DNA of 64,000 nt from Serinicoccus hydrothermalis (GTDB taxonomy: Bacteria > Actinomycetota > Actinomycetes > Actinomycetales > Dermatophilaceae). Below the pieces are notes generated by a model. That model made no database searches. It was not told the origin of the DNA and saw only the letters and a list, made by a program, of their open reading frames with translations. Positions 1 to 64,000 of this stretch are shown one piece after another; the stretch's first letter is position 1; every line of letters starts with the position of its first letter. Both the position numbers and the translations under genes were made by a program. Location: the NCBI RefSeq assembly GCF_001685415.1, contig NZ_CP014989.1:1612001-1676000 (forward strand), written 5' to 3'.

Positions 1-93
1 CGCGCCGCGCTGCGGGCCCTGACCAGCGGCGCCCTCGGCGACTTCTGGTGGCTGGTGGTGGAGGTCGGCGAGCAGCCACCGGGTCGGGCTTAG
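1..93 (+). CDS. 3' end of an unidentified gene, cut by the window edge
   Basis: Thirty codons stay open from the first base to a TAG, with third positions as GC-rich as in neighbouring genes, and the stop lies 9 bp before the start of the nuoD-like gene on the same strand. The visible tail contains LGDFWWLVVEVGEQ and ends PPGRA. I do not recognise a family from 30 residues, and it could still be a chance open frame. If real it is probably cotranscribed with nuoD. Confidence 0.4.
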   Translation, partial: RAALRALTSGALGDFWWLVVEVGEQPPGRA

Positions 94-102
94 GCTGGCC
101 GG

Positions 103-1272
103 GTGAGCACCCGCGACCTGGACGTGAGCCTCGGCGCCACCGGCGTCGGCGGGCTCTCCACCACCGAGATGGTGCTCAACATCGGCCCCCAGCACCCGGC
201 CACCCACGGCGTGCTGCGGCTGCGCATCACCGCGGACGGCGAGCGGATCACCGCCGCCGAGCCGGTCATCGGCTACATGCACCGCGGCGCGGAGAAGCTC
301 TTCGAGGTCCGCGACTACCGGCAGATCATGGTGCTGGCGAACCGGCACGACTGGCTGTCCGCCTTCAACAACGAGGTGGGTGTCGCGCTCACCGTCGAGC
401 ACCTGCTCGAGATGGAGGTCCCCGAGCGCGCGACCTGGACCCGCACCCTGCTGTGCGAGCTCGGGCGCGTGCTCAACCACCTGATGTTCCTCGGCTCCTA
501 CCCGCACGAGCTCGGGGCGATCACCCCGATGTTCTACGCCTTCCGCGAGCGCGAGGAGATCCAGGCGGTCATGGAGGAGTACTCCGGCGGCCGGATGCAC
601 TTCATGGCGACGCGGGTCGGGGGGCTGCTGCACGACCTGCCGGAGGGCTGGCTGGACCGGGTCGACGCAGCCGTGGCCTCGGTGCGCTCCCGGCTCCCCG
701 ACCTCGTCGGGCTGGTGCTGGGCAACGAGATCCTGCAGGCCCGCACCCGTGGGGTGGGGGTGCTGGACCTGGACCAGGTGCTGGCCTACGGCGTCTCGGG
801 GCCGATCGCCCGGGCCTCGGGGCTGGACGTCGACCTGCGGCGGGACGAGCCCTACCTCGCGTATGCCGAGCTCTTCGGCGAGGACGGCCCCGGGCGCGTG
901 GTGACCCGGGAGGCCGGCGACTGCCTCGCCCGGCTGGAGGTGCTGGTCGAGCAGGTCGAGGTGAGCCTGGACCTCGTGCTGGCCTGCACCGCCCGGCTGC
1001 GCGAGCTCGGGCCCGGGCCGGTCAGCACCCGGCTGCCGAAGAAGCTCAAGGTCCCGGCCGGCGAACACTACTGCGCGAGCGAGAACCCGCTGGGCTTCAA
1101 CGGCTACTACCTCGTGAGCCGCGGCGACACCGTGCCGCACCGGCTCAAGCTGCGCTCGGCGTCCTTCAACAACGTCCAGGTGCTGCGCGAGATGCTGCCC
1201 GGCGCGGTCGTCGCCGACATGGTGGCGATCCTGGGCTCGATGTTCTTCGTCGTCGGGGACATCGACAAGTAG
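103..1272 (+). CDS. nuoD: NADH-quinone oxidoreductase subunit D homologue (stand-alone)
   Basis: Homologue of the 49-kDa/NuoD subunit of complex I, a peripheral-arm subunit beside the quinone pocket. NuoD landmarks appear in order: [16 protein letters not shown] (residues 26-41), [33 protein letters not shown] and a C-terminus ending VGDIDK. At 389 residues it is shorter than NuoD of a full actinobacterial nuo operon (about 440). No other nuo gene adjoins it: the gene downstream is convergent and unrelated. The GTG start lies 9 bp after the preceding stop and gives an N-terminus of about 25 residues before the conserved block. Family assignment is firm. Whether it assembles into complex I or another hydrogenase-like complex cannot be seen here. 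Confidence 0.93.
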
Positions 1273-1283
1273 CGGCGAGGCCG

Positions 1284-1925
1284 TCAGGCGCGCAGCACGC
1301 TGACGCAGAAGTCGGCGTCGGTATGCCAGGGGCGCAGGTCCCAGGTGGCGAAGCGGTGCTCGAGGCGCAGCCCGGCGGCCCCGGTCGCCGCGTCGAGGTG
1401 GGCCGGGGTGAAGCCGCGGACCACCCGGCAGCCGACGACGAGGAAGCCGCCGGCGCGCAAGTGGGCCCGTAGCCGGGAGAGCACCTCGCCCCGGTGCGGC
1501 TCGGCCACGAAGTCCATGACGTTGCCGGCGACCAGCGCCCCGTCGAAGGGCTCGGGCTCGCCGAGGGCCGCCAGGTCGAGCGTGGCGAGATCGCCCACGA
1601 GCCAGGTGGCGCCGGGGTAGTCCTCGCGCGCCGCCCGGATGAGCGCCGGGTCGATGTCGACGCCGACGACGGTATGCCCGAGCCGGGCCAGGTGACCGCC
1701 GTGCCGCCCGGGCCCGCACCCGGCGTCCAGCAGCCGGGCGCCGCGCGGCGCGAGCACGTCCACCAGCCGCGACTCGCCCTGCAGGTCCTGCCCGTCGGCG
1801 GCCATCGTCCGGAACCGGTCGACGTACCACCGCGAGTGCTCGGGGTCCTCCAGCCCGGGCCACAGCGTGGTGTCCCGCACGCCGGGCGTCGGCTCGATCG
1901 GGACCTGCGGGTCGCGCTCGCTCAT
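1284..1925 (-). CDS. class I SAM-dependent methyltransferase
   Basis: Predicted cytoplasmic methyltransferase of 213 residues. Motif I is clear (LLDAGCGPGRHGGHLARLG), followed by the acidic motif GVDIDPAL that binds the SAM ribose and by GDLATLDL. The substrate is not evident; small proteins of this type are often annotated only as methyltransferase-domain 25 family. A longer frame opens further upstream, but ATG 1925 is chosen because a TACAGT -10-like hexamer ends 7 nt before it, which would make a leaderless message, and the residues upstream of it are low-complexity Arg/Cys. It is convergent with nuoD, with 11 bp between the stops. Confidence 0.85.
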   Translation of the reverse strand: MSERDPQVPIEPTPGVRDTTLWPGLEDPEHSRWYVDRFRTMAADGQDLQGESRLVDVLAPRGARLLDAGCGPGRHGGHLARLGHTVVGVDIDPALIRAAREDYPGATWLVGDLATLDLAALGEPEPFDGALVAGNVMDFVAEPHRGEVLSRLRAHLRAGGFLVVGCRVVRGFTPAHLDAATGAAGLRLEHRFATWDLRPWHTDADFCVSVLRA

Positions 1926-1932
1926 GACGGTC

Positions 1933-1938
1933 ACTGTA
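1933..1938 (-). promoter_or_regulatory. -10 hexamer TACAGT of the methyltransferase gene (leaderless)
   Basis: On the minus strand TACAGT is followed by 7 nt and then the ATG at 1925, so transcription should begin at or next to the start codon. No good -35 is visible. This is an inference from spacing and resemblance to the TAnnnT consensus. Confidence 0.4.
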
Positions 1939-2050
1939 GGGGCGGGCCGGGGCACGCTTGTGCGGAAGGTTGCGTCACACCGGTGCCCCTCGGCACGCCT
2001 GCGACACGAGGAAGCGCACCACCTCACGCACAACGGTGCTCGGGCGGGTC

Positions 2051-2554
2051 TCAGCCGTAGGCGAGGTCCCCGTCGGCCACGCCGTCGTCGTCATCGTCGT
2101 CGTGCTCGGTCGGCGGGATGCGGCACCACGCCTGCCCGACGAAGCCGGCGGCGGCGAGCGCGAGCGCCGCCACCGCGTGGACCACGCCCCAGACCAGCTG
2201 CACCCGCTCGCTCGGCACGTCGGCGTTGGGCAGGTGGACCAGCGCGTTCGCGGCATACCAGCCGAGCAGCGCGGCACCGCCCAGCGCCGCCGCCTGGGCA
2301 CCCACGAGGGTCCCGCGCCCGCGCTGCGGGCTGGGCCGCAGCGTCCCCCTGCCCTGCAGGTAGCGTCGGATCTGCCGGCACATGACGAGCACGAGCAGCG
2401 TCACGGCCACGAGGGGCACGAGCCCGAGCCAGGAGATCACCGGGTATGCCCCGCCGAGGGAGCGCACCACCTGCAGCAGCAGCCAGCTGGCCATCCCGGC
2501 GAGCACGGCGACGACCACGCCGGTGCGCACACGCACGCCGTCCATGCCCCTCAC
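2051..2554 (-). CDS. DUF3180 membrane protein
   Basis: Integral membrane protein of 167 residues with four hydrophobic segments (about 10-30, 37-58, 85-108 and 120-142) and an acidic tail with six consecutive Asp. DUF3180 proteins follow folK in actinobacterial folate operons (Rv3605c position in M. tuberculosis); their function is unknown. The GTG start overlaps the folB/folK stop in a GTGA arrangement, so translation is probably coupled. An in-frame ATG three codons later is an alternative start. It is the last gene of the ftsH-folE-folP-folBK unit. Confidence 0.85.
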   Translation of the reverse strand: MRGMDGVRVRTGVVVAVLAGMASWLLLQVVRSLGGAYPVISWLGLVPLVAVTLLVLVMCRQIRRYLQGRGTLRPSPQRGRGTLVGAQAAALGGAALLGWYAANALVHLPNADVPSERVQLVWGVVHAVAALALAAAGFVGQAWCRIPPTEHDDDDDDGVADGDLAYG

Positions 2555-3453
2555 CGGTCCTCCTCCATCGGGCGCACGGGCTGGTCCTCGACCGCCGGTA
2601 TGAGCTCGCGCACCGCCACGACGTCCTCACCCCGGCGCAGCGTCGCCGCGGCGTCGATCTCGGCCCAGGGGACGAGGACGAAGGCGCGCTCGTGGGCGCG
2701 CGGGTGCGGCAGCAGCAGAGCGTCCTCCTCGCCGACGACGTCGGTGCCCGCGGCGGGGTCGCCGTACTGCACGAGGTCCAGGTCGAGCGTGCGGGCGCCC
2801 CACCGGGCCTCGCGGGTGCGGCCGAAGTCGTCCTCGACCCGGTGCAGGTCCGCGAGCAGCGAGGCGGGCGAGCGGCTGGTGCGCGCGAGGGCGACGGCGT
2901 TGACGTAGTCCGGCTGGCCGGCGACGGCCTCGCCCCCGACCGGGGCGGTGACGAAGGAGCGGGAGGTGCGCACGCCACGCAGCCCGCGCAGCCGGCGCAG
3001 CCGCTGGACGGCCGCCCGCACGGTCGCGGCCGGCTCGGCACCGTCGGTCCCGGCGAGGTTGGCGCCGACCGCGATGACGACGGGCACGTCCGTGCGGCGG
3101 CGCACCACGACGGCGACGTCGCCGAAGGGCACCCCCACCGGGGCCTGCGGCTTGTGCACCGTCACCTCGACCGTCTCGACGAGCGGCCGCGCGAGCACCG
3201 TCGCGGCGATCTCCTCGGCCACGGTCTCGATGAGGTCGCGCGGCTCGCCCTCGACGACAGCGACGACGTCGGCGGCGACCTCCCCGTAGTGGACGGTGCG
3301 GGCCAGCTCGTCGGTCGTGCCCGCTGGGCGCAGGTCGAGCTCCATCGTCACGTCGACGACGAAGTCCTGGCCCTCGCGCCGCTCGTGCTCGAGGACGCCG
3401 TGGTGACCCCGGGCGCGCACGCCGGTGAGCCGGATCTCGTCGCCCGCCCTCAT
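2551..3453 (-). CDS. folK: dihydroneopterin aldolase / HPPK fusion (FolB-FolK)
   Basis: Bifunctional tetrahydrofolate enzyme. Residues 1-120 are FolB (dihydroneopterin aldolase), beginning IRLTGVRARGHHGVLEHER with the conserved GxHG, and including VHYGEVA. Residues 125-285 are FolK (6-hydroxymethyl-7,8-dihydropterin pyrophosphokinase), starting VIAVGANLAGTDG and carrying the catalytic signature RTLDLDLVQYGD and LPHPRAHERAFVLVPW. The fusion converts dihydroneopterin to the pyrophosphate used by FolP. It overlaps folP by ATGA (3450-3453) and DUF3180 by GTGA. Actinobacteria often keep the two as separate adjacent genes (as in M. tuberculosis); here the reading frame is continuous through the junction with no stop. 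Confidence 0.95.
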   Translation of the reverse strand: MRAGDEIRLTGVRARGHHGVLEHERREGQDFVVDVTMELDLRPAGTTDELARTVHYGEVAADVVAVVEGEPRDLIETVAEEIAATVLARPLVETVEVTVHKPQAPVGVPFGDVAVVVRRRTDVPVVIAVGANLAGTDGAEPAATVRAAVQRLRRLRGLRGVRTSRSFVTAPVGGEAVAGQPDYVNAVALARTSRSPASLLADLHRVEDDFGRTREARWGARTLDLDLVQYGDPAAGTDVVGEEDALLLPHPRAHERAFVLVPWAEIDAAATLRRGEDVVAVRELIPAVEDQPVRPMEEDR

Positions 3454-4292
3454 CGCGCCGCCCCCTGCGTCAGCTGCCAGACCGCGAGCGCGTCCCGCGT
3501 CGGCGGCACCTCGTGCACCCGCACCGCCCAGGCCCCCGCCTGCGCGGCGAGCAGGCTGGTCGCCGCTGTCGCGGCGTCGCGCTGCTCGGGCGGGGTGGGC
3601 TCGGCGCCCTCCGCCGGATCCTCGCCCGGGCGGGTCGGCAGGCGACCGAGGAAGCGCTTGCGGGAGGTCCCGACCAGCACCGGCAGCCCGAGCGCCACGA
3701 CCCGGTCCAGCCCCGCCAGCAGCGTCCAGTTGTGGCCTGCGTCCTTGGAGAAGCCGAAGCCCGGGTCGAGCACGAGCTGCTCGGTGCGCACGCCCTGGCC
3801 GACCAGCTCCTCGACCCGCGCCGAGAGCTCGGCACAGACCTCCCCCACGACGTCGTCGTAGTGGTGCGTGGCGGAGGCGTCGCTGAGCAGCCCGCGCCAG
3901 TGCATGACGACGTAGCGGGCGCCGGTCTCGGCGATCATCGGCCCCATCCGCGCGTCCCCCAGCCCGCCGGAGACGTCGTTGACGAGCACCGCCCCGGCCC
4001 GCAGCGCCGCCTCCGCGACGCCGGCGCGCATGGTGTCGACGGAGACGGCATACCCCTGCTGCGCGAGGGCGGAGACGACCGGCAGGACCCGCTCGGCCTC
4101 CTCCTGCTCCGGCGGTCGCGTGCTGCCCGGCCGCGTGGACTCGCCTCCTACGTCGACGATCTGCGCCCCCTGCGCCGCGAGCTCCTGCCCGCGCGCGACG
4201 GCGACGTCCGTGTCGAGCCAGCGCCCCCCGTCGGAGAACGAGTCGGGGGTGACGTTGACCACCCCCATGATCTGGGTATGCGCGGTGCCCAC
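3450..4292 (-). CDS. folP: dihydropteroate synthase
   Basis: Joins p-aminobenzoate to the pterin pyrophosphate made by FolK; target of sulfonamides. Diagnostic blocks: MGVVNVTPDSFSDGG (pterin/Mg loop 1), VDVGGESTRPGS, VSVDTMRAGV, LVNDVSGG and DPGFGFSKDAGHN. The frame is open about 130 bp further upstream into folE, but that extension is Arg/Pro-rich shadow sequence. Two adjacent GTG codons follow a TAGGGG; the second (4292) has better spacing, giving 280 residues beginning VGTAHTQIMG. GTG 4295 or ATG 4268 cannot be excluded. The gene starts 9 bp after the folE stop and overlaps folB by 4 nt. Confidence 0.95.
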   Translation of the reverse strand: MGTAHTQIMGVVNVTPDSFSDGGRWLDTDVAVARGQELAAQGAQIVDVGGESTRPGSTRPPEQEEAERVLPVVSALAQQGYAVSVDTMRAGVAEAALRAGAVLVNDVSGGLGDARMGPMIAETGARYVVMHWRGLLSDASATHHYDDVVGEVCAELSARVEELVGQGVRTEQLVLDPGFGFSKDAGHNWTLLAGLDRVVALGLPVLVGTSRKRFLGRLPTRPGEDPAEGAEPTPPEQRDAATAATSLLAAQAGAWAVRVHEVPPTRDALAVWQLTQGAAR

Positions 4293-4300
4293 CACAGCCC

Positions 4301-4975
4301 CTACCGCCCGGTGATCAGGCTCATCGCCTCGGCGCGGGTCGCCTGGTTGCGCAGGTGGCCGCGCACGGTCGAGGTGATGGTGCGGGCGCCGGGGCGGCGG
4401 ACGCCGCGCATCGACATGCACAGGTGCTCGGCCTCGACCACGACCAGGACGCCGCGCGGGGCGAGGTGGTCCACCAGGGCGTCGGCGACCTGCGTGGTGA
4501 GGCGCTCCTGCACCTGCGGGCGCCGGGCATACACGTCGACGAGCCGCGCCAGCTTGGACAGGCCGACCACCCGGCCGTCCGGGCCGGGGATGTAGGCGAC
4601 GTGGGCCGAGCCGTGGAACGGCACGAGGTGATGCTCGCAGACGCTGTAGAGCTCGATGTCCTTGACCAGGATCATCTCGTCGTGGTCGACGTCGAAGGTG
4701 GTGCCGAGCACCGCGCTCGGGTCCTGGTCGATCCCGGAGAAGATCTCGGCGTAGGACCGCGCCACCCGGGCCGGGGTGTGCAGGAGCCCGTCGCGGTCGG
4801 GGTCCTCCCCCACGGCGAGCAGGATCTCCCGGACGGCGGCCTCGATCCGTGCGTGGTCGACGGCGCGGCCGACCGCGTCGTGCGGTCCGAGGGCGCCCTC
4901 GTCCGGGTCGGGACCGGCGCCCGCCGGGGCGGGCCTCACGCCCGCCGCGGCCTCAGGCGTGCCCGGGGTCGACAT
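4301..4975 (-). CDS. folE: GTP cyclohydrolase I
   Basis: First enzyme of tetrahydrofolate synthesis, converting GTP to 7,8-dihydroneopterin triphosphate. The zinc and substrate motifs are present: [11 protein letters not shown] (Cys near residue 113 and the following His pair), then [11 protein letters not shown] with the second zinc Cys. [19 protein letters not shown] is the conserved central helix. The first 30 residues are a low-complexity Pro/Ala extension common in actinobacterial FolE. The ATG lies inside the last codons of ftsH, a 23-nt overlap, so ftsH and folE are almost certainly cotranscribed, as in M. tuberculosis. Confidence 0.97.
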
Positions 4976-7004
4976 GGCCGCCTTCGGGCACCTGGACCGT
5001 CTCGGAGGGCGGGTTGTCCTCGCCGTCGGACTCGGTGAGCGGGTTGTGGCCGTTGGACATCGCCCGCTTCTCGGCGTCGGTGAGCACCGGCCCGGCCTCG
5101 TGGATGGTGCGCGCGTCGGAGGAGAGCCAGACCGGGCGGACCGGCCGCTTGCGGATGTCCTGGAAGACCTCGGCGATCGCCTCGGCGTTGAGCGTCTCCT
5201 TCTCCAGCAGCTCGAGCACGAGCGCGTCGAGGATGTCGCGGTTGTCGTTGAGGGCGTGCCACGCCTCGTCGTGCGCGGCCTCGATGAGCCGGCGCACCTC
5301 CTGGTCGACGACGCCCGCGAGGTTCTCGGAGTAGTCCCGCTCGTGGCCCATGTCGCGGCCGAGGAAGACCTCGCCGCCGCCGGAGCCGAGCTTGACCGCC
5401 CCGACGCGCTCGGACATACCGAACTGCGTCACCATCTTGCGGGCCAGGCCGGTCGCCTTCTCGATGTCGTTGGCCGCGCCCGTGGTCGGGTCGTGGAAGA
5501 CCATCTCCTCGGCCACCCGGCCGCCGAGGGCGTAGGCGAGCTGGTCGAGCAGCTCGTTGCGGGTGGTGGAGTACTTGTCGTCCGCCGGCAGGACCATCGT
5601 GTAGCCGAGGGCACGGCCGCGGGGCAGGATCGTCACCTTGCTCACCGGGTCGGTGTGGTTCATCGCCGCGGCCACGAGCGCGTGCCCGCCCTCGTGGTAG
5701 GCGGTGATCTTCTTCTCCTTGGCGCTCATGACCCGGGTGCGCTTCTGCGGCCCGGCCATGACGCGGTCGATCGCCTCGTCCATGTCGCCGTCGGTGACGA
5801 CCTGCTGGTCCTTGCGGGCGGCCAGCAGGGCCGCCTCGTTGAGGACATTGGCCAGGTCGGCGCCGGAGAAGCCCGGCGTCCGGCGGGCGACGGCCATGAG
5901 GTCGACGCCGTCGTCCAGCGGCTTGCCCTTGCCGTGCACCTGCAGGATGTGCAGCCGGCCGAGCATGTCCGGGGCCTCGACCGCGATCTGCCGGTCGAAG
6001 CGGCCCGGGCGCAGCAGCGCCGGGTCGAGGATGTCCGGGCGGTTGGTCGCGGCGATGAGGATGACGTTGGTCTTGACGTCGAAGCCGTCCATCTCGACGA
6101 GCAGCTGGTTGAGGGTCTGCTCGCGCTCGTCGTGACCGCCGCCGAGACCGGCACCACGGTGGCGGCCGACCGCGTCGATCTCGTCGACGAAGATGATGGC
6201 CGGGGCGTTCTCCTTGGCCTGCTCGAAGAGGTCACGGACGCGGGAGGCGCCGACACCGACGAACATCTCGACGAAGTCCGAGCCGGAGATGGAGTAGAAC
6301 GGCACGCCCGCCTCGCCGGCGACCGCGCGCGCCAGCAGCGTCTTGCCGGTGCCGGGAGGGCCGTAGAGCAGGACGCCCTTGGGGATCTTGGCGCCGACCT
6401 CGAGGAACTTGCGCGGCTCGGAGAGGAACTCCTTGATCTCGTGCAGCTCCTCGACCGCCTCGTCCGACCCGGCGACGTCGGCGAAGGTGACCTTGGGCAT
6501 GTCCTTGGTCGCGAGCTTGGCCTTGGACTTGCCGAACTGCATGACGCCGCGGCCGCCGCCCTGCATCCGGGTCATGAGCCAGAGGAAGAGCGCCAGGATG
6601 AGCAGCAGCGGCAGGAAGTTGACCAGGATCGAGACGAAGACGTTCTGCCGGGCCGGGTCGTCGTTGAGCCGCTCCGAGGGCGGGTTCTCGTTGAGCGCCT
6701 CGATGACCTGCGGGCCGCGCGCGTCGACGTAGAAGGCCTGGACCTGCTCGGTCTCGCGCACGTCGTCGCTGGAGAAGGGCTGGCCCTCCTTGAGCGTGAG
6801 GTCGATGCGGTCCGGCGTCACCACCGCCTCGGCCACCTGGCCGTCCTCGATGAGCTGCAGCGCGTCGGCGGTGTCGATGCGGCTGTAGGGGCTCTGCGCG
6901 AGCAGCGAGTACCACAGGATGCCCAGGCCCAGGAAGAGGAAGACCCACATCCAGGGGCTGGGCTTCGGCCGTTGCTTGGGCCGCTTGTTCGGGGCAGTGC
7001 TCAT
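4953..7004 (-). CDS. ftsH: ATP-dependent zinc metalloprotease FtsH
   Basis: Membrane-anchored AAA protease that degrades misassembled membrane proteins and regulators. The 683-residue protein has a basic N-terminus, a TM helix from about residue 20, an extracytoplasmic segment and a second TM near 130-150. Walker A GPPGTGKT sits near residues 214-221, Walker [13 protein letters not shown] follows, then the second region of homology [19 protein letters not shown] and the zinc site HEGGH near 437. The frame is open a further 55 codons upstream, but ATG 7004 begins the normal [10 protein letters not shown] head. It is the promoter-proximal gene of the folate cluster and is divergent from the oxidoreductase gene across about 210 bp. 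Confidence 0.98.
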
Positions 7005-7203
7005 GTCAGTGACGTTCGGGGTGCCACGGGGACTCCCCGGTCCTCCTGGTCGACTCGATCCGGCGGTGTTCTCCGTGCGGCTCAACGCACGGCGCAAGGT
7101 CAGTGTTCCACCTTGCCCGGGTGCTCGGTCCCGGGCACCCCTGACGTGCCTGGGGCGCGGCGACGGCATACCTGTCGCTCGTGGGCGTGTCGGGACCAGG
7201 GGC

Positions 7204-7209
7204 TACGGT
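7204..7209 (+). promoter_or_regulatory. -10 hexamer TACGGT, leaderless start of the oxidoreductase gene
   Basis: TACGGT followed by 7 nt and the ATG at 7217, which also supports that ATG over an in-frame upstream codon at 7181. No convincing -35 is visible. Confidence 0.35.
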
Positions 7210-7216
7210 CTCGGGT

Positions 7217-8028
7217 ATGACGCATGTCGGGGTGATCTTCCCGCCGGACCAGCCGCCGGAGCGGCTCCGCGAGGTGGCCCAGGCCGCCGAGGCCGCGGGG
7301 CTGGACGAGCTGTGGTTGTGGGAGGACTGCTTCAAGGAGGCGGGGATCTCGGCAGCGGCCGCGGCCCTGGCCTGGACCACCCGGCTCAAGGTCGGGGTGG
7401 CGCTGCTGCCGGTGCCGCTGCGCAACGTCACGCTCACCGCCATGGAGATCGCCACGCTGGCCCGCCTCTTCCCCGGCCGCTTCCTGCCCGCCGTGGGCCA
7501 CGGCGTCCTGGACTGGATGGGGCAGGCAGGGGCGCGGGTGGAGTCCCCGATGACCCTGCTGCGCGAGTACGTCGAGGCGCTGCAGGCCCTGCTCGCGAGC
7601 GAGACGGTGACGGCCTCCGGCCGCTACGTCCGGCTCGACGCGGTGGCGCTGGACTGGCCGCCCGAGCAGGTGCCGCCGGTGCTGGTCGGCGCCTACCGGC
7701 CGAAGACGCTGGCGCTGGCCGGCGAGCTGGGCGACGGCGTCGTGGTCGACCGTGCCGAGGCGCTGCCGGACGCGGTGGCGCAGGTCCGGGCCGCCCGGGA
7801 GGCGGCCGGACGCGACGGGGAGCCGGAGGTGCTGGTCTTCCAGACCGTGAGCGTGGGGACGCCGGCGGAGACGGTCGCCGAGCAGATCCGGGAGCGGGCC
7901 GCCGAGGGCGCCCACCGCGTGGCGCTCGCCGTCGTGCCGACAGAGGGTGCCCCGCCGGAGGCCGGGCCCGCCCTCGTGGACGTGCTGCCGGTGCTCGGCC
8001 GCGCGGCGGAGCAGGTCAGGGACGGACG

Positions 8029-8038
<10 letters not shown>
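7217..8038 (+). CDS. LLM-class F420-dependent oxidoreductase
   Basis: Luciferase-like TIM-barrel oxidoreductase of 273 residues. It starts [15 protein letters not shown] and shows the family blocks [40 protein letters not shown] (close to the F420-binding GRGxLGxGxG region) and [13 protein letters not shown]. The cofactor is inferred to be F420 rather than FMN from similarity to actinobacterial relatives; the substrate is unknown. It converges on hpt with a 10-nt overlap of the two 3' ends. Confidence 0.85.
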
Positions 8039-8580
<542 letters not shown>

Positions 8581-8657
8581 GCAGCTCGCTCCTCAGGTCC
8601 GTGGCGGCTCTGCGCCCACCGGGACCTGGTGGCGCGCTCTCGTCCAGCCTCATTCAA

Positions 8658-9695
8658 CTACGTCCTCCCGCGCAACCACACACCGTCCTCCCCGCGTCCC
8701 GCCCGGACCCCGCCGGGCAGGTGCAGCGGGCCCTGGCCGTGCCAGTCGGTGACGAGGGCGTCGACGGCGAGCAGGTGCTCGCTGGTGAGGTCGGTGCCGG
8801 AGCTGCCGGCCTCCCGCGCGCAGCGCCGGTAGAGCCGCGTCCGCACCGCGGGCTCCAGCGCGGCCAGCCCCGCGACCGGCCACGGCGGCGCACCCAGGCT
8901 CCGGTATGCCTCCTGCGCGGCGGCGTCGAGCGCGTCGGCGTCGTCCCGGAGCAGGTCGGCGGAGCGGGCGAGGTTCGTCGCGAGGCCGGGGCCGAGCTCG
9001 TCCTCGAGCAGCTGCAGGGCGCGGCGGGCGCGCACCCGGGCGTAGTCGTCGACCTCGTTGTGCGGGTCGCTCCAGGGGTCGAGCCCCAGCTCGGCGCAGA
9101 CCCGCTCCGTGTGCTCCCGGGTGATCCCCCCGTCCGGCCCGGCCCGGCGGCTGCGCCGGCCACCGAGGAAGGGACGGCCCAGGAGGATCCTCGTGCCGCC
9201 GAAGGACCGGGAGGCCGGCATGCCCGCCAGCGCCCGTGCGCCCGACCCGCGAGCCAGGCCCAGGAGCACCTGCTCGGCCTGGTCGTCCCGCGTGTGGCCC
9301 GTCAGCACGGCCGACGCGCCGAGGCGCTGCGCCGCGTCGACAAGGACGGCGTACCTCTCGGCGCGCGCCTGCCCCTCCGGGCCGGCCGGGCCGGCCGGGA
9401 CGTGCACCCGCTGGACCTCCACCGGGGACCCCGTCGGCAGCAGCTCCCGGCACTGCTCGGCCGCCCGGGCCGCGACCGCGGCGGACCCGTCCTGCAGCCC
9501 GTGGTCCACGACGATCGCACCGGCCCGCAGACCCGCTCGTGGGGCCACGAAACCGGTGGCGGCCGCGAGCGCGAGCGAGTCGGCGCCCCCGGAGCACGCG
9601 ACCAGGACGAGGGAGTCCGGCGCCGGCCCGGTGTCCTCCAGCCAGCGCCGCACCGCGAGACGCGCCGCGGCCACGGCCGCGGGCGGGCCGGGCAT
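8658..9695 (-). CDS. tilS: tRNA(Ile)-lysidine synthetase
   Basis: Modifies the wobble cytidine of the CAU-anticodon tRNA-Ile to lysidine, an essential decoding step. The N-type ATP pyrophosphatase P-loop SGGADS is at residues 35-40, followed by VDHGLQDGS, LTGHTRDDQAEQVLL and GRPFLGG with RREHT-like ITREHTERVCAELGL. A separate C-terminal substrate-binding domain is short, as in other actinobacterial TilS. It begins 15 bp after the stop of the DUF2342 gene and precedes hpt. Confidence 0.95.
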   Translation of the reverse strand: MPGPPAAVAAARLAVRRWLEDTGPAPDSLVLVACSGGADSLALAAATGFVAPRAGLRAGAIVVDHGLQDGSAAVAARAAEQCRELLPTGSPVEVQRVHVPAGPAGPEGQARAERYAVLVDAAQRLGASAVLTGHTRDDQAEQVLLGLARGSGARALAGMPASRSFGGTRILLGRPFLGGRRSRRAGPDGGITREHTERVCAELGLDPWSDPHNEVDDYARVRARRALQLLEDELGPGLATNLARSADLLRDDADALDAAAQEAYRSLGAPPWPVAGLAALEPAVRTRLYRRCAREAGSSGTDLTSEHLLAVDALVTDWHGQGPLHLPGGVRAGRGEDGVWLRGRT

Positions 9696-9709
9696 ACCGG
9701 GCTCGACCC

Positions 9710-10852
9710 TCAGCCGTGGACCCGCGCGACCCAGGCCTGCGGGTCGGCGATCTCGGTCGGCCGCGGGAGCGTCTCCGGGGAGGTCCAGACGCGGTTGAAG
9801 CCCTCGACGCCGACCTCGTCCATGACGCCGCGCACGAAGACGGCACCGTCCTGGTACTGCCGCATCTTGGCCTCCATGCCCAGCAGGCGGCGCAGCAGCT
9901 TGTCGACGCTGCCGGCGCCCTTGCGGCGCTGGGTGAAGCGCCGGCGGATCTCGGCGACGGTGGGGATGACGCTCGGTCCGACCTCGTCCATGACGACGTC
10001 CGCGTGCCCCTCGAGCAGGGACATCACCGCGGTCACCTCGGCCAGCCGCTCCCGCTGCTCCGGGGTCGCGACCACCTGGGTGATGTCCTCCTCGCCCCGG
10101 AGCACGCCGGGCAGCGCCGTCGCGATCTCGCGCAGCCGCCGGCCCAGGTCGTCCGGCTCGGGCATGATCCGCGTCCCCATGCTGCGGGCACGCTCGATGA
10201 GGTGCTCGCGCAGCCAGGGCACCGCCGTGAACTGCACCCGGTGGGTCTCCTCGTGGACGGCGACCCAGAGCCGGAAGTCGCCGGGATCCACCTCGAGCTC
10301 ACGCTCCGCGGCCAGGACGTTGGGGGCGACGAACATCAGCGTGGGGTTGCCCTGCGGCGCCAGGTCGTACTGCCCCAGCACCTTGGTGGAGATCCACGAC
10401 AGCAGCCCGGCGACCTCGGTGCCGGTCACCTTGGCGGAGATCGCCTGCGAGGTGGCGCCGATGTCCGGCAGCTCACGGCCCGCCTGCTGCGCCCGGGCGC
10501 GGTCGGCGCTGCGCTTCTTGGCGACGACCTCGTCGAGCACCGGCTCCAGCATCGCCCCCATCGAGGCGCAGTTGGCCCGGATCCACCCGGCCCGGTCCAC
10601 GACGAGCGCCTCGGGGGTGCCCGGGGGGGTCGACAGCTGCGCGGTCTGCGCCACCGGCTCCACGGCACGGGCGGCGGCCGAGCGCAGGTCGGCCACGAGG
10701 TCGGCGATCTCGGCGCGGCTCGCCCGCGGCCCGGCCGGGGCCAGGCGGGTCGCCGTCGCGGCGGCGAAGTCCCAGTCGACCAGGGCGCTGCCCCGGACGT
10801 CGTCGACGGGCTCCAGGGGGCGGTCGGCCACGGGCTCCAGGTCCTCGCTCAT
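9710..10852 (-). CDS. zinc-dependent metalloprotease-like protein, DUF2342 (F420-biosynthesis-associated)
   Basis: Protein of 380 residues in the DUF2342/zinc-dependent metalloprotease family, also called coenzyme F420 biosynthesis-associated protein from phylogenetic co-occurrence. The HExxH sequence VAVHEETHRVQF is in the second half, inside a helical region; an N-terminal SALVDWDFA and NVLAAERELEVDPGDF are family blocks. Its substrate is unknown and the F420 link is correlative. The frame is open far upstream, but ATG 10852 is chosen: TACCGT lies 6 nt before it, giving a leaderless message. It sits between tilS and the carboxypeptidase, as Rv3626c does in M. tuberculosis. Confidence 0.88.
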   Translation of the reverse strand: MSEDLEPVADRPLEPVDDVRGSALVDWDFAAATATRLAPAGPRASRAEIADLVADLRSAAARAVEPVAQTAQLSTPPGTPEALVVDRAGWIRANCASMGAMLEPVLDEVVAKKRSADRARAQQAGRELPDIGATSQAISAKVTGTEVAGLLSWISTKVLGQYDLAPQGNPTLMFVAPNVLAAERELEVDPGDFRLWVAVHEETHRVQFTAVPWLREHLIERARSMGTRIMPEPDDLGRRLREIATALPGVLRGEEDITQVVATPEQRERLAEVTAVMSLLEGHADVVMDEVGPSVIPTVAEIRRRFTQRRKGAGSVDKLLRRLLGMEAKMRQYQDGAVFVRGVMDEVGVEGFNRVWTSPETLPRPTEIADPQAWVARVHG

Positions 10853-10858
10853 GACCCG

Positions 10859-10868
10859 ACGGTATGCC
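10859..10868 (-). promoter_or_regulatory. -10 element inside a GGCATAC motif, upstream of the DUF2342 gene
   Basis: On the minus strand the sequence reads GGCATACCGT; TACCGT fits a -10 hexamer and is followed by 6 nt and the ATG. This is one of four intergenic GGCATAC copies that coincide with a likely -10 box. Confidence 0.4.
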
Positions 10869-10928
10869 GTCGCGCGCCGGCCCGGCGAGCCGGGGCGCTG
10901 CCCGTCCTCACCCGTCCGGCGACCCTCG

Positions 10929-12434
10929 TCACTCCGGCTGGCACCCGCACCGGGCCAGCTCGGCCACCACCTCGTCGAGCACCGAGGCGGCCTCGATCGC
11001 GGCCGAACCCTCGTCGAGGTCGTCGGCGGTGAGGGCATACACGAGCAGCCTGCCGTCGCGGGTGACCACCGTCCCGGCCAGCGAGCTGACGCCCGGCAGG
11101 GTGCCGGTCTTGGCGCGGGCCACGCCCACGGCGGGGTCGTGCCGGTCCAGGTGGAAGCGGGTGGCGAGCGTGCCGGTGTAGCCGGCGATGGGCAGACCAC
11201 CGGCCGCGAGGACCTTCTGCAGCGCGGGGTGCGAGCCGTCCGCACCCGCCACGAGGACGTCGGCGACGACGCCGACGGGGATCTGCGTGCCGTCGGAGAG
11301 CCCGCTGGCGTCGACGATCTGCACGCCGTCCATGTCCAGGCCGTAGTCCTCGCTCACGGTCTGCCGGATCCAGGCGGTGACGTCCTCCTGCTCGGCGCTG
11401 CCGCCGTCGGCGACCGCGGCCTGCCGGGCGAGCTGCTCGACCATGGCGTTGTCGCTCGTGGCGAGGGCCAGGGCGAGCACGTCGCGGGCCGCGGCCGACT
11501 CGACGCTGGCGAGCTCGGCTGCGTCCTCGGGCGCCTCGACCTCCTGCGCCTCGGCGCCCTCGTCCCCGGCGCCCACGACCTCGATGCCCTCCTCCGCGAG
11601 CGCCTCGCGGAAGACCCGCGCGACCTCCTGCTCGGGCGAGGTCGGGGAGGGGTTGAAGGGCAGCGCGCGGTCGCCGGAGCGGCCCAGCTGGACGATGCGC
11701 CCGCTCCACCCCTCGCGGATCCAGTGGTCCGACCACGTCGGCATGGCGTCCGGACCCGCGACGTAGGAGAGGTCGAGCCGGACCCGGACCGTCCCCTCGG
11801 GGCCGCCGCCCTCCTCCAGCGCGTCCGCGGTCTGCGCCGCCAGGTCGCCGATGCCGGCGTGCCCGGCGACGGCCTCGGGGTCGCCGGCCCCGTCGGCCAG
11901 CAGCATGTCGCCGCCGGCGACGATGATCACCTCGTCCGGCTCGGCGCCCGCCACGACCCGGGTGGTGAAGGTGTGGTCGCCCTCCAGACCGGTGACGATC
12001 GCGGCGGCGGACAGCAGCTTGGTCGTGGAGGCCGGGGTGACGAGCCGCGAGGAGTGGCGGTCTGCCAGCGACTCACCAGTGAGGGCGTCCCGGATCGCCA
12101 CGGCGCGCCGGTTGGTGCCCCCGAGCCAGGTGCTGTCGAGCTCGTCGCTGATCTGCATCGACAGGGCCCCGCGGTCCGGCACCGGCGCGGCGGAGACCGG
12201 CGCGACCGGGCTGACGGGGGCGGCGACCCGGGGCCGCACCGCCACCGGGCCGGTCGGCGCCTCGGTCGTGGCGCTCGCCTCGTCGGTGGTGGGCGCGGAC
12301 GTCGTGCTGGCGGGCTCGTCGGGCGCTGCCGTGGTCGCCGCCGACGGCACGGCGGCACCCGCGAGCAGCGCGACCACCGCGGTCGCCGCGAGGGCGTACC
12401 GTGGGACTCGCCGGGGCGCGGGGCGCGGGCGCAT
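10929..12434 (-). CDS. dacB: D-alanyl-D-alanine carboxypeptidase/endopeptidase (PBP4, peptidase S13)
   Basis: Secreted or anchored peptidoglycan hydrolase of 501 residues. After a basic start a signal peptide (about residues 10-32, ending VPSAATTA) is followed by an Ala/Thr/Pro-rich linker to about residue 85. The serine peptidase triad motifs are SxxK as STTK (Ser near 136), SxN as SDN in ATSDNAMVEQL, and KTG in RAKTGTLPGVSSLAG. The frame extends upstream of ATG 12434, but that would place about 65 residues of shadow sequence before the signal peptide. It is divergent from ppa across about 95 bp. Confidence 0.93.
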   Translation of the reverse strand: MRPRPAPRRVPRYALAATAVVALLAGAAVPSAATTAAPDEPASTTSAPTTDEASATTEAPTGPVAVRPRVAAPVSPVAPVSAAPVPDRGALSMQISDELDSTWLGGTNRRAVAIRDALTGESLADRHSSRLVTPASTTKLLSAAAIVTGLEGDHTFTTRVVAGAEPDEVIIVAGGDMLLADGAGDPEAVAGHAGIGDLAAQTADALEEGGGPEGTVRVRLDLSYVAGPDAMPTWSDHWIREGWSGRIVQLGRSGDRALPFNPSPTSPEQEVARVFREALAEEGIEVVGAGDEGAEAQEVEAPEDAAELASVESAAARDVLALALATSDNAMVEQLARQAAVADGGSAEQEDVTAWIRQTVSEDYGLDMDGVQIVDASGLSDGTQIPVGVVADVLVAGADGSHPALQKVLAAGGLPIAGYTGTLATRFHLDRHDPAVGVARAKTGTLPGVSSLAGTVVTRDGRLLVYALTADDLDEGSAAIEAASVLDEVVAELARCGCQPE

Positions 12435-12528
12435 CACGAGCGTGCTCCACCTCCGTCGTCGTGACCCTCCGGGATGAGGGACACTGAGGTCCGAGCCTAT
12501 GCCGTCCCCGAGCCAGAGAGAGCAGCAG

Positions 12529-13047
12529 ATGCAGTTCGACGTGACGATCGAGATCCCGCAGGGCAGCCGCAACAAGTACGAGGTCGACCACGAGACCGGT
12601 CGTATCCGGCTGGACCGCATGCTGTTCACCGCGACCCGCTACCCCGCCGACTACGGCTACATCGAGGAGACCCTCGGCGAGGACGGCGACCCGCTGGACG
12701 CCCTCGTGCTCCTGGACGAGCCGACCTGGCCGGGCTGCCTGGTCCTGGCCCGGCCCATCGGCATGTTCCACATGCGTGACGAGGCCGGCGGCGACGACAA
12801 GATCATCTGCGTCCCCGCCGAGGACCCGCGCAAGATGGGCATCCAGAGCCTGGACGACATCGGCACCCACACCCGCCTGGAGATCCAGCACTTCTTCGAG
12901 GTCTACAAGGACCTCGAGCCCGGCAAGTCGGTCGAGGGCGCCCACTGGGCCGGCCGCGAGGAGGCCGAGCAGTGCGTCGAGGAGGCCCGCCAGCGGGCCC
13001 AGGAGCACGGCGTCTCCACCGCGCGCTGGCCGATGCCGAAGCACTGA
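12529..13047 (+). CDS. ppa: inorganic pyrophosphatase (family I)
   Basis: Soluble pyrophosphatase that hydrolyses PPi to drive biosynthesis. The 172-residue protein carries the metal-binding signature [14 protein letters not shown] with Asp52, Asp54 and Asp57, preceded by [20 protein letters not shown]. The ATG at 12529 is chosen over an earlier in-frame ATG because the canonical N-terminus [18 protein letters not shown] starts here and a GAGAGAG precedes it. The stop overlaps a small hairpin. Confidence 0.97.
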
Positions 13048-13064
13048 CCGCGGACCCCGGTCAG
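13044..13064 (+). terminator. weak hairpin at the ppa stop
   Basis: CTGACCG and CGGTCAG pair over a 7-nt loop, overlapping the ppa stop codon, with no T-tract. A second 7-bp hairpin (GCGGGAG/CTCCCGC) lies at 13123-13141. The rest of the ppa to DUF3352 gap shows only a possible TACGCT -10 at 13153. Confidence 0.35.
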
Positions 13065-13230
13065 GCGGCGCAGCTCGTCGTCGCAGGGAACCGGGGGGTG
13101 GGGTATGCCGTCGTAGCGGTGTGCGGGAGCCGGTCTCCCGCCACCGCCGCGCTACGCTTGACCGCGCAGGGCCACTGGCCGAGGTGGTGACGACGGCGCG
13201 GCATTCCGCGCAAAAACTAAGGGGAACGAC

Positions 13231-14763
13231 ATGACGACCGTGAGCGAGACGAGCGGGGACGACGTGACCGAGGGGGGCCGCAAGGCTCCGTGGCTGCTCA
13301 TCGGTGGCGGTGTCGCCGCTGCTGCCGTCATCGGGGGAGGCACCGCGTTCGCCCTCATGATGGGTGGCGGCGGGGACCGCCCGGACAGCGTGCTGCCGGG
13401 CGAGGTGGCGGCATACGCCCAGATCGACCTCGACCCCTCCGCGGGCCAGAAGGTCGCCGCGGTGCGCTTCTTCCAGGGGCTGGACAGCGACCTCGAGCAG
13501 CGCTTCTCCGACGGAGAGTGGCGCGAGTGGGTGTGGGAGCAGCTCGAGGAGCAGGGCGAGGCGCCCGAGGGAGTCTCCTTCGAGGAGGACATCGAGCCCT
13601 GGCTCGGCGACCGCGCGGGCGTCGCCATGATGCCCGCCGGTGAGGGCGAGGAGCCGGCCGTCGCGGTGGCGCTCCAGGTCAAGGACGGCGACGCCGCCAC
13701 GGCCTTCCTCGACGAGCACCTCAGCGACGACGCCGAGGAGCTCGGCTACTACCTCGAGGGCGACTACGTCGTCTTCAGCCAGGCCGACACCCTGGACGCG
13801 GTGCGCTCGGCCGCCGAGGCCGGCTCCCTGTCCGACAACGAGGACTTCACCTCCGACATGGAGGACCTCGGCGAGGCCGGTGTCATGGCGATGTGGGCGG
13901 ACCTGTCCCAGATCGACGACATCGACGCCAGCGCCTTCGACCCGAGCCTGGAGATGACCGAGGAGCAGCTAGGGATGGGGGCGGAGCAGCCCGAGGTCAC
14001 CGGCCGGATGGCCGCGACCGTGAGGCTCACCCCGGACGCGATCGAGATGCACGGCGTCAGCCGCGGCGTGGCCGGCATGGAGGTGCCGGCGGCCGGTGAC
14101 GGCGAGCACCTGGTCACCCAGCTCCCGGCCGACACCGCGGTGGCGCTCTCGCTGGAGAACGGCAGCGACATGGTGCAGGCGATGTGGGACTACTACTCCG
14201 AGGACTACGCGGAGCAGCTGCAGGAGGCTGCGGACGCCGCCGAGGCGCAGGGCTTCGTGCTGCCGGACGACCTCAAGGTCGCCCTGGGTGAGTCCATGAC
14301 CCTGGCCGTCGGCCCGGACGTGGTGGGCGCCTTCGCCAACATGTCGCAGACCGACCCGGGCGTCCCGGAGCTGCCGCTGGCCTACCGCGTGACGACCGAC
14401 ACCGAGCGGGCCCAGCAGCTGCTCAACGACAACGGCATGGGCGCCGGCGTCCTCGTCGTGCGTGACGACGACGGCACGCTGACCCTCGGCACCGACCAGG
14501 CGTACGTCGACGGCGTCGCCGAGGTCGACGGCGCGACCCTGGGCGAGAGCGACCTGTTCACCCGGGCCGTCGCCGACGCCGGAGAGGCGCAGTCGACCTT
14601 CTTCGTCGACGTGGCGCCGTTCGAGGAGTTCTACCTTCCGCAGGTCACCGACGAGAAGGCGCGCACGGCCCTGGAGAAGCTGGCCGCGGTCGGCGCCTCC
14701 AGCGTGGTCGAGGAGGGTGGCGACGGCCACTTCACCATGCGCATGGTGGCCGACGAGGAGTGA
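13231..14763 (+). CDS. DUF3352 domain protein, single-pass membrane
   Basis: Protein of 510 residues: a short cytoplasmic N-terminus, one TM helix near residues 22-42 (LLIGGGVAAAAVIGGGTAFA), then a long, very acidic extracytoplasmic domain. DUF3352 proteins resemble a repeat of about 200 residues (VLPGEVAAYAQIDLDPSAGQ starts one); the function is unknown. AAGGGG precedes the ATG with normal spacing. A 15-bp terminator hairpin lies 38 bp downstream, so the gene is probably monocistronic. Confidence 0.8.
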   Translation: MTTVSETSGDDVTEGGRKAPWLLIGGGVAAAAVIGGGTAFALMMGGGGDRPDSVLPGEVAAYAQIDLDPSAGQKVAAVRFFQGLDSDLEQRFSDGEWREWVWEQLEEQGEAPEGVSFEEDIEPWLGDRAGVAMMPAGEGEEPAVAVALQVKDGDAATAFLDEHLSDDAEELGYYLEGDYVVFSQADTLDAVRSAAEAGSLSDNEDFTSDMEDLGEAGVMAMWADLSQIDDIDASAFDPSLEMTEEQLGMGAEQPEVTGRMAATVRLTPDAIEMHGVSRGVAGMEVPAAGDGEHLVTQLPADTAVALSLENGSDMVQAMWDYYSEDYAEQLQEAADAAEAQGFVLPDDLKVALGESMTLAVGPDVVGAFANMSQTDPGVPELPLAYRVTTDTERAQQLLNDNGMGAGVLVVRDDDGTLTLGTDQAYVDGVAEVDGATLGESDLFTRAVADAGEAQSTFFVDVAPFEEFYLPQVTDEKARTALEKLAAVGASSVVEEGGDGHFTMRMVADEE

Positions 14764-14800
14764 GCGACGCCTCTTCGGCGGCGCACCGCTGAGCATCACG

Positions 14801-14835
14801 AGGACAGCCCCCGGCCGACCGCCGGGGGCTGTCCT
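14801..14835 (+). terminator. 15-bp terminator hairpin after the DUF3352 gene
   Basis: AGGACAGCCCCCGGC pairs perfectly with its reverse complement across a 5-nt loop. There is no U-tract, as is common for actinobacterial intrinsic terminators. It separates the DUF3352 gene from the tRNA-Thr promoter. Confidence 0.8.
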
Positions 14836-14855
14836 CGTCCCGGCCGGACTCAGGT

Positions 14856-14884
14856 TTGGGCAGGCTCGGCACGTTCGGTATCCT
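14856..14884 (+). promoter_or_regulatory. promoter of tRNA-Thr
   Basis: TTGGGC, a 17-bp spacer and TATCCT give a sigma70-type promoter ending 27 nt before the tRNA. The same TATCCT occurs at 55618-55623 before tRNA-Pro. Confidence 0.6.
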
Positions 14885-14911
14885 CGTCGGGTTGCCCACC
14901 GCGGGCAGCAC

Positions 14912-14988
14912 GCCGCCTTAGCTCAGTCGGCCAGAGCGATTCACTCGTAATGAATAGGTCGGGGGTTCGATTCCCCCAGGCGGCTCCA
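14912..14988 (+). tRNA. tRNA-Thr(CGT)
   Basis: Complete cloverleaf of 77 nt. Acceptor GCCGCCT pairs with AGGCGGC; D stem GCTC/GAGC; anticodon stem ATTCA/TGAAT encloses the loop CTCGTAA with anticodon CGT (reads ACG); the T arm is GGGGG-TTCGATT-CCCCC. CCA is encoded after a T discriminator. Confidence 0.97.
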
Positions 14989-15002
14989 CAGCACCGGCCC
15001 AG

Positions 15003-15026
15003 CGCCCTCGACCCCGGTCGGGGGCG
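15003..15026 (+). terminator. terminator after tRNA-Thr
   Basis: CGCCCTCGA and TCGGGGGCG form a 9-bp stem with one G-U pair over a 6-nt loop, followed by TTCTGCT. It lies 14 nt after the tRNA and just before the convergent peptidase stop, so it may serve both strands. Confidence 0.7.
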
Positions 15027-15038
15027 TTCTGCTGTCCC

Positions 15039-16619
15039 TCAGCAGGTGGTGCCGTCGGCGGGGACGGTGCCCTCCAGCAGGTAGGCGTCCACGGCGTCGT
15101 CGATGCACTCGTTGGACCGGCCGTAGGCGGTGTGGCCGTCGCCGTCGTAGGTCAGCAGGACGCCGGAGTCCAGGGTGTCCGCCAGTCCCTCGGCCCACTC
15201 GTAGGGCGTCGCCGGGTCTCGGGTGGTCCCGATGACGAGGATCGGGTCGGCGCCGGGCGCAGAGTAGTCCTCGACCGTCTCGGTGGCCTGCACCGGCCAC
15301 ACCCCGCAGGCACCCTCCCCCGCGAGGTAGCGGCCCCACGTCGGGGAGACCTCCTCGAACTGCTGCTCCACCGCTGCCGAGTCGAGATCCTCCTCCTCGG
15401 CGCTGGCCGGCCGGTCCAGGCAGTTGACGGCATAGATCGACTGCATGCCGTTGCCCTCGTAGCTGCCGTCGCTGCCCCGGCTGGCGTAGAGGTTCGCGAG
15501 GTACATGAGCATGGTCCCGTCCCCGGCGAAGGCCTGCTCGAAGGCCTGGGACAGCACCGGCCAGGCGTTCTCGTCGTACATCGCGACGATGATGCCGTAC
15601 ATCCCCCAGCCCTCGGTCAGCACCGACGCCGCGTCGCCCTCGACCGGCAGCGGTGCGGCGTCGAGCTCGTCGAGGAAGGCCGGTATGCGCGCCATCGCCG
15701 ACTCCACGTCCGACCCCAGGGGGCACTCACCCCCGGCGACGCAGTCCTCGACGTAGGCCCGGGTCGCGCGCTCGAAGCCCTCGGCCTGACCCAGCCCCAT
15801 CTCGAGCCCGCTGAGGTCGGGCTCGATGGCGCCGTCCAGCACCATCCGGCCGACCCGGTCGGGGAAGAGCGCGGCATACGTCGTGCCGAGGAAGGTGCCG
15901 TAGGAGGCACCGAGGTAGGACAGCTGCTCGTCCCCGAGCGCGGCCCGCAGCACGTCCATGTCGCGGGCCGCCTCCACCGTCGAGACGTGCCCGAGCAGGT
16001 CGGGCGCCCGCTCCTCGCACGCCTGCGCGAAGTCCTCGACAAGCTGCTCGGAGGCCTCCTCCTCGGTCGCGTCGTCCGGGGAGGGGTCCGAGGAGAGGAA
16101 CTCGTCCATCTGCTCGTCCTCGAAGCAGGTGATGGGTGCCGAGCGCGCGACCCCGCGCGGGTCGAAGCCCACGACGTCGTAGGCCTCGAGCACCTCGCTG
16201 CTGACCGCCATCCCCGACAGCTTCGCGTAGTCGACGCCGGAGCCACCCGGACCGCCCGGGTTGACCACGAGCGACCCGAGGGTGTCGCCGGACGCCGCGG
16301 AGCGCAGCAGGGCCAGGTCGATGGTCTGCCCGTCCGGCTCCTCGTAGTCGACGGGGACGGTGAGCGAGGCGCACTCGAAGTCACCCTCGCAGCTGCTCCA
16401 CGTGAGCTCCTGGGAGTAGAACTCCTCCAGCCCCTCCGGGGCTCCCTGCGCGAGCGGCGTCGAGGCCGCACCCGCCTCCGGGGCCGCGTCGGCGCTGCTG
16501 GTCTGCCCCTCCTGCTCCTGCTCCTCCTGCTGTCCCGGCGTGCAGGCCGCGAGCAGCGAGAACGCGCTGAGCCCGGCCACCATCCTGACCGTCGTCGACG
16601 TCCGCACCAGCGATCCCAT
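15039..16619 (-). CDS. alpha/beta hydrolase lipoprotein, tripeptidyl aminopeptidase (TAP) type
   Basis: Secreted lipoprotein of 526 residues. The signal peptide ends in the lipobox LLAAC, with Cys near residue 26, then an acidic Gln/Glu-rich linker. The alpha/beta hydrolase core has the oxyanion block VVNPGGPGGSG, the nucleophile elbow GASYG (Ser near 239) and, in the C-terminal TAP-like domain, LVIGTTRDPATPYEWA and a GDGHTAYG His motif. It probably releases tri- or dipeptides outside the cell. ATG 16619 is preferred over an earlier in-frame start because it begins directly with the signal peptide. It follows holB by 16 bp and is probably in its operon. Confidence 0.9.
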   Translation of the reverse strand: MGSLVRTSTTVRMVAGLSAFSLLAACTPGQQEEQEQEGQTSSADAAPEAGAASTPLAQGAPEGLEEFYSQELTWSSCEGDFECASLTVPVDYEEPDGQTIDLALLRSAASGDTLGSLVVNPGGPGGSGVDYAKLSGMAVSSEVLEAYDVVGFDPRGVARSAPITCFEDEQMDEFLSSDPSPDDATEEEASEQLVEDFAQACEERAPDLLGHVSTVEAARDMDVLRAALGDEQLSYLGASYGTFLGTTYAALFPDRVGRMVLDGAIEPDLSGLEMGLGQAEGFERATRAYVEDCVAGGECPLGSDVESAMARIPAFLDELDAAPLPVEGDAASVLTEGWGMYGIIVAMYDENAWPVLSQAFEQAFAGDGTMLMYLANLYASRGSDGSYEGNGMQSIYAVNCLDRPASAEEEDLDSAAVEQQFEEVSPTWGRYLAGEGACGVWPVQATETVEDYSAPGADPILVIGTTRDPATPYEWAEGLADTLDSGVLLTYDGDGHTAYGRSNECIDDAVDAYLLEGTVPADGTTC

Positions 16620-16635
16620 GCCTTCCCTCGTCGTC

Positions 16636-17799
16636 TCACCCCCGGGGCGGGAGCAAGCCAATCATCATCGCCTCCAGGACCAGCAGGGGCGCGCCGTTGG
16701 CGATGAGCCGCTGCCGTGCCTCACCGATGGTCTCCAGCGCACCGAGCAGCTGCTCCGGGCTGAAAGAACGTGCGAGCCCCTCGATCTGCTCCGGCTCGCT
16801 GGCGTTGACCAGGTCCACCCCCGAGCCGGTGGCCACGAGCAGGGCGTCCCGGTAGACCGAGGCGAGGTCGGTGAGCGCGGCGTCGATGCTGTCGTGCTGC
16901 TGCCGCTTGGCCTCGGCCTTGAGCCGGTCCTCGAGCCGGCGCAGGTGGGCCCGGACCGAGGGCGGCTGGGTGCGGGCCGAGGCATCGGCGCCGAGCTGCT
17001 CCAGCAGCTCGCGCTTCTGCTCCTCGGCGTGGTCGGCCGAGGTGGCCTTGGCGCCCTCACCGGCCTCGTCGACGAGGTCCTGGGCCGCCCGCAGCGCGTC
17101 GCCGAGCGAGGTGAGGCCCGTGGGGATGGAGGTGATCTCGCGCCGTCGCGCGCGGGCGTGCTCGTCGACGGCGAGGCGCCGCGCGATGCCAATGTGGCTC
17201 TGCCCGGCGCGTGCGGCGTAGTGCGCCATCGCTGGGTCGATGCCGTCGCGCTCGATGAGCAGGTCGGCCACGGCGCGGGTCGGGGGCGTGCCCAGCCGCA
17301 CGTGGCGGCAGCGCGAGCGGATCGTGATGAGGACGTCCTCGATCGAGGGGGCGCACAGCATCCACACCGTCCGCGCGGTGGGCTCCTCCAGCGACTTCAG
17401 CAGCGTGTTGGCGGAGAAGTCGTTGAGCCGGTCGGCGTCCTCGACGATCACCACGCGCCACCGGCCCAGGCTCGGCCGGGCCTGCGCCTCGAGCACCAGC
17501 GCGCGCGCCTCGTCGACCTTGATGAAGGTCTGGTCGGTGTCGACGGTCCGCACGTCGGGATGGCTGCCGCCCATGACGAGCCGGCACGGCTGGCACTCCC
17601 CGCAGCCGACGGCCCGGGGATCTCCCGGCGCGCGCTCGCACTGCAGCGCGGCCGCGAAGGTGCGTGCGGCCACCGAGCGACCCGAGCCCGGTGGGCCGGT
17701 GAAGAGCCAGGCGTGGGTCATCGCCGCGGGGTCCGACGCGGCGCGGCGCAGGGTGTCCACCACGCGCTGCTGACCGACCAGCTGGGCGAAGACGCTCAT
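16636..17799 (-). CDS. holB: DNA polymerase III subunit delta'
   Basis: Clamp-loader subunit of 387 residues. It starts MSVFAQLVGQQRVVDTLRRA, has the AAA-type loop GPPGSGRS at residues 35-42 (the Walker lysine is Arg, as expected of a subunit that does not hydrolyse ATP), a zinc module with CGECQPC, and the SRC motif ITIRSRCRHVRL. It overlaps tmk by ATGA, the usual tmk-holB pairing. The adjoining peptidase gene 16 bp downstream also follows holB order in other Micrococcales. Confidence 0.95.
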   Translation of the reverse strand: MSVFAQLVGQQRVVDTLRRAASDPAAMTHAWLFTGPPGSGRSVAARTFAAALQCERAPGDPRAVGCGECQPCRLVMGGSHPDVRTVDTDQTFIKVDEARALVLEAQARPSLGRWRVVIVEDADRLNDFSANTLLKSLEEPTARTVWMLCAPSIEDVLITIRSRCRHVRLGTPPTRAVADLLIERDGIDPAMAHYAARAGQSHIGIARRLAVDEHARARRREITSIPTGLTSLGDALRAAQDLVDEAGEGAKATSADHAEEQKRELLEQLGADASARTQPPSVRAHLRRLEDRLKAEAKRQQHDSIDAALTDLASVYRDALLVATGSGVDLVNASEPEQIEGLARSFSPEQLLGALETIGEARQRLIANGAPLLVLEAMMIGLLPPRG

Positions 17800-18458
17800 C
17801 GCTGCTGCTCCAGCAGCCTGGCGACCCGCTCGCGGACGGCCGCTCCGATCTCGTCGCGGCCCGCCTGTGCGTCGAGCACGAAGTAGCGCTCGGGCGCCCG
17901 CTCGGCGAGGGCGAGGAAGCCCTCGCGCACCCGGTCGTGGAAGTCGTCACCCTCCCGCTCGACCCGGTCGTGCACCAGCCCGCGGCGTCGCCTGCCCTGC
18001 TCAGCGCTCACGTCGAGCAGGACGGTGAGGTCGGGCAGCAGTCCCTCGACCGCCCACAGGGACAGGTCGCGGACCTCGTCGTGGCCCAGCTCCCGGGCGG
18101 CGCCCTGGTAGGCCACCGAGGAGTCGAGGTAGCGGTCGGTGATGACGACCTCACCCGCCTCCAGCGCCGGCCGCACCACGGTGGCCACGTGGTGGGCCCG
18201 GTCGGCGGCGAAGAGGAGCGCCTCGGCGCGCGGGGTGACCGAACCGTCCTCCCCGTGCAGCACCAGCTCGCGCAGCGAGCGCCCCAGTGCGGTCCCCCCG
18301 GGCTCGCGGGTGCGGAGCACGGTATGCCCCTGCTCGCGCAGCCAGCCGGCCAGTGCGTCGGCCTGGGTCGACTTGCCCGCGCCGTCACCCCCCTCGACCG
18401 CCACGAAGAGCCCCGGCCGACGTCCGCGTCGCGCGTCAGGGCTCGGCTGGTCGGTCAC
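17796..18458 (-). CDS. tmk: thymidylate kinase
   Basis: Phosphorylates dTMP to dTDP for DNA synthesis. The P-loop GGDGAGKST is at residues 23-31, followed by the thymidine-binding TREPGGTALG, DRYLDSSVAYQG and LDVSAEQGRRRRG lid region. Length (220) is normal. GTG start; the 20 residues before the P-loop strand are a typical short actinobacterial extension. Coupled to holB by a 4-nt overlap. Confidence 0.96.
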   Translation of the reverse strand: MTDQPSPDARRGRRPGLFVAVEGGDGAGKSTQADALAGWLREQGHTVLRTREPGGTALGRSLRELVLHGEDGSVTPRAEALLFAADRAHHVATVVRPALEAGEVVITDRYLDSSVAYQGAARELGHDEVRDLSLWAVEGLLPDLTVLLDVSAEQGRRRRGLVHDRVEREGDDFHDRVREGFLALAERAPERYFVLDAQAGRDEIGAAVRERVARLLEQQR

Positions 18459-18525
18459 GTGGGAAGCCTACGGGACGGGTATGACGCTCCCTCCCGCCAT
18501 CCACAGCGTCCTCTTCAGCCCGTGG

Positions 18526-19152
18526 TCAGGGCGCGTCGCCCGTCGCGGTGCCGTCGTCCGCGGGGGCAGGAGCCTCGGTCACCGTGGCCTCGTCGGCGCC
18601 CGGGGTCGCCGTCTGCTCGCTGCCGTCGGCGACCGTCCCGCCGCCGTCGTCGCCGAGCACTGCCCCGAGAACCGTGAAAGCGCCGACGACGAGCACCATG
18701 CCGGCAACCCCGAGGACGACCGTTCCCCGAGCGCGCGTCAGCTTGTCCGCGATGACCGAGACGGCTTTGACCGCCTCCGAGACACTCTGCGCCACAAGGT
18801 TCCGCTGCCCCGTCCCTGGTGCCTCAGGTGGGGACTCCGCAACCACCCGGCGCTGAGTGACTGCCCTCGCTTCAATGACCGCGAGCACTCCGGTCGCGAT
18901 GAACACGAGGCTTGCCAACCACAGTGACATCAGGACTACCACGAGGGTCGCTCGCTGAGCGAAAGAGCCGTCGACCCACTGCTCGTCCGCCAGCACGACG
19001 CTGCTCGTCGCAAGATCGATCTTCCATGCCGTGCGCCAGAAGAAGAGCGTCGAGACGAGACCGGCCGCCGCACCCACGGCGCAAGCAGCCCCAGCGACGT
19101 CACCGCTCCACTCCCCTGGGATGACGAACACCTTCGACGTGTCCTCTGACAT
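18526..19152 (-). CDS. hypothetical membrane protein with atypical codon use
   Basis: Unrecognised 208-residue protein. Hydrophobic segments lie at about residues 19-38, 68-92 and 145-165, the last followed by an acidic Ala/Thr/Pro-rich tail from about 170. Between segments two and three a stretch (QRNLVAQSVSEAVKAVSVIA) looks amphipathic. GGAGG lies 7 nt before the ATG. Third positions are noticeably less GC-rich than in tmk or holB (runs such as GATCGATCTT), which suggests recent acquisition. It lies alone between tmk and the MerR gene. No function is proposed. Confidence 0.7.
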   Translation of the reverse strand: MSEDTSKVFVIPGEWSGDVAGAACAVGAAAGLVSTLFFWRTAWKIDLATSSVVLADEQWVDGSFAQRATLVVVLMSLWLASLVFIATGVLAVIEARAVTQRRVVAESPPEAPGTGQRNLVAQSVSEAVKAVSVIADKLTRARGTVVLGVAGMVLVVGAFTVLGAVLGDDGGGTVADGSEQTATPGADEATVTEAPAPADDGTATGDAP

Positions 19153-19202
19153 GGCACCTCCGGGTCACGGGTCGGGGCGTCCGTGGGCCCAGTGTCCACC
19201 CG

Positions 19203-19234
19203 GCGGCCCCTCACCCACAAGGGTGAGGGGCCGC
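19203..19234 (-). terminator. 14-bp terminator hairpin after the TipA-type gene
   Basis: GCGGCCCCTCACCC pairs perfectly with GGGTGAGGGGCCGC around an ACAA tetraloop, 30 nt beyond the stop of the leftward MerR gene. Confidence 0.8.
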
Positions 19235-19264
19235 TGAGTTGCCCGGCCTCGGTCCCGCCCGGCC

Positions 19265-20047
19265 TCAGCCCCGCGCGGCGTTGGCCACGACGGCGTCCCG
19301 GACGAACTGCGCGAGGCCCTTGGCGATGTCCTCGTAGGTCTTGGTGAACCTCGGGTCGTCGACGTACATCTGCGCGATGCTCGCGTGCATACCGCGCGGG
19401 CAGTCGTAGAACCACCGGCAGATCTGCTGCCGCGCCTCCTCGGCGGCGTCCATGGCCGCCTCGGAGTCTGCGGGCTCGCCGCCCTCGAGCAGCTCGACGA
19501 AGCGGGCGTTGACCTGGTCCTGCTCGACCTTGATCTGCTCCCACTGCTCCTTGGTGTAGCTCTTGGTCCGCTGGTTCGACTGCTTCCAGGCGTCGGTGTC
19601 GCCCCAGCGCTGCTCGGCCTCGGCCTGGTAGTCGTCGAAGTTGTCGGTGAAGTTGTCACCGAAGATCTCTCGCTGCTCCTCGCGGGTGATCTGGTAGCCG
19701 CTCATCTCTCTCTCCATCGCCGTGTCGATCGACCGCACGAGCTCGGTGAGCTCGCCGATCCGGTCCGTGATCGCGCTCCGCTGCCGACGCAGGTGCTCCA
19801 GGACGTCGGCGTCCTGCTCCAGCAGGGCCGCGACCTCCTCGAGCCCGAAGCCCAGGCGGCGGTAGACGACGACGTGCTGCAGCCGCACCAGGTCGGCCTC
19901 GGTGTAGAGGCGGTATCCGGCGTGGCTGCGCTCGCTGGGGACCACGAGACCGATCTCGTCGTAGTGATGCAGCGTGCGCACGCTCACGCCGACCTCCTCG
20001 GCCACCTGGCCGACGGTCAGCGTCTGCGTCGTCGTCATCTCGATCAC
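19265..20047 (-). CDS. tipA: MerR-family regulator, TipA type (TipAL)
   Basis: Two-part regulator of 260 residues. Residues 9-75 are the MerR winged HTH (VGQVAEEVGVSVRTLHHYDE, GYRLYTEADLVRLQHV), residues 80-115 a coiled-coil dimer helix (LEHLRRQRSAITDRIGELT), and residues 118-260 the TipAS antibiotic-recognition domain (IFGDNFTDNFDDYQAEAEQR, YDCPRGMHASIAQMYVDDPR, which retains a Cys at the position used to bind thiopeptides). Such proteins sense thiostrepton-like drugs or other amphiphiles and activate their own gene. The operator lies directly upstream. GTG 20047 is used because the -10 lies 7 nt before it; ATG 20038 is an alternative. Which export or resistance gene it controls is not visible. 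Confidence 0.9.
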   Translation of the reverse strand: MIEMTTTQTLTVGQVAEEVGVSVRTLHHYDEIGLVVPSERSHAGYRLYTEADLVRLQHVVVYRRLGFGLEEVAALLEQDADVLEHLRRQRSAITDRIGELTELVRSIDTAMEREMSGYQITREEQREIFGDNFTDNFDDYQAEAEQRWGDTDAWKQSNQRTKSYTKEQWEQIKVEQDQVNARFVELLEGGEPADSEAAMDAAEEARQQICRWFYDCPRGMHASIAQMYVDDPRFTKTYEDIAKGLAQFVRDAVVANAARG

Positions 20048-20054
20048 GCTCCCG

Positions 20055-20085
20055 AGCCTGGGGCCTCACGGTGCGTGAGGGTCAA
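20055..20085 (-). promoter_or_regulatory. MerR-type promoter/operator of the TipA gene
   Basis: On the minus strand TTGACC is followed by a 19-bp spacer holding the dyad CCTCAC-GCACC-GTGAGG and then CAGGCT. An over-long 19-bp spacer filled by a dyad is the hallmark of MerR-activated promoters, and the -10 ends 7 nt before GTG 20047, so the message is probably leaderless and autoregulated. Confidence 0.75.
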
Positions 20086-20591
20086 GCCCGATCCGGGACG
20101 GCGCCCTCGGCGGCGGTCATCGTGCCCCGCCCGTGCAGGGACTCGAAGATGAGTGAGGTCTCCGCGTGCAGCACCCCGGGCCGGTTGGTGAGGTGGTCCA
20201 GGACGAAGTCGCGCAGGGCGTCCGCGCTCGGCACGGCGACGTGGACGTAGTAGTCGATCGCCCCCGAGACGTGGAAGGCGCCGAGCACGCCCGGCAGCTC
20301 GGGCACCTCACGGGTGAACTCCTCGAAGTTCGCCCGCCGGTGGCCGCCGAAGCGGATGGCGATCATCGCCTCCACGGGTCGCCCCACGGCGACCGGGTCG
20401 ATGTCGGCGTGGATCCCGCGGACGACGCCCCGCTCGCGCAGCGAGCGCACCCGCACCAGGCAGGTGGACTCGGCGATGCCGACCTCACGGGCCAGCATGG
20501 CGTTCGACATGCGCCCGTCCACCTCGAGCAGGCGTACCAACGCCAGGTCGGTGTCGTCGAGGGGCTTGTCGTCACGAGGATTCTTCGGCAC
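20082..20591 (-). CDS. Lrp/AsnC-family regulator
   Basis: Predicted DNA-binding regulator of 169 residues. The N-terminal HTH (LDDTDLALVRLLEVDGRMSN, VGIAESTCLVRVRSLRERGV) is followed by an RAM/ligand-binding domain (AMIAIRFGGHRRANFEEFTR, GVLGAFHVSGAIDYYVHVAV). GTG 20591 is chosen because CATACT lies 7 nt upstream and the conserved HTH begins about 10 residues in; the frame continues 17 codons further. Regulators of this type often control a neighbouring amino acid gene; the PLP enzyme at 26.8 kb is a candidate, now separated by the subtilase. Confidence 0.9.
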   Translation of the reverse strand: MPKNPRDDKPLDDTDLALVRLLEVDGRMSNAMLAREVGIAESTCLVRVRSLRERGVVRGIHADIDPVAVGRPVEAMIAIRFGGHRRANFEEFTREVPELPGVLGAFHVSGAIDYYVHVAVPSADALRDFVLDHLTNRPGVLHAETSLIFESLHGRGTMTAAEGAVPDRA

Positions 20592-20598
20592 GAGGCCC

Positions 20599-20606
20599 AG
20601 TATGCC
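20599..20606 (-). promoter_or_regulatory. -10 element of the Lrp gene within a GGCATAC motif
   Basis: The minus strand reads GGCATACT; CATACT is followed by 7 nt and GTG 20591, consistent with a leaderless transcript. Confidence 0.4.
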
Positions 20607-20625
20607 CGGACCCACCGCAGATGGC

Positions 20626-20661
20626 GCAGCCCGGCCGGTCACGGGAGAACGGCCGGGCTGC
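20626..20661 (-). terminator. 12-bp terminator after the subtilase gene
   Basis: GCAGCCCGGCCG pairs perfectly with CGGCCGGGCTGC over a 12-nt loop, 12-47 nt past the subtilase stop and upstream of the Lrp promoter. Confidence 0.75.
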
Positions 20662-20672
20662 GGGTCGGTGGG

Positions 20673-23600
20673 TCACTCCAGGGTCCGCAGCTCCTCCAGG
20701 ACCGTCTCGGCCACGGCGGTCTCACCGCCGAGGACGCTGATGAGGCCGGGCTCGAGCCGCTCCAGCGCGGTCCAGGTCGCCGAGGGCACCGAGTCCTGCC
20801 GCACGAGCAGCAGCGGTGCGTCCTGCGCGCCGGCCGCGGCAGCGCCGGCGAGCGCGTCCGGCCAGTCCTGGCCGCTGGCGACGTAGACGTCCCCCGCGGT
20901 GGGGTAGTCCTCGGCGAGGAGGGCGGCCGTGCCGTAGCGGTCACCACCGGAGATCCGGTCCACCTCGCCGAACTCCTCCAGCGCGGTCTCGACGCCGTCC
21001 TCGACGACGCCGGTGCCGCCGAGCAGCACGATCTGCTCCACGCCGAGGTCGCGCAGCGCCTGCCGGGTGCTGGACGGCACCGAGTCCGGCCGGACCAGGA
21101 GCACCGGGGCGTCGACCGCTCCGGCCCGCGCCGCGCCCGCGAGCGCGTCGGGGTAGTCGCGCCCGGTGGCCACGTAGGCCGTGCCGGACGAGCCGAGCTC
21201 CGCCGCGACGAGGGCCGCGGTGGCATACCGGTCGCGTCCCGCCAGCCGCCGCACCGGGGCCTCGGCGGCCTCGGCCGCCTCCTCCACCACGTCGTCCTGG
21301 ACGGCGCCGTCGCCACCGAGGACGACCAGCTCACCGGGGTTGAGCCGCTCCAGCTCGGCCGCGGTGACCGCGGGCAGCTGGTCGGGCTTGGTCAGCAGGA
21401 CCGGGACCTCGGCGCTCCCGGCCCAGGCCGCGCCGGCCAGGGCGTCGGGGTAGTCGGCGCCGGTGGCGAGCAGCACCGTCGCGATCCCCGGCTCGTAGGC
21501 CTGGGAGAGCTCGACGGCGGTGCCGTAGCGGTGCTCGCCGGCCACCCGGACCACCTCGGGGTGGATCGGGCCGGGGTCGGTGTCGCAGTCCTCGTGCAGG
21601 AGCACGAAGTCCTCCTCCACCACCTGGCCCCGGACGGGGTCCACCAGCGCCGACTCCGGCAGGTGCTCCACCGCGGAGGCGATGAGCTCCAGCTCGCCGA
21701 CCCTCGTGTCGATCCAGCGGGCATACCGTCCCTCGTCGTCGGTGACCCAGCGCCACCTCGGGCCCTCGCCCCGCGTCGGTGAGGCGTCGACGGTCGCGCC
21801 GGCCAGCGGGTCGGTGGTGCCGGCGCAGTCGTCCCCGGCCACCAGACCGGTGAGCTTGCCCCACGTGGCCGGCGGGAGCACGGTCATCTCGACCTCGCTG
21901 GTCGGCGCCGTGCCGGGCATACCACCCTCCGCCGAGACCCCGGCGGTGTAGAGCCCGGGCTGCGCCACGTCACCGGTGGTCGTGACCTGCACCGTAGCCG
22001 ACTCACCGGGCGCCAGGGACAGCTCGGTCTCGCTCAGCGAGAGCCACGGCACGTCGACCGGGCCGTCACCGCACAGGTCGTAGCCGGGCAGGAGCTCGAC
22101 GACGTCGCTGAAGCCGGCGTCACCCTCCCCGCCGATCCGGACGAACCCGCAGGCGCCCGCGCCGCGGAAGCTCGGTTCGTTGGGGTTGGGCAGGTCCGAC
22201 CAGGCGTCCGCAGCCGGGTCGTAGGCGACGGCCTCGTTGCTGATCGCGCCGTCCAGGAGCCCGCCGGTGACGATGAGCTGGTCGTTCGCCCCGGCGTAGG
22301 CCGCGCCCCAGGCGTCGCTCGGCGCGTCGGCGACCTGCGTCCAACTGTCCGCCGCCGGGTCGTAGGCGTAGGCCTCGGTGGTCGAGGTGCCGCCGTCGCC
22401 CACACCACCGGCGCAGACGACCCGTCCGTCGACGCCGGCGCAGGACGGGAAGGCCACCGTCCGGGGGTAGTCGGCGAGCGTCGTCCAGGTGTCGGTGGCC
22501 GGGTCGTAGGCCGCGGTGACCGCGCTCGTGGGGTCGCAGTCGCCCGTGGTGCAGCCGCCGACGGAGTAGAGCAACCCGTCCAGCGTCGCCTGGCCGGCCC
22601 ACGCGACGGACACAGGGGCGTCCGAGACCTGGGTCCAGGCGTCGTCCTGCGGTGCGTAGACGTAGGTCTCGGCCCGGGCCGACCCGTTGCTGTCCCAGCC
22701 TCCGGCCGCCACGATCTGCCCGTCGACGGTCCCGGCCGTGGGAGCCATGAGCGGCTCCGGCAGCTCGGCGCCCTCGACCCACTCCATCGCCGCGGGGTCG
22801 TAGCGGTAGTGGGCCGTCGTGGGCTCGATGCCGTCGAAACCGCCGAAGCTGTGCCAGGCCCCGTCGACCTCGACGACCCGGTTGTCCACGATCGTCGCGG
22901 GGACGGGCGTGAGCTCGGTCCACGGCTCCTCGTGCGGCTGCATGGTCGCCTCGCGCTCCGGGGCGTCGTCCGCGGTGAGGTATGCCCCGACCCGCGGCTC
23001 GACGTCGACGGTCCGCGTGGGGGCACCCGCCGCCGCGTCCTCGCCGGTCGCGGCGACCCGCCGGCCGTCGGCCCGCAGCAGCGTCGCGTCACCGCGCACC
23101 TCCTCCAGCGTGACGTCGGCCGGGCCGGTGCCGCTGTTGGTCACGGTCAGGTCCACGGTCTCGGAGTCCGCACCCAGCTCGACCTCGGTCCTGATGAGAC
23201 CCGGGTCGAGCTCCAGCAGCCCGCCGTCGAGCACGAAGTCGGCGCGGACCGCACCGCCCTGCTCGACGTCGACGTCCTGCGTGGCCGCGCCGTAGCCCCG
23301 GGCCGTGGCCTCGAAGGGGTGCGCGCCGGACACGCTGCTGAAGAGCCAGTAGAAGCCGTCGTCCTGGCCCTCGTCCGCCGGGGTGTCCCGGCTGGTGCCG
23401 CGGTCCTCCGGCACGTCCAGGCTGGTCACGGCGGCGCCGCTCACCGCGGAGCCGTCCGCCGAGGCGGACACCGAGCCCACGACATACCCGCCGTCACCGG
23501 TCGGGTCGCAGCTGCGGGAGCCGACGACGATGTCGTCCACCTGCCAGAAGTACGCCCACACGGCCTCGTGGTAGTGCCATCGGAGCCGCACGTCCACCTC

Positions 23601-25972
23601 GCCCTGCGCCATCGGGAGCGGCACCCTCACCTCGACATCCTCCTGCGGGGTCGTCCAGGTCGACACCGTCGTCCAGCTCTCGCCGCCGTCGGTGCTGACG
23701 TCGAGGTCGGCGATGTCACCCAGCGGGATGTAGGCCTGCGCGAAGCTGACGCTCGGGTTGTCCAGGGCGCTGAAGTCCATCACCGGCGACACCAGGGAGG
23801 TGTCCTGCTGCCCGTCGGGACCGTAGGCGTCGGAGTTGACGTAGGCGAAGGCGCCCTCGCCGCCGGTGAGGTTGCCGATGCCGGCGCCGTCCTCGTCCAC
23901 GGCCCAGACCTGGCCGTTGTCCAGGTTGTCCTCGATCTCCCACCCGTCGGGCAGCACCCCGGCGTCGAAGCTCTCCGCGAGGACGACGCTGTCGGTGGCG
24001 GTGTAGCCGGGTGCCGTGCACGAGTCGGGCAGCACCGTGGGCGAGAGGTCGACCACCGTGTCGGCCTCGACCAGCACCTCCTCCTCGAGCACCTGGTAGC
24101 CGGGGTACTGGACCACGGCCTCCAGGCGCACCTGCTCGCCGACCGGGACCTCGAGGGCATACCCGCCGTCGAGGGGGTCGGTGAAGGTGGCGAGCGACTG
24201 CCCGGCCACCGACACCTGGGCGTAGAGCGGGAAGCCCGCGCCCGAGCCGTCGGTGACGGTGCCGCTGACCGTGGCCCTCTGCGCGGCCTCGAGGGCGAAG
24301 TCCTGGGTGGCCGTCCCGTCCTCGGACACGGTGACGTCGGCGGACTGCTCCAGCCAGCCGAAGCGGGAGGCGGTCAGCGTGTAGTCCCCCGCGCTGACGA
24401 GGGCCCGGTAGGCGCCCTCACCGTCGGTGGAGAGCATCCGCTCCACCGGCCCGGCGACCTCCACGTCGACGCCGGCCAGCGGCTCGCCGGTCGCGGCGTC
24501 GGTGACCGTCCCCTCGACGACACCGACCGGCCCGCGGGGGGCGGCGTCGAGCAGCGCCAGGGCGTCGAGCCTTCCCTCGCCAAAGACGTTGTTGTCCTCG
24601 TCGGTGCCGCCGCACTGGTCGTCCGGGTTGTCCGTCGCGGTCCCGTCGAGCAGTCCCACGGTCGCCTCGACGTCGCCCACGAGCTGCGGGGAGCTCGCCC
24701 AGAGCAGGGCGATCGCCCCGGCCACGTGCGGCGAGGCCATCGAGGTGCCGGAGTAGGAGGCGTAGCCGTTGCCGGGCACCGAGGAGCGCACGGCCGTGCC
24801 GGGTGCCGAGATGTTGGGCTTGGTCTCGCCGTCCTGACCGGCCCCGCGGCTGGACGTCGGGTTGATCTCGTGCGCCGCGTCGTAGTTGCCGACGGAGTAG
24901 TTGATGATGCGGCTCCCGGGTGATCCCGAGCTCTCGCAGCCCGGCCCGATGTTGCCGTTGGCCCACACCCCGAACTGGCCCGCCGCGGCCCAGGCGAGGG
25001 AGACGTCCTCCATGAAGGGGTCGTCGGAGGGCGACGTCGTGCCCCAGGAGTTGTTGATGACGTGCGGGCGCATCGCCGGGTCGGGGTCCGAGCCGTCGGT
25101 CCGGGTCGGGGCCAGCATCCACTCCCCCGAGCTGATGAGCGCCTCGTCGGTGGGGCAGCAGCCGTTGGCGGAGATCCAGCGCGCACCCGGGGCCACGCCG
25201 ATCTGGTTGTCGCCGCCGTCGTCACCGACCATCGTGCCGGTGACGTGGGACCCGTGGCCCTCGAGGTCCACCGGCTCGTCCGGGGACACCCCCGCCGCGT
25301 CGAACCAGTTGTAGTCGTGGTCGAAGGTCCCGTCCCCGTTGTTGCCGCGGTATGCCCCCACCAGCGCCGGGTGGTCGAACTGCGCCCCGGTGTCGATCGA
25401 GCCGACGACGATCCCCTCCCCGGTCACGCCGTACTCGGCCCAGACGTCGTCGGCGTTGATGTCGGCGACGCCCCACTCCACCGCTGCCGGCGCGGGGAGG
25501 TCGGCGGGCGCGGGCTCCACCTCGGGCAGCTCGTAGGACACCGTCGGGTAGATCCCCTCGACCTCGCGCTCCCCGGCGAGCTCCAGGGCCAGGTCCTGCG
25601 AGCCACCGGTGACGTGGACCGCGTTGGTGATCCAGTGGGACTCGTAGGTGGCGCCCGCCTCGTCGAGCCGCCGGAGCACGTCCTGCTGGCTGGCCTGCGC
25701 GGTGCTGGTCAGGGCGTCGTAGACCCCTTGGCCGCGGGCGTCCCAGTCACGGACGTCCTGGAACGGGCTCAGGTCGGCCCGCTCCCCCAGCCGCACCCAG
25801 AAGTCGACCCGCTCTCCTCCTGCTCGAACTCCTGGGCCAGCGCCTGCTCGATCTTGTCCTGCGCGTCCGGCGCCGGAGCCGCCTGCACCGGGGAGGCGAC
25901 GAGCGCGCCGCTGAGCAGCAACCCCGTCCCGCCGATCCCCGCGACCACCCTGCGCCATACCCCTGCACCCAT
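20673..25972 (-). pseudogene. giant secreted S8 subtilase with Kelch and cell-wall-binding repeats; one apparent frameshift
   Basis: The signal peptide (MGAGVWRRVVAGIGGTGLLL, cleavage near VQAAPAP) and the mature protein lie in different frames; adding one base in about 25809-25830, beside a CCC run, joins EQALAQEFEQEE to VDFWVRLGERADL and gives about 1766 residues. The subtilase has all catalytic motifs: SIDTG (Asp at 25392-25394), HGSHVTGT (His at 25254-25256), NNSWGT and SGTSMASPHVAG (Ser at 24741-24743). It continues with carboxypeptidase-regulatory-like domains, a jelly-roll domain (AESFDAGVLPDGWEIEDN), at least four Kelch repeats near 22.1-22.9 kb and three CWB2 repeats at 20.7-21.6 kb (YGTAVELS, YATAALVA, YGTAALLA, each with YPDALAGAA or WPDALAGAA). 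The remaining 1700 codons are intact, so the lesion is recent, an assembly error, or bypassed. Probably wall-bound. Confidence 0.85.
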
Positions 25973-26065
25973 GTCGTCCGCCTCCCGGTCAGCACCGCTC
26001 ACCCCTGTGGGTGGTGCTGAGACTAGGGAGGGTCGCGGGCGGCGACAACGGGCGGAGCGGGGCAG

Positions 26066-26587
26066 TTATGGGGCAATCGGCTCGGGAGAGCGCCCCTGGT
26101 CGGCGACCGTGCAGACCGCCTGGAAGCCGGCCCCGCGGACGGTCCGGATCTCCAGGGGCATACCGGCCAGGGCCAGCTTGCGGCGCAGGCGCTTGATGAC
26201 CGAGCGCACCTGGGCCCCGTCGCCGACGTAGCCGGTCGCCCAGACGTCCCGGGTCAGCTCGGCGATCGACCAGACGTGCCGGCGGTCCGAGCTGAGCAGA
26301 CCCAGGGTCTCGAACTCCAGGGGCGTGAGCCGCAGGACGCGCCCGCCCCACACCACGGTGCGGTGCTCGGCGTCGAGGTCGACGCCCATCCCCATCCCCG
26401 GTGACGGGTATGCCGCGCCCCCCGCACCGGAGCGCAGCAGCTCCCCGGCGTTCTCGCGGGAGGTGGCCAGCACGACCGCCACGTCGCCGGGCAGGCTCGC
26501 GAGCAGCCGCTCGCGCTCGCGCCGGGTCGCCGCGACGACGACCACCATCGGCCGATCCGCCGTCGACCTCCGGGATGAGACCGTCAT
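26066..26587 (-). CDS. orphan winged-helix (OmpR/PhoB-type) DNA-binding protein
   Basis: Protein of 173 residues. Residues 75-160 form a Trans_reg_C winged helix: VVWGGRVLRLTPLEFETLGL, then SIAELTRDVWATGYVGDGAQ, VRSVIKRLRRKLALAGMPLE and IRTVRGAGFQAV, the normal order of an OmpR effector domain. Residues 14-55 (MVVVVAATRRERERLLASLP, VAVVLATSRENAGELL) resemble the start of a receiver fold but lack the phosphoacceptor Asp and most of the domain. GGGGAAG precedes the ATG. No kinase is adjacent. It is upstream of and codirectional with the subtilase and divergent from the PLP enzyme, so it may control either. Confidence 0.85.
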   Translation of the reverse strand: MTVSSRRSTADRPMVVVVAATRRERERLLASLPGDVAVVLATSRENAGELLRSGAGGAAYPSPGMGMGVDLDAEHRTVVWGGRVLRLTPLEFETLGLLSSDRRHVWSIAELTRDVWATGYVGDGAQVRSVIKRLRRKLALAGMPLEIRTVRGAGFQAVCTVADQGRSPEPIAP

Positions 26588-26704
26588 CCGCTTCCCCTCC
26601 GCCGATCGAACCTGACTCTAGGGGCACTTCGGCTCGCCCCGCCAGACCTGCGGTCGACGACCCCGTCCTACGCAGTTATCCCCGCACTTAGGCCATCATG
26701 ACGT

Positions 26705-26749
26705 AGATTCAGCGTCGTTCTTGATTTGAGTGCGCAGATTCTGCATCCT
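26705..26749 (+). promoter_or_regulatory. promoter of the PLP enzyme gene with two direct repeats
   Basis: TTGATT (26721-26726), a 17-bp spacer and CATCCT (26744-26749) end 6 nt before ATG 26756, a leaderless promoter. Two copies of AGATTCnGCnTC start at 26705 and 26736, 31 bp (three helical turns) apart, one upstream of the -35 and one over the -10. They may be regulator sites. The surrounding 70 bp are unusually AT-rich for this window. Confidence 0.5.
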
Positions 26750-26755
26750 GGGTCC

Positions 26756-27961
26756 ATGAACCCGCAGCACCCCGAGCTCGACACCCGCGCCGTGCACGCT
26801 GGCCGCGCCGACCTCACCGCCCTCGGCGTGCACGTGCCCCCGATCGACCTGTCCAGCACCTACCCGCTGCCGGACGTCGAGAGTGGCGGCGAGGCCTACG
26901 ACCAGATGGCCGGCGGGGGCCGGCGGCTCGAGGGCCAGTCGGCGGTCTACCAGCGGCTCTGGAGCCCCGGGGTGGCGCGCTTCGAGGAGGCGCTGGCCGA
27001 GCTCGAGGGGGGCGAGGCCGGCATCGCCTTCGCCTCTGGCATGGCGACCCTGAGCGCGGTCCTGCTCGCCTGCGTCGGTGCCGGGACCCCGCACGTCGTC
27101 GCGGTCCGCCCGCTCTACGGCGGCTCGGACCACCTGCTGGCCACGGGTCTGCTCGGCACGCGCGTCACGTGGGCGGACGCGGGCGGGGTGGCTGCCGCGA
27201 TCGAGCCGGACACCGGGCTGGTCGTCGTCGAGACGCCGGCCAACCCGACCCTCGACCTCGTGGACCTGCAGGATGTCGTGGCCGCCGCCGGCGACGTGCC
27301 CGTGCTGGTGGACAACACCTTCGCGACGCCGGTGCTGCAGCGCCCGCTCGAGCTCGGTGCCACGCTGGTCCTGCACTCGGTGACGAAGTTCCTCGCCGGG
27401 CACGGCGACGTGCTGGCCGGTGCCGTCGTCACCTCCGAGGCCTGGGCGCAGCGCATCCGCCCGGTGCGCGCCGTGACCGGCGCCGTCCTCCACCCCCTGT
27501 CCGCCTACCTCGCGCACCGGGGCCTGCAGACCCTGCCCCTGCGGGTGCGGGCCCAGCAGGAGGGCGCCCAGGTCCTCGTCCGGTGGCTGCGGGGGCATCC
27601 GGGCGTCGAGCAGGTCTTCTACCCCGGCTCCGACGGCGACCCGACCCGGCTGATCGGCCGTCAGATGGCCGGTCCCGGCGCGGTGCTGGCCTTCGACCTC
27701 GGCAGCTACGAGGCGGCCGCCGCGGTGGCGGGCTCCTGCCAACTCATCACGCACGCGGTCTCCCTCGGCGGGGTGGACTCGCTCGTCCAGCACCCGGCCG
27801 CCCTCACCCACCGCCCGGTGGCCGACGAGGCCAAGCCGGGCGCCGGCATACTCCGGCTGTCCGTGGGGCTGGAGGCGCCCGAGGACCTCATCGCGGACCT
27901 GGACCAGGCGCTGCTCGAGGCGCGCCTGGCCCCGCGCGAGATGGAGACGGCCTCCCGCTGA
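26756..27961 (+). CDS. trans-sulfuration family PLP enzyme (cystathionine gamma-lyase/synthase or methionine gamma-lyase type)
   Basis: Fold-type I PLP enzyme of 401 residues in the Cys/Met metabolism family. The N-terminus LDTRAVHAGR and PPIDLSSTY are typical; the cofactor phosphate loop is FASGMATLSA, the ring-stacking block VRPLYGGSDHLL carries the expected Tyr, and SVTKFLAGHGD has the Schiff-base Lys at residue 211. LSVGLEAPEDLIADL is the C-terminal signature. Substrate preference cannot be read from sequence alone; an Lrp regulator nearby would suit a catabolic methionine or cysteine role. The conserved N-terminus begins at the promoter-proximal ATG; an upstream in-frame ATG would overlap the promoter. 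Confidence 0.88.
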   Translation: MNPQHPELDTRAVHAGRADLTALGVHVPPIDLSSTYPLPDVESGGEAYDQMAGGGRRLEGQSAVYQRLWSPGVARFEEALAELEGGEAGIAFASGMATLSAVLLACVGAGTPHVVAVRPLYGGSDHLLATGLLGTRVTWADAGGVAAAIEPDTGLVVVETPANPTLDLVDLQDVVAAAGDVPVLVDNTFATPVLQRPLELGATLVLHSVTKFLAGHGDVLAGAVVTSEAWAQRIRPVRAVTGAVLHPLSAYLAHRGLQTLPLRVRAQQEGAQVLVRWLRGHPGVEQVFYPGSDGDPTRLIGRQMAGPGAVLAFDLGSYEAAAAVAGSCQLITHAVSLGGVDSLVQHPAALTHRPVADEAKPGAGILRLSVGLEAPEDLIADLDQALLEARLAPREMETASR

Positions 27962-27970
27962 CCGGTCCGG

Positions 27971-27988
27971 GGGCGGGTGCGCCCGCCC
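27971..27988. terminator. bidirectional terminator between the PLP enzyme and topA
   Basis: GGGCGGG-TGCG-CCCGCCC, a perfect 7-bp hairpin filling the 27-bp gap between two convergent genes and abutting the topA stop. Confidence 0.7.
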
Positions 27989-30691
27989 TCAGGACTTCTT
28001 CGCCGGGGCCTTCTTCTTCGCCGGTGCCTTGCGGGTGGTCTTCTTGCGCGTGGTCGGTCCCTTGGAGCGCTTCTCGGCGATGAGCTCGAAGGCCCGCTCC
28101 TCGGTGAGCGTCTCGGGGTCGTCGCCCCGGCGCAGCGTCGCGTTGGTCTCCCCGTCGGTGACGTAGGGCCCGAACCGGCCGTCCTTGACGACGACCTTCT
28201 TCTTCGACACCGGGTCCTCGCCGAACTCGGCCAGCGGCGGCTTGGCGGCGCCACGGCCGCGCTGCTTGGGCTGGGCGTAGATCGCCAGCGCCTCGTCCAG
28301 CGTGATGTCGAAGATCTGCGCCTCGGTCTCCAGCGACCGGCTGTCGGTGCCCTTCTTGAGGTAGGGGCCGTAGCGGCCGTTCTGCGCGGTGATGTCGACA
28401 CCCTCCGCGTCCTGGCCGACCACGCGGGGCAGCGACAGCAGCCGCAGCGCCTGGTCCAGCTCGATGGTCCCGAGGTCCATGCCCTGGAAGAGGGAGCCGG
28501 TGCGCGGCTTGACCTTGGCCTTCTTCTTCGTGCCCTTCCCGCCGCCGTCGCTCTCCTCGCCCTCGATGACCTCGGTGACGTAGGGGCCGTACCGGCCGTT
28601 CTTCGCGATGATCTCGCGCCCGGTCTCGGGGTCGGTGCCGAGCACGCGGCCGTCGTCGGCCGCGGCGGCGAGCAGCTCCTCGGCCTTGGCCGCGGTCATC
28701 TCGTCCGGCGCGATCTCGTCGGGCACGGTGGCGCGGCGCGGGCTCTCGCCGTCCTCGCCGGGCAGCTCGACGTAGGGGCCGTAGCGCCCGACCCGCACGA
28801 CGGTGCCGTCGCTCGTGGTGACGGCCGAGATCGCGCGGGCGTCGATCTCGCCGAGGTCGGCCACGAGGTCCCGCAGGCCCTCGGTGGAGGTCGCCTGGTC
28901 ACCGAAGTAGAAGCGCTGCAGCCAGGCCACGCGCTGCTCCTCGCCGTGGGCGATGCGGTCCAGGTCGGTCTCCATCGAGGCGGTGAAGTCGTAGTCCACC
29001 AGCCGCGGGAAGTGCTGCTCCAGCAGCTGGGTCACCGCGAAGGCGAGCCACGTCGGGACCAGCGCCGAGCCCCGGCTGTGCACGTAGCCACGGTCCTGGA
29101 TGGTGCCGACGGTCGCGGCATACGTGGACGGGCGGCCGATGCCGCGCTCCTCCAGCGCCTTGACCAGGGTCGCCTCGGTGTAGCGCGCCGGCGGGCTGGT
29201 CTGGTGGCCCTGCGCCTCGGCGCGCAGCGTCTCCAGCGACACCCCCTCGCTGAGCTTCGGCAGCCGCATCCCCATGGCGCTGTCCTCGCCGTAGCGGCTC
29301 TCGTCCCGGCCCTCCTCGTAGGCCGCGAGGAACCCGCGGAAGGTGATGACCGTCCCGGACGCGGAGAACTCGGCGCTGGAGTATGCCGTCCCGCCCGCCC
29401 GGGTGCCCTCCGGCAGCGTCGCGGTGAGCTTGACGCTGGCGGTGGAGCCCTTGGCGTCGGCCATCTGGGAGGCGACGGTGCGCTTCCAGATCAGCTCGTA
29501 GAGGGCATACTCGCCGCCGCGGATCTCCCCGGCCACCTGCGCGGGCGTGCGGAAGGAGTCGCCCGCGGGGCGGATCGCCTCGTGCGCCTCCTGCGCGTTC
29601 TTGGACTTCTTGCCGTAGACGCGCGGGGTCTCCGGCACGAAGTCGGCGCCGTACATGTCCCGCGCCTGGCTGCGGGCAGCGCTCACGGCCTGGCTCGACA
29701 GGTTCGTCGAGTCGGTGCGCATGTAGGTGATGTAGCCGTTCTCGTAAAGGCGCTGCGCCGTGCGCATCGTGCTCTGGCTGTTCATCCGCAGCTTGCGCGA
29801 GGCCTCCTGCTGCAGCGTGGAGGTCGTGAAGGGCGCGGAGGGGCGACGGGTGTAGGGCTTCTCCGAGACCTCCCGCACGACGACGTCCGCCTCACGGGTG
29901 CCCTGGGCGATGGCCTCGGCCGCGGCCGCGTCGAGCTGCACGGCGTTCTTGGTCCGCAGCGTCCCGTCGTCGGCGAAGTCCCGGCCGCTGGCGACCTTGG
30001 ACCCGTCGACCCCGGTGAGCTTGGCCTCGAAGCCCTGCCCGCTGTTGCCGCCCGGCGCGAACTCGCCCTCGACGTCCCAGTAGGACGCGACCTTGAAGGC
30101 CATCCGCTCGCGCTCCCGCTCGACGACGAGCCGGGTCGCGACCGACTGCACGCGCCCGGCGGACAGCCCCTGCTTGACCTTGCGCCACAGCACCGGCGAG
30201 ACCTCGTAGCCGTAGAGCCGGTCGAGGATGCGCCGGCTCTCCTGGGCGTCGACGAGGTCGGTGTCCAGCTCGCGGGTGTCGGCGACGGCGCGCTGGATCG
30301 CCTCCTTGGTGATCTCGTGGAAGACCATGCGACGGACCGGCACCTTGGGCTTGAGCACCTCCATGAGGTGCCAGGCGATGGCCTCGCCCTCGCGGTCCTC
30401 GTCGGTCGCGAGGAAGAGCTCGTCGGCGTCCTTGAGCGCCCGCTTGAGCTCGGTGACCTTCTTCTTCTTGTCGCCGTCCACCACGTAGTAGGGGTCGAAG
30501 CCGTCGTCGACGGCGATGGCGAACTTGCCGTAGGGCCCCTTCTTCATGTCGGCGGGGAGCTCGGAGGGGTTCGGCAGGTCGCGGATGTGACCGACGCTCG
30601 CGTCCACCCGGAAGTCCTTGCCGAGGTACTCGCCGATCTTCTGCGCCTTCGCCGGCGACTCGACGATGACCAGCTTGCTGCCTGTTGCCAC
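27989..30691 (-). CDS. topA: DNA topoisomerase I
   Basis: Type IA topoisomerase of 900 residues relaxing negative supercoils. The TOPRIM domain begins LVIVESPAKAQKIGEYLG and contains ATDEDREGEAIAWHL; the catalytic Tyr is in YITYMRTDS (Tyr near 323). The C-terminal third holds repeated RYGPYV/RFGPYV modules (at least four) typical of actinobacterial TopA, not zinc fingers, and the protein ends in a Lys/Ala/Pro tail (KKTTRKAPAKKKAPAKK) that binds DNA. GTG 30691 is chosen: AAGGAG lies 8 nt upstream; 23 more codons are open but lack support. Divergent from the lipoprotein gene. Confidence 0.97.
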   Translation of the reverse strand: MATGSKLVIVESPAKAQKIGEYLGKDFRVDASVGHIRDLPNPSELPADMKKGPYGKFAIAVDDGFDPYYVVDGDKKKKVTELKRALKDADELFLATDEDREGEAIAWHLMEVLKPKVPVRRMVFHEITKEAIQRAVADTRELDTDLVDAQESRRILDRLYGYEVSPVLWRKVKQGLSAGRVQSVATRLVVERERERMAFKVASYWDVEGEFAPGGNSGQGFEAKLTGVDGSKVASGRDFADDGTLRTKNAVQLDAAAAEAIAQGTREADVVVREVSEKPYTRRPSAPFTTSTLQQEASRKLRMNSQSTMRTAQRLYENGYITYMRTDSTNLSSQAVSAARSQARDMYGADFVPETPRVYGKKSKNAQEAHEAIRPAGDSFRTPAQVAGEIRGGEYALYELIWKRTVASQMADAKGSTASVKLTATLPEGTRAGGTAYSSAEFSASGTVITFRGFLAAYEEGRDESRYGEDSAMGMRLPKLSEGVSLETLRAEAQGHQTSPPARYTEATLVKALEERGIGRPSTYAATVGTIQDRGYVHSRGSALVPTWLAFAVTQLLEQHFPRLVDYDFTASMETDLDRIAHGEEQRVAWLQRFYFGDQATSTEGLRDLVADLGEIDARAISAVTTSDGTVVRVGRYGPYVELPGEDGESPRRATVPDEIAPDEMTAAKAEELLAAAADDGRVLGTDPETGREIIAKNGRYGPYVTEVIEGEESDGGGKGTKKKAKVKPRTGSLFQGMDLGTIELDQALRLLSLPRVVGQDAEGVDITAQNGRYGPYLKKGTDSRSLETEAQIFDITLDEALAIYAQPKQRGRGAAKPPLAEFGEDPVSKKKVVVKDGRFGPYVTDGETNATLRRGDDPETLTEERAFELIAEKRSKGPTTRKKTTRKAPAKKKAPAKKS

Positions 30692-30831
30692 GCGTGCGCT
30701 CCTTCGCCCCGTGTGCCGCGGATTCGTCGCGACGCCCGACACGGGGACCTCGGGCAGCACCGTAACGCATGCACGGCCAACGGCTACGCTGACTTCTCAT
30801 GACGGGTCGCGGCTCGAGGCGGAGGACAGGT

Positions 30832-31578
30832 ATGCACGGTGCACGGCGGCTGCGCCCCGGCGCTGCGGCACTGGCGGTCGCGGCGGTGCTGCTCACCGGG
30901 TGCGACGGCGAGGACGGCGGGCAGGACACGCCCGACGGCGGGGCGAGCACCCAGGGCGAGCAGGAGGGTGCTCAGGGGTCGGGGTCCGAGGACCAGACCG
31001 ACGACGCCGCCGAGGGTGAGGCCTCCGGCGAGAGCGAGGAGGAGGCCGAGCCGGCACCGCCGCCCACGGAGCCGGCCGACATCCAGCCCGCGGCCGGGGA
31101 CCGCAGCGTCAGCGAGGACGGCGGGACGATCACCGTGCAGGGCGACAGCGCCGCCTTCGTGACGCCCAGCGGCAACATCGCCTGCGTGCTCAACGGCCCG
31201 AGCGCCACCTGTCAGCTGCTGGACAAGACCTACGACGCCAACGCCGAGCACCTCGTCGACGACAGCCTCGGGGACTGCGACATCGCCTCGGCCGACGCGA
31301 TGGTGCTCACCGACGCCGGCGGGGTCTGGACCTGCCCGCCCGAGCCGCTGGCCCCCGCCGCCGGTGCCGTCGCCGGCGGGTGGTGGGCCGACGAGGTGGG
31401 CGCGCCGACCACCGGCGTGGAGGACACCGACGCCGCGGTGCTGGAGTACGGCCGGACGCTCGCCGTCGAGGGCGCCTCCTGCCAGTCCAGCGAGGACGGG
31501 GTGACCTGCCGCAGCTCCGAGCTGGGCCGGCAGTTCTTCATCGCCCGCTCCGCCTACCGCTTCGGCCAGGCGCGCTGA
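30832..31578 (+). CDS. secreted lipoprotein, DUF6636-like
   Basis: Lipoprotein with a basic N-terminus, a hydrophobic core (AALAVAAVLLTGC) and lipobox LTGC; then about 70 residues of acidic low-complexity linker. The folded C-terminal part (FVTPSGNIACVLNGPSATC through VEGASCQSSEDGVTCRSSEL and FIARSAYRFG) has the spaced Cys and TPSGNI pattern of the DUF6636 family, function unknown. Start: ATG 30832 has GGAGG 6 nt upstream; an in-frame ATG at 30799 lies 8 nt after TACGCT and would give a leaderless form 11 residues longer. Both are plausible. Its stop is 6 nt from the convergent methyltransferase stop. Confidence 0.75.
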   Translation: MHGARRLRPGAAALAVAAVLLTGCDGEDGGQDTPDGGASTQGEQEGAQGSGSEDQTDDAAEGEASGESEEEAEPAPPPTEPADIQPAAGDRSVSEDGGTITVQGDSAAFVTPSGNIACVLNGPSATCQLLDKTYDANAEHLVDDSLGDCDIASADAMVLTDAGGVWTCPPEPLAPAAGAVAGGWWADEVGAPTTGVEDTDAAVLEYGRTLAVEGASCQSSEDGVTCRSSELGRQFFIARSAYRFGQAR

Positions 31579-31584
31579 TCTCCC

Positions 31585-33093
31585 TCAGCGCAGCAGGCCG
31601 TCCCTGACCAGGTCGCGCAGGGTCGGCAGCACCGCGGTGTGGATCGTGCCGGGCTCCTGCTCGGTGAGCACCGCGAGACCAGCACACAGCTGTCGGGCGG
31701 TCAGCTCCCCGTCGCACGCGCCGACCAGCCCGGCCCCGAGCGTGTCCAGCCGCACGGTCCGGCGCAGGCCGCCGCCCTGCCGCACCTGGATGACCTGCGG
31801 GTCGACTCCTCCGGGCACCCCGACGCGCTCCTCGGTGACGTCCGGCGCCACCTGCCAGGGGGTGTCGAGCAGGGTGTCGTCGTCGTGCTCGGCCAGCCAG
31901 GTGCGCGCCGCCAGCCCGGCGAGGACGGCGGGCCCCATGGGGCTCGCGACCGGGGTGCGCACGTCCGTGAGGTCGGTCCACGGCTCCCGCCCGGTGAGCG
32001 GCCGCTGCACCGTGACGACGCCGAAGCCGAGCCGGTCCACGCCGCGCTCGGCGAAGTCGTCGAGCCACGCGGCATACAGCGCGTCGAACTCCGGGGTGCC
32101 GGGCTGGTGGCCGCCGTCCCGGATCCACGTCTCGGCGTAGTCGGCGACGTCCTGCTCCTCGCGCTGCACGACCCAGGCGTCCAGCCCGGCGCCCTCGAAC
32201 CACGCCGCGACGCGGTCGGTCCACCCCTCGCCCGGGCCCAGCTCCCAGTTGGCGAGGAGCTGGCCGATCCCGCCGGGCCGCAGATGCGCCGCCAGGTCAC
32301 GGACGAGCCCGGCGACGAGCGCGTCACCGGCCCGTCCACCGTCGCGGTACTCGTAGAGCGGCACCCCCGGACGTCGCGGCGTGACGACGAAGGGCGGGTT
32401 GCTCACCACGAGGTCGAACTGCTCGCCCGCGACCGGCTCGAGCAGGCTGCCGCGGCGCAGGTCAGCGTCGATCCCGTTGAGCGCCAGGGTGAAGCGCGCG
32501 AACTCCAGGGCCCGCGCGGAGGTGTCGGTCGCGACGAGGTATGCCGCGTGCCCCGCCAGGTGCAGCACCTGCACGCCGCTGCCGGTCCCGACGTCGAGGG
32601 CCCGCTCCACGCGCGGTCGCGGGGTCCAGCTCGCCAGGGTGGTGGAGGCACCGCCGATCCCGAGCACGTGGTCGACCGGCAGCGGACCGCCGGTGGCCAT
32701 CTCGGAGCGGTCCGAGACGACCCACCACCGGTCCTCGTCGGTGGCGTACGGCCGCAGGTCGCAGGCGGCGACGAGCCCGTGCTCGTCCTCGACGGCCAGC
32801 CGAAGGTCGACGAGCCCGCCCGAGCCGGTCCGCGGCAGCGCCCGGTCCACCTCCGGCGCCGGGACCGCGCGCCCGAGGGCGAACAGCCGGCAGAGCACCG
32901 CGACCGGCTCCTGCGAGCCCTCCGTGGCGCGCAGGGCGGGGAGCGGCTGCTCCCGGTGCAGCGCGGCCACGGCCACCGGCCCGAGCACCTGCGCGAGCCG
33001 GTCGACGGTGTAGTCGACCTCCTCGAGGTCGGCCCGCAGCCCGGCGAGCCCGGCCGCGTGCTCGGGCCCGGACGCCGGCGGCGGGAGGCTCAG
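31585..33093 (-). CDS. N5-glutamine-type/rRNA-like class I methyltransferase (DUF7059 family)
   Basis: About 500 residues. An N-terminal DUF7059-type domain (LRADLEEVDYTVDRLAQVLG, LHREQPLPALRA) precedes a Rossmann methyltransferase with motif I ALDVGTGSGVQVLHLAG, DLRRGSLLEPV and the NPPF tetrad in VVSNPPFVVTP, which indicates methylation of a planar amide or base nitrogen. A C-terminal winged extension follows (VRQGGGLRRTVRLDTLG). The start is unusual: no ATG, GTG or TTG lies in frame between the hppA stop and the conserved domain, but CTG 33093 overlaps the hppA TGA as CTGA, so a CTG start by coupling is proposed. GTG codons inside the first helix are the fallback. The target is unknown. Confidence 0.8.
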   Translation of the reverse strand: MSLPPPASGPEHAAGLAGLRADLEEVDYTVDRLAQVLGPVAVAALHREQPLPALRATEGSQEPVAVLCRLFALGRAVPAPEVDRALPRTGSGGLVDLRLAVEDEHGLVAACDLRPYATDEDRWWVVSDRSEMATGGPLPVDHVLGIGGASTTLASWTPRPRVERALDVGTGSGVQVLHLAGHAAYLVATDTSARALEFARFTLALNGIDADLRRGSLLEPVAGEQFDLVVSNPPFVVTPRRPGVPLYEYRDGGRAGDALVAGLVRDLAAHLRPGGIGQLLANWELGPGEGWTDRVAAWFEGAGLDAWVVQREEQDVADYAETWIRDGGHQPGTPEFDALYAAWLDDFAERGVDRLGFGVVTVQRPLTGREPWTDLTDVRTPVASPMGPAVLAGLAARTWLAEHDDDTLLDTPWQVAPDVTEERVGVPGGVDPQVIQVRQGGGLRRTVRLDTLGAGLVGACDGELTARQLCAGLAVLTEQEPGTIHTAVLPTLRDLVRDGLLR

Positions 33094-35399
33094 CTCTCCA
33101 CCGCGGTCGCGGGCTCGCTGTCGCCGATGGCGATGTCGCGGCGCTTGGACACCACGACCGCCGCCACGATGACCGCGAAGGCCGCGAGCGCGATGCCCCA
33201 CCGGATGGCGGCGTTGGCGCCGTCGCCGTAGGTGAGGCCGATGATCGCGGGGGCGATGAGGAGGGCGACGAGGTTCATCACCTTGATGAGCGGGTTGATC
33301 GCGGGGCCGGCGGTGTCCTTGAACGGGTCGCCGACGGTGTCGCCGATGACGGTCGCCTCGTGGGCCGAGGTGCCCTTGCCGCCGAAGTTGCCGTCCTCGA
33401 CGATCTTCTTCGCGTTGTCCCACGCCCCGCCGGCGTTGGCGAGGAAGACCGCCATGAGCACCCCGGTGCCGATCGCGCCGGCCAGGTAGCCGGCCAGGGC
33501 GCCGACGCCGAGGCCGAAGCCGACCGCGATCGGGGCGAAGACGGCGAGCAGGCCGGGGGTGGCCAGCTCACGCAGCGAGTCGCGCGTGCAGATGTCGACG
33601 ACCCGGGCATACTCCGGCTTCTCGCTGTAGTCCATGATCCCGGGCTTCTCGCGGAACTGCCGGCGCACCTCGAAGACGATGGCGCCCGCCGCGCGGGTGA
33701 CGGCGTTGATCGCCAGGCCGGAGAAGAGGAAGACGACGGCGCCGCCGATGAGCACGCCGACGAGGGCGCGCGGGTCGAAGACGAGGAAGGACTGGAGCAC
33801 CTCGCCGCTCGCGTCACCGGCGGTCTCCAGCGCCTGGAGGATCGCGTCGAGGTAGGACCCGAAGAGCGCGGTCGCGGCGAGCACGGCGGTCGCGATCGCG
33901 ATGCCCTTCGTGATCGCCTTGGTCGTGTTGCCGACGGCGTCCAGCTCGGTGAGGATCTGCGCCGCCTCACCGTCGACGTCGCCGGACATCTCCGCGATGC
34001 CCTGGGCGTTGTCGGAGACCGGGCCGAAGGTGTCCATCGCCACGATGACGCCGACCGTCGTGAGGAGACCGCAGCCGGCGAGCGCCACGAAGAAGAGGGA
34101 CACGATGAGCGAGCCGCCGCCGAGGGTGAAGATCGCGAAGATCGCGGCGGCGATCGTCACCGCGGTGTAGACCGCGGACTCCAGACCCACGCCGATGCCG
34201 GAGAGCACGACGGTGGCCGGCCCGGTGAGCGAGGTGCGCGCCACGTCGTTGGTGGGCTTGGTCTCGGTGCCGGTGAAGTAGCCGGTCAGCCAGAGGATGA
34301 AGGCGGCCAGCACGATGCCGATGACCACCGAGACGGCACCGCCCACGGCGGCGTTGATCTGCTCGCCGCCCCCGGCGCCGTCCTGGAGCGCGAAGCCCGC
34401 GGTGACCTCGAGCGAGCTCGGCAGGAAGAGGAAGGCGGCGATCACCGAGGCCACGGCGGCGATGGCGGCCGAGATGTAGAAGCTGCGGTTGATGGCCTGG
34501 AGGCCGTTCTCGCCCGCCCGGGCCTTGGTGATGAAGACGCCGATGATGGCGGTGATGACACCGATGGCCGGGACGACGAGCGGGAAGGTGAGCCCGCCCT
34601 GGTCGCCGAGCGCCGCGGTGCCGAGGATGAGCGCCGCGACGAGGGTGACGGCATATGACTCGAAGAGGTCGGCCGCCATGCCGGCGCAGTCACCGACGTT
34701 GTCGCCCACGTTGTCGGCGATCGTCGCCGCGTTGCGCGGGTCGTCCTCGGGGATGCCCGCCTCGACCTTGCCGACGAGGTCGGCGCCGACGTCGGCGGCC
34801 TTGGTGAAGATGCCGCCGCCGACGCGCATGAACATCGCGAGCAGCGCGGCGCCGAAGCCGAAGCCCTCGAGCACCTTGGCGGCGTCACCCTGGTAGACGA
34901 GGACGACCACGGCGGCGCCGAGCAGGCCGAGGCCGACCGTGGCCATCCCGACGGTGCCGCCGGTGCGGAAGGCGATCCGCATGCCGTCGTCCCGGCCGGT
35001 GGTGCGGGCCGCCTCGGCGACCCGCATGTTGGCGGCGGTCGCGAGGTTCATGCCCAGCCAGCCGATGGAGGCGGAGAAGACGGCGCCGAAGAGGAAGGCG
35101 GCCGAGCGGCCGATGCGGATCATCATGTCGTCCGCCGGCAGCGCCAGCAGGAGCACGAAGGCGACGACGGCGAAGACGGCCAGGGTGCGGAACTGCCGCC
35201 CCAGGTAGGCCGAGGCGCCCTCCTGGACCGCGCCGCCGATCTCCTGCATCGAGCCGGAGCCGGGCGAGGCGGCCAGCACCTCCTTGCGGAACATGAAGCC
35301 CATGACGAGGGCGACGAGGGCGATGCACAGCACCACGATGACGATCGAGGTGTCGGCACCCGAGAGCGAGACATCGCTCACGGCGGCGACTGGGGACAT
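33090..35399 (-). CDS. hppA: K+-insensitive/sensitive membrane H+-pyrophosphatase
   Basis: Integral membrane pump (769 residues, about 16 TM helices) that hydrolyses PPi and moves H+ out. The PPi site is intact: DVGADLVGKVEAGIPEDDPR followed by NAATIADNVGDNVGDCAGM, and near the C-terminus GDTVGDPFKDTAGPAINPL. At the position distinguishing K+-dependent from independent enzymes I cannot decide safely. Start ATG 35399 has AGGAGG 6 nt upstream. It and the downstream methyltransferase overlap by 4 nt. The gene complements the mrp antiporter at 57-62 kb in ion homeostasis. Confidence 0.97.
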   Translation of the reverse strand: MSPVAAVSDVSLSGADTSIVIVVLCIALVALVMGFMFRKEVLAASPGSGSMQEIGGAVQEGASAYLGRQFRTLAVFAVVAFVLLLALPADDMMIRIGRSAAFLFGAVFSASIGWLGMNLATAANMRVAEAARTTGRDDGMRIAFRTGGTVGMATVGLGLLGAAVVVLVYQGDAAKVLEGFGFGAALLAMFMRVGGGIFTKAADVGADLVGKVEAGIPEDDPRNAATIADNVGDNVGDCAGMAADLFESYAVTLVAALILGTAALGDQGGLTFPLVVPAIGVITAIIGVFITKARAGENGLQAINRSFYISAAIAAVASVIAAFLFLPSSLEVTAGFALQDGAGGGEQINAAVGGAVSVVIGIVLAAFILWLTGYFTGTETKPTNDVARTSLTGPATVVLSGIGVGLESAVYTAVTIAAAIFAIFTLGGGSLIVSLFFVALAGCGLLTTVGVIVAMDTFGPVSDNAQGIAEMSGDVDGEAAQILTELDAVGNTTKAITKGIAIATAVLAATALFGSYLDAILQALETAGDASGEVLQSFLVFDPRALVGVLIGGAVVFLFSGLAINAVTRAAGAIVFEVRRQFREKPGIMDYSEKPEYARVVDICTRDSLRELATPGLLAVFAPIAVGFGLGVGALAGYLAGAIGTGVLMAVFLANAGGAWDNAKKIVEDGNFGGKGTSAHEATVIGDTVGDPFKDTAGPAINPLIKVMNLVALLIAPAIIGLTYGDGANAAIRWGIALAAFAVIVAAVVVSKRRDIAIGDSEPATAVES

Positions 35400-35474
35400 G
35401 TGTGCCTCCTGGGCTGGCCCGCACCGTTGCGGGCGACGGCGCGGGCGAGCCCGCGGGACATCGTTCGGATGGGG

Positions 35475-35486
35475 TCACTGTAGTGA
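35475..35486. promoter_or_regulatory. dyad TCACT-GT-AGTGA between hppA and the helicase gene
   Basis: A 5+2+5 inverted repeat in the 164-bp divergent region. On the minus strand it contains TACAGT-like sequence that could be a -10 for hppA. Resemblance to a CRP/GlxR half-site (GTGA) is only partial. Confidence 0.3.
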
Positions 35487-35563
35487 TCTGGGACACGCAG
35501 TCCTAGTACCCGCCCCGTCGGGCGGCGGGTGGGTCGGTGCCCCGGCGTAGCGTGGACGTCGAG

Positions 35564-37897
35564 ATGGACGACGCTCAGCAGACGGGCCTCGACCCGCGGG
35601 CCACCCTGGACCACCTGTCCCGCGGTGCGCGCGCGGACCGGCTGGTGCACGTCCGCACGGTGGCGGCCCGCGAGGGTCGGACGGTGCCCTGGCCGACGTG
35701 GTGCGCGCCCCCGGTCACCGCGGCGCTCCACGGCGAGGGCATCCAGGTGCTGTGGGAGCACCAGGCCACCGTCGCCGAGCTCGCCCGCGCCGGCCGGCAC
35801 GTGGTCGTCGCCACGGGGACGGCCTCGGGCAAGTCCCTGGGCTACCTGCTCCCGGTGCTCACCGCCCTGTGCGAGGGCACGGAGGCGGTGACCGGGCGCG
35901 GTGCGACCGCGCTCTACCTGGCCCCGACCAAGGCGCTCGGCGCGGACCAGGAAGCGCGGCTGCACGCGCTCGCCGTGCCGGGCATACGGGTGGCCCGGCT
36001 CGACGGCGACACCCCGACCGAGGAGCGGCGGTGGATCCGGGAGCACGCCCACTACGTCCTGACCAACCCCGACCTGGTGCACCACACCCTGCTCCCCGGC
36101 CATGAGCGGTGGTCCGCCTTCCTCCGGGCGCTGCGGTATGTCGTCGTCGACGAGTGCCACGTCTACCGCGGGGTCTTCGGTGCCCACGTCTCGGCGGTGC
36201 TCCGCCGGCTGCTGCGCGTCGCGGCGCGCTACGGCTCCACCCCCACCGTCATCCTCGCGTCGGCGACCGTCGCCCGGCCCGAGGAGCTGGCGGGCGCCCT
36301 CGTCGGCCAGGAGGTCGCCGCCGTGACCCAGGACGCCTCGCCGCGGCACGAGAGCGTCGTCGCGCTGTGGCAGCCCGGGGAGACCGAGGACGGCCGGCGG
36401 CGGGGCACCGTGACCGAGGCGGCCGACCTCCTCACCGACCTCGTGGACGCCGGGGTGCAGACCGTGGCCTTCGCGCGATCCCGCGTCGGGGTGGAGCACG
36501 TCGCCGCCCGCGCCCGCGAGGCGCTGGAGGCCCGGCACGCGCGACCCACCACCTCGCCGGTGCCGCAGGTCGCCGGCTACCGCGGGGGCTACCTGCCGGA
36601 GGAGCGCCGCGCCCTGGAGTCCTCCCTGCGCGACCGGTCCGTCATGGGTCTGGCCGCGACCAGCGCCCTGGAGCTCGGCATCGACATCGCCGGGCTGGAC
36701 GCCGTGGTCATCGCCGGGTGGCCGGGCACCCGCGCCTCCTTCTGGCAGCAGGTCGGGCGGGCGGGGCGCCGCGGCGCCGCCTCCCTGGCGGTGCTCGTGG
36801 CCGCCGACGACCCGCTGGACTCCTACCTCCTGAGCCACCCGGACCTCGTCTTCGACGAGCCGGTGGAGAACTGCGTGCTCGACCCGGAGAACCCCTACGT
36901 CCTCGGCCCGCACCTCGCCGCCGCCGCGGCCGAGCTGCCCCTGACCCTGGAGGACGAGCGCTGGTTCGGCCCCGGGCTGGCCGGCCTGGCCGAGCAGCTG
37001 GTCGTCGGGGGGATCCTGCGGTCCCGGCCCACGGGCTGGTACTGGGCTCGGCCCGAGCGGGCCACCGACCACGTGGCCCTGCGCGGGGCGGGCCAGACCG
37101 TACAGATCGTCGACCGCTCCAGCGGCCGGGTGCTCGGCACGGTCGACGAGGCGCGAGCGCTGGGCACCGTCCACGAGGGCGCGGTCTACGTGCACCAGGG
37201 CGAGCCCTACGTCGTCACCGAGCTGGACCTCGACGGCGCGGTCGCCCTCGTCGCCGCGGGCGACCCCGGGTGGACCACCCGGGCGCGCAGCGAGAGCAGC
37301 TTCGCCATCCGGGAGACCCTGGACGTGCAGCCCTGGGGGTCGGCCACCCTCGCCTCGGGGCGGGTCGAGGTCACCACCCAGGTCACCTCCTTCCAGCGGG
37401 TGCTGCCGGACGGCACCGTCATCGGCACCCATCCCCTCGACCTGCCGTCCCGGACCCTGTCGACCCGGGCCGTGTGGTGGACCCTGCCGGTGGAGGAGCT
37501 GGCCCTCGCCGGGGTCGCGGAGCAGGACGTCCCGGGCGCGCTGCACGCCGCGGAGCACGCCTCGATCGGCATGCTGCCGCTGCTGGCGACGTGCGACCGG
37601 TGGGACATCGGCGGCGTCTCGACCCCCTCGCACCCGGACACCGGACTGCCCACCGTCATGGTCTACGACGGCTACCCCGGGGGTGCCGGCTTCAGCAGCC
37701 GGGCCTACGCCGAGGCCGCCCACTGGCTGGCGGCGACCCGCGACCTCGTCCGGTCCTGCCGCTGCCGGGATGGGTGCCCGGCGTGCGTGCAGTCACCGAA
37801 GTGCGGCAACGGCAACGAGCCGCTGGACAAGGCGGGGGCGGTGCTCGTGCTCGACCACCTGCTCAGCGAGCGGACCGTCGTCGTCCCGACCGGCTAG
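35564..37897 (+). CDS. DEAD/DEAH-box helicase, Hrq1/MrfA (YprA) type with DUF1998
   Basis: Superfamily 2 helicase of 777 residues. Walker A ATGTASGKS is at residues 83-91, motif Ia LAPTKALGADQ, motif II DECH in VVVDECHVYRGVFGAH, motif III SATVARP, motif V LELGIDIAGLDAV and motif VI QQVGRAGRRG. The C-terminal DUF1998 has a four-Cys cluster (CRCRDGCPACVQSPKCGNGN). This arrangement is that of MrfA/Hrq1, 3'-5' helicases repairing mitomycin and cross-link damage; the repair role is inferred. GTG 35552, in frame four codons earlier, is an alternative start. Gene order helicase then Tad locus is conserved in actinobacteria. Confidence 0.92.
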   Translation: MDDAQQTGLDPRATLDHLSRGARADRLVHVRTVAAREGRTVPWPTWCAPPVTAALHGEGIQVLWEHQATVAELARAGRHVVVATGTASGKSLGYLLPVLTALCEGTEAVTGRGATALYLAPTKALGADQEARLHALAVPGIRVARLDGDTPTEERRWIREHAHYVLTNPDLVHHTLLPGHERWSAFLRALRYVVVDECHVYRGVFGAHVSAVLRRLLRVAARYGSTPTVILASATVARPEELAGALVGQEVAAVTQDASPRHESVVALWQPGETEDGRRRGTVTEAADLLTDLVDAGVQTVAFARSRVGVEHVAARAREALEARHARPTTSPVPQVAGYRGGYLPEERRALESSLRDRSVMGLAATSALELGIDIAGLDAVVIAGWPGTRASFWQQVGRAGRRGAASLAVLVAADDPLDSYLLSHPDLVFDEPVENCVLDPENPYVLGPHLAAAAAELPLTLEDERWFGPGLAGLAEQLVVGGILRSRPTGWYWARPERATDHVALRGAGQTVQIVDRSSGRVLGTVDEARALGTVHEGAVYVHQGEPYVVTELDLDGAVALVAAGDPGWTTRARSESSFAIRETLDVQPWGSATLASGRVEVTTQVTSFQRVLPDGTVIGTHPLDLPSRTLSTRAVWWTLPVEELALAGVAEQDVPGALHAAEHASIGMLPLLATCDRWDIGGVSTPSHPDTGLPTVMVYDGYPGGAGFSSRAYAEAAHWLAATRDLVRSCRCRDGCPACVQSPKCGNGNEPLDKAGAVLVLDHLLSERTVVVPTG

Positions 37898-37999
37898 AGG
37901 ACGCGCCGGGCGGGCTGACCTGCGATACTGTCGCGCCGTGGGGCAGGCATGTCAGCCCCTGCCCGGGGCGGCTCCGCCGCAGCTCACGAAAGGTCCGTC

Positions 38000-38446
38000 A
38001 TGGTTGTCTTCGGCCTCATCCTCCTGCTCGTCGCGCTCGCCATCGTGATCTACATGTGGCTCGCCACCGCGGGCATGGACCCCATCGCCATCACCTACGG
38101 CTTCCTCAACGTCGAGATCACCCCGATCTGGCTCTTCATCGTGGGTGGCATCACCCTGGCCGCGGCGACGTGCGGGCTCTGGCTCCTCGCGGTCGGCACC
38201 CGCTCGAAGGCACGCCGGGCCAAGGAGGTCCGCCAGCTGCGTCGCCAGGCGACGGACTCCGACCGGCGCACGGAGCGCGAGCGGGACGCCGCACAGCTCG
38301 GCAAGGGCAGCACGTCCGGGTCGGGCACCGCGCCACGGGGCACCGGGTCCTCCGGCTCGGGCGAGGGTCCCATCCTCCCGCGCCCGGCATCCGACCGTCG
38401 TCCCGGGAGCACCACGGGCAGTGGGGGCACCACCGGCACCTCCTGA
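38000..38446 (+). CDS. small two-TM membrane protein of unknown function
   Basis: Protein of 148 residues: two TM helices (about 2-24 and 42-66), then a charged helix (RSKARRAKEVRQLRRQATDS) and a Gly/Ser/Thr-rich disordered tail. The topology resembles LapA-type proteins but no signature confirms it. GAAAGG precedes the ATG. The 100-bp leader before it contains a TGCGATACT extended -10 (37921-37929) and a GGGCAGG/CCTGCCC hairpin. A terminator follows, so it is probably a single-gene unit. Confidence 0.7.
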   Translation: MVVFGLILLLVALAIVIYMWLATAGMDPIAITYGFLNVEITPIWLFIVGGITLAAATCGLWLLAVGTRSKARRAKEVRQLRRQATDSDRRTERERDAAQLGKGSTSGSGTAPRGTGSSGSGEGPILPRPASDRRPGSTTGSGGTTGTS

Positions 38447-38456
38447 CGGGAGCGGC

Positions 38457-38484
38457 GGGACTCGACCCCCCTGCGGTCGAGCCC
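38457..38484 (+). terminator. terminator after the two-TM gene
   Basis: GGG-A-CTCGACC pairs with GGTCGAG-CCC (10 bp with one bulged A) across a 7-nt loop, 11 nt past the stop. Confidence 0.6.
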
Positions 38485-38551
38485 CGGCACACCGATGTCG
38501 CCCCGCCGCAAGATCGAGGTGCCTCCCCGCTGTCCCGTGCACCAGGAGACC

Positions 38552-38731
38552 TCACCCCGCACAGGTGAGGACAACCTGACTTCTCACCTGAGCGGACGGA
38601 TGCCAGGGCAGCTGCTCGCAACGGTGAAACTCGCCGGTCTGCCCGCAGCCCGTGACGGCGAGGACGGAGGGGGGCGAGGTCGGTCCCGACCTGCGCCAGC
38701 GACGCCGATAACGGTGAAACTTCACCGGTGA
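38552..38731. promoter_or_regulatory. array of GGTGA/TCACC half-sites upstream of the XRE gene
   Basis: The 349-bp gap 38447-38795 holds, after the terminator, seven GGTGA or TCACC pentamers: at 38552, 38564, 38584, 38623, 38713, 38722 and 38727. They form CAGGTGAG-13 nt-CTCACCTG, a perfect CGGTGAA-AC-TTCACCG palindrome (38712-38727), and a near copy of it at 38622-38638. The spacing of repeats of AACGGTGAAACT is 90 bp. Base composition predicts far fewer. The last site is 65 bp before the XRE start, so autoregulation is likely. Confidence 0.6.
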
Positions 38732-38795
38732 GCGCAGACGCTTCGCTCGGGTGGGCAGCACCATGGGCGCAGGACCGCCGCAGAAGGGGGAGTCG

Positions 38796-39738
38796 ATGTC
38801 GGGGAGGCGAGGGCCGTCCACGAGGAGCGTGGTGCACGCGAGCCCGTTCGACGCCGCGCTGCGCACCGCCCTGGCCGACAGCGGGCTCACCCTGGAGCGG
38901 GTGCGCGAGCGGCTGCGTCGCCGCGGGCTGTCGGTGAGCCTGTCGACGCTCAGCCACTGGCAGACCGGGCGCAGCCAGCCCGAGCGGGGGACCTCGCTCC
39001 AGGCGGTCCGGGAGATCGAACGCATGGCGGGGCTCGCGCCCGGCAGCCTCATCTCGCTCCTGGGACCGAACCGGCCGCGGGGCCGGTGGAGCCACCCCGG
39101 CGCGGCGGCCCTGGTGGCCGCGGTCGACCGGTCGGTGTCCAGCGAGCTGAGCGCGACGCTGGAGCCGCTGATCCAGCGGTCGGCCGGGGTGCTGACGACG
39201 AGGATGATCCACGAGACCGCCCACCTCGACGCCGAGGGTCGGCTCCGATCCGTCCGGACCAGGCTGGTCGTCGAGGCGGCCAGCGGCTTCCCCGATCGGT
39301 ACATCGCCGTCTACGTGGGCTACGAGGGATCCTCCTCCGGCCTGCTCGGTACACACCGCGGGGTGCCGGGTGGGCCGGGTCCGTCGGCACGGGACCGCGC
39401 CGATCATCGCCGCCGAGATGCTCTTCAGCGCGCCGTTGCTCCCGGGTCAGCACCACGTGCTGGAGTACGAGACCTCCGACCGCGGTCGCTCCACGACACC
39501 CCGCTACGCGCGGTTCGTCCCCAAGGGGACCTCCTCGGCCGTGCTCTCAGCGGTCTTCCACCCTTCCCGGGTGCCCGCCCGGTGCTTCGGGAGGTTCGGG
39601 GACGAGGAGCAGCGCGAGGTGAGCCTCGGCGCGGACCTCGCGGCGCACCTGCTCAGCCTCAGGCAGGGCGCGGCACCGCTCGAGCTCTCCTGGGAGTGGG
39701 GCGAGGCGGCACAGCCCCGGCGCGCGCCCGTGCGGTGA
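38796..39738 (+). pseudogene. XRE-family regulator with a single-base frameshift
   Basis: An N-terminal HTH (residues about 10-75: FDAALRTALADSGLTLERVR, LSVSLSTLSHWQTGRSQPER) is followed by a region without a known domain. The frame is lost at about 39330-39345, in TCCTCCTCC: removing one base joins YVGYEGSSS to ACSVHTAGCRVGRVRRHGTA and on to AAEMLFSAPLLPGQHHVLEY and SWEWGEAAQPRR, about 313 residues. The span is one base longer than a multiple of three, consistent with an insertion. Start ATG 38796 has GGGGGAG upstream. An unusual operator array precedes it. The 3' end overlaps the convergent TadE-like gene by 80 bp. It could be an assembly error, a recent mutation or slippage control. Confidence 0.75.
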
Positions 39739-40102
39739 CGGTCCACGGCGTGGGCGGCACCGGCGTGCGCACGGTCACGACGACGTCCGGCCAGGTCCGA
39801 CCACCGGCCTGCTCGGCCGCGCAGCTCTGCAGACGCGAGTGGTGACGGGCCGCGACCTCACCGGCGGTGGTGCAGGCCTGCGCCGTGCCCGCTCCCTGGA
39901 CCGCGGCGCCGGCGGCCGCCAGGGACGCGAGGTCGGCGGCGGTGCGTGCCTGCTGCCCGGCCACGAGCACCGCGACCAGGCCGAGGGCCAGCACCAGCAC
40001 GCTCACCAGGCCGGCGACCACCCCGACGGCCAGCAGGCTGGCCGAGCCGGCCTCCCGGTCCAGCCGGCGCAGCCGCCCCAGCCGGTCCGGTCGGCGTGTC
40101 AC
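39659..40102 (-). CDS. Rv3654c-like TadE-family protein (helicase/secretion neighbourhood)
   Basis: Last gene of the Tad locus, 147 residues. A basic head is followed by one TM helix (SLLAVGVVAGLVSVLVLALG) and a periplasmic part with ARTAADLASLAAAGA, the pattern of TadE-like pseudopilins, and two Cys. GTG 40102 overlaps the previous stop as GTGA; ATG 40123 is the alternative. The C-terminal Arg/Pro tail is antisense to the XRE gene and may be an extension after loss of the original stop. Confidence 0.75.
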   Translation of the reverse strand: MTRRPDRLGRLRRLDREAGSASLLAVGVVAGLVSVLVLALGLVAVLVAGQQARTAADLASLAAAGAAVQGAGTAQACTTAGEVAARHHSRLQSCAAEQAGGRTWPDVVVTVRTPVPPTPWTVTARARAGAVPPRPTPRRARAVPRPA

Positions 40103-40464
40103 GGCGCCGCTCCCGGCTCCCACAGGGCACGGGCCGAGGCTCGGGCCGCAGGGAGCCCCGGCAGCCAGCGGGCACGGGCGGGAGCGCCGACCTGCACGGT
40201 CGCGCCCTGCGCGTCACCGCTGATGCTGATGCGCGCGCCCTCCGGTGCGCGTGAGGCGGCCAGCTGCTCCACGACAGCGGTCTCCTCGCCGCGGGATGCG
40301 GCGCGCGCCGCAACGCGCGCCGCATCCTCGCACCGCACCTGGTCCACCCCGAGGGCGAGCGCGGTCAGGCAGATCGCGAGCACCAGCACGACCGAGGGGA
40401 TGGTCAGCGCCAGCTCGGCGCTGACCATCCCGCGCTCCGTGGACCGGTGCCCGCGACGGCTCAC
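40099..40464 (-). CDS. TadE-like pilus assembly protein
   Basis: Pseudopilin-like protein of 121 residues: after RGMVSAELALTIP, whose Glu within the hydrophobic stretch is the type IV-pilin-like Glu5, comes one TM helix (SVVLVLAICLTALALG) and a periplasmic domain (RCEDAARVAARAASRGEE). GTG 40464 overlaps the DUF4244 stop in GTGA; the internal ATG of GMVSAE is too close to the core to be preferred. TadE-type minor pilins help assemble Flp pili or Tad secretion systems. Confidence 0.85.
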   Translation of the reverse strand: MSRRGHRSTERGMVSAELALTIPSVVLVLAICLTALALGVDQVRCEDAARVAARAASRGEETAVVEQLAASRAPEGARISISGDAQGATVQVGAPARARWLPGLPAARASARALWEPGAAP

Positions 40465-40664
40465 AGCGACACCGAGAGCGCGGTGGTGATCACCGAGGTG
40501 ACGACCCCCTTGATCGCGCCGGACTTGAGGATGGCGAGCAGCACGGCGGCGAAGGCGCAGGCCGCGATGGTGCCCACGGCATACTCCGCCGTGGTCATCC
40601 CTGCCTCCCCGCGACGCCGCAGGTCCTGCAACATCCCGCGCAGCCGGATGGTGGTGTTCTTCAT
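40461..40664 (-). CDS. DUF4244 Flp-pilin-like protein
   Basis: Sixty-seven residues: basic N-terminus, then GMTTAEYAVGTIAACAFA with the Glu that marks the pilin processing motif (cleavage before MTTAEYA), and one TM helix. This is the likely major pilin or secreted substrate of the Tad system. AAGGAGGGG 4 nt before the ATG is the strongest ribosome-binding site in the locus, fitting a highly expressed structural subunit. It is preceded by a 78-bp gap, in contrast to the overlaps elsewhere. Confidence 0.88.
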   Translation of the reverse strand: MKNTTIRLRGMLQDLRRRGEAGMTTAEYAVGTIAACAFAAVLLAILKSGAIKGVVTSVITTALSVSL

Positions 40665-40742
40665 GGTCCCCTCCTTGTGGGTTGGTGCGCCTCCGGGTAC
40701 GGAAGCGCTCGTGTCGGCCGTCCGTCGGCCGGTTCGTGGGCC

Positions 40743-41321
40743 TCACCAGGACAGGTCCCGGACGAGGGCGAGGACGAGCGGGGCCACCGTCGTCAGGACG
40801 AAGGCCGGCAGGAAGGCCAGCCCCAGGGGCAGGACGAGGCGGACGCCGAGCCGGGCGGTCGCCACCTCCGCGCGGGCCACGGACCCGCGCCGCAGGTCGG
40901 TGGCGGTCTGCCGCAGCGCCGGGCCCGGGGGCACACCCGCCAGGGCCGCGACCTCGATGGTCCGGCGCGCGGGCTCCCACCGCGCGCCCGCCCGGTCCCA
41001 GCTGGGTGCGGCGTCGACGCCGTCCAGCAGGTCGAGCCCCACGGCGTCGAGCTCGGCCCGCAGCGGCTCGTCCAGCTCGAGAGCGACGGTGCGGGCGGCC
41101 GTGCCGAGCGACACCCCGCCCTGGAGGGCGAGCGCCATCAGGTCGAGAGCCTCCGCCACGTCCGCGGAGCAGGGTCCCCGGCTGTGCGTGGCCGCCGGGC
41201 GGTCGGCGGGGGTCCAGCTCGCCCGCGGGGCTCGCACCCGGACGAGCGGGACCAGCGCCGCCGTCGTCGCGACGAGCAGGACGAGGAGCGAGGGATCCAC
41301 GGCGGAGGTCGGCACGCTCAT
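40743..41321 (-). CDS. tadC: type II secretion F-domain protein (TadC-like)
   Basis: Inner-membrane platform protein of 192 residues, shorter than classical TadC (about 280). The T2SSF helical bundle is visible (ALDLMALALQGGVSLGTAAR, then IEVAALAGVPPGPALRQTAT), with terminal TM helices LRVVLPLGLAF-type (VRLVLPLGLAFLPAFVLTTV). ATG overlaps the TadB stop by 4 nt. Confidence 0.85.
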   Translation of the reverse strand: MSVPTSAVDPSLLVLLVATTAALVPLVRVRAPRASWTPADRPAATHSRGPCSADVAEALDLMALALQGGVSLGTAARTVALELDEPLRAELDAVGLDLLDGVDAAPSWDRAGARWEPARRTIEVAALAGVPPGPALRQTATDLRRGSVARAEVATARLGVRLVLPLGLAFLPAFVLTTVAPLVLALVRDLSW

Positions 41322-42097
41322 CGGACGTCCGCCATGACCTGCGCGACCAGTCGCCGGACGAGCAGCTGCCCGACCAGGAGAAGCACCGCCCCGGCGCCCA
41401 GGCAGAGCAGGGCCGGTGGTGTGCCGTAGAGCGCGACCGGCCCCACGCCCAGCACCGCCGAGAGGGCGACACCCGCCACGGGCAGCCAGGTCAGCACGGT
41501 GGCGGTGGCCCGCGCCCCGGCGCTCGCGGCCCCGACGGCACGCTCCAGCCGCTGCCGCTCCCGGGCCACGTGCGCGCTGACCCGTAGGGCGTCGGCGATC
41601 GGAGCCCCGCTCCGGGTGGCCACGGCCCAGCTGCGGGCGACTGCCGCCAGGGTGGGGCTCCCGGTGACGTGGCCGAGACGACCCCAGACCGGTGCCAGCT
41701 GCTGCCCCTCGCCGGCAGCGCGGGCCAGGGGCTGCCAGTCGGGTCCCTCCGCAGCATCAGCGTCCCCGGCCCGCTCCGGCACGGCGAGCGCGACCGCGCG
41801 TGCCACGGGCAGCCCTGCCTCGAGGGCGGCGGCGATCGTCCCCACTACTGCCAGCTCCAGCGTCGCGCTCCGCTCGGCACGGGCGGCCCGCCGTCCTGCC
41901 CGCGTCCGCCACCGGAGCACGCGGGAGCGGCCGGCGCCCGGGCTCCCCGTGCGGCGCGAGCGCCCGTCGGACTGCTCGGGTGCCGCGAGCGGCGAGGCAT
42001 CTCTCGCGGCCGGGGGTGCGAGACCAACGAGCGCGGCCATCGCCGCCAGCACGGCCAGCAGGACGACCAGGACGGCGCTCGCAGGCACCGCGCTCAC
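41318..42097 (-). CDS. tadB: type II secretion F-domain protein (TadB-like)
   Basis: Second platform protein, 259 residues. N-terminal TM (VLVVLLAVLAAMAALVGLA), a basic linker, then a T2SSF domain (LELAVVGTIAAALEAGLPVA, VARSWAVATRSGAPIADALR) and two C-terminal TM helices. Two tandem GTG codons overlap the tadA stop; GTG 42097 forms GTGA and is used. Works with TadC and the TadA ATPase. Confidence 0.87.
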   Translation of the reverse strand: MSAVPASAVLVVLLAVLAAMAALVGLAPPAARDASPLAAPEQSDGRSRRTGSPGAGRSRVLRWRTRAGRRAARAERSATLELAVVGTIAAALEAGLPVARAVALAVPERAGDADAAEGPDWQPLARAAGEGQQLAPVWGRLGHVTGSPTLAAVARSWAVATRSGAPIADALRVSAHVARERQRLERAVGAASAGARATATVLTWLPVAGVALSAVLGVGPVALYGTPPALLCLGAGAVLLLVGQLLVRRLVAQVMADVR

Positions 42098-43149
42098 CAC
42101 GGCAGCTCCCCCCGGTCCAGCCCGGTCCGGCGCACCAGGTGCTCGAGAGCAGGCCCGGGGCGCCAGGCCAGGGGGCCACCGGTCAGGGCGGGCACGGCCA
42201 GGACGCCGCCCGCGGGGTCCGGACGCAGCACAGCCACCTCGCGCAGGGCCCGCCGGCCCTGCGCGTCACGAGCCAGGTGCAGCACGACCTCGATCGCGCT
42301 GCCCACCTGGGCGCGGACAGCCGAGCGGGACATCTCGGCCAGCGCGCCGAGCGCCTCGAAGCGCGCCACGACGTCGCCGGCCGAGTTGGCGTGCACGGTG
42401 CCGCAGCCCCCTTCGTGGCCGGTGTTGAGCGCGGTCAGCAGCTCGCGCACCTCTGCCCCTCGCACCTCCCCGACCACGACCCGGTCGGGTCGCATGCGCA
42501 GGGACTGCCGGACCAGGCTGGTCATGGTGACCTCGCCGCGGCCCTCGACGTTGCGCGCCCGGCCCTGCAGGTGGACCACGTGGGGGTGGTCGATGCGCAG
42601 CTCCCGGACGTCCTCGACGACCACGATGCGGTGGCCCGGGTCGCACCGCGAGAGCATCGCCCCGAGCAGCGTGGTCTTGCCCGTCCCGGTGCCGCCGCCC
42701 ACGACGAAGGAGACCGTGGATCCGATCACCGCGTCGAGGACCCTCCTGCCCAGGTCGTCCATCGTGCCCCAGGCCTGCAGGTCCTCCAGGGTCGGCACCC
42801 GGCGGCGCGGGACGCGCAGGCTGATGTGCGCCGTGCCCTCGACCAGCGGGGGCAGCACCGCGTGCAGGCGCACTCCGCCGGGCAGCAGGCCGTCGACCCA
42901 GGGGCTCGACTCGTCGAGGCGTTGTCCGGCCACGGCGGCGAGCCGGACGGCCAGCCGCCGCACGCTGCGCTCGTCGGCCAGCCGGACCCCGGCCCGGTCC
43001 ACGCCGCTGCCGCGGTCGCACCACACGCTGTCCGGCCCGTTGACCAGGATGTCGGTCACCGCGCCGTCGGCGAGCAGCGCTGCCAGCGGGCCGAGGGCGG
43101 CCCGCAGGTCCGGCTCGGCCGGCGGCGACAGGCTCGGTGGTGAGGTCAT
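42094..43149 (-). CDS. tadA: CpaF/TadA-family secretion ATPase
   Basis: Hexameric ATPase powering Flp/Tad pilus assembly, 351 residues. Markers: DILVNGPDSVW, an arginine-rich domain (SLRVPRRRVPTLEDLQAWG), Walker A GGGTGTGKTTLLGAML, Asp box VVVEDVRELRIDHPHVV, Walker B RVVVGEVRGAEVRELL and GGCGTVHANSAGDVVARFEA. ATG 43149 is chosen over an in-frame codon 33 bp upstream because SPPAEPDLRAALGPLA starts the normal domain. First gene of the Tad operon, transcribed away from the 6C RNA. No TadZ/ssd-type gene lies upstream. Confidence 0.93.
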   Translation of the reverse strand: MTSPPSLSPPAEPDLRAALGPLAALLADGAVTDILVNGPDSVWCDRGSGVDRAGVRLADERSVRRLAVRLAAVAGQRLDESSPWVDGLLPGGVRLHAVLPPLVEGTAHISLRVPRRRVPTLEDLQAWGTMDDLGRRVLDAVIGSTVSFVVGGGTGTGKTTLLGAMLSRCDPGHRIVVVEDVRELRIDHPHVVHLQGRARNVEGRGEVTMTSLVRQSLRMRPDRVVVGEVRGAEVRELLTALNTGHEGGCGTVHANSAGDVVARFEALGALAEMSRSAVRAQVGSAIEVVLHLARDAQGRRALREVAVLRPDPAGGVLAVPALTGGPLAWRPGPALEHLVRRTGLDRGELPW

Positions 43150-43299
43150 GGCCCGACCGTGCCCTGCCCGGGACGGCCGCACCAGGGCTCACCCCGGATC
43201 TGTGGACGACCGGCCTCCGGGGCGCAGGGTGTGGACGCGCGGGACAGGACTCAGGACAGAACCCTGGCGATGCCATCGCTGCTGGTCGGAAAGGCCTGG

Positions 43300-43404
43300 G
43301 AAAAGGGGACGGCCCCGGCGGGGGGGAAGCCGGGGCCGTCGGTGTCCAGGATCAGGGGGGGATGACCCTGAACACCCGCGCTCAACTCTTGCGAGGAGCG
43401 CTGT
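43300..43404 (-). ncRNA. 6C RNA (actinobacterial small RNA)
   Basis: Both defining hairpins are present on the minus strand. Hairpin 1 is CAGGGTCA/TGATCCTG (8 bp, one G-U; 43347-43370) with loop TCCCCCCC. Hairpin 2 is GACGGCCCCGGC/GCCGGGGCCGTC (12 bp; 43308-43340) with loop TTCCCCCCC, followed by CCCCTTTTCCC as terminator. A 5' stem GCGCTC/GAGCGC also forms. Ends are estimated from promoter and terminator. 6C RNA is known near the ssd/Tad genes in actinobacteria (B11 in M. tuberculosis, where it regulates replication and secretion genes through its C-rich loops). The rest of the 378-bp gap holds the Tad promoter region, where I see nothing specific. Confidence 0.92.
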
Positions 43405-43410
43405 TCCTCA

Positions 43411-43440
43411 AGTATGCCTCACCGGAGAACCCGATTGCAA
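43411..43440 (-). promoter_or_regulatory. promoter of the 6C RNA
   Basis: TTGCAA (43440-43435), an 18-bp spacer and CATACT (43416-43411) on the minus strand. The -10 overlaps a copy of the GGCATAC motif (43412-43418). Confidence 0.55.
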
Positions 43441-43527
43441 GCTGTACCCGACACCTCGGGTGCTGGACATCTGCGCTGGTCGCCCGGCCTCCCGGCATAC
43501 CCCCGGGGGGTTGGTGACGAAGCGGTC

Positions 43528-44442
43528 TCACCCCGACGGCGACGCCCCTCCGCGCGCGCCCGCCGGGTCGGGCGTCCCGAGGTGCCCGGCCCGGACCGCG
43601 TCGGCGATCCGCTCCCCCTCGGCGGCGGCCCGTGCCACGGACTCCGAGCAGTGGACGAGCCAGAGCCGGACCCCCTCCCGGTCACCGCTGGCGTAGGCGG
43701 CCAGGGCCCCGCGGTAGTCGGTCCCGGCCCGGTCGGCGTGCCCCGCCTCCGGCACCGCCACCCCGGTCGGGTCCACGCCGCACACGGTCAGCACGGAGCG
43801 CTCGAGCGCCCGGGCGACCAGTCCGTTGCCCGCGACGAAAGGCCGCGCCACGGCGATCTCGGCGTGCGCCACGGACGCGACGAGCAGCGCCGGCGACCGG
43901 CCGGCCACCGCCGACCCCAGCAGGGCGTGGACCGCTCCGAGCCGGGCGAGCGCCTCCTCGGCGGACGGCGCCGGACCGAGCACCTCCTCGCCGGTCGTCG
44001 GCTCCCCCGGCCGCCGCGGACGACCGAGCTGGTGCTCCGGGGACAGCCCGGCGGCCGCGGCCGTGTGCAGACCGGCGACGAGCTGGGCCGGGGCCCGCAG
44101 CTGCGCGACCGCCACGCCCTCCGTGCGGGCGGTGACTCGCGCGGCGGCCAGGACGGTGCGCCAGACCGGGTCGGACGCCCGGGAGGTCCAGCCCTCGGCC
44201 CCGCGCAGGAGGTCGCGCACCACGTCGACGCTCGCCTGCGAACCGGCCGGCTCGGCCCCCTCGAGGAGCGCCGTCGCGGTCGCCCCCCGCACGCGCGACT
44301 CGGCCGCCGCCTCCGGCGTCCGCCTCCGCAGCCCCTCGTGCCACCGCAGCCGCGTGCAGGCCTCCCGCGCGACCTCCATCGACTCCGCCACCCCGTCGAG
44401 CCGGGCGAGGCCCGAGACCGCGCTCTCTGCCGTGCCGCTCAT
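43528..44442 (-). CDS. Fic-fold protein with degenerate active site
   Basis: Predicted cytoplasmic alpha-helical protein of 304 residues. The segment RPFVAGNGLVAR (residues 200-211) aligns with the Fic signature HPFx(D/E)GNGRxxR, but the catalytic His is Arg, the acidic residue is Ala and the first Arg is Leu; only PF, GNG and the last Arg remain. Preceding SVAHAEIAVA fits the helix before the Fic loop. It is unlikely to AMPylate. Proteins of this kind occur near Tad loci in actinobacteria and are sometimes called oxidoreductase without support. It lies just upstream of the 6C RNA and Tad operon in the same orientation. Confidence 0.7.
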   Translation of the reverse strand: MSGTAESAVSGLARLDGVAESMEVAREACTRLRWHEGLRRRTPEAAAESRVRGATATALLEGAEPAGSQASVDVVRDLLRGAEGWTSRASDPVWRTVLAAARVTARTEGVAVAQLRAPAQLVAGLHTAAAAGLSPEHQLGRPRRPGEPTTGEEVLGPAPSAEEALARLGAVHALLGSAVAGRSPALLVASVAHAEIAVARPFVAGNGLVARALERSVLTVCGVDPTGVAVPEAGHADRAGTDYRGALAAYASGDREGVRLWLVHCSESVARAAAEGERIADAVRAGHLGTPDPAGARGGASPSG

Positions 44443-44516
44443 CCGGCCACCCTACGACCCGGGCCGAGGTCGGGGCCGGGCCCGCCCGCCCTCACGCAAG
44501 CCCCTGTACCTGGCCA

Positions 44517-44696
44517 TTTCTTTAACAAATCTTTGCCGAAAGTGGCCTTGAGCACGGTGGGCATCCTGGCAGACTGGACATATCGACAACAGGAGCCCCC
44601 TCCTCGGAGGGCGCGGCTCCGCCGGCTGTCACGGGACCGGTTCGTCGACATGGTGCCCGCTCGGCACTGAACAGGGGGTGCCGAGCGGGCACCATG
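44517..44696 (+). ncRNA. candidate small RNA in the Fic/holin gap
   Basis: The 332-bp gap 44443-44774 contains an AT-rich patch (44517-44545, TTTCTTTAACAAATCTTTGC) unlike anything else nearby, then a nested hairpin (CCCTC-CTCG-GAGGG enclosed by GAGCC/GGCTC, 44594-44625) and a 19-bp terminator-type hairpin. This is the layout of a promoter, a folded RNA and an intrinsic terminator. No -35/-10 pair with normal spacing could be assigned and no known RNA family is recognised, so it is tentative; the patch could simply serve the divergent Fic and holin genes. Confidence 0.3.
44649..44696 (+). terminator. 19-bp perfect hairpin
   Basis: CATGGTGCCCGCTCGGCAC pairs perfectly with its reverse complement over a 10-nt loop and is followed by GCTTTCCCC on the plus strand. 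It ends 65 bp before the -10 of the holin gene, so it terminates something transcribed rightward from within the gap. Confidence 0.65.
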
Positions 44697-44761
44697 GCTT
44701 TCCCCAGTGGCCTCGGGGCGGCAGCGAGTCCGCGCGTGCTGCGGCCCGGACCAGCACGGGA

Positions 44762-44767
44762 TAGCAT
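44762..44767 (+). promoter_or_regulatory. -10 hexamer TAGCAT of the holin-like gene (leaderless)
   Basis: TAGCAT ends 7 nt before ATG 44775. Confidence 0.4.
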
Positions 44768-44774
44768 CCTCGGC

Positions 44775-45239
44775 ATGGCAAATCCTGCGGAAACTGACTC
44801 CACAACGCTGACCGGCAGCACCGGCAAGCGTTCCCTCGGCGAGCTCGTGTCGGACGTCTCGCTGGACGTCTCGCAGATCGTGCGCGGCGAGGTCGAGCTG
44901 GCCAAGGCCGAGATCAAGCAGGACGTCGCCCACGCGGGCAAGGGCGCGGGGATGTTCGCCGGTGCCGGCGTGCTCGGTCTCTACGGCCTCGGGCTGCTCT
45001 GGCTCGGCCTGGCCGGGGTCATCGCGATCTGGCTGCCGTGGTGGGCGGGTCTGCTCATCATGGCCGGCTTCCTCTTCCTCGTCGCCGGGATCCTCGCGCT
45101 CATCGGCAAGGGCCAGGTGGGCAAGGTCCACGGCAAGCCGGACCGGGCGATCCGTGAGGGCAAGGAGACCGTGGACACGGTCAAGGCGGCCGCCCAGGGG
45201 CAGCAGCGCAGCGCCGCCATCGAGACCTCCCAGAGCTGA
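44775..45239 (+). CDS. phage-holin-family membrane protein (Act_holin, PF07332-type)
   Basis: Chromosomal protein of 154 residues with no phage genes nearby. After a polar head and an amphipathic helix (LGELVSDVSLDVSQIVRGEV, ELAKAEIKQDVAHAGKG) come two TM helices (AGAGVLGLYGLGLLWLGLAG and WWAGLLIMAGFLFLVAGILA), a charged linker and a helix with EGKETVDTVKAAAQ. The layout is that of the PF07332 actinobacterial family, whose role is unknown; the holin name is historical. Convergent with the NUDIX gene, one base apart. Confidence 0.88.
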   Translation: MANPAETDSTTLTGSTGKRSLGELVSDVSLDVSQIVRGEVELAKAEIKQDVAHAGKGAGMFAGAGVLGLYGLGLLWLGLAGVIAIWLPWWAGLLIMAGFLFLVAGILALIGKGQVGKVHGKPDRAIREGKETVDTVKAAAQGQQRSAAIETSQS

Positions 45240-45240
45240 C

Positions 45241-45912
45241 TCAGAGCCGCAGCTCCCGGGTGGGGGCATCCGGCCACGGCACGGTGAGCCCGCCCAGGTC
45301 CAGCACGCGGTCCAGCACGCCGGCGGTGAACCCCCACAGCAAAAGGCCGTCGACGTCCCACGCCGGCCCGACGAAGCCCGAGGGGTGGTGCACCCGGAAC
45401 CGTCGCGCCGGGTCGACGAGGTCGCGCACCTCCGGTTGCAGCACGCGGGCGACCTCCCGCGGGTCCTTGGCCCAGAGCGTCTCCGGGGTGGGCTCCCGCC
45501 ACCACGCGAGCACCGGGGTCACGTCGTAGCCGGAGACCGGGATGTGCAGCGTGGGCAGCAGCGCCAGCACGTCCACGGTCGCCGGGTCGAGCCCGACCTC
45601 CTCCCACGCCTCGCGCAGGGCGGTCGCCGCCGCGTCCCGGTCGCCCGGCTCGGTGCCGCCGCCGGGGAAGGCCGGCTGCCCCGCGTGCGAGCGCATGGTG
45701 TGCGCCCGCTCCGTGACGACCACCGTGCTCGCCTCCGGGTCGCCCGCCGTCCGCACGCCGGGCGCGAAGAGCACGAGCACCGCCGAGTGCCGCCGGCCCC
45801 CGTCGGGCGGCGGCAGGAACCGGCTGAACCGCTCGCCGGGGATCGTGGGCGCCCTCGTCGCCAGGTCGGTGAGCCAGCGCGGTGGCGGGGCATGCGCGGG
45901 GTCGACGCTCAT
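45241..45912 (-). CDS. NUDIX hydrolase, CoA pyrophosphatase type
   Basis: Hydrolyses CoA or related pyrophosphates to phosphopantetheine. The CoA motif [11 protein letters not shown] leads directly into the Nudix box [20 protein letters not shown] followed by EVGL (REAWEEVGL core). ADP-ribose-type signatures are absent. 223 residues. The ATG overlaps the nth stop by 4 nt, so it is cotranscribed with nth; the frame extends further upstream only as shadow of nth. Same pairing as Rv3672c-Rv3674c of M. tuberculosis. Confidence 0.92.
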
Positions 45913-46652
45913 GCGCGCGGACCGGTCCGCACGAGCTTGGCCGCGGCAGCCGCCTCCGTCGGCCCGGCGCCGTAGGACGGGCACTGGCGGGCCACCGGGC
46001 ATACCCCGCAGGCGGGACGCCGGGAGTGGCAGATCCGCCGCCCGTGGAAGATCAGCACGTGCGAGAGCTGGGTCCAGTCCCGCCGCGGGAAGAGCTCGCC
46101 CACCTCGCGCTCGACCGCGACCGGGTCCTCCTCGTCGGTCCACCCGAAGCGTCGCACCAACCGCCCGAAGTGGGTGTCGACGGTGATGCCCGGCACGTCG
46201 AAGGCGTTGCCCAGCACGACGTTGGCCGTCTTGCGACCGACGCCGGGCAGGCTCACCAGGTCGGTCAGCCTGCCGGGGACCTCGCCGTCGAAGCGCTCGA
46301 CCAGGGCCGCCCCCAGCTTGAGCAGCGACTGGGTCTTGGCCCGGAAGAAACCCGTGGGCTGGATGATCGCCTCGACGTCGTCGCGGTCCGCCTCGGCGAG
46401 CGCACGGGCGTCGGGGTAGCGCGCGAACAGGGTCGGCGTCACGCCGTTGACCCGGACGTCGGTCGTCTGCGCCGAGAGCACGGTCGCCACCAGCAGCTGG
46501 TAGGGGTCCTCGAAGTCGAGCTCGCAGCGGGCGTCGGGGTAGTGCTCGTCGAGCAGGCGCCACATCCGGCGGGCGCGCCGGGTCAGCGCCAGCCGGCTCT
46601 CCCCGGTCGGTGTCGCGTCCTCCAGCTGGGTCTGCCCGCTCTCCTCGCTCAC
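45909..46652 (-). CDS. nth: endonuclease III
   Basis: Bifunctional glycosylase/AP lyase removing oxidised pyrimidines. The HhH with catalytic Lys is [13 protein letters not shown] (Lys 141) and the catalytic Asp is in [15 protein letters not shown] (Asp 159). The [4Fe-4S] cluster motif C-x6-C-x2-C-x5-C is complete in [17 protein letters not shown]. Length 247, with a 25-residue N-terminal extension typical of actinobacteria. GTG start; divergent from crp across 73 bp. Confidence 0.97.
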
Positions 46653-46725
46653 CGGACAAGCCTAGAGGTGACCTCCGACACACCTGATCCGCCCATCCGC
46701 GCCCGCCTCGTGGCACCATGAACCG

Positions 46726-47403
46726 GTGGACCGGCACGTGGTGATGAAAGCCCCGCTGTTCGCCGCGCTCGACGCCGCGACGGCAGACCAGCTCATGGAG
46801 TCGATGAGCCCACGTCGCCTGGCCCGTGGCGACGTCGTCTTCCACGAGGGCGACCCGGGTGACTCGCTCTACGTCATCACCCGCGGGAAGGTGAAGCTGG
46901 CCCGGGCCGCCGCCGACGGCCGGGAGAGCCTGCTGTCGGTCCTGGGGCCGGGCGAGATGTTCGGCGAGCTCAGCCTCTTCGACCCGGGCCCGCGGCTGAC
47001 CACCGCCCACGTCGTCTCCGACACCGAGTTCATCTCGCTCGGCAACGACTCGCTGCGCTCCTTCCTGGAGCAGCACCCCGAGGTCGCCATGCAGATGCTC
47101 GCCGGGCTCGCGCACCGGTTGCGCAAGACCAACGAGGGCTTGTCGGACCTCGTCTTCACCGATGTCCCCGGTCGGGTGGCCAAGGCGCTGCTCGACCTGT
47201 CCGACCGCTTCGGGCGCCGCTCGGAGGCCGGTCTGGTGGTCGCCCACGACCTCACCCAGGAGGAGCTGGCCCAGCTGGTCGGCGCGAGCCGGGAGACGGT
47301 CAACAAGGCGCTGGCGGACTTCGCCCAGCGCGGGTGGGTGACCCTGGGCGCGAAGTCGGTCACCCTCATCGACGCCGAGCGGCTGCGCCGCCGCGCCCGC
47401 TGA
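46726..47403 (+). CDS. crp: Crp/GlxR-type cAMP-responsive global regulator
   Basis: CRP/FNR-family regulator of 225 residues. The cNMP domain shows GDVVFHEGDPGDSLYVITRG, KVKLARAAADGRESLLSVLG and the phosphate cassette GEMFGELSLFDPGPR. The C-terminal HTH reads LTQEELAQLVGASRETVNKA, then FAQRGWVTL. Sequence and place beside nth match GlxR/Crp of corynebacteria and mycobacteria. GTG 46726 is used; CACCAT 6 nt before it would make a leaderless message; ATG 46744 is too close to the first beta strand. It probably governs many genes outside the window. Confidence 0.94.
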   Translation: MDRHVVMKAPLFAALDAATADQLMESMSPRRLARGDVVFHEGDPGDSLYVITRGKVKLARAAADGRESLLSVLGPGEMFGELSLFDPGPRLTTAHVVSDTEFISLGNDSLRSFLEQHPEVAMQMLAGLAHRLRKTNEGLSDLVFTDVPGRVAKALLDLSDRFGRRSEAGLVVAHDLTQEELAQLVGASRETVNKALADFAQRGWVTLGAKSVTLIDAERLRRRAR

Positions 47404-47410
47404 GGCGGTC

Positions 47411-48235
47411 TCAGCCCACCGGCTCGCCGAGGTAGGCCAGCTGCGCCAGGACCGAGAGCCGGGCCGCGGGCCACACCGCGCGGGGCGTGTCGGCATACAC
47501 CAGCTCAACCACGCGGTCGGCGAGGTCGCGCCCCTCGGTCTCGGCCGAGGACCCCGTCCGCAGCTGCTCCACGGCGTCGCGCACCTGGTCCAGCCGCTGG
47601 TGCCGATGGGTCCAGTAGCGCTCGAGGACCCCCTCGGCGTCGGGGACCACCGGGCCGTGCCCGGGCGCGATGCTCGTCACCTCGCCGCTGGCGGTGAGGT
47701 CGCGCAGGCGCTGCAGCGACTCCAGGTAGGACGTGAGGTCGCCGTCGGGGTGGGCCACGACCGTCGTCCCCCGTCCCAGCACGGTGTCGCCGGTGAGCAG
47801 CACCTGCTCGGCCGGCAGCAGGAAGCAGACCGAGTCCGAGGTGTGCCCCGGGGTGCGCACGGCGAGCAGCTCCAGCCCGCCGACCACGAGGCGCTCGCCG
47901 TCCGCGAGGTCGTCGTGACCCCCGCCTGCGCGCCGGACCGGGGCGCCGGTCAGCCCGGCCCAACGGTCCGCGGACTCCGCGTGGTCGGCGTGCCCGTGGG
48001 TGAGCAGGGTGAGAGCCACACGCGCCCCGCGAGCGGCCACGTGGTCCAGCACGGCCCGCAGGTGTCCCTCGTCCAGCGGGCCGGGGTCGACGACGACCGC
48101 CTCGGTGCTGCCCGGCTCGAGCAGCACCCAGGTGTTGGTGCCCTCCAGGGTCATGGGCGAGGGGTTGGGGCACAGGACGGCGTGGGCGCGAGCGCCCCAG
48201 GGCCCACCGGTCCAGGCGTCGTCGGCGGAGGTCAT
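47411..48235 (-). CDS. metallo-beta-lactamase-fold hydrolase
   Basis: MBL-fold protein of 274 residues of the LACTB2/glyoxalase-II-like class. Metal ligands: THGHADH, the following TPGHTSD, LLTGDTVLG and APGHGP. A C-terminal winged domain (ERYWTHRHQRLDQVRDAVEQ) is typical of this subfamily, some of which cut RNA. Position between crp and a NUDIX gene matches Rv3677c. Convergent with crp; a 6-bp inverted repeat (GCTGAG/CTCAGC) spans the two stops. Confidence 0.88.
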   Translation of the reverse strand: MTSADDAWTGGPWGARAHAVLCPNPSPMTLEGTNTWVLLEPGSTEAVVVDPGPLDEGHLRAVLDHVAARGARVALTLLTHGHADHAESADRWAGLTGAPVRRAGGGHDDLADGERLVVGGLELLAVRTPGHTSDSVCFLLPAEQVLLTGDTVLGRGTTVVAHPDGDLTSYLESLQRLRDLTASGEVTSIAPGHGPVVPDAEGVLERYWTHRHQRLDQVRDAVEQLRTGSSAETEGRDLADRVVELVYADTPRAVWPAARLSVLAQLAYLGEPVG

Positions 48236-48249
48236 GGCCCCACCCTCTC

Positions 48250-48333
48250 ACCGCGGTGGGCAGGTGTCGCCGGGGCTGCACGTCCCCACCGCGGTCGGTA
48301 GGTGTCGCCGGGGCAGCAGGTTGCTACCGCGGT
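48250..48333. repeat. 38-bp tandem repeat, 2.2 copies, with phased ACCGCGGT palindromes
   Basis: ACCGCGGT occurs at 48250, 48288 and 48326, exactly 38 bp apart; between the first two and the next two the segment AGGTGTCGCCGGGGC is conserved. The array fills the 88-bp gap between the NUDIX and MBL genes; the third palindrome overlaps the NUDIX stop codon. It may act as an attenuator or terminator or just be a local duplication. Confidence 0.75.
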
Positions 48334-49184
48334 ATGCGCATGGCCAGGCTGTCGCCGTGCTCGACGGGGACGGGGAGCACGGGGCGCACCTGCACCGGCT
48401 CGCGGACCCAGTCGTCCAGGTCGGGGCCGCTGACGCCGGCCAGCTCCTCCACCATGACCAGCGTCGGCGGGAGCAGCACGTCGCGGCCCGCCTCCCGGTC
48501 CTGCAGGATCTGCCCCGGCGAGCGCCAGCCGGCGACCTCGGCCTCGGTGCTGGCGTCGTCGGCCCGCTGCCCCTCGGGCATCCGGGCGGCGAAGAAGGTG
48601 GTGTCGTAGCGGCGCGGCTCGCACTCCGGGGTGATCCAGCGGCCGCGCACACCGAGCAGGTCGGTGCGCAGCACGAGGTCGTGCCGGGCGAGCAGCTCGG
48701 CGAAGCTCAGGGAACGATCCAGCAGGGCGGCCCGGCCCTCCCGCCACACCGGGTCGCGCAGGTCGGAGACGACCTCGTCCGCGGCCGGCCCCGCCAGCAG
48801 CACCCCGCACTCCTCGAAGACCTCGCGGGCGGCGGCGGTCACCAGCTCGCGGGCGCCGTCCGCGTCGGTGCCGAGCCGTCCGGCCCACTCCTGCGCGGAC
48901 GGTCCGGCCCAGGGGACGTCGCGGTCGGCGTCACGCGTGTCCACTCCCCCGCCGGGGAAGGCCAGCATGCCGGCCGCGAAGGCCATGCTCCCGGCCCGGC
49001 GGAGCACGAAGACCTCCAGCTCCGGTCGGTCGCGCAGCAGCATGACGGTGGCCGAGCGGCGCGGCTCCGCGACCGCGCGCCGGTCCTCGGGCGTCGCGAG
49101 CCAGGCCCGCGCGGCGTCCGCGACGACCGGTGGCACGGCGAAGTCGCGGTATGCCGGCTCCTGGTCCGCGAGGCCGTGCGCCAC
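48324..49184 (-). CDS. NUDIX hydrolase (NUDT19-like)
   Basis: Protein of 286 residues. RSATVMLLRDRPELEVFVLR and MAFAAGMLAFPGGGVD lead to a Nudix box interrupted by an insert (DTRDADRDVPWAGPSAQEWA) before AAREVFEECGVLLAG, the arrangement of the RP2/NUDT19 CoA-diphosphatase branch. Substrate inferred only from that. GTG 49184 follows the RidA stop by 5 nt; the residues LADQEPAYRDFAVPP then precede the domain. A start without a good ribosome-binding site suggests coupling to RidA. The stop lies in the tandem repeat. Confidence 0.85.
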   Translation of the reverse strand: MAHGLADQEPAYRDFAVPPVVADAARAWLATPEDRRAVAEPRRSATVMLLRDRPELEVFVLRRAGSMAFAAGMLAFPGGGVDTRDADRDVPWAGPSAQEWAGRLGTDADGARELVTAAAREVFEECGVLLAGPAADEVVSDLRDPVWREGRAALLDRSLSFAELLARHDLVLRTDLLGVRGRWITPECEPRRYDTTFFAARMPEGQRADDASTEAEVAGWRSPGQILQDREAGRDVLLPPTLVMVEELAGVSGPDLDDWVREPVQVRPVLPVPVEHGDSLAMRIPR

Positions 49185-49189
49185 CGCGG

Positions 49190-49684
49190 TCAGTCCCGCA
49201 CGGCGACGGTGATCTCGACCTCGACCGGCACGTCGAGCGGGAGCACGGCCACCCCGACGGCCGAGCGGGCGTGCACGCCCGCGTCGCCGAAGGCGTGGCC
49301 CAGCAGCTCGGAGGCTCCGTTGACGACGCCCGGCTGCCCGGTGAAGCCCGGGTCGCTCGCGACGAAGCCGACGACCTTGACCACCCGGACCACCCGGTCC
49401 AGGTCGCCGACCACCGACTTCACCGCGGCGATCGCGTTCAGGGCGCATACCCCGGCCAGCCGGGTCGCGTCCTGCGGGGACACGAGGCCGGGACCCTCGC
49501 CCACCTTGCCGGTCAGCTCGAGCTCGCCGTCGACGAAGGGGACCTGGCCGGAGCTGAAGACGAGGTCGCCGTGCCGGACGGCGGGGACGTAGGCGGCGAC
49601 CGGCGCCGCGACCTCGGGCACGCGGTGGCCCAGCTCCGCCAGGCGGGTCTCCACGGCGCCGGTGACCGGCTCGGGCGGGGTCAT
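49190..49684 (-). CDS. RidA-family protein
   Basis: Enamine/imine deaminase-like protein of 164 residues in the atypical YjgF branch. Blocks: GDLVFSSGQVPFVDGELELT, VGEGPGLVSPQDATRLAGVC, ALNAIAAVKSVVGDLDRVVR and PLDVPVEVEI. The Arg of canonical RidA that contacts the substrate carboxylate is not clearly conserved, as in other members of this branch. It starts 9 bp after the DUF4177 gene. Confidence 0.88.
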   Translation of the reverse strand: MTPPEPVTGAVETRLAELGHRVPEVAAPVAAYVPAVRHGDLVFSSGQVPFVDGELELTGKVGEGPGLVSPQDATRLAGVCALNAIAAVKSVVGDLDRVVRVVKVVGFVASDPGFTGQPGVVNGASELLGHAFGDAGVHARSAVGVAVLPLDVPVEVEITVAVRD

Positions 49685-49692
49685 CGGCGTCC

Positions 49693-49863
49693 TCAGGCGT
49701 TCTTGGGGCGCTTGAGGTAGGCCACGAGGTTGCTGCCGTCGCCGGGCCCGGGCACGACCTGCACGAGCTCCCAGCCGTCCTCGCCCCACTGGTCGAGGAT
49801 CTGCTTGGTCGCGTGGATCATGAGCGGAACGGTGGCGTACTCCCACTGGTGCGCAGTCGTCAT
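49693..49863 (-). CDS. DUF4177 small protein
   Basis: Fifty-six residues, MTTAHQWEYATVPL to KRPKNA, with the family core DQWGEDGWELVQVVPGPGDG. Function unknown. In M. tuberculosis the same position carries a small protein before the ArsA-like ATPase pair; here no ATPase gene follows and the gene borders the PBP gene directly (88-bp divergent gap). Confidence 0.85.
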   Translation of the reverse strand: MTTAHQWEYATVPLMIHATKQILDQWGEDGWELVQVVPGPGDGSNLVAYLKRPKNA

Positions 49864-49938
49864 GGGCCCGACCATACCGGGGGCCGGCGCCACGGCACGG
49901 CCGCGGGCGCGCTGACAGGACCTCTCAGAAAACTCCCG

Positions 49939-49944
49939 TAACGT
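49939..49944 (+). promoter_or_regulatory. -10 hexamer TAACGT of the PBP gene (leaderless)
   Basis: TAACGT ends 7 nt before ATG 49952 in an AT-rich patch. CTGACA at 49912 might be a -35, but the spacing of 21 bp is too long. Confidence 0.4.
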
Positions 49945-49951
49945 ATCTGGT

Positions 49952-52630
49952 ATGCGCTCTGCTCTCACTGTCGCACGGGTGACCTCCCTGCTCGGGGTCT
50001 TCCTCGCCGTCTCGATCCTCATGGGGATCATCGGTGCCGGCCTGCTCGCGCCCGTCGTCGGGGCCAGCGGCCTGGCGGCACGGGAGAGCGTCGGCATGTT
50101 CGAGGAGCTCCCCGGCGACCTGGAGCAGAACCCGCTCGCCCAGCAGTCGCGCATCCTCGCCGCCGACGGGACGATCCTCGCGACCCCCGCCGAGCGCAAC
50201 CGGATCATCGTCGACAGCGACGAGATCAGCCAGAACATGAAGGACGCGCAGGTCGCGATCGAGGACGCGCGCTTCTTCCAGCACGGGGGCGCCGACGTCG
50301 AGGCCCTCGCCCGCGCCGTGGTGCAGAACACCACCACCGACACCACCCAGGGCGGGTCGACGCTGACGCAGCAGTACATCAAGCTGGCGCTGACCGAGCA
50401 GGCGCTGAAGGAGGGCGACACCGAGGCCGCGGCGAACGCCCAGGCCCGTTCCGGCATGGAGGGCTACGTCCGCAAGCTGCGCGAGCTCAAGTACGCCATC
50501 ACCCTCGAGGAGCGGCTGACCAAGGACGAGATCCTCGTCGGCTACCTCAACCTCGCCTTCTACGGCGACAACGTCTACGGCGTCCAGGCGGCCGCCCGCC
50601 ACTACTTCAGCGTCGACGCCGCGGACCTCACCGTCTCGCAGTCCGCGCTGCTCGCCGGCATCGTCCGGGCCCCCAGCACGACCAACCCGGTGGCCGACCC
50701 CGAGCTCGCGCAGTCCCGGCGCGACCTCGTCCTCGGCAACATGCTCGACCAGGACATGATCACCCAGGAGGAGCACGACGACGCGGTGGCGCAGAACGTC
50801 GGTGACATGCTGGAGATCCGCGACAGCCAGCGCTCCTGCCTGCGCTCCCGCAACCCCTACTTCTGCGACTACGTCGAGGCCTGGCTGCTGGAGCAGCCCG
50901 CGCTCGGCAAGACCCGCGACGAGCGGCTGGAGAACCTCACGACCAACGGCCTGACCGTCGAGACCACGCTGGACCTCGACCTCTCGGCCGACATGAAGGA
51001 CATCCTCCAGGACGCCACCCCGCAGGGCAACGACTACAACCTCGGCTCCGCGGCCACGGTCGTCCAGCCCGGCACCGGCAAGATCCTGGCCTTCAACCAG
51101 TCGAGCACCTACTCCTTCGAGGACAGCCCGGACAAGGTCCAGGAGACCTCGGTCAACTGGAACGTCGACAACGCCTACGGCGGACCCGGGGGTATGGCGA
51201 TCGGCTCGGTCGCGAAGGCATACACCCTGGTCGAGGCGATGAAGAAGGGCGTGCCGGTCGAGGCCACCCTCAACGTGCGGGCCCCGGAGGACAGCACGTA
51301 CGGCAACGTCTGGCTCGAGGACCCGGAGAACCGGCCCAGCTCCTACCCGCCCGCCGACGAGGTCTTCCCGGCCGGCATCTTCTTCCGCGACGACTTCGAG
51401 GACGGCTGCACCATCGGCGAGGACCACTGGGCGGTCCGCAACGCCAACGACGAGAACCACCAGCGCACCATCGAGCTGCGCAAGGCCGCGGCGCTGTCGG
51501 TCAACACCGCCTTCGCGACGCTGGCCTCGCAGGTCGGCACCTGCGACATCGCCGACACCATGACCGAGATGGGCCTGCACGCGGCCAACGGGCAGGCCTA
51601 CGGCCTGGACCCGGGCAACGCCGAGACCACGCTCGCCCCCTCGCTGGTCCTGGGCGCCGACACGGCCAGCCCGCTGACGGTCGCCGCGTCCTACGCGACC
51701 TTCGCCTCCGGCGGGGTCTACTGCCCGCCGGTGCCGGTGACCAAGGTGACCGACGCCAACGGCGAGGAGCTGCCGCTGGAGCTGGACGAGTGCGAGCGGG
51801 TCATCGACGAGGACGTCGCGCTCGGCGCCATCGAGCTGCTCGAGGGCGTCCTCACCATCGAGGGCTCGGGCTACCAGGCCATCCTCGACGACGACCGCCC
51901 CGCCGGCGGCAAGACCGGCACCAACAACGACTCGACCGCCACATGGTTCGCCGGGTTCACCCCGCAGCTGTCCACGGCCGTCTTCATCGGCAACATCCCC
52001 GGTGGAGAGGGCTACGACGGCGACCTGCAGGACATCACCATCGGCGGGCGCTACATCGAGGGCCCGCTCTTCGGCTCCTCGCTCGCAGGGCCGACCTGGA
52101 AGCGGATCATGGACCGTGCCTCCGAGGGGATGGACGTCGAGCGCTGGGAGGAGCCGCCGAGCGACATCCTCAACGGCGAGCGCGCCACCGTCCCCCGGGT
52201 CGTCGGCATGGAGGTCGGCGAGGCCCAGGAGCGGCTCGAGGACGTCGGCCTCACCGGCAGCGTGGAGCGCGTCGCCTCGAGCCAGCCCGAGGGCACCGTG
52301 CTCTACACGACGCCGGGCGTCGGCTCCTCGGTCCAGACCTCCAGCCCGGTGACGCTGCACGTGTCCAGCGGTGTCGCCCCGGCGGCCAGCGTGGCACCGG
52401 CGCAGCCGCGCCAGCAGCCGAGGCAGCAGCAGCCCCGCCAGCCGCGCCAGCCCCAGCCCGAGCCGAGCCCGGAGCCGGAGCCCGAGCCCACCGAGGCGGC
52501 GGCGGCCGAGCCCGAGCCGGAGCCTGAGCCGGAACCCGAGCCCGAGCCGACGCAGGACCCGGAGCCCGAGCCCGCCCCCGTGCCGGAGCCGTCGGACCCC
52601 CCGGGCACGGATCCCCGGGGCGAGGACTGA
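49952..52630 (+). CDS. ponA: bifunctional penicillin-binding protein (GT51 + transpeptidase) with one PASTA domain
   Basis: Class A PBP of 892 residues. N-terminal TM (about 10-35); GT51 transglycosylase with catalytic Glu in AIEDARFFQH (Glu104), GGSTLTQQYIK and NLAFYGDNVYGVQAAARHYF; transpeptidase with SVAK (Ser419, Lys422), SVN in AALSVNTAFA and KTGTNND (Lys654). One PASTA domain lies at about 746-805 (VPRVVGMEVGEAQERLEDVG). The last 85 residues are a Pro/Gln then Pro/Glu-rich tail with EPEPEP runs. Equivalent to PonA2 (Rv3682). It is followed by yqeY (47 bp) and the phosphoesterase. Confidence 0.96.
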   Translation: MRSALTVARVTSLLGVFLAVSILMGIIGAGLLAPVVGASGLAARESVGMFEELPGDLEQNPLAQQSRILAADGTILATPAERNRIIVDSDEISQNMKDAQVAIEDARFFQHGGADVEALARAVVQNTTTDTTQGGSTLTQQYIKLALTEQALKEGDTEAAANAQARSGMEGYVRKLRELKYAITLEERLTKDEILVGYLNLAFYGDNVYGVQAAARHYFSVDAADLTVSQSALLAGIVRAPSTTNPVADPELAQSRRDLVLGNMLDQDMITQEEHDDAVAQNVGDMLEIRDSQRSCLRSRNPYFCDYVEAWLLEQPALGKTRDERLENLTTNGLTVETTLDLDLSADMKDILQDATPQGNDYNLGSAATVVQPGTGKILAFNQSSTYSFEDSPDKVQETSVNWNVDNAYGGPGGMAIGSVAKAYTLVEAMKKGVPVEATLNVRAPEDSTYGNVWLEDPENRPSSYPPADEVFPAGIFFRDDFEDGCTIGEDHWAVRNANDENHQRTIELRKAAALSVNTAFATLASQVGTCDIADTMTEMGLHAANGQAYGLDPGNAETTLAPSLVLGADTASPLTVAASYATFASGGVYCPPVPVTKVTDANGEELPLELDECERVIDEDVALGAIELLEGVLTIEGSGYQAILDDDRPAGGKTGTNNDSTATWFAGFTPQLSTAVFIGNIPGGEGYDGDLQDITIGGRYIEGPLFGSSLAGPTWKRIMDRASEGMDVERWEEPPSDILNGERATVPRVVGMEVGEAQERLEDVGLTGSVERVASSQPEGTVLYTTPGVGSSVQTSSPVTLHVSSGVAPAASVAPAQPRQQPRQQQPRQPRQPQPEPSPEPEPEPTEAAAAEPEPEPEPEPEPEPTQDPEPEPAPVPEPSDPPGTDPRGED

Positions 52631-52677
52631 GCCGCACGAGCGACGACCCGGGGCCGGCCGGGTGAGACACTGACCGC

Positions 52678-53142
52678 ATGAGCGACGCGACCGGTCTCAA
52701 GGCCACCCTCCAGCACGACCTCACGTCCGCGATGCGGGCCAAGGACAAGGTCCGCGCGGGCACCCTGCGGATGGCGCTGACCGCCGTGACGACCGAGGAG
52801 GTCTCCGGCAAGGAGGCGCGCGAGCTCACCGACGACGAGGTGCTCAAGGTCATCACCAAGGAGGCGAAGAAGCGGCGCGAGGCCGCCGAGGCCTACTCGG
52901 GGGCGAACCGGCCCGAGCTGGCCGCCCAGGAGGAGGCCGAGCTGGAGGTGCTCGAGGCATACCTCCCGGCGCAGCTGTCCGATGACGAGCTCGCCGAGAT
53001 GGCCCAGCAGGCCGTCACCGAGACGGGGGCGAGCGGGATGCGCGAAATGGGCCAGGTCATGAAGGTGCTCCAGCCGCGGATCGCGGGGCGGGCCGAGGGC
53101 GGGCGCGTGGCCGCCGCCGTGAAGCAGGCTCTGGGCGCCTGA
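52678..53142 (+). CDS. GatB/YqeY domain protein
   Basis: Protein of 154 residues related to the tail domain of GatB/GatE, thought to bind tRNA. Typical blocks: LKATLQHDLTSAMRAKDKVR, LRMALTAVTTEEVSGKEARE, DDEVLKVITKEAKKRREAAE and the C-terminal SGMREMGQVMKVLQPRIAGR. No transamidase activity is implied. GACACT ends 6 nt before the ATG and may be an own promoter. Confidence 0.93.
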   Translation: MSDATGLKATLQHDLTSAMRAKDKVRAGTLRMALTAVTTEEVSGKEARELTDDEVLKVITKEAKKRREAAEAYSGANRPELAAQEEAELEVLEAYLPAQLSDDELAEMAQQAVTETGASGMREMGQVMKVLQPRIAGRAEGGRVAAAVKQALGA

Positions 53143-53146
53143 CCCG

Positions 53147-54097
53147 ATGACGTCGGTATGGCGCCCGCTCGCCGGGGCCACGGCAGCCGCGGTCGGCCTC
53201 GGCGCCGGTGCTGCCGCCTACGCGACCTGGGTGGAGCCGCGGTGGTTCGTGCTGCGCCGGGGGGACGTGCCCTGCCTGCCGGCCGGCGCCTCTGCTTTGC
53301 GGGTGCTGCACCTGTCCGACCTGCACCTCGTGCCCGACCAGAGGCGCAAGCGTGACTGGGTGCACGCCCTGGAGGACCTCGAGCCCGACCTGGTGGTCCA
53401 CACCGGTGACCACCTCGCCGCGATGGACGCGGTGCCGGCCGCCCTCGACACCTACGGCGGGCTGCTCGACCGGCCGGGCGCCTTCGTCCTCGGGTCCAAC
53501 GACTACTACCCGCCGACGCGGAAGAACCCGCTGCGCTACTTCAACGACAGCCACCGCAAGGGGGCCGAGCTGACACCGGAGGTGCTCCCCACCCAGGACC
53601 TCGTCGACGGTCTCACCGGGCGCGGCTGGGAGGACCTCACGCACCGGCGGGTGCGCCTGGACGTCGCGGGGCTCGACCTCGAGCTCGTCGGCACCGACGA
53701 CGCGCACCTCGAGCGGGACGACTACGCCAGCGTCTCCGCGCCGGCCGCCGCGGACGCCGACCTGACGATCGGTGTCACCCACGCGCCCTACCGGCGGGTG
53801 CTGGACCCCATGGCCGCCGACGGGGCGCGGCTGCTCATCGCCGGGCACACCCACGGCGGGCAGCTGCGGGTGCCCGGTCACGGCGCGCTCGTCACCAACT
53901 GCGACCTGGACACCTCCCGGGCGCGAGGCCTGTCGCGCTGGTGGCCGGGCGCCGGCGCGAGGCCGTCGTCGCAGGCACCGACCGACGCCGCGTGGCTGCA
54001 CGTCTCGGCCGGGCTGGGCGGCAACCCCTACACACCCTTCCGCTTCTGCTGCCGCCCGGAGGCGACGCTGCTCACGCTGACGCCGGCCTCACCCTGA
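53147..54097 (+). CDS. metallophosphoesterase (calcineurin-like), membrane-anchored
   Basis: Protein of 316 residues with an N-terminal TM anchor (about 8-28), then a metallophosphatase core: HLSDLHLVPD, LVVHTGDHLAA, LGSNDYY (the GNHD position with Ser for Asn1), VTHAPYRR and AGHTHGGQL. Such YkuE/Rv3683-like enzymes act at the outer face or on membrane substrates, substrate unknown. It starts 4 bp after yqeY. Confidence 0.9.
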   Translation: MTSVWRPLAGATAAAVGLGAGAAAYATWVEPRWFVLRRGDVPCLPAGASALRVLHLSDLHLVPDQRRKRDWVHALEDLEPDLVVHTGDHLAAMDAVPAALDTYGGLLDRPGAFVLGSNDYYPPTRKNPLRYFNDSHRKGAELTPEVLPTQDLVDGLTGRGWEDLTHRRVRLDVAGLDLELVGTDDAHLERDDYASVSAPAAADADLTIGVTHAPYRRVLDPMAADGARLLIAGHTHGGQLRVPGHGALVTNCDLDTSRARGLSRWWPGAGARPSSQAPTDAAWLHVSAGLGGNPYTPFRFCCRPEATLLTLTPASP

Positions 54098-54110
54098 GGC
54101 CGGGCACGGC

Positions 54111-55553
54111 TCAGCCGTAGGGATCGCCGCAGCCGCCTCCCTGCTCCCACCCGGTCACCCCGGGCACGTCCTCGGGGTCGTCCCCCGGCCTGGCGTTGCC
54201 GAGCAGCACCCGGGTGAGCTCTTCGTGCCCGGCGAGCAGGCCGTCGAGGGCGCTGCGCAGGTGCTCGTCCCCGGGCTCCTCACCGGCCATCGCGGCGGCC
54301 AGCACGGCGCGGCGCACGAGCTCCTTGACGAAGGAGGCGGTCATCCCCTCGGTGCGGCGGGCCGCCTCGGCGAGCGCCTCGTCCCCGAGGTCCAGCCCGC
54401 CCTGGTAGAGCTCGAGCAGCCGGCGGCGCCCGGCCTCGTCCGGCAGCGGGATCTCGACCGCCAGGTCCACCCGCCCCGGCCGCTGCACCAGCGCCCGCTC
54501 CAGCGCCTGGGCGCGGTTGGTGGTGAGCAGGAAGGTCACGTCGGCGTCGGCGTCGAGCCCGTCCATCGCGTCGAGCACCTCGAAGAGCAGCGGCCGGCCG
54601 CTGGGGCCCATGCCCCGGTCCTCGGCGACGAGGTCGCAGTCCTCCAGCACGACCACCGCCGGCTGCAGCGCACGGGCGAGCGAGGCCGCCAGCGAGATGT
54701 AGCCCAGGGACTCCCCCGCGAGCACGACGACCGTGTGACCGGGGTTGCGGGAGATGAGGTGGCGGACGGTGTGCGTCTTGCCCGTGCCCGGCGGGCCGTG
54801 CAGCAGCAGGCCCCGCTTGAGGTGCTGGCCGTGCCGCCGCAACGTGTCGGCGTGCTCGGCGATGCCGCTGACGTGCCCGGCGATCCGCGCCAGCGACCCC
54901 GGCGGCAGGATCACCTCGTCCTCGCCCACCTCCGGGCGCGGCAGGAAGGTGACCCCCTGCGCCTCCGGGCCGTAGCCGGAGGACTCGAAGGCGATGACCT
55001 GCCCGCGCAGCACGCTGCGCTCCAGCGCCACCTCGCGCAGCTCGTCCAGCAGCGCGGCCCGGGTGTCCTCGTCGGCGCAGATCACCTCCAGGGAGCCCGT
55101 GTCCCGGCCGTACTGCCGGTTGCTCCTGCGCTGCATGACGACCACGGGGTGGCCGGCATACCGGAAGAGGCGCAGCCCGAGGCCGATCGCCCGCCGGTGC
55201 TCGGTCGGACCCACCGCCACGGAGGCGTAGTCGACCTGGCCCACGACACCCTGGCCGTGCCCGCCGCCGACGAGATCGCCCAGCGAGACGTGGTGCCGCA
55301 TGTCACCGCCGCCCACGCCGAGCTCGGCCGACTCCGGGTCGCGCCCGGCGACCTCCGCCAGCGCGACGTCCCAGTCGGCATACCGGTGGTTCATCACCTC
55401 CTCGGTGACCACGGCGATCTCGGCCACCGGCGCGCCGAGGTATGCCGTCAGCCGGTCGGCGAGCGGCTCACCGCTCGCCGCCCCCATGGCGCGGTGCGAC
55501 AGCTCCACCGCCTGGGTGAAGGTGCGCAGGAACTCCCTGACGTCGTCGTCCAT
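54111..55553 (-). CDS. AAA-family ATPase of unknown role
   Basis: About 480 residues. Residues 1-225 form an N-terminal domain with no clear assignment (MDDDVREFLRTFTQAVELSH). The AAA module has Walker [15 protein letters not shown] (near 252), Walker B VVVLEDCDLVAEDRG, with Asp-Cys-Asp instead of the usual DE(I)D, sensor-1 LLTTNRAQ, and the arginine finger RPGRVDLAV. Overall it resembles Vps4/ClpX-like single-AAA proteins and stand-alone actinobacterial ATPases. Its partner is unknown. Convergent with the phosphoesterase across 13 bp containing a CTGAG..CTCAG dyad. Confidence 0.85.
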   Translation of the reverse strand: MDDDVREFLRTFTQAVELSHRAMGAASGEPLADRLTAYLGAPVAEIAVVTEEVMNHRYADWDVALAEVAGRDPESAELGVGGGDMRHHVSLGDLVGGGHGQGVVGQVDYASVAVGPTEHRRAIGLGLRLFRYAGHPVVVMQRRSNRQYGRDTGSLEVICADEDTRAALLDELREVALERSVLRGQVIAFESSGYGPEAQGVTFLPRPEVGEDEVILPPGSLARIAGHVSGIAEHADTLRRHGQHLKRGLLLHGPPGTGKTHTVRHLISRNPGHTVVVLAGESLGYISLAASLARALQPAVVVLEDCDLVAEDRGMGPSGRPLLFEVLDAMDGLDADADVTFLLTTNRAQALERALVQRPGRVDLAVEIPLPDEAGRRRLLELYQGGLDLGDEALAEAARRTEGMTASFVKELVRRAVLAAAMAGEEPGDEHLRSALDGLLAGHEELTRVLLGNARPGDDPEDVPGVTGWEQGGGCGDPYG

Positions 55554-55617
55554 GGCCCCACCCTAGGATCGGCCACCGACGACCCCCACGGATTTAGCCA
55601 CGGCCCTGGCCGTGGGC

Positions 55618-55623
55618 TATCCT
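55618..55623 (+). promoter_or_regulatory. -10 TATCCT of tRNA-Pro
   Basis: Identical to the tRNA-Thr -10. The expected -35 position (55595-55600) reads TAGCCA, a poor match; a GGCC-rich dyad (55595-55619) overlaps it. Confidence 0.4.
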
Positions 55624-55665
55624 TGCGGACGCTGCGTGCGGCCTTTCGGGCCCGCGCACGAGCCA

Positions 55666-55741
<76 letters not shown>

Positions 55742-55750
55742 CATCGCATA

Positions 55751-55785
55751 CCGGCCCTGACCAGCACAGACACGGTCAGGGCCGG
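55751..55785 (+). terminator. 12-bp terminator after tRNA-Pro
   Basis: CCGGCCCTGACC pairs perfectly with GGTCAGGGCCGG around an 11-nt loop, then TCCTGCT. Confidence 0.8.
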
Positions 55786-55806
55786 TCCTGCTCCCGCCCA
55801 CCGATC

Positions 55807-55812
55807 TAGAGT
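55807..55812 (+). promoter_or_regulatory. -10 hexamer TAGAGT of the hydrolase gene (leaderless)
   Basis: TAGAGT ends 6 nt before ATG 55819; no -35 recognised. Confidence 0.4.
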
Positions 55813-55818
55813 TCGGCC

Positions 55819-56835
55819 ATGGCGACGTGGCGGCCGGACGTGCTGGGGGCACCCTTCGAGCAGCTCACCCTCGCCCTCGGCGTGGACGGGCTGCACGGGC
55901 CGCTCGTGGCCACCCTGGTGCGCCGGCTCCCCGAGCCGGCCCCGGATCCGCTGCTGCCGGACGTGGACGTCCTCTACGTCCACGGCTGGAGCGACTACTT
56001 CTTCCAGACCGAGCTCGCGGACTTCTGGACCGGGCTCGGTGCCCGCTTCTTCGCCCTGGACCTGCGCCGCTACGGCCGCAGCCTGCGGCCCGAGCAGGCC
56101 CCGGGTTTCGTGGAGTCCCTGGACGACTACGACGCTGACATCGCCGCCGCGCTCGACACCATCGCCGCGGACGCGCCCGGCCCCCGCCGGATCGTCCTGC
56201 TCGGCCACTCCACCGGCGGCCTGACGCTCACCCTCTGGGCGGCGCGCCACCCGGGACGGTGCGCGGCCGTCGTCCTCAACTCCCCGTGGCTCGAGCTGCA
56301 GGTCGGGCGCGTGGGTCGGCGTGCGGTGGCGCCCCTCCTCGGGCTGCGCGCCCGCAACGACCCGCGCCAGACCGGGCTGAGCCTGGACCTGGGGCACTAC
56401 ACGCAGGCGCAGCGCGTCATCGGGTCCCTGCCGCCCGCCCACCTCCCGGCAGAGTGGCGACCGGAGCGCGGCTTCGCGCCCCGCCTCGCCTGGGGCAGCG
56501 CCATCCTCGACGGCCACCAGCGCATCGCCCGGGGTCAGGTCGACCTCGACTGCCCGGTGCTCGTCCTGCTGTCCACGCGGTCCACCTCGCCGTTCACCTG
56601 GAGCGCGGCCACGACGGCCGCCGACTCGGTCCTCACCGTGGAGGAGATCGCCTACGCCGCGACCCGGGTCGGGCACTACGTCACGCTGGCCCGGGTCGCC
56701 CACGCCGTGCACGACGTCTTCCTCTCCCTGCCGACGCCGAGGGCGCAGGCCTATGCCGTGCTGCGGCGCTGGACGCTCGCCCACCTGGGGCACTCCCCGA
56801 CGGAGGAATGTCGCCTCACCCCTACGGGTTGCTAA
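55819..56835 (+). CDS. alpha/beta hydrolase
   Basis: Cytoplasmic alpha/beta hydrolase of 338 residues. Oxyanion strand YVHGWSDYFFQTELADFW, DLRRYGRSLRPE, nucleophile elbow LLGHSTGGLTLTLWAARHP (Ser in GHSTG), acid and His regions in VLVLLSTRSTSPF and VAHAVHDVFLSL. Substrate unknown (lysophospholipase or esterase class). It ends at 56835 with its stop codon overlapping the -10 of the mrp leader. Confidence 0.88.
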   Translation: MATWRPDVLGAPFEQLTLALGVDGLHGPLVATLVRRLPEPAPDPLLPDVDVLYVHGWSDYFFQTELADFWTGLGARFFALDLRRYGRSLRPEQAPGFVESLDDYDADIAAALDTIAADAPGPRRIVLLGHSTGGLTLTLWAARHPGRCAAVVLNSPWLELQVGRVGRRAVAPLLGLRARNDPRQTGLSLDLGHYTQAQRVIGSLPPAHLPAEWRPERGFAPRLAWGSAILDGHQRIARGQVDLDCPVLVLLSTRSTSPFTWSAATTAADSVLTVEEIAYAATRVGHYVTLARVAHAVHDVFLSLPTPRAQAYAVLRRWTLAHLGHSPTEECRLTPTGC

Positions 56836-56838
56836 TCT
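56830..56838 (+). promoter_or_regulatory. extended -10 of the mrp operon
   Basis: TGC followed directly by TAATCT, an extended -10; 7 nt separate it from ATG 56846 of the leader ORF. Confidence 0.5.
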
Positions 56839-56845
56839 GGCCCGC

Positions 56846-56908
56846 ATGTCCCGCCCGGCTCACCGCTGCGACCGCAGCAGCGGCGCGTCCAGGGCGGGCC
56901 GCCGATGA
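56846..56908 (+). CDS. possible 20-residue leader ORF coupled to mrpA
   Basis: ATG 56846 opens 20 codons (MSRPAHRCDRSSGASRAGRR) whose TGA overlaps the mrpA start as ATGA. The ATG lies 7 nt after the extended -10, so the message would begin on this codon. The peptide is basic with one Cys and six Arg (CGC, AGG, CGC, CGA codons). It may only serve to bring ribosomes to mrpA, whose own ribosome site (AGGGCGGG) is weak. Confidence 0.4.
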   Translation: MSRPAHRCDRSSGASRAGRR

Positions 56909-59889
56909 GTCTGCTCTGGACGCTGATCATCTCCGCGGTGACCGTCCTCGCGACCTTCCCGCTCACCAGACTGCTCGGTCGGCACGCCGGCTGGCCGATC
57001 GCGGCGCTCTACCTCGCCGCGGCGGGGGCATACTGGCCCGCCGCCCGTGAGGTCATGCACCACGGCACCGTCGAGTGGTCGATGCCCTGGGTGCCCACGC
57101 TCGGCCTCGAGCTGTCGCTGCGCGCCGACGGCCTGGGCACCGTCTTCACCTTCATCGCCCTGGTCATCGGGGCGGTCGTGCTCGCCTACTCCACGGCCTA
57201 CCTCCAGCCCGGGCGCAACCTCACCTTCTACTTCTACATGGCGATGTTCACCGTCTCCATGGTCGGGCTGGTGCTGGCGGACGACCTCATCCTGCTCTTC
57301 CTGTGCTGGGAGCTCACCTCGCTCGCCAGCTTCTTCCTCATCGCCCGCTCCGGGTATGCCGGTGAGGCCGCCTCGATGCGCACCCTGCTCATCACCTTCC
57401 TCGGCGGGCTCGGGCTGCTCGCGGCGGTCACGGCGATCATCGTCCGCACCGGCACGACCACGCTGTCCGAGGCGCTGGCGCACGAGGTGTGGGACACCAG
57501 CCCCGGCTTCACCGCGACCGTGGCGCTGCTCGTCATCCTCGCGGCCTTCACCAAGTCGGCGCAGTTCCCCTTCCACGTCTGGCTGCCGGACGCCATGGCC
57601 GCCGCGACCCCGGTCAGCGCCTACCTGCACGCCGCCGCGGTCGTCAAGGCCGGCATCTTCCTGCTCATGCGCTTCTCCCCGGCCTTCCACGACGTGCCGG
57701 TGTGGAACGTCCTGCTCATCACGACCGGCCTGGTCACCTGCGGGATCGGCGGCTGGTTCGCGCTGCAGAAGACCGACCTCAAGAAGCTCATGGCCTACTC
57801 CACGGTCAGCCAGCTGGGGCTCATCGTCGCGACGATCGGCGTCGGCACGGAGTATGCCCTCGCCGCCGCGATCCTGCACGTCATCGCGCACGCGCTCTTC
57901 AAGTCCGGGCTGTTCATGATGGTCGGCGTCGTCGACCACGCCACCGGGACCCGCGACGTGCGCCGCATGCCGGTGCTCTCCTCCGCGATGCCGCTCGCGT
58001 TCTGGGTGACCGTACTCGGGTGCGCCTCCATGGCCGGGGTGCCGCCGATGCTCGGCTTCGTCTCCAAGGAGAGCATCCTCACCGCCATGCGCGAGGCGCC
58101 CGGCGGGACGGTCGCCGCCTGGGCCGCCTTCCTCGGCGTCGCCCTCACCGCGGTCCTCACCTTCGCCTACTGCGCCAAGATCGTCTTCAACGGCTTCTAC
58201 GACGGTCGCGGCCAGGCCAAGTGGCCCGAGGACCGGCCGCTGCACACCACGCCGTGGGCGCTGGGCACCTTCGCCGCCATCCCCATCGTCGTCGGGCTGC
58301 CGCTGGCCTTCGTCGTGGGCGCCCTCGACACCCCGGTCGGCCGGGCCACCGCCGCGATGCTGCCCGTCGACGCCGAGGAGCCGCACCCGCACCTGGCGCT
58401 CTGGCACGGTCTCAACCTCGAGCTGTTCACCTCGCTGGCCATCATCGCCGTGGGTGTCTTCATCATCCTGCGGCGACGCTTCTTCTTCCCGGCGCGCGAG
58501 CACGACACCTTCTCCTTCGACGGCGCGGACGTCATCAGGGTCATCAACGACACCGCGGCGGAGTTCGGGAAGTCCCTGTCCATGCTCGTCCGGGCGGACA
58601 ACCCGACGCGGCACGTGGCGGTGCAGTTCGTCGCGCTCGCCGCGCTGGTGCTGGGCGGGGTCGCCGTCCTGGTCTCCGGGGACCACCTGCTGCCCATCCA
58701 GGACGGCCTGGTCAGCCCGGTCGACATCGTCGTCATGGTCATCATCGCGATCGCCGTCGGTGTCCTGTGCCGCGCGAACTCGCGCCTGGCCGCCGTGGTC
58801 GCGCTGTCCACGGTCGGCGCCGCCGTCACGGTGCAGATCTTCGCGCTCGGCGCGCCCGACGTCGGCATGACCCAGCTGCTCGTCGAGGCCCTCACCGTCC
58901 TCATGATCATGCTCGTGCTGCAGCGCCTGCCGCAGACCTTCGGCCGCGGGCCGCGCTGGGGCCACAAGGCGGCCCTGCTGCTCGCCGTCGTCGGCGGCCT
59001 CTCGGCGGGCCTGGCCACCTGGGCCCTGACCGGCCGGCGCGACCGCAGCGACATCGCCCTCTACTACCTCGAGGAGGGCCCGGTCGAGACCGGCGGCGAC
59101 AACGTCGTCAACACCATCCTCGTGGAGTTCCGCGCCCTGGACACCTTCGGCGAGCTCACCGTCCTCGGCATGGCCGCGGTCGCCATGGTCGCCATCATCT
59201 CGACGGTCCGCGACAAGTACCTCGACCCGCCGCCGGAGGCCGACCGCAACTACGTGCCGCCGCCCGAGGTGCCGCTGCGCGAGCGCGGCTCGACGGCATA
59301 CCGCGCCGTCACCGAGGCCTGGGGCAACGCGGTGCCGATGCAGCTGCTCGTGCGCGTCACCGCCCCGCTGCTCGCGATCATCTCGGCGATCCTCTTCATC
59401 CGCGGGCACAACTCCCCTGGCGGTGGCTTCATCGCGGCCCTGGTCGGGTCCTCGATCGTCGCGCTCATCTACCTCGCCACCTCGCGCGACCGCATGGTGG
59501 GCCCGCCGCGGCTCCCGCTGCGTCTCGTCGCGATCGGCGTGCTCATCGCCGTGGCGACCGGCGTGCTCGGCCTCGTCGGCCACGTGTCCTTCCTCGAGCC
59601 GCTGCACACCTACATCGGCAGCTACAAGCTCATCTCGCCGATGGCCTTCGACCTCGGCGTCTACCTCGCCGTCCTGGGCCTGGTCATGGAGGCCTTCAAC
59701 CTGCTCGGCGCCACCGGCGGCGAGGGCACCCGCGAGCGCGCCGACGAGGCGATCGAGGGCGAGATCGGCGGCCCGATGGACACCTCCCGCGGCGAGCGGT
59801 ATGCCGAGACCCGCCTCGGGATCCCCGGGCGCGGCTCCACCTACCTGCAGCAGGACCTGCCACCACGCAAGGGAGGTGACCGCGAGTGA
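56905..59889 (+). CDS. mrpA: Na+/H+ antiporter subunit A (MrpA, including MrpB-like domain)
   Basis: Largest subunit of the Mrp antiporter, 994 residues. An ND5-like core with ion-pathway Glu136 (LCWELTSLASFFL) and Lys248 (AAAVVKAGIFLLMR) is followed at about 600-680 by the MrpA-specific block ALGAPDVGMTQLLVEALTVL and at 815-940 by an MrpB-like domain (FIRGHNSPGGGFIAALVGSS, SPMAFDLGVYLAVLGLVMEA), so no separate mrpB is needed. Starts ATGA-coupled to the leader ORF and ends GTGA-coupled to mrpC. Confidence 0.96.
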   Translation: MSLLWTLIISAVTVLATFPLTRLLGRHAGWPIAALYLAAAGAYWPAAREVMHHGTVEWSMPWVPTLGLELSLRADGLGTVFTFIALVIGAVVLAYSTAYLQPGRNLTFYFYMAMFTVSMVGLVLADDLILLFLCWELTSLASFFLIARSGYAGEAASMRTLLITFLGGLGLLAAVTAIIVRTGTTTLSEALAHEVWDTSPGFTATVALLVILAAFTKSAQFPFHVWLPDAMAAATPVSAYLHAAAVVKAGIFLLMRFSPAFHDVPVWNVLLITTGLVTCGIGGWFALQKTDLKKLMAYSTVSQLGLIVATIGVGTEYALAAAILHVIAHALFKSGLFMMVGVVDHATGTRDVRRMPVLSSAMPLAFWVTVLGCASMAGVPPMLGFVSKESILTAMREAPGGTVAAWAAFLGVALTAVLTFAYCAKIVFNGFYDGRGQAKWPEDRPLHTTPWALGTFAAIPIVVGLPLAFVVGALDTPVGRATAAMLPVDAEEPHPHLALWHGLNLELFTSLAIIAVGVFIILRRRFFFPAREHDTFSFDGADVIRVINDTAAEFGKSLSMLVRADNPTRHVAVQFVALAALVLGGVAVLVSGDHLLPIQDGLVSPVDIVVMVIIAIAVGVLCRANSRLAAVVALSTVGAAVTVQIFALGAPDVGMTQLLVEALTVLMIMLVLQRLPQTFGRGPRWGHKAALLLAVVGGLSAGLATWALTGRRDRSDIALYYLEEGPVETGGDNVVNTILVEFRALDTFGELTVLGMAAVAMVAIISTVRDKYLDPPPEADRNYVPPPEVPLRERGSTAYRAVTEAWGNAVPMQLLVRVTAPLLAIISAILFIRGHNSPGGGFIAALVGSSIVALIYLATSRDRMVGPPRLPLRLVAIGVLIAVATGVLGLVGHVSFLEPLHTYIGSYKLISPMAFDLGVYLAVLGLVMEAFNLLGATGGEGTRERADEAIEGEIGGPMDTSRGERYAETRLGIPGRGSTYLQQDLPPRKGGDRE

Positions 59890-60218
59890 TCCTGCCCATC
59901 ACCATCGGCGTCCTCACCGCGGGCGCGATCTACCTCATGCTCCAGCGCGGCATGGTCCGGATCATCTTCGGCCTGTCCCTGCTGGCGCACGCCGCCAACC
60001 TGCTCATCCTGTCCGCCGGCGTGACCGCGTGGCGTGGTGAGCCGCTGCCCAGCCGCACCGGGGTCGAGACGGCCGGTGACCCGCTGCCGCAGGCCTTCGT
60101 CCTGACCGCGATCGTCATCGCGCTCGCCGTCACCGTGCTCATGCTGGCCATGGCGGTCATCGGGCACAACGACGACACCAAGCGCATGCCCGAGACCGGG
60201 GAGACCCACCGCCGATGA
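59886..60218 (+). CDS. mrpC: Na+/H+ antiporter subunit C
   Basis: NuoK-like subunit of 110 residues with three TM helices: LPITIGVLTAGAIYLMLQRG, IIFGLSLLAHAANLLILSAG with the GLSLLxHAANLLIL signature, and LPQAFVLTAIVIALAVTVLM. GTG start overlapping the mrpA stop (GTGA); its own TGA overlaps the mrpD ATG. Confidence 0.95.
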   Translation: MILPITIGVLTAGAIYLMLQRGMVRIIFGLSLLAHAANLLILSAGVTAWRGEPLPSRTGVETAGDPLPQAFVLTAIVIALAVTVLMLAMAVIGHNDDTKRMPETGETHRR

Positions 60219-61732
60219 TCATGACCGCAGCCCTCCTCCCGCTGCTGGCCGCGATCCCCATCGCGGCGGCCGCGGCCACCGTGCTCTGGCGCAACCCGGT
60301 GTGGCAGCGCATCTGGCTGCTGGGCATACCCGTGCTCACCGGGGCGGCCGGGCTGGACCTGCTGATCCAGCACCGGGAGACCCCCGTGCTCGCGGAGAAC
60401 GTCGGGGCCTTCGTCCCGGGTGTCGCGATCCCGTTCGTCTCGGACACGTTCAGCGCGCTCATGATCCTGGTGACCTCGTTCACCGTGCTCATGTGCCTCA
60501 TCTTCATGACCTTCACGGGGGAGAGCAGCTACCGGCTGATGCCCCCGCTGGTGCTCATGCTGCTGGGCGGCGTCAACGGCGCCTTCCTCACCGGGGACCT
60601 GTTCAACCTCTTCGTCTTCGTCGAGGTCATGCTGCTGCCGAGCTACGCGCTCATCGCCGTGACCGGCACCTGGCGGCGGCTCGGGGTGGGCCGCACCTTC
60701 GTCGTGGTCAACCTGCTGACGAGCACGATCCTGCTCATCGGCGTGGGCCTGGTCTACGCGACCGCGGAGACGGTCAACCTGGCGCTGCTCGTCGGCGCGG
60801 GCAGCGACCCCCGCACGATGCTCAGCTCGGGGGTCGTGCTGCTGGCGCTCTCGATCAAGGCCGCGGTCGTCCCGATGCACACCTGGCTGCCGCGCAGCTA
60901 TCCCGCCACCTCCGCGGCGGTCATGGGCCTGTTCTCGGCGCTGCACACCAAGGTCGCGCTCTACGCGCTCTACCGCATCACCTCGACGCTCTACGAGGGC
61001 CAGCCGCCGTGGGTCATGGTGCTGGCGGTGCTCGTCGGGCTGTCCATCGTCGTGGGCTCCTACAGCACCTTCGGCGAGCGGGTCATGCGCCGCGCGCTCT
61101 CCTGGCAGATGGTCGCGGGAGTCGGCCACATCCTGCTCGGGCTGCTGCTCTTCACCCAGTTCTCGCTGGGCGCCGGCATCTTCTACATGATCCACCACAT
61201 CATCACCATGGGGGCGCTGATCCTCGGCGCCGGCGCGATCGAGCAGACCTACGGCTCCGGGCGCTACGAGCGGCTCTCCGGCATCATCCGGCGCGACCGG
61301 ATGCTCACGATCGGGTATGCCCTCGCGCTCATGTCGCTCATCGGCCTGCCCCCCAGCTCGGGCTTCTTCGGCAAGGTCGGGCTGGTCCAGGCCTCGGCCC
61401 AGGCCGGGGGTGCCTGGCAGGTGGTCTACATCACCCTCATCTGCGTCGGCGCGCTGGGCTCGCTGGTCGCGATGCAGCGGCTGTGGGTCGGCGTCTTCTG
61501 GGGCCCGGACATGGAGGACTACCGCCCCGACTCGCCGGAGACCGGGCGCGGACCCAAGACCCTGCTCACCGACGACGTGCGCGTGACCCCCCGGCTCATG
61601 GCCCCGATGGCGGTGCTCGTCGTGACCCAGCTGACGATGTTCGTGCTGGCCGGGCCGATCATGGAGATCACCACCCGGGCCGCCACCGGGCTGGTGGACC
61701 TCGCTCCCTACGTCGAGGCGGTGACCGGCTGA
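60215..61732 (+). CDS. mrpD: Na+/H+ antiporter subunit D
   Basis: ND2/ND4-like antiporter subunit of 505 residues, about 14 TM. Key Glu in LFVFVEVMLLPSYALIAV, Lys in ALSIKAAVVPMHTWLPRSYP, then ALHTKVALYALYRI and LPPSSGFFGKVGLVQASAQA. Four-base overlap with mrpC and TGATG junction with mrpE. Confidence 0.95.
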   Translation: MIMTAALLPLLAAIPIAAAAATVLWRNPVWQRIWLLGIPVLTGAAGLDLLIQHRETPVLAENVGAFVPGVAIPFVSDTFSALMILVTSFTVLMCLIFMTFTGESSYRLMPPLVLMLLGGVNGAFLTGDLFNLFVFVEVMLLPSYALIAVTGTWRRLGVGRTFVVVNLLTSTILLIGVGLVYATAETVNLALLVGAGSDPRTMLSSGVVLLALSIKAAVVPMHTWLPRSYPATSAAVMGLFSALHTKVALYALYRITSTLYEGQPPWVMVLAVLVGLSIVVGSYSTFGERVMRRALSWQMVAGVGHILLGLLLFTQFSLGAGIFYMIHHIITMGALILGAGAIEQTYGSGRYERLSGIIRRDRMLTIGYALALMSLIGLPPSSGFFGKVGLVQASAQAGGAWQVVYITLICVGALGSLVAMQRLWVGVFWGPDMEDYRPDSPETGRGPKTLLTDDVRVTPRLMAPMAVLVVTQLTMFVLAGPIMEITTRAATGLVDLAPYVEAVTG

Positions 61733-62109
61733 TGCTCAACCCCCTGCGCGCCGCCGTCTACGGCGGCTGGCTGGCCGGCGAGGTGATCCGGGGCGCGCTC
61801 CGGATCGGGGCCGACGTCGTCACCCCGGGCCTGCGCATGTCCCCGGCCATCGTCGAGCTCCCGCTGCACTGCGAGACGGACCTGGAGATCAGCACCATGG
61901 CCTCCTCCATCACCATCACGCCGGGCACGATCACCGTGGGCATCGCCCCGCGGACCGGCCACGCCCCGCCGACCCTCTACGTCCACGCGATCTACGGCCA
62001 CGACCGCGACGAGGTGATCGCCGAGCTGCGCGTCATGGAGCGGCACCTGCTCGTGATGACCCGGGGCCGCAGCGGCAGCGACCGGGCGATGGAGGTGGAG
62101 CCGTCGTGA
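61732..62109 (+). CDS. mrpE: Na+/H+ antiporter subunit E (short form)
   Basis: MrpE of 125 residues. The soluble ferredoxin-like part is typical: TASSITITPGTITV-like (TMASSITITPGTITVGIAPR), LYVHAIYGHDRDEVIAELRV, with RAAVYGGWLAGEVIRGALRI and MSPAIVELPLHCETDLE before it. The first two TM helices of the usual 158-170-residue MrpE are largely missing; only one short hydrophobic stretch (YGGWLAGEVIRG) remains. The ATG is fused to the mrpD stop (TGATG), so the shortness is not a start mistake. Confidence 0.9.
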   Translation: MLNPLRAAVYGGWLAGEVIRGALRIGADVVTPGLRMSPAIVELPLHCETDLEISTMASSITITPGTITVGIAPRTGHAPPTLYVHAIYGHDRDEVIAELRVMERHLLVMTRGRSGSDRAMEVEPS

Positions 62110-62366
62110 GCGTCATCGTGTGGACCGCCGTCGCGATCCTGCTGCTCGCGGCTGTCTTCGGGCTGGTCCGGGTCATGACCGCACGGGACGACGCCTCGGT
62201 CGCGGCCGTCAGCGACCTCATCTACTTCTGCGCGGTCGGGATCTTCCTCATGATCGGGATGGCGGCCGAGTCGATCGTCCTGCTCGACGTCGCGTCCCTG
62301 GCGGCGCTGGTGGGCATCCTCGCGACCGTCTCCCTGGCCCGCATCCTCACGAGGGGGCGCCGATGA
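62106..62366 (+). CDS. mrpF: Na+/H+ antiporter subunit F
   Basis: Small three-TM subunit of 86 residues: VIVWTAVAILLLAAVFGLVR, AVSDLIYFCAVGIFLMIGMA, LDVASLAALVGILATVSLAR. GTG start in GTGA overlap with mrpE; stop overlaps mrpG as ATGA. Confidence 0.94.
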   Translation: MSVIVWTAVAILLLAAVFGLVRVMTARDDASVAAVSDLIYFCAVGIFLMIGMAAESIVLLDVASLAALVGILATVSLARILTRGRR

Positions 62367-62701
62367 GCATCGTCCTGAGCATCCTCATCGGGGTGCTGTG
62401 CATCGGCGGCGCCCTCTTCGTGCTCATCAGCGCCTGGGCCATGCTCCGCGCCCGGGACGGGCTGTCCCGGATCAACGTCATGTCCGGCGCGACCGGCATG
62501 GGTATGCCGTGGATGGTCACCGGCGTCTACATCCACCACGTCTGGGTGCACGGCTTCAGCGTGGTCGACCTCATCAAGCTGTTCGTGGCGATCGCCGGCT
62601 TCATCATCCTCAGCTCGGTGGCCTCGAACTCGCTGGGCCGCGCGACCTACCGTTCCGGTGCCCCCCTGGACCCGGCGACGGACCCCAACGACCTGGCCTG
62701 A
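62363..62701 (+). CDS. mrpG: Na+/H+ antiporter subunit G
   Basis: Last subunit, 112 residues, three TM helices. MrpG landmarks: GGALFVLISAWAMLRARDGL, SRINVMSGATGMGMPWM and AIAGFIILSSVASNSLGRAT. The ATG overlaps the mrpF stop. It closes a six-gene operon in which every junction overlaps by one to four bases, securing equal expression. Confidence 0.95.
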   Translation: MSIVLSILIGVLCIGGALFVLISAWAMLRARDGLSRINVMSGATGMGMPWMVTGVYIHHVWVHGFSVVDLIKLFVAIAGFIILSSVASNSLGRATYRSGAPLDPATDPNDLA

Positions 62702-62733
62702 CGGCATACCCGCCGGACGGCCGGGTCGACGTC

Positions 62734-63297
62734 CTACGTGGCGCGGTGCAGGGCCTCGAGCTCGGCCTCCATGACCTGCTCGTCGTCGGCGTCGAGCCGC
62801 ACGTGCGCCAGCAGCGTGTGCAGCACGCGCAGCGCCGAGGCCGCGCGCTCGCCCCACGAGGACAGGTAGCTGAACTGCCACCACCACATCGCCTCGGTGG
62901 GCCGCCCGGCGAAGTAGTGCTCCCGGCCGTGGGCGAGGTCCGCCGCGACGGCGACGAGGTCGTCGGCGAGGGAGCCGCGGGTGACCTCGCCGGAGAGCAC
63001 CGGGTCCTCGAGGTCGCAGTAGTCGTCCAGCCCGCCGAGCATCCCGTGCAGGGCCTCCCGGATGCGCTCCAGATCGGCGTCCGGCCCGGCGTCGGGCTCG
63101 AAGCGCTCCCGCGGGACGACGTCCATCAGGGCGCCGAGCCGCGCACCGGCGGAGCAGAGCTGGCCGACGCTCAGCAGCAGCAGCGGCAGCGCCGTGCCCG
63201 CCTCGTCGCCGGACGCGACCGTCTCCAGGCTGGTGAAGTAGGCCTCCACCTCGTCGTGCATCTCCCGCGCCGGCTGGGCCCAGTCCTCGTCGACCAT
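62734..63297 (-). CDS. DUF5063 domain protein
   Basis: Helical protein of 187 residues, MVDEDWAQPAREMHDEVEAY onward, with RGSLADDLVAVAADLAHGRE and a Trp/aromatic block TEAMWWWQFSYLSSWGERA. DUF5063 genes sit next to recR in many actinobacteria; function unknown. It begins 20 bp after recR and converges on mrpG. Confidence 0.85.
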   Translation of the reverse strand: MVDEDWAQPAREMHDEVEAYFTSLETVASGDEAGTALPLLLLSVGQLCSAGARLGALMDVVPRERFEPDAGPDADLERIREALHGMLGGLDDYCDLEDPVLSGEVTRGSLADDLVAVAADLAHGREHYFAGRPTEAMWWWQFSYLSSWGERAASALRVLHTLLAHVRLDADDEQVMEAELEALHRAT

Positions 63298-63317
63298 GGC
63301 CCCACCCTAGAGGCAGG

Positions 63318-63932
63318 TCAGCCGGTGGTGCCGGTGGAGATCATCCGGCGGCCCTCGAAGGCACGGCCGAGGGTGACCTCGTCGGCATACTCCAGGTCCC
63401 CGCCGACCGGCAGCCCGGACGCCAGGCGGCTCACCCGCACCCCGTCGTAGGGCTTGAGCAGCCGGGCGAGGTAGGTGGCGGTGGCCTCCCCCTCCAGGTT
63501 GGGGTCGGTGGCGATGATGACCTCGGCCACCTCGCCGTCGGCCAGGCGCGCGACCAGCTCGCGCACGCGCAGGTCCTCCGGGCCCACGCCGCCGATGGGG
63601 TTGATGGCCCCGCCGAGGACGTGGTAGCGCCCGCGGAACTCGCGGGTGCGCTCGATCGCGGCGACGTCCTGGCTCTGCTCGACCACGCAGATCATGGTCG
63701 GGTCGCGGCGCTCGTCGAGGCAGATGCGGCACCGCTCCGCCTCGGCGACGTTGCCGCACACCTCGCAGAAGCGCACCTTCTCCCGGATCTGCAGCAGCGC
63801 CTCGGCCAGCCGGGTGATGTCCTCCGGGTCGGTCGCGAGCAGGTGGAAGGCGATCCGCTGGGCGCCCTTCGGGCCGACACCGGGGAGCCGCCCGAGCTCG
63901 TCGATCAGGTCCTGGACCACGCCTTCATACAC
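63318..63932 (-). CDS. recR: recombination protein RecR
   Basis: RecFOR-pathway DNA clamp, 204 residues. Hh[21 protein letters not shown]; Cys4 zinc finger at 56, 59, 68 and 71 ([16 protein letters not shown]); [21 protein letters not shown]; Walker-like C-terminal [23 protein letters not shown] start, 8 nt after a TACAGT -10. Upstream genes (normally ybaB, dnaX) would be beyond the window; 68 bp remain, with no gene visible. Confidence 0.97.
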
Positions 63933-63940
63933 AGCACCGC

Positions 63941-63950
63941 ACTGTATGCC
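63941..63950 (-). promoter_or_regulatory. -10 of recR inside a GGCATAC motif
   Basis: The minus strand reads GGCATACAGT; TACAGT ends 8 nt before GTG 63932. Confidence 0.4.
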
Positions 63951-63970
63951 GTGCCGCCGACAGTCGCGCC

Positions 63971-63986
63971 CCCGGGCGCGCCCGGG
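63971..63986. repeat. 16-bp perfect palindrome at the window end
   Basis: CCCGGGCGCGCCCGGG, self-complementary, between recR and the window edge. It may be part of a terminator of a gene beyond the edge; on GC-rich DNA it could also be chance. Confidence 0.3.
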
Positions 63987-64000
63987 CGTCGGCAGCCGGA

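Follow-up and report, generated by a model that had tools for sequence, protein, structure and literature searches.

A clade-specific heptamer in Serinicoccus hydrothermalis as a candidate DNA-uptake sequence

The heptamer GTATGCC recurs throughout the window, a 64,000-nt stretch of DNA from Serinicoccus hydrothermalis, which raises the question of what role could maintain so many copies of one short word. A sequence-only reading of this DNA had proposed over-representation on both strands, with about 24 and 32 copies; we counted 55 exact matches, 23 on the plus strand and 32 on the minus strand, and all six example coordinates of that reading were correct (Table 1). An order-2 Markov model for the window predicted 2.8 copies, and 100 dinucleotide shuffles of the window contained a mean of 2.19 and a maximum of 7. 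As had also been proposed, most sites extended to GGTATGCC, since a G preceded 34 of the 55, and the full form of the word is about G-GTATGCC-[G/C]T. According to approximate gene calls made in this analysis, 47 window sites were coding, 7 were intergenic and 1 lay at a gene edge.

Abundance and spacing of the word along the chromosome

The 3.6-Mb chromosome contained 2,180 copies of GGTATGCC. Words occurring at least 15 times in an 864-kb chromosome sample were ranked by z-score under an order-3 model; GTATGCC was the top 7-mer (830 vs 87 expected) and GGTATGCC the top 8-mer (574 vs 33 expected), both far above expectation, and the over-representation thus withstood Markov correction. The sites occupied all six reading frames as well as intergenic DNA, and their density was higher in intergenic DNA (1.2 per kb) than in coding DNA (0.9 per kb). 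Called genes totalling about 767 kb, the basis of all codon counts, contained 689 coding copies, compared with 63 in synonymous codon shuffles.

The absence of a strong strand bias, also noted previously, was evident genome-wide (1065 vs 1115 copies of GGTATGCC) and by quarter of the sampled chromosome (93/103, 120/128, 94/108 and 96/88), a division in which the position of the origin was not fixed. The spacing of the sites depended on strand. Same-strand pairs under 800 bp were depleted (190 vs 326.5 expected), whereas opposite-strand pairs under 800 bp were not (387 vs 341.5 expected); same-strand avoidance reached approximately 800 bp, and sites on opposite strands did not avoid each other. 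The avoidance went in the same direction for pairs inside one gene, for pairs spanning different genes and for intergenic sites, although it was not significant in every class. Such same-strand-only spacing suggests that recognition involves a single strand of the word and extends over a few hundred bases, and that the word is not read solely as a duplex. Upon pooling of other loci of the genus, same-strand pairs were again depleted (16 vs 28.5), and strand alternation was not raised (75 of 154 vs 75.8 under the null). Inverted pairs under 50 bp were as frequent as expected (21 vs 21.3), and an inverted-repeat terminator was accordingly rejected as the main role.

Table 1. Sites of the heptamer and genes of the Flp/Tad pilus cluster in the window.
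Feature	Position	Strand	Basis
TadA-type ATPase, Flp/Tad cluster	42094..43149	-	T2SSE 5e-51; tblastn
TadB-like membrane protein	41318..42100	-	T2SSF, just below cut-off
TadC-like membrane protein	40743..41321	-	T2SSF
Flp-type pilin (DUF4244)	40461..40664	-	PF14029 6e-22
TadE-like minor pilin	40099..40428	-	weak, below cut-off
GTATGCC site	861..867	+	exact match
GTATGCC site	1321..1327	+	exact match
GTATGCC site	1672..1678	+	exact match
GTATGCC site	2252..2258	-	exact match
GTATGCC site	2444..2450	+	exact match
GTATGCC site	4047..4053	-	exact match
GTATGCC site	4526..4532	-	exact match
GTATGCC site, intergenic	7165..7171	-	exact match
GTATGCC site	8904..8910	+	exact match
GTATGCC site, gene edge	9691..9697	-	exact match
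GTATGCC site, intergenic	10862..10868	+	exact match
GTATGCC site	11034..11040	-	exact match
GTATGCC site, intergenic	13103..13109	+	exact match
GTATGCC site	13410..13416	-	exact match
GTATGCC site	15873..15879	-	exact match
GTATGCC site	18322..18328	+	exact match
GTATGCC site	20600..20606	+	exact match
GTATGCC site	21222..21228	-	exact match
GTATGCC site	21720..21726	-	exact match
GTATGCC site	21916..21922	-	exact match
GTATGCC site	22980..22986	+	exact match
GTATGCC site	24156..24162	-	exact match
GTATGCC site	25350..25356	+	exact match
GTATGCC site	26157..26163	-	exact match
GTATGCC site	26408..26414	+	exact match
GTATGCC site	27845..27851	-	exact match
GTATGCC site	29117..29123	-	exact match
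GTATGCC site	29381..29387	+	exact match
GTATGCC site	29504..29510	-	exact match
GTATGCC site	32071..32077	-	exact match
GTATGCC site	32539..32545	+	exact match
GTATGCC site	33606..33612	-	exact match
GTATGCC site	35981..35987	-	exact match
GTATGCC site, inside flp (DUF4244) pilin gene	40578..40584	-	exact match
GTATGCC site, intergenic upstream of tadA	43412..43418	+	exact match
GTATGCC site, intergenic upstream of tadA	43494..43500	-	exact match
GTATGCC site	45998..46004	-	exact match
GTATGCC site	47492..47498	-	exact match
GTATGCC site	49149..49155	+	exact match
GTATGCC site	51217..51223	-	exact match
GTATGCC site	52956..52962	-	exact match
GTATGCC site	55155..55161	-	exact match
GTATGCC site	55377..55383	-	exact match
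GTATGCC site	55440..55446	+	exact match
GTATGCC site	57027..57033	-	exact match
GTATGCC site	57354..57360	+	exact match
GTATGCC site	57852..57858	+	exact match
GTATGCC site	59295..59301	-	exact match
GTATGCC site	59799..59805	+	exact match
GTATGCC site	60323..60329	-	exact match
GTATGCC site	61315..61321	+	exact match
GTATGCC site	62502..62508	+	exact match
GTATGCC site, intergenic	62703..62709	-	exact match
GTATGCC site	63384..63390	-	exact match
GTATGCC site, intergenic	63944..63950	+	exact match

Distribution and dialects among relatives

The word is clade-specific, with dialects that share ATGCC. Of the 31 genus genomes, 30 contained at least 285 copies, and 14 of the family's 28 other genera reached at least 195, while all 38 genomes of other families examined contained 123 or fewer; related genera spelled the word differently around the common ATGCC. 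The GGTATGCC count misses TATGCCG-type forms, which are the forms used in the "low" congeners G012 and G014, so a near-loss of the word in these two genomes was rejected. In contrast, the congener G022 has lost the word (38 copies), and TATGCCG was absent from 28.5 kb of G022 vs 12 copies in 23.8 kb of its tree sister G012. Close species kept their sites above the level of average 7-mers (G021, 14 of 23 vs about 0.41; G026, 11 of 16 vs 0.35), and distant congeners kept them no better than background (G016, 2 of 9; G002, 2 of 10; G004, 2 of 9; G014, 0 of 6).

A candidate DNA-uptake sequence

Among the four roles that had been offered for the word, a DNA uptake signal is the best supported; a nucleoid or segregation protein site is disfavoured, and a RecBCD-Chi hotspot is unsupported. 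We consider GTATGCC a candidate DNA-uptake (self-recognition) sequence, with a probability of roughly 0.6. The features that it shares with the DUS and USS are a short non-palindromic word, an excess on both strands, no orientation bias, an intergenic excess and clade dialects. Cells of the clade would take up DNA via the Flp/Tad pilus, ComEA and ComEC, and word-bearing DNA would be preferentially taken up or recombined, the word being read on a single strand over a few hundred bases. Repeated transformation among kin could then spread and keep the copies by drive plus some selection, and the other spellings around ATGCC in related genera would limit exchange between genera. On this proposal the cells are probably naturally transformable, the word presumably acts at uptake, and a pilin or a ComEA-type protein may read it.

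The competence machinery (ComEA, ComEC and a pilus) is encoded, and ComEA and ComEC are adjacent. Flp/Tad pilins are present in the genus, with flp in distant pieces in 3 of 31 genomes, and N_methyl pilins were found in none of the 31 genus genomes. The Flp/Tad cluster in the window is, by analogy, a candidate uptake pilus that may be linked to the motif, and its DUF4244 protein is probably the major pilin. In Micrococcus luteus, transformation requires tad genes and ComEC, as described in part of PMC4322843. A second Tad cluster (L168, at 1.88 Mb) was rejected as a partner, as it does not track the motif; close matches to its TadA (at least 89%) came from only 12 of the 31 genus genomes, and the motif-rich G026 gave no match at E 1e-60.

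The comEC gene was damaged in four congeners, of which only G022 showed clear word loss. In G022 the comEC frame is broken: the ComEC match ends at 150 of 270, and the reading frame terminates at base 8407 of a contig of 8504 bases in a draft assembly of 230 contigs; ComEA, full-length RecD and Flp are still present. The G014 ComEC is without about 136 residues, in frame, and the word was kept (15 TATGCCG in 23.8 kb), as it was in G002 and G017, where comEC is split (1,043 and 1,363 copies). Two of the 31 genus genomes carried phage-like elements within comEC; the ends of these elements contained 4 motif copies in 39.5 kb vs 14 in 40.5 kb of flanks (binomial P 0.03), and no short direct repeat turned up when the termini of both elements were searched. 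These elements, the loss in G022 and the retention of sites in close species are points in favour of uptake. The persistence of the word in G014, G002 and G017 counts against the uptake reading, as do the background-level retention of sites in distant congeners, the lack of long-range same-strand avoidance in USS genomes and in the dialect genome G094, and the failure of the L168 Tad cluster to track the motif. In addition, ComEC is present without such a word in many relatives, for example G038 and G043 (samples of genomes), and one-mismatch forms of the word were mostly not enriched, whereas the USS has a decay pool of such forms.

Like the word described here, the Neisseriaceae DUS is short and non-palindromic, has thousands of copies and clade spellings around a fixed core, and is missing from some genomes of the family (excerpts of PMC3630211). 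It belongs to Gram-negative cells with type IV pili and the ComP receptor, whereas the actinobacterial genus has a Flp/Tad pilus, and its core is CTG rather than ATGCC; the ATGCCGT common to the AT-DUS ATGCCGTCTGAA and GGTATGCCGT was taken as coincidence. Single-stranded DUS of one strand transforms somewhat in one study, although the duplex is preferred (PMC12061091, in part). The Pasteurellaceae USS (AAGTGCGGT) also has approximately 1 copy per kb and no orientation bias (parts of PMC1939737 and PMC7811141). In three USS genomes, however, avoidance extended no further than approximately 200 bp, with an enrichment of inverted pairs less than 50 bp apart (31 vs 9.3), unlike here. The dialect genome G094 (GGATGCCG) showed no same-strand avoidance (383 vs 382 pairs under 800 bp); with its absence there and, beyond 200 bp, in the USS genomes, such avoidance was rejected as a universal rule of such words.

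To our knowledge, self-DNA uptake words have so far been reported only from two Gram-negative families, and this is apparently the first uptake sequence in a Gram-positive lineage. Judging by titles and the starts of abstracts, no such word appeared among the matches listed for uptake sequences and Actinobacteria, one of which dealt with the Neisseria DUS, and those listed for the octamer GGTATGCC looked unrelated. More tentatively, and at somewhat less than even odds, the word may represent a third self-DNA uptake code that arose independently, the first from monoderm (Gram-positive) bacteria. Such a code would be based on Flp/Tad and read on one strand, with each incoming strand tagged within about a kilobase, and at least five dialects would divide up the exchange of genes within an order of Actinomycetia. 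If so, self-DNA codes arise repeatedly with different pili, the drive-versus-selection debate becomes testable in a new lineage, and these actinobacteria may offer a natural transformation handle. The same-strand spacing rule provides a quantitative, directly testable clue to mechanism.

Alternative readings of the word

The word could instead be a Chi-like signal, in which AdnAB or another ssDNA-scanning helicase-nuclease reads one strand and loads RecA, and the density serves each strand; we regard this as unlikely. A one-direction, one-strand reader predicts both same-strand avoidance to approximately 800 bp and opposite-strand independence, and strand-specific reading would account for the spacing. 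However, RecD, the RecBCD subunit searched, was above the cut-off in 52 of 97 genomes and did not track the word: it is full-length in G022, where the word is lost, and present in the motif-poor G040, G043 and G054, but was below the cut-off in the motif-rich G034, G037, G047 and G052 and in the dialect genomes G031, G046, G056, G078 and G094. A hotspot of recombination read by RecBCD, in the manner of Chi, is therefore unsupported, and this role was rejected. Moreover, E. coli Chi has an orientation skew relative to replication, whereas the actinobacterial word had no orientation bias in any chromosome quarter, and its spelling differs between genera.

A methylation-linked repeat like the cyanobacterial HIP1, with a methyltransferase that reads the word and sites maintained for some function in epigenetics or repair, is less probable again. 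HIP1 is likewise a clade-wide over-represented octamer, and over-represented cyanobacterial words including HIP1 track methyltransferases (parts of PMC4390886). The depletion of GCATGCC, one step from the word, would fit such a reading (86 copies where 279 were expected; in five motif-poor genera, 57 vs 90). HIP1 is palindromic, though, and the word is not (GTATGCC vs GGCATAC); its palindromic forms were not enriched (GGTATACC, 6 vs 4.4 expected; GGCATGCC, 22 vs 92 expected), and strand-specific avoidance is not predicted.

A binding site for a nucleoid, segregation or replication protein would suit the genome-wide coverage, but we consider it highly improbable. The even strand balance, genome-wide and in every quarter, and the loss in the congener G022 disfavour such a site; this loss and the low counts in half of the family's genera are hard to reconcile with a core chromosome protein, and density dips to 5, 4 and 8 sites per 20 kb in three stretches (L006, L027 and L032).

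A by-product of Tyr-Ala codon pairs, protein preference or base composition has a negligible chance of being correct: half of the coding sites do lie in the TAT-GCC frame (340 of 689), but synonymous shuffles gave 7 to 17 times fewer copies, true of each of the six frames, intergenic DNA was enriched as well, and the backward-spelled control of GGTATGCC occurred only 11 times in the same 3.6-Mb chromosome vs 2,180. The earlier judgement that codon or protein preference is insufficient therefore stands, given the intergenic excess and the six-frame enrichment. Its companion claim, that the motif forces the rare codons TAT and GCA, proved even stronger than stated, as 340 of 510 TAT codons lay inside the motif; 80 of 108 ATA codons were also inside motif sites.

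Abundance and placement of GTATGCC

The excess of GTATGCC on both strands, proposed in the sequence-only reading, was borne out by the counts. The window contained 55 copies (23 on the plus strand and 32 on the minus strand), compared with a mean of 2.19 in 100 dinucleotide shuffles and 2.8 expected from an order-2 model. A Markov-corrected count of 7- and 8-mers, which that reading had called for over the complete genome, was made in an 864-kb sample of the chromosome of this genome, G000 (the window, at 1612001-1676000, and 40 stretches of a single 3,597,394-bp contig). Under an order-3 model, GTATGCC was the heptamer with the highest z-score (830 vs 87 expected), and GGTATGCC was the top octamer (574 vs 33). 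Across the whole genome, the two strands carried 1065 and 1115 copies of GGTATGCC, and its letters in reversed order, used as a backward control, occurred 11 times. The base preceding the core was preferentially G (1.9x), A was avoided directly after it (0.15x), and T was favoured at the second base after it (2.1x), which gave an extended consensus of approximately GGTATGCC[G/C]T. Most one-mismatch variants were at or under expectation, with some exceptions in the last two positions. Separately, GTAGGCC was approximately twofold enriched in the sample (236 vs 116) and threefold enriched in 88 kb from four congeners (31 vs 10), and GCATGCC was depleted to 0.31 in the G000 sample.

According to our own approximate gene calls, made in this sample without a gene finder, 689 copies were coding, 116 were intergenic and 25 lay at gene edges, corresponding to 0.90 per kb within genes and 1.20 per kb between genes. 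The word was found in all six reading frames, and synonymous codon shuffles within genes left 63 copies (mean of 20 shuffles) vs the 689 real ones. Protein or codon bias as the source was therefore ruled out, as the sequence-only reading had held. In the called genes, 340 of 510 TAT codons and 80 of 108 ATA codons fell within GTATGCC.

Spacing and orientation of sites

Same-strand pairs less than 800 bp apart were avoided in the G000 sample (190 vs 326.5 expected), with an observed/expected ratio of 0.2 to 0.3 below 200 bp, whereas opposite-strand pairs were not (387 vs 341.5). Orientation alternated at 513 of 789 neighbour steps, compared with a mean of 404 (sd 14, maximum 445) in 1000 orientation shuffles. 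The direction of avoidance was equal across all classes of pairs within 800 bp; it was strongest inside genes (same orientation in 33 of 145 pairs within 400 bp), clear where one site was intergenic (15 of 52 pairs), but did not reach significance in the smaller classes. Pooled loci from other genus members and four other genera showed 27 vs 52 same-strand and 71 vs 53 opposite-strand pairs below 800 bp, although the alternation count in the genus pool was at the null level. Pooled GGATGCC loci from four genomes showed weak avoidance (43 vs 58; alternations 106 vs 91, sd 6), and none was seen in G094, a genome from another family.

In three genomes with Haemophilus-type USS, avoidance ended at approximately 200 bp, in contrast to the 800 bp observed for the G000 word. 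Because same-strand sites avoid each other and opposite-strand sites do not, we infer that in this clade the reader of the word acts on single-stranded DNA or scans in one direction only. Overall, the facts fit an uptake (self-recognition) sequence better than its rivals, with a probability of roughly 0.6, although known systems do not show the strand rule and, as set out below, only one of four genomes with a damaged comEC has clearly lost the word. A Chi-like signal, which would also be read on one strand, is an unlikely explanation of the word, and a link to methylation is slightly less likely still.

Distribution, dialects and turnover

Thirty of the 31 genus genomes contained 285 to 2,180 copies of GGTATGCC, the exception being G022 with 38. 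Among 28 further genera of the family, 14 had at least 195 copies, and the maximum in 38 genomes from other families of the order was 123. A k-mer scan for dialects covered seven motif-poor genera (20 to 60 kb each) and G022 (8.5 kb), and it first picked up GGATGCCG in G056. This spelling numbered 3,949 copies in G056, 3,816 in G046 and 1,336 in G031, all of the same family, and 4,491 in G094 and 1,548 in G078 of another family; backward controls in these five genomes gave 159 to 392. The sampled spelling was GTATGCCG, with any base preceding, in the pooled samples of G034, G041, G052 and G037, CGGATGCCGG in G056, CGGATGCCTC in G078, and GTATGCCG or KTATGCCG in some congeners of G000; ATGCC was common to all of them. 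The scan, which a rare word could escape, revealed no comparable word in the samples of G036, G038, G039, G040 and G043. The consensus GGTATGCCGT and the Neisseria AT-DUS ATGCCGTCTGAA, as quoted in PMC12061091, have ATGCCGT in common, which is probably a coincidence.

Site conservation relative to G000 was measured at two loci only, with all aligned heptamers as background. The aligned sites retained were 14 of 23 in G021 (background about 41%), 11 of 16 in G026 (35%) and 7 of 20 in G011 (31%), and 2 of 9, 2 of 10 and 2 of 9 in the more distant G016, G002 and G004 (22 to 23%). These figures point to sites being gained and lost, yet retained above average between the closest species. GTACGCC or CTACGCC was frequent in place of lost sites.

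Candidate uptake genes and comEC

Transformation of Micrococcus luteus is reported to need genes from two tad clusters and ComEC (PMC4322843); by analogy, Flp/Tad with ComEA/ComEC is the likely uptake machinery here.

Genes of the Flp/Tad cluster in the window
Gene	Position	Strand	Remark
tadA	42094-43149	-	
tadB	41318-42100	-	
tadC	40743-41321	-	
flp (DUF4244)	40461-40664	-	
TadE-like gene	40099-40428	-	weak likeness

The flp family was found in 95 of 97 relatives, including G022, so its presence by itself does not track the word. No type IV N_methyl pilins were found among the 31 genus genomes. Of 97 genomes, 92 had a ComEC match, and ComEA was detected in 30 of the 31 members of the genus. 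ComEC of G022 was matched up to position 150 of 270; the frame closed at base 8407 of a contig ending at 8504, and the assembly contained no further ComEC match. A tree built from three neighbouring proteins placed G012 as the sister of G022, and G012 contained 774 copies of the word; TATGCCG was absent from 28.5 kb of G022 vs 12 copies in 23.8 kb of G012. RecD was full-length in G022 and below the cut-off in several motif-rich genera. Counting against a link of the word to competence, it was retained in G014, in which an internal part of ComEC was missing, and in G002 and G017, in which comEC was split by approximately 40 kb; such damage may have arisen recently or may be reversible. Clear word loss with damaged comEC was observed in only one genome of four.

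The two phage-like elements splitting comEC (G002, loci L085/L086; G017, loci L087/L088) had unlike end genes, and a serine integrase of 475 aa lay at the end of each. The G002 element encoded recognisable phage tail-type proteins and the G017 element a phage-type primase, and the element ends contained 4 sites in 39.5 kb vs 14 in 40.5 kb of flanks (P 0.03). The two integrases were similar to each other, and the elements occupied the same place, at about residue 312-320. Since elements with different end genes share one place, comEC seems to have served phages of this genus more than once as an attachment site. In G006, G007 and G013, matches to Flp (DUF4244) were broken up, with 13 to 40 kb between the pieces, which suggests insertions in this gene as well.

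A dispersed repeat containing CCGCACGGTTTG, often in 22-bp tandem units, was also present in 17 copies in the 864-kb G000 sample, near 459.8, 1273.4, 1800.8, 1812.3, 1997.2, 2714.9 and 2975.9 kb (L008, L017, L023, L025, L033, L036). Runs of 29 G near 3590941 (L022) and 17 C near 993798 (L014) in G000 are possible phase-variable tracts.
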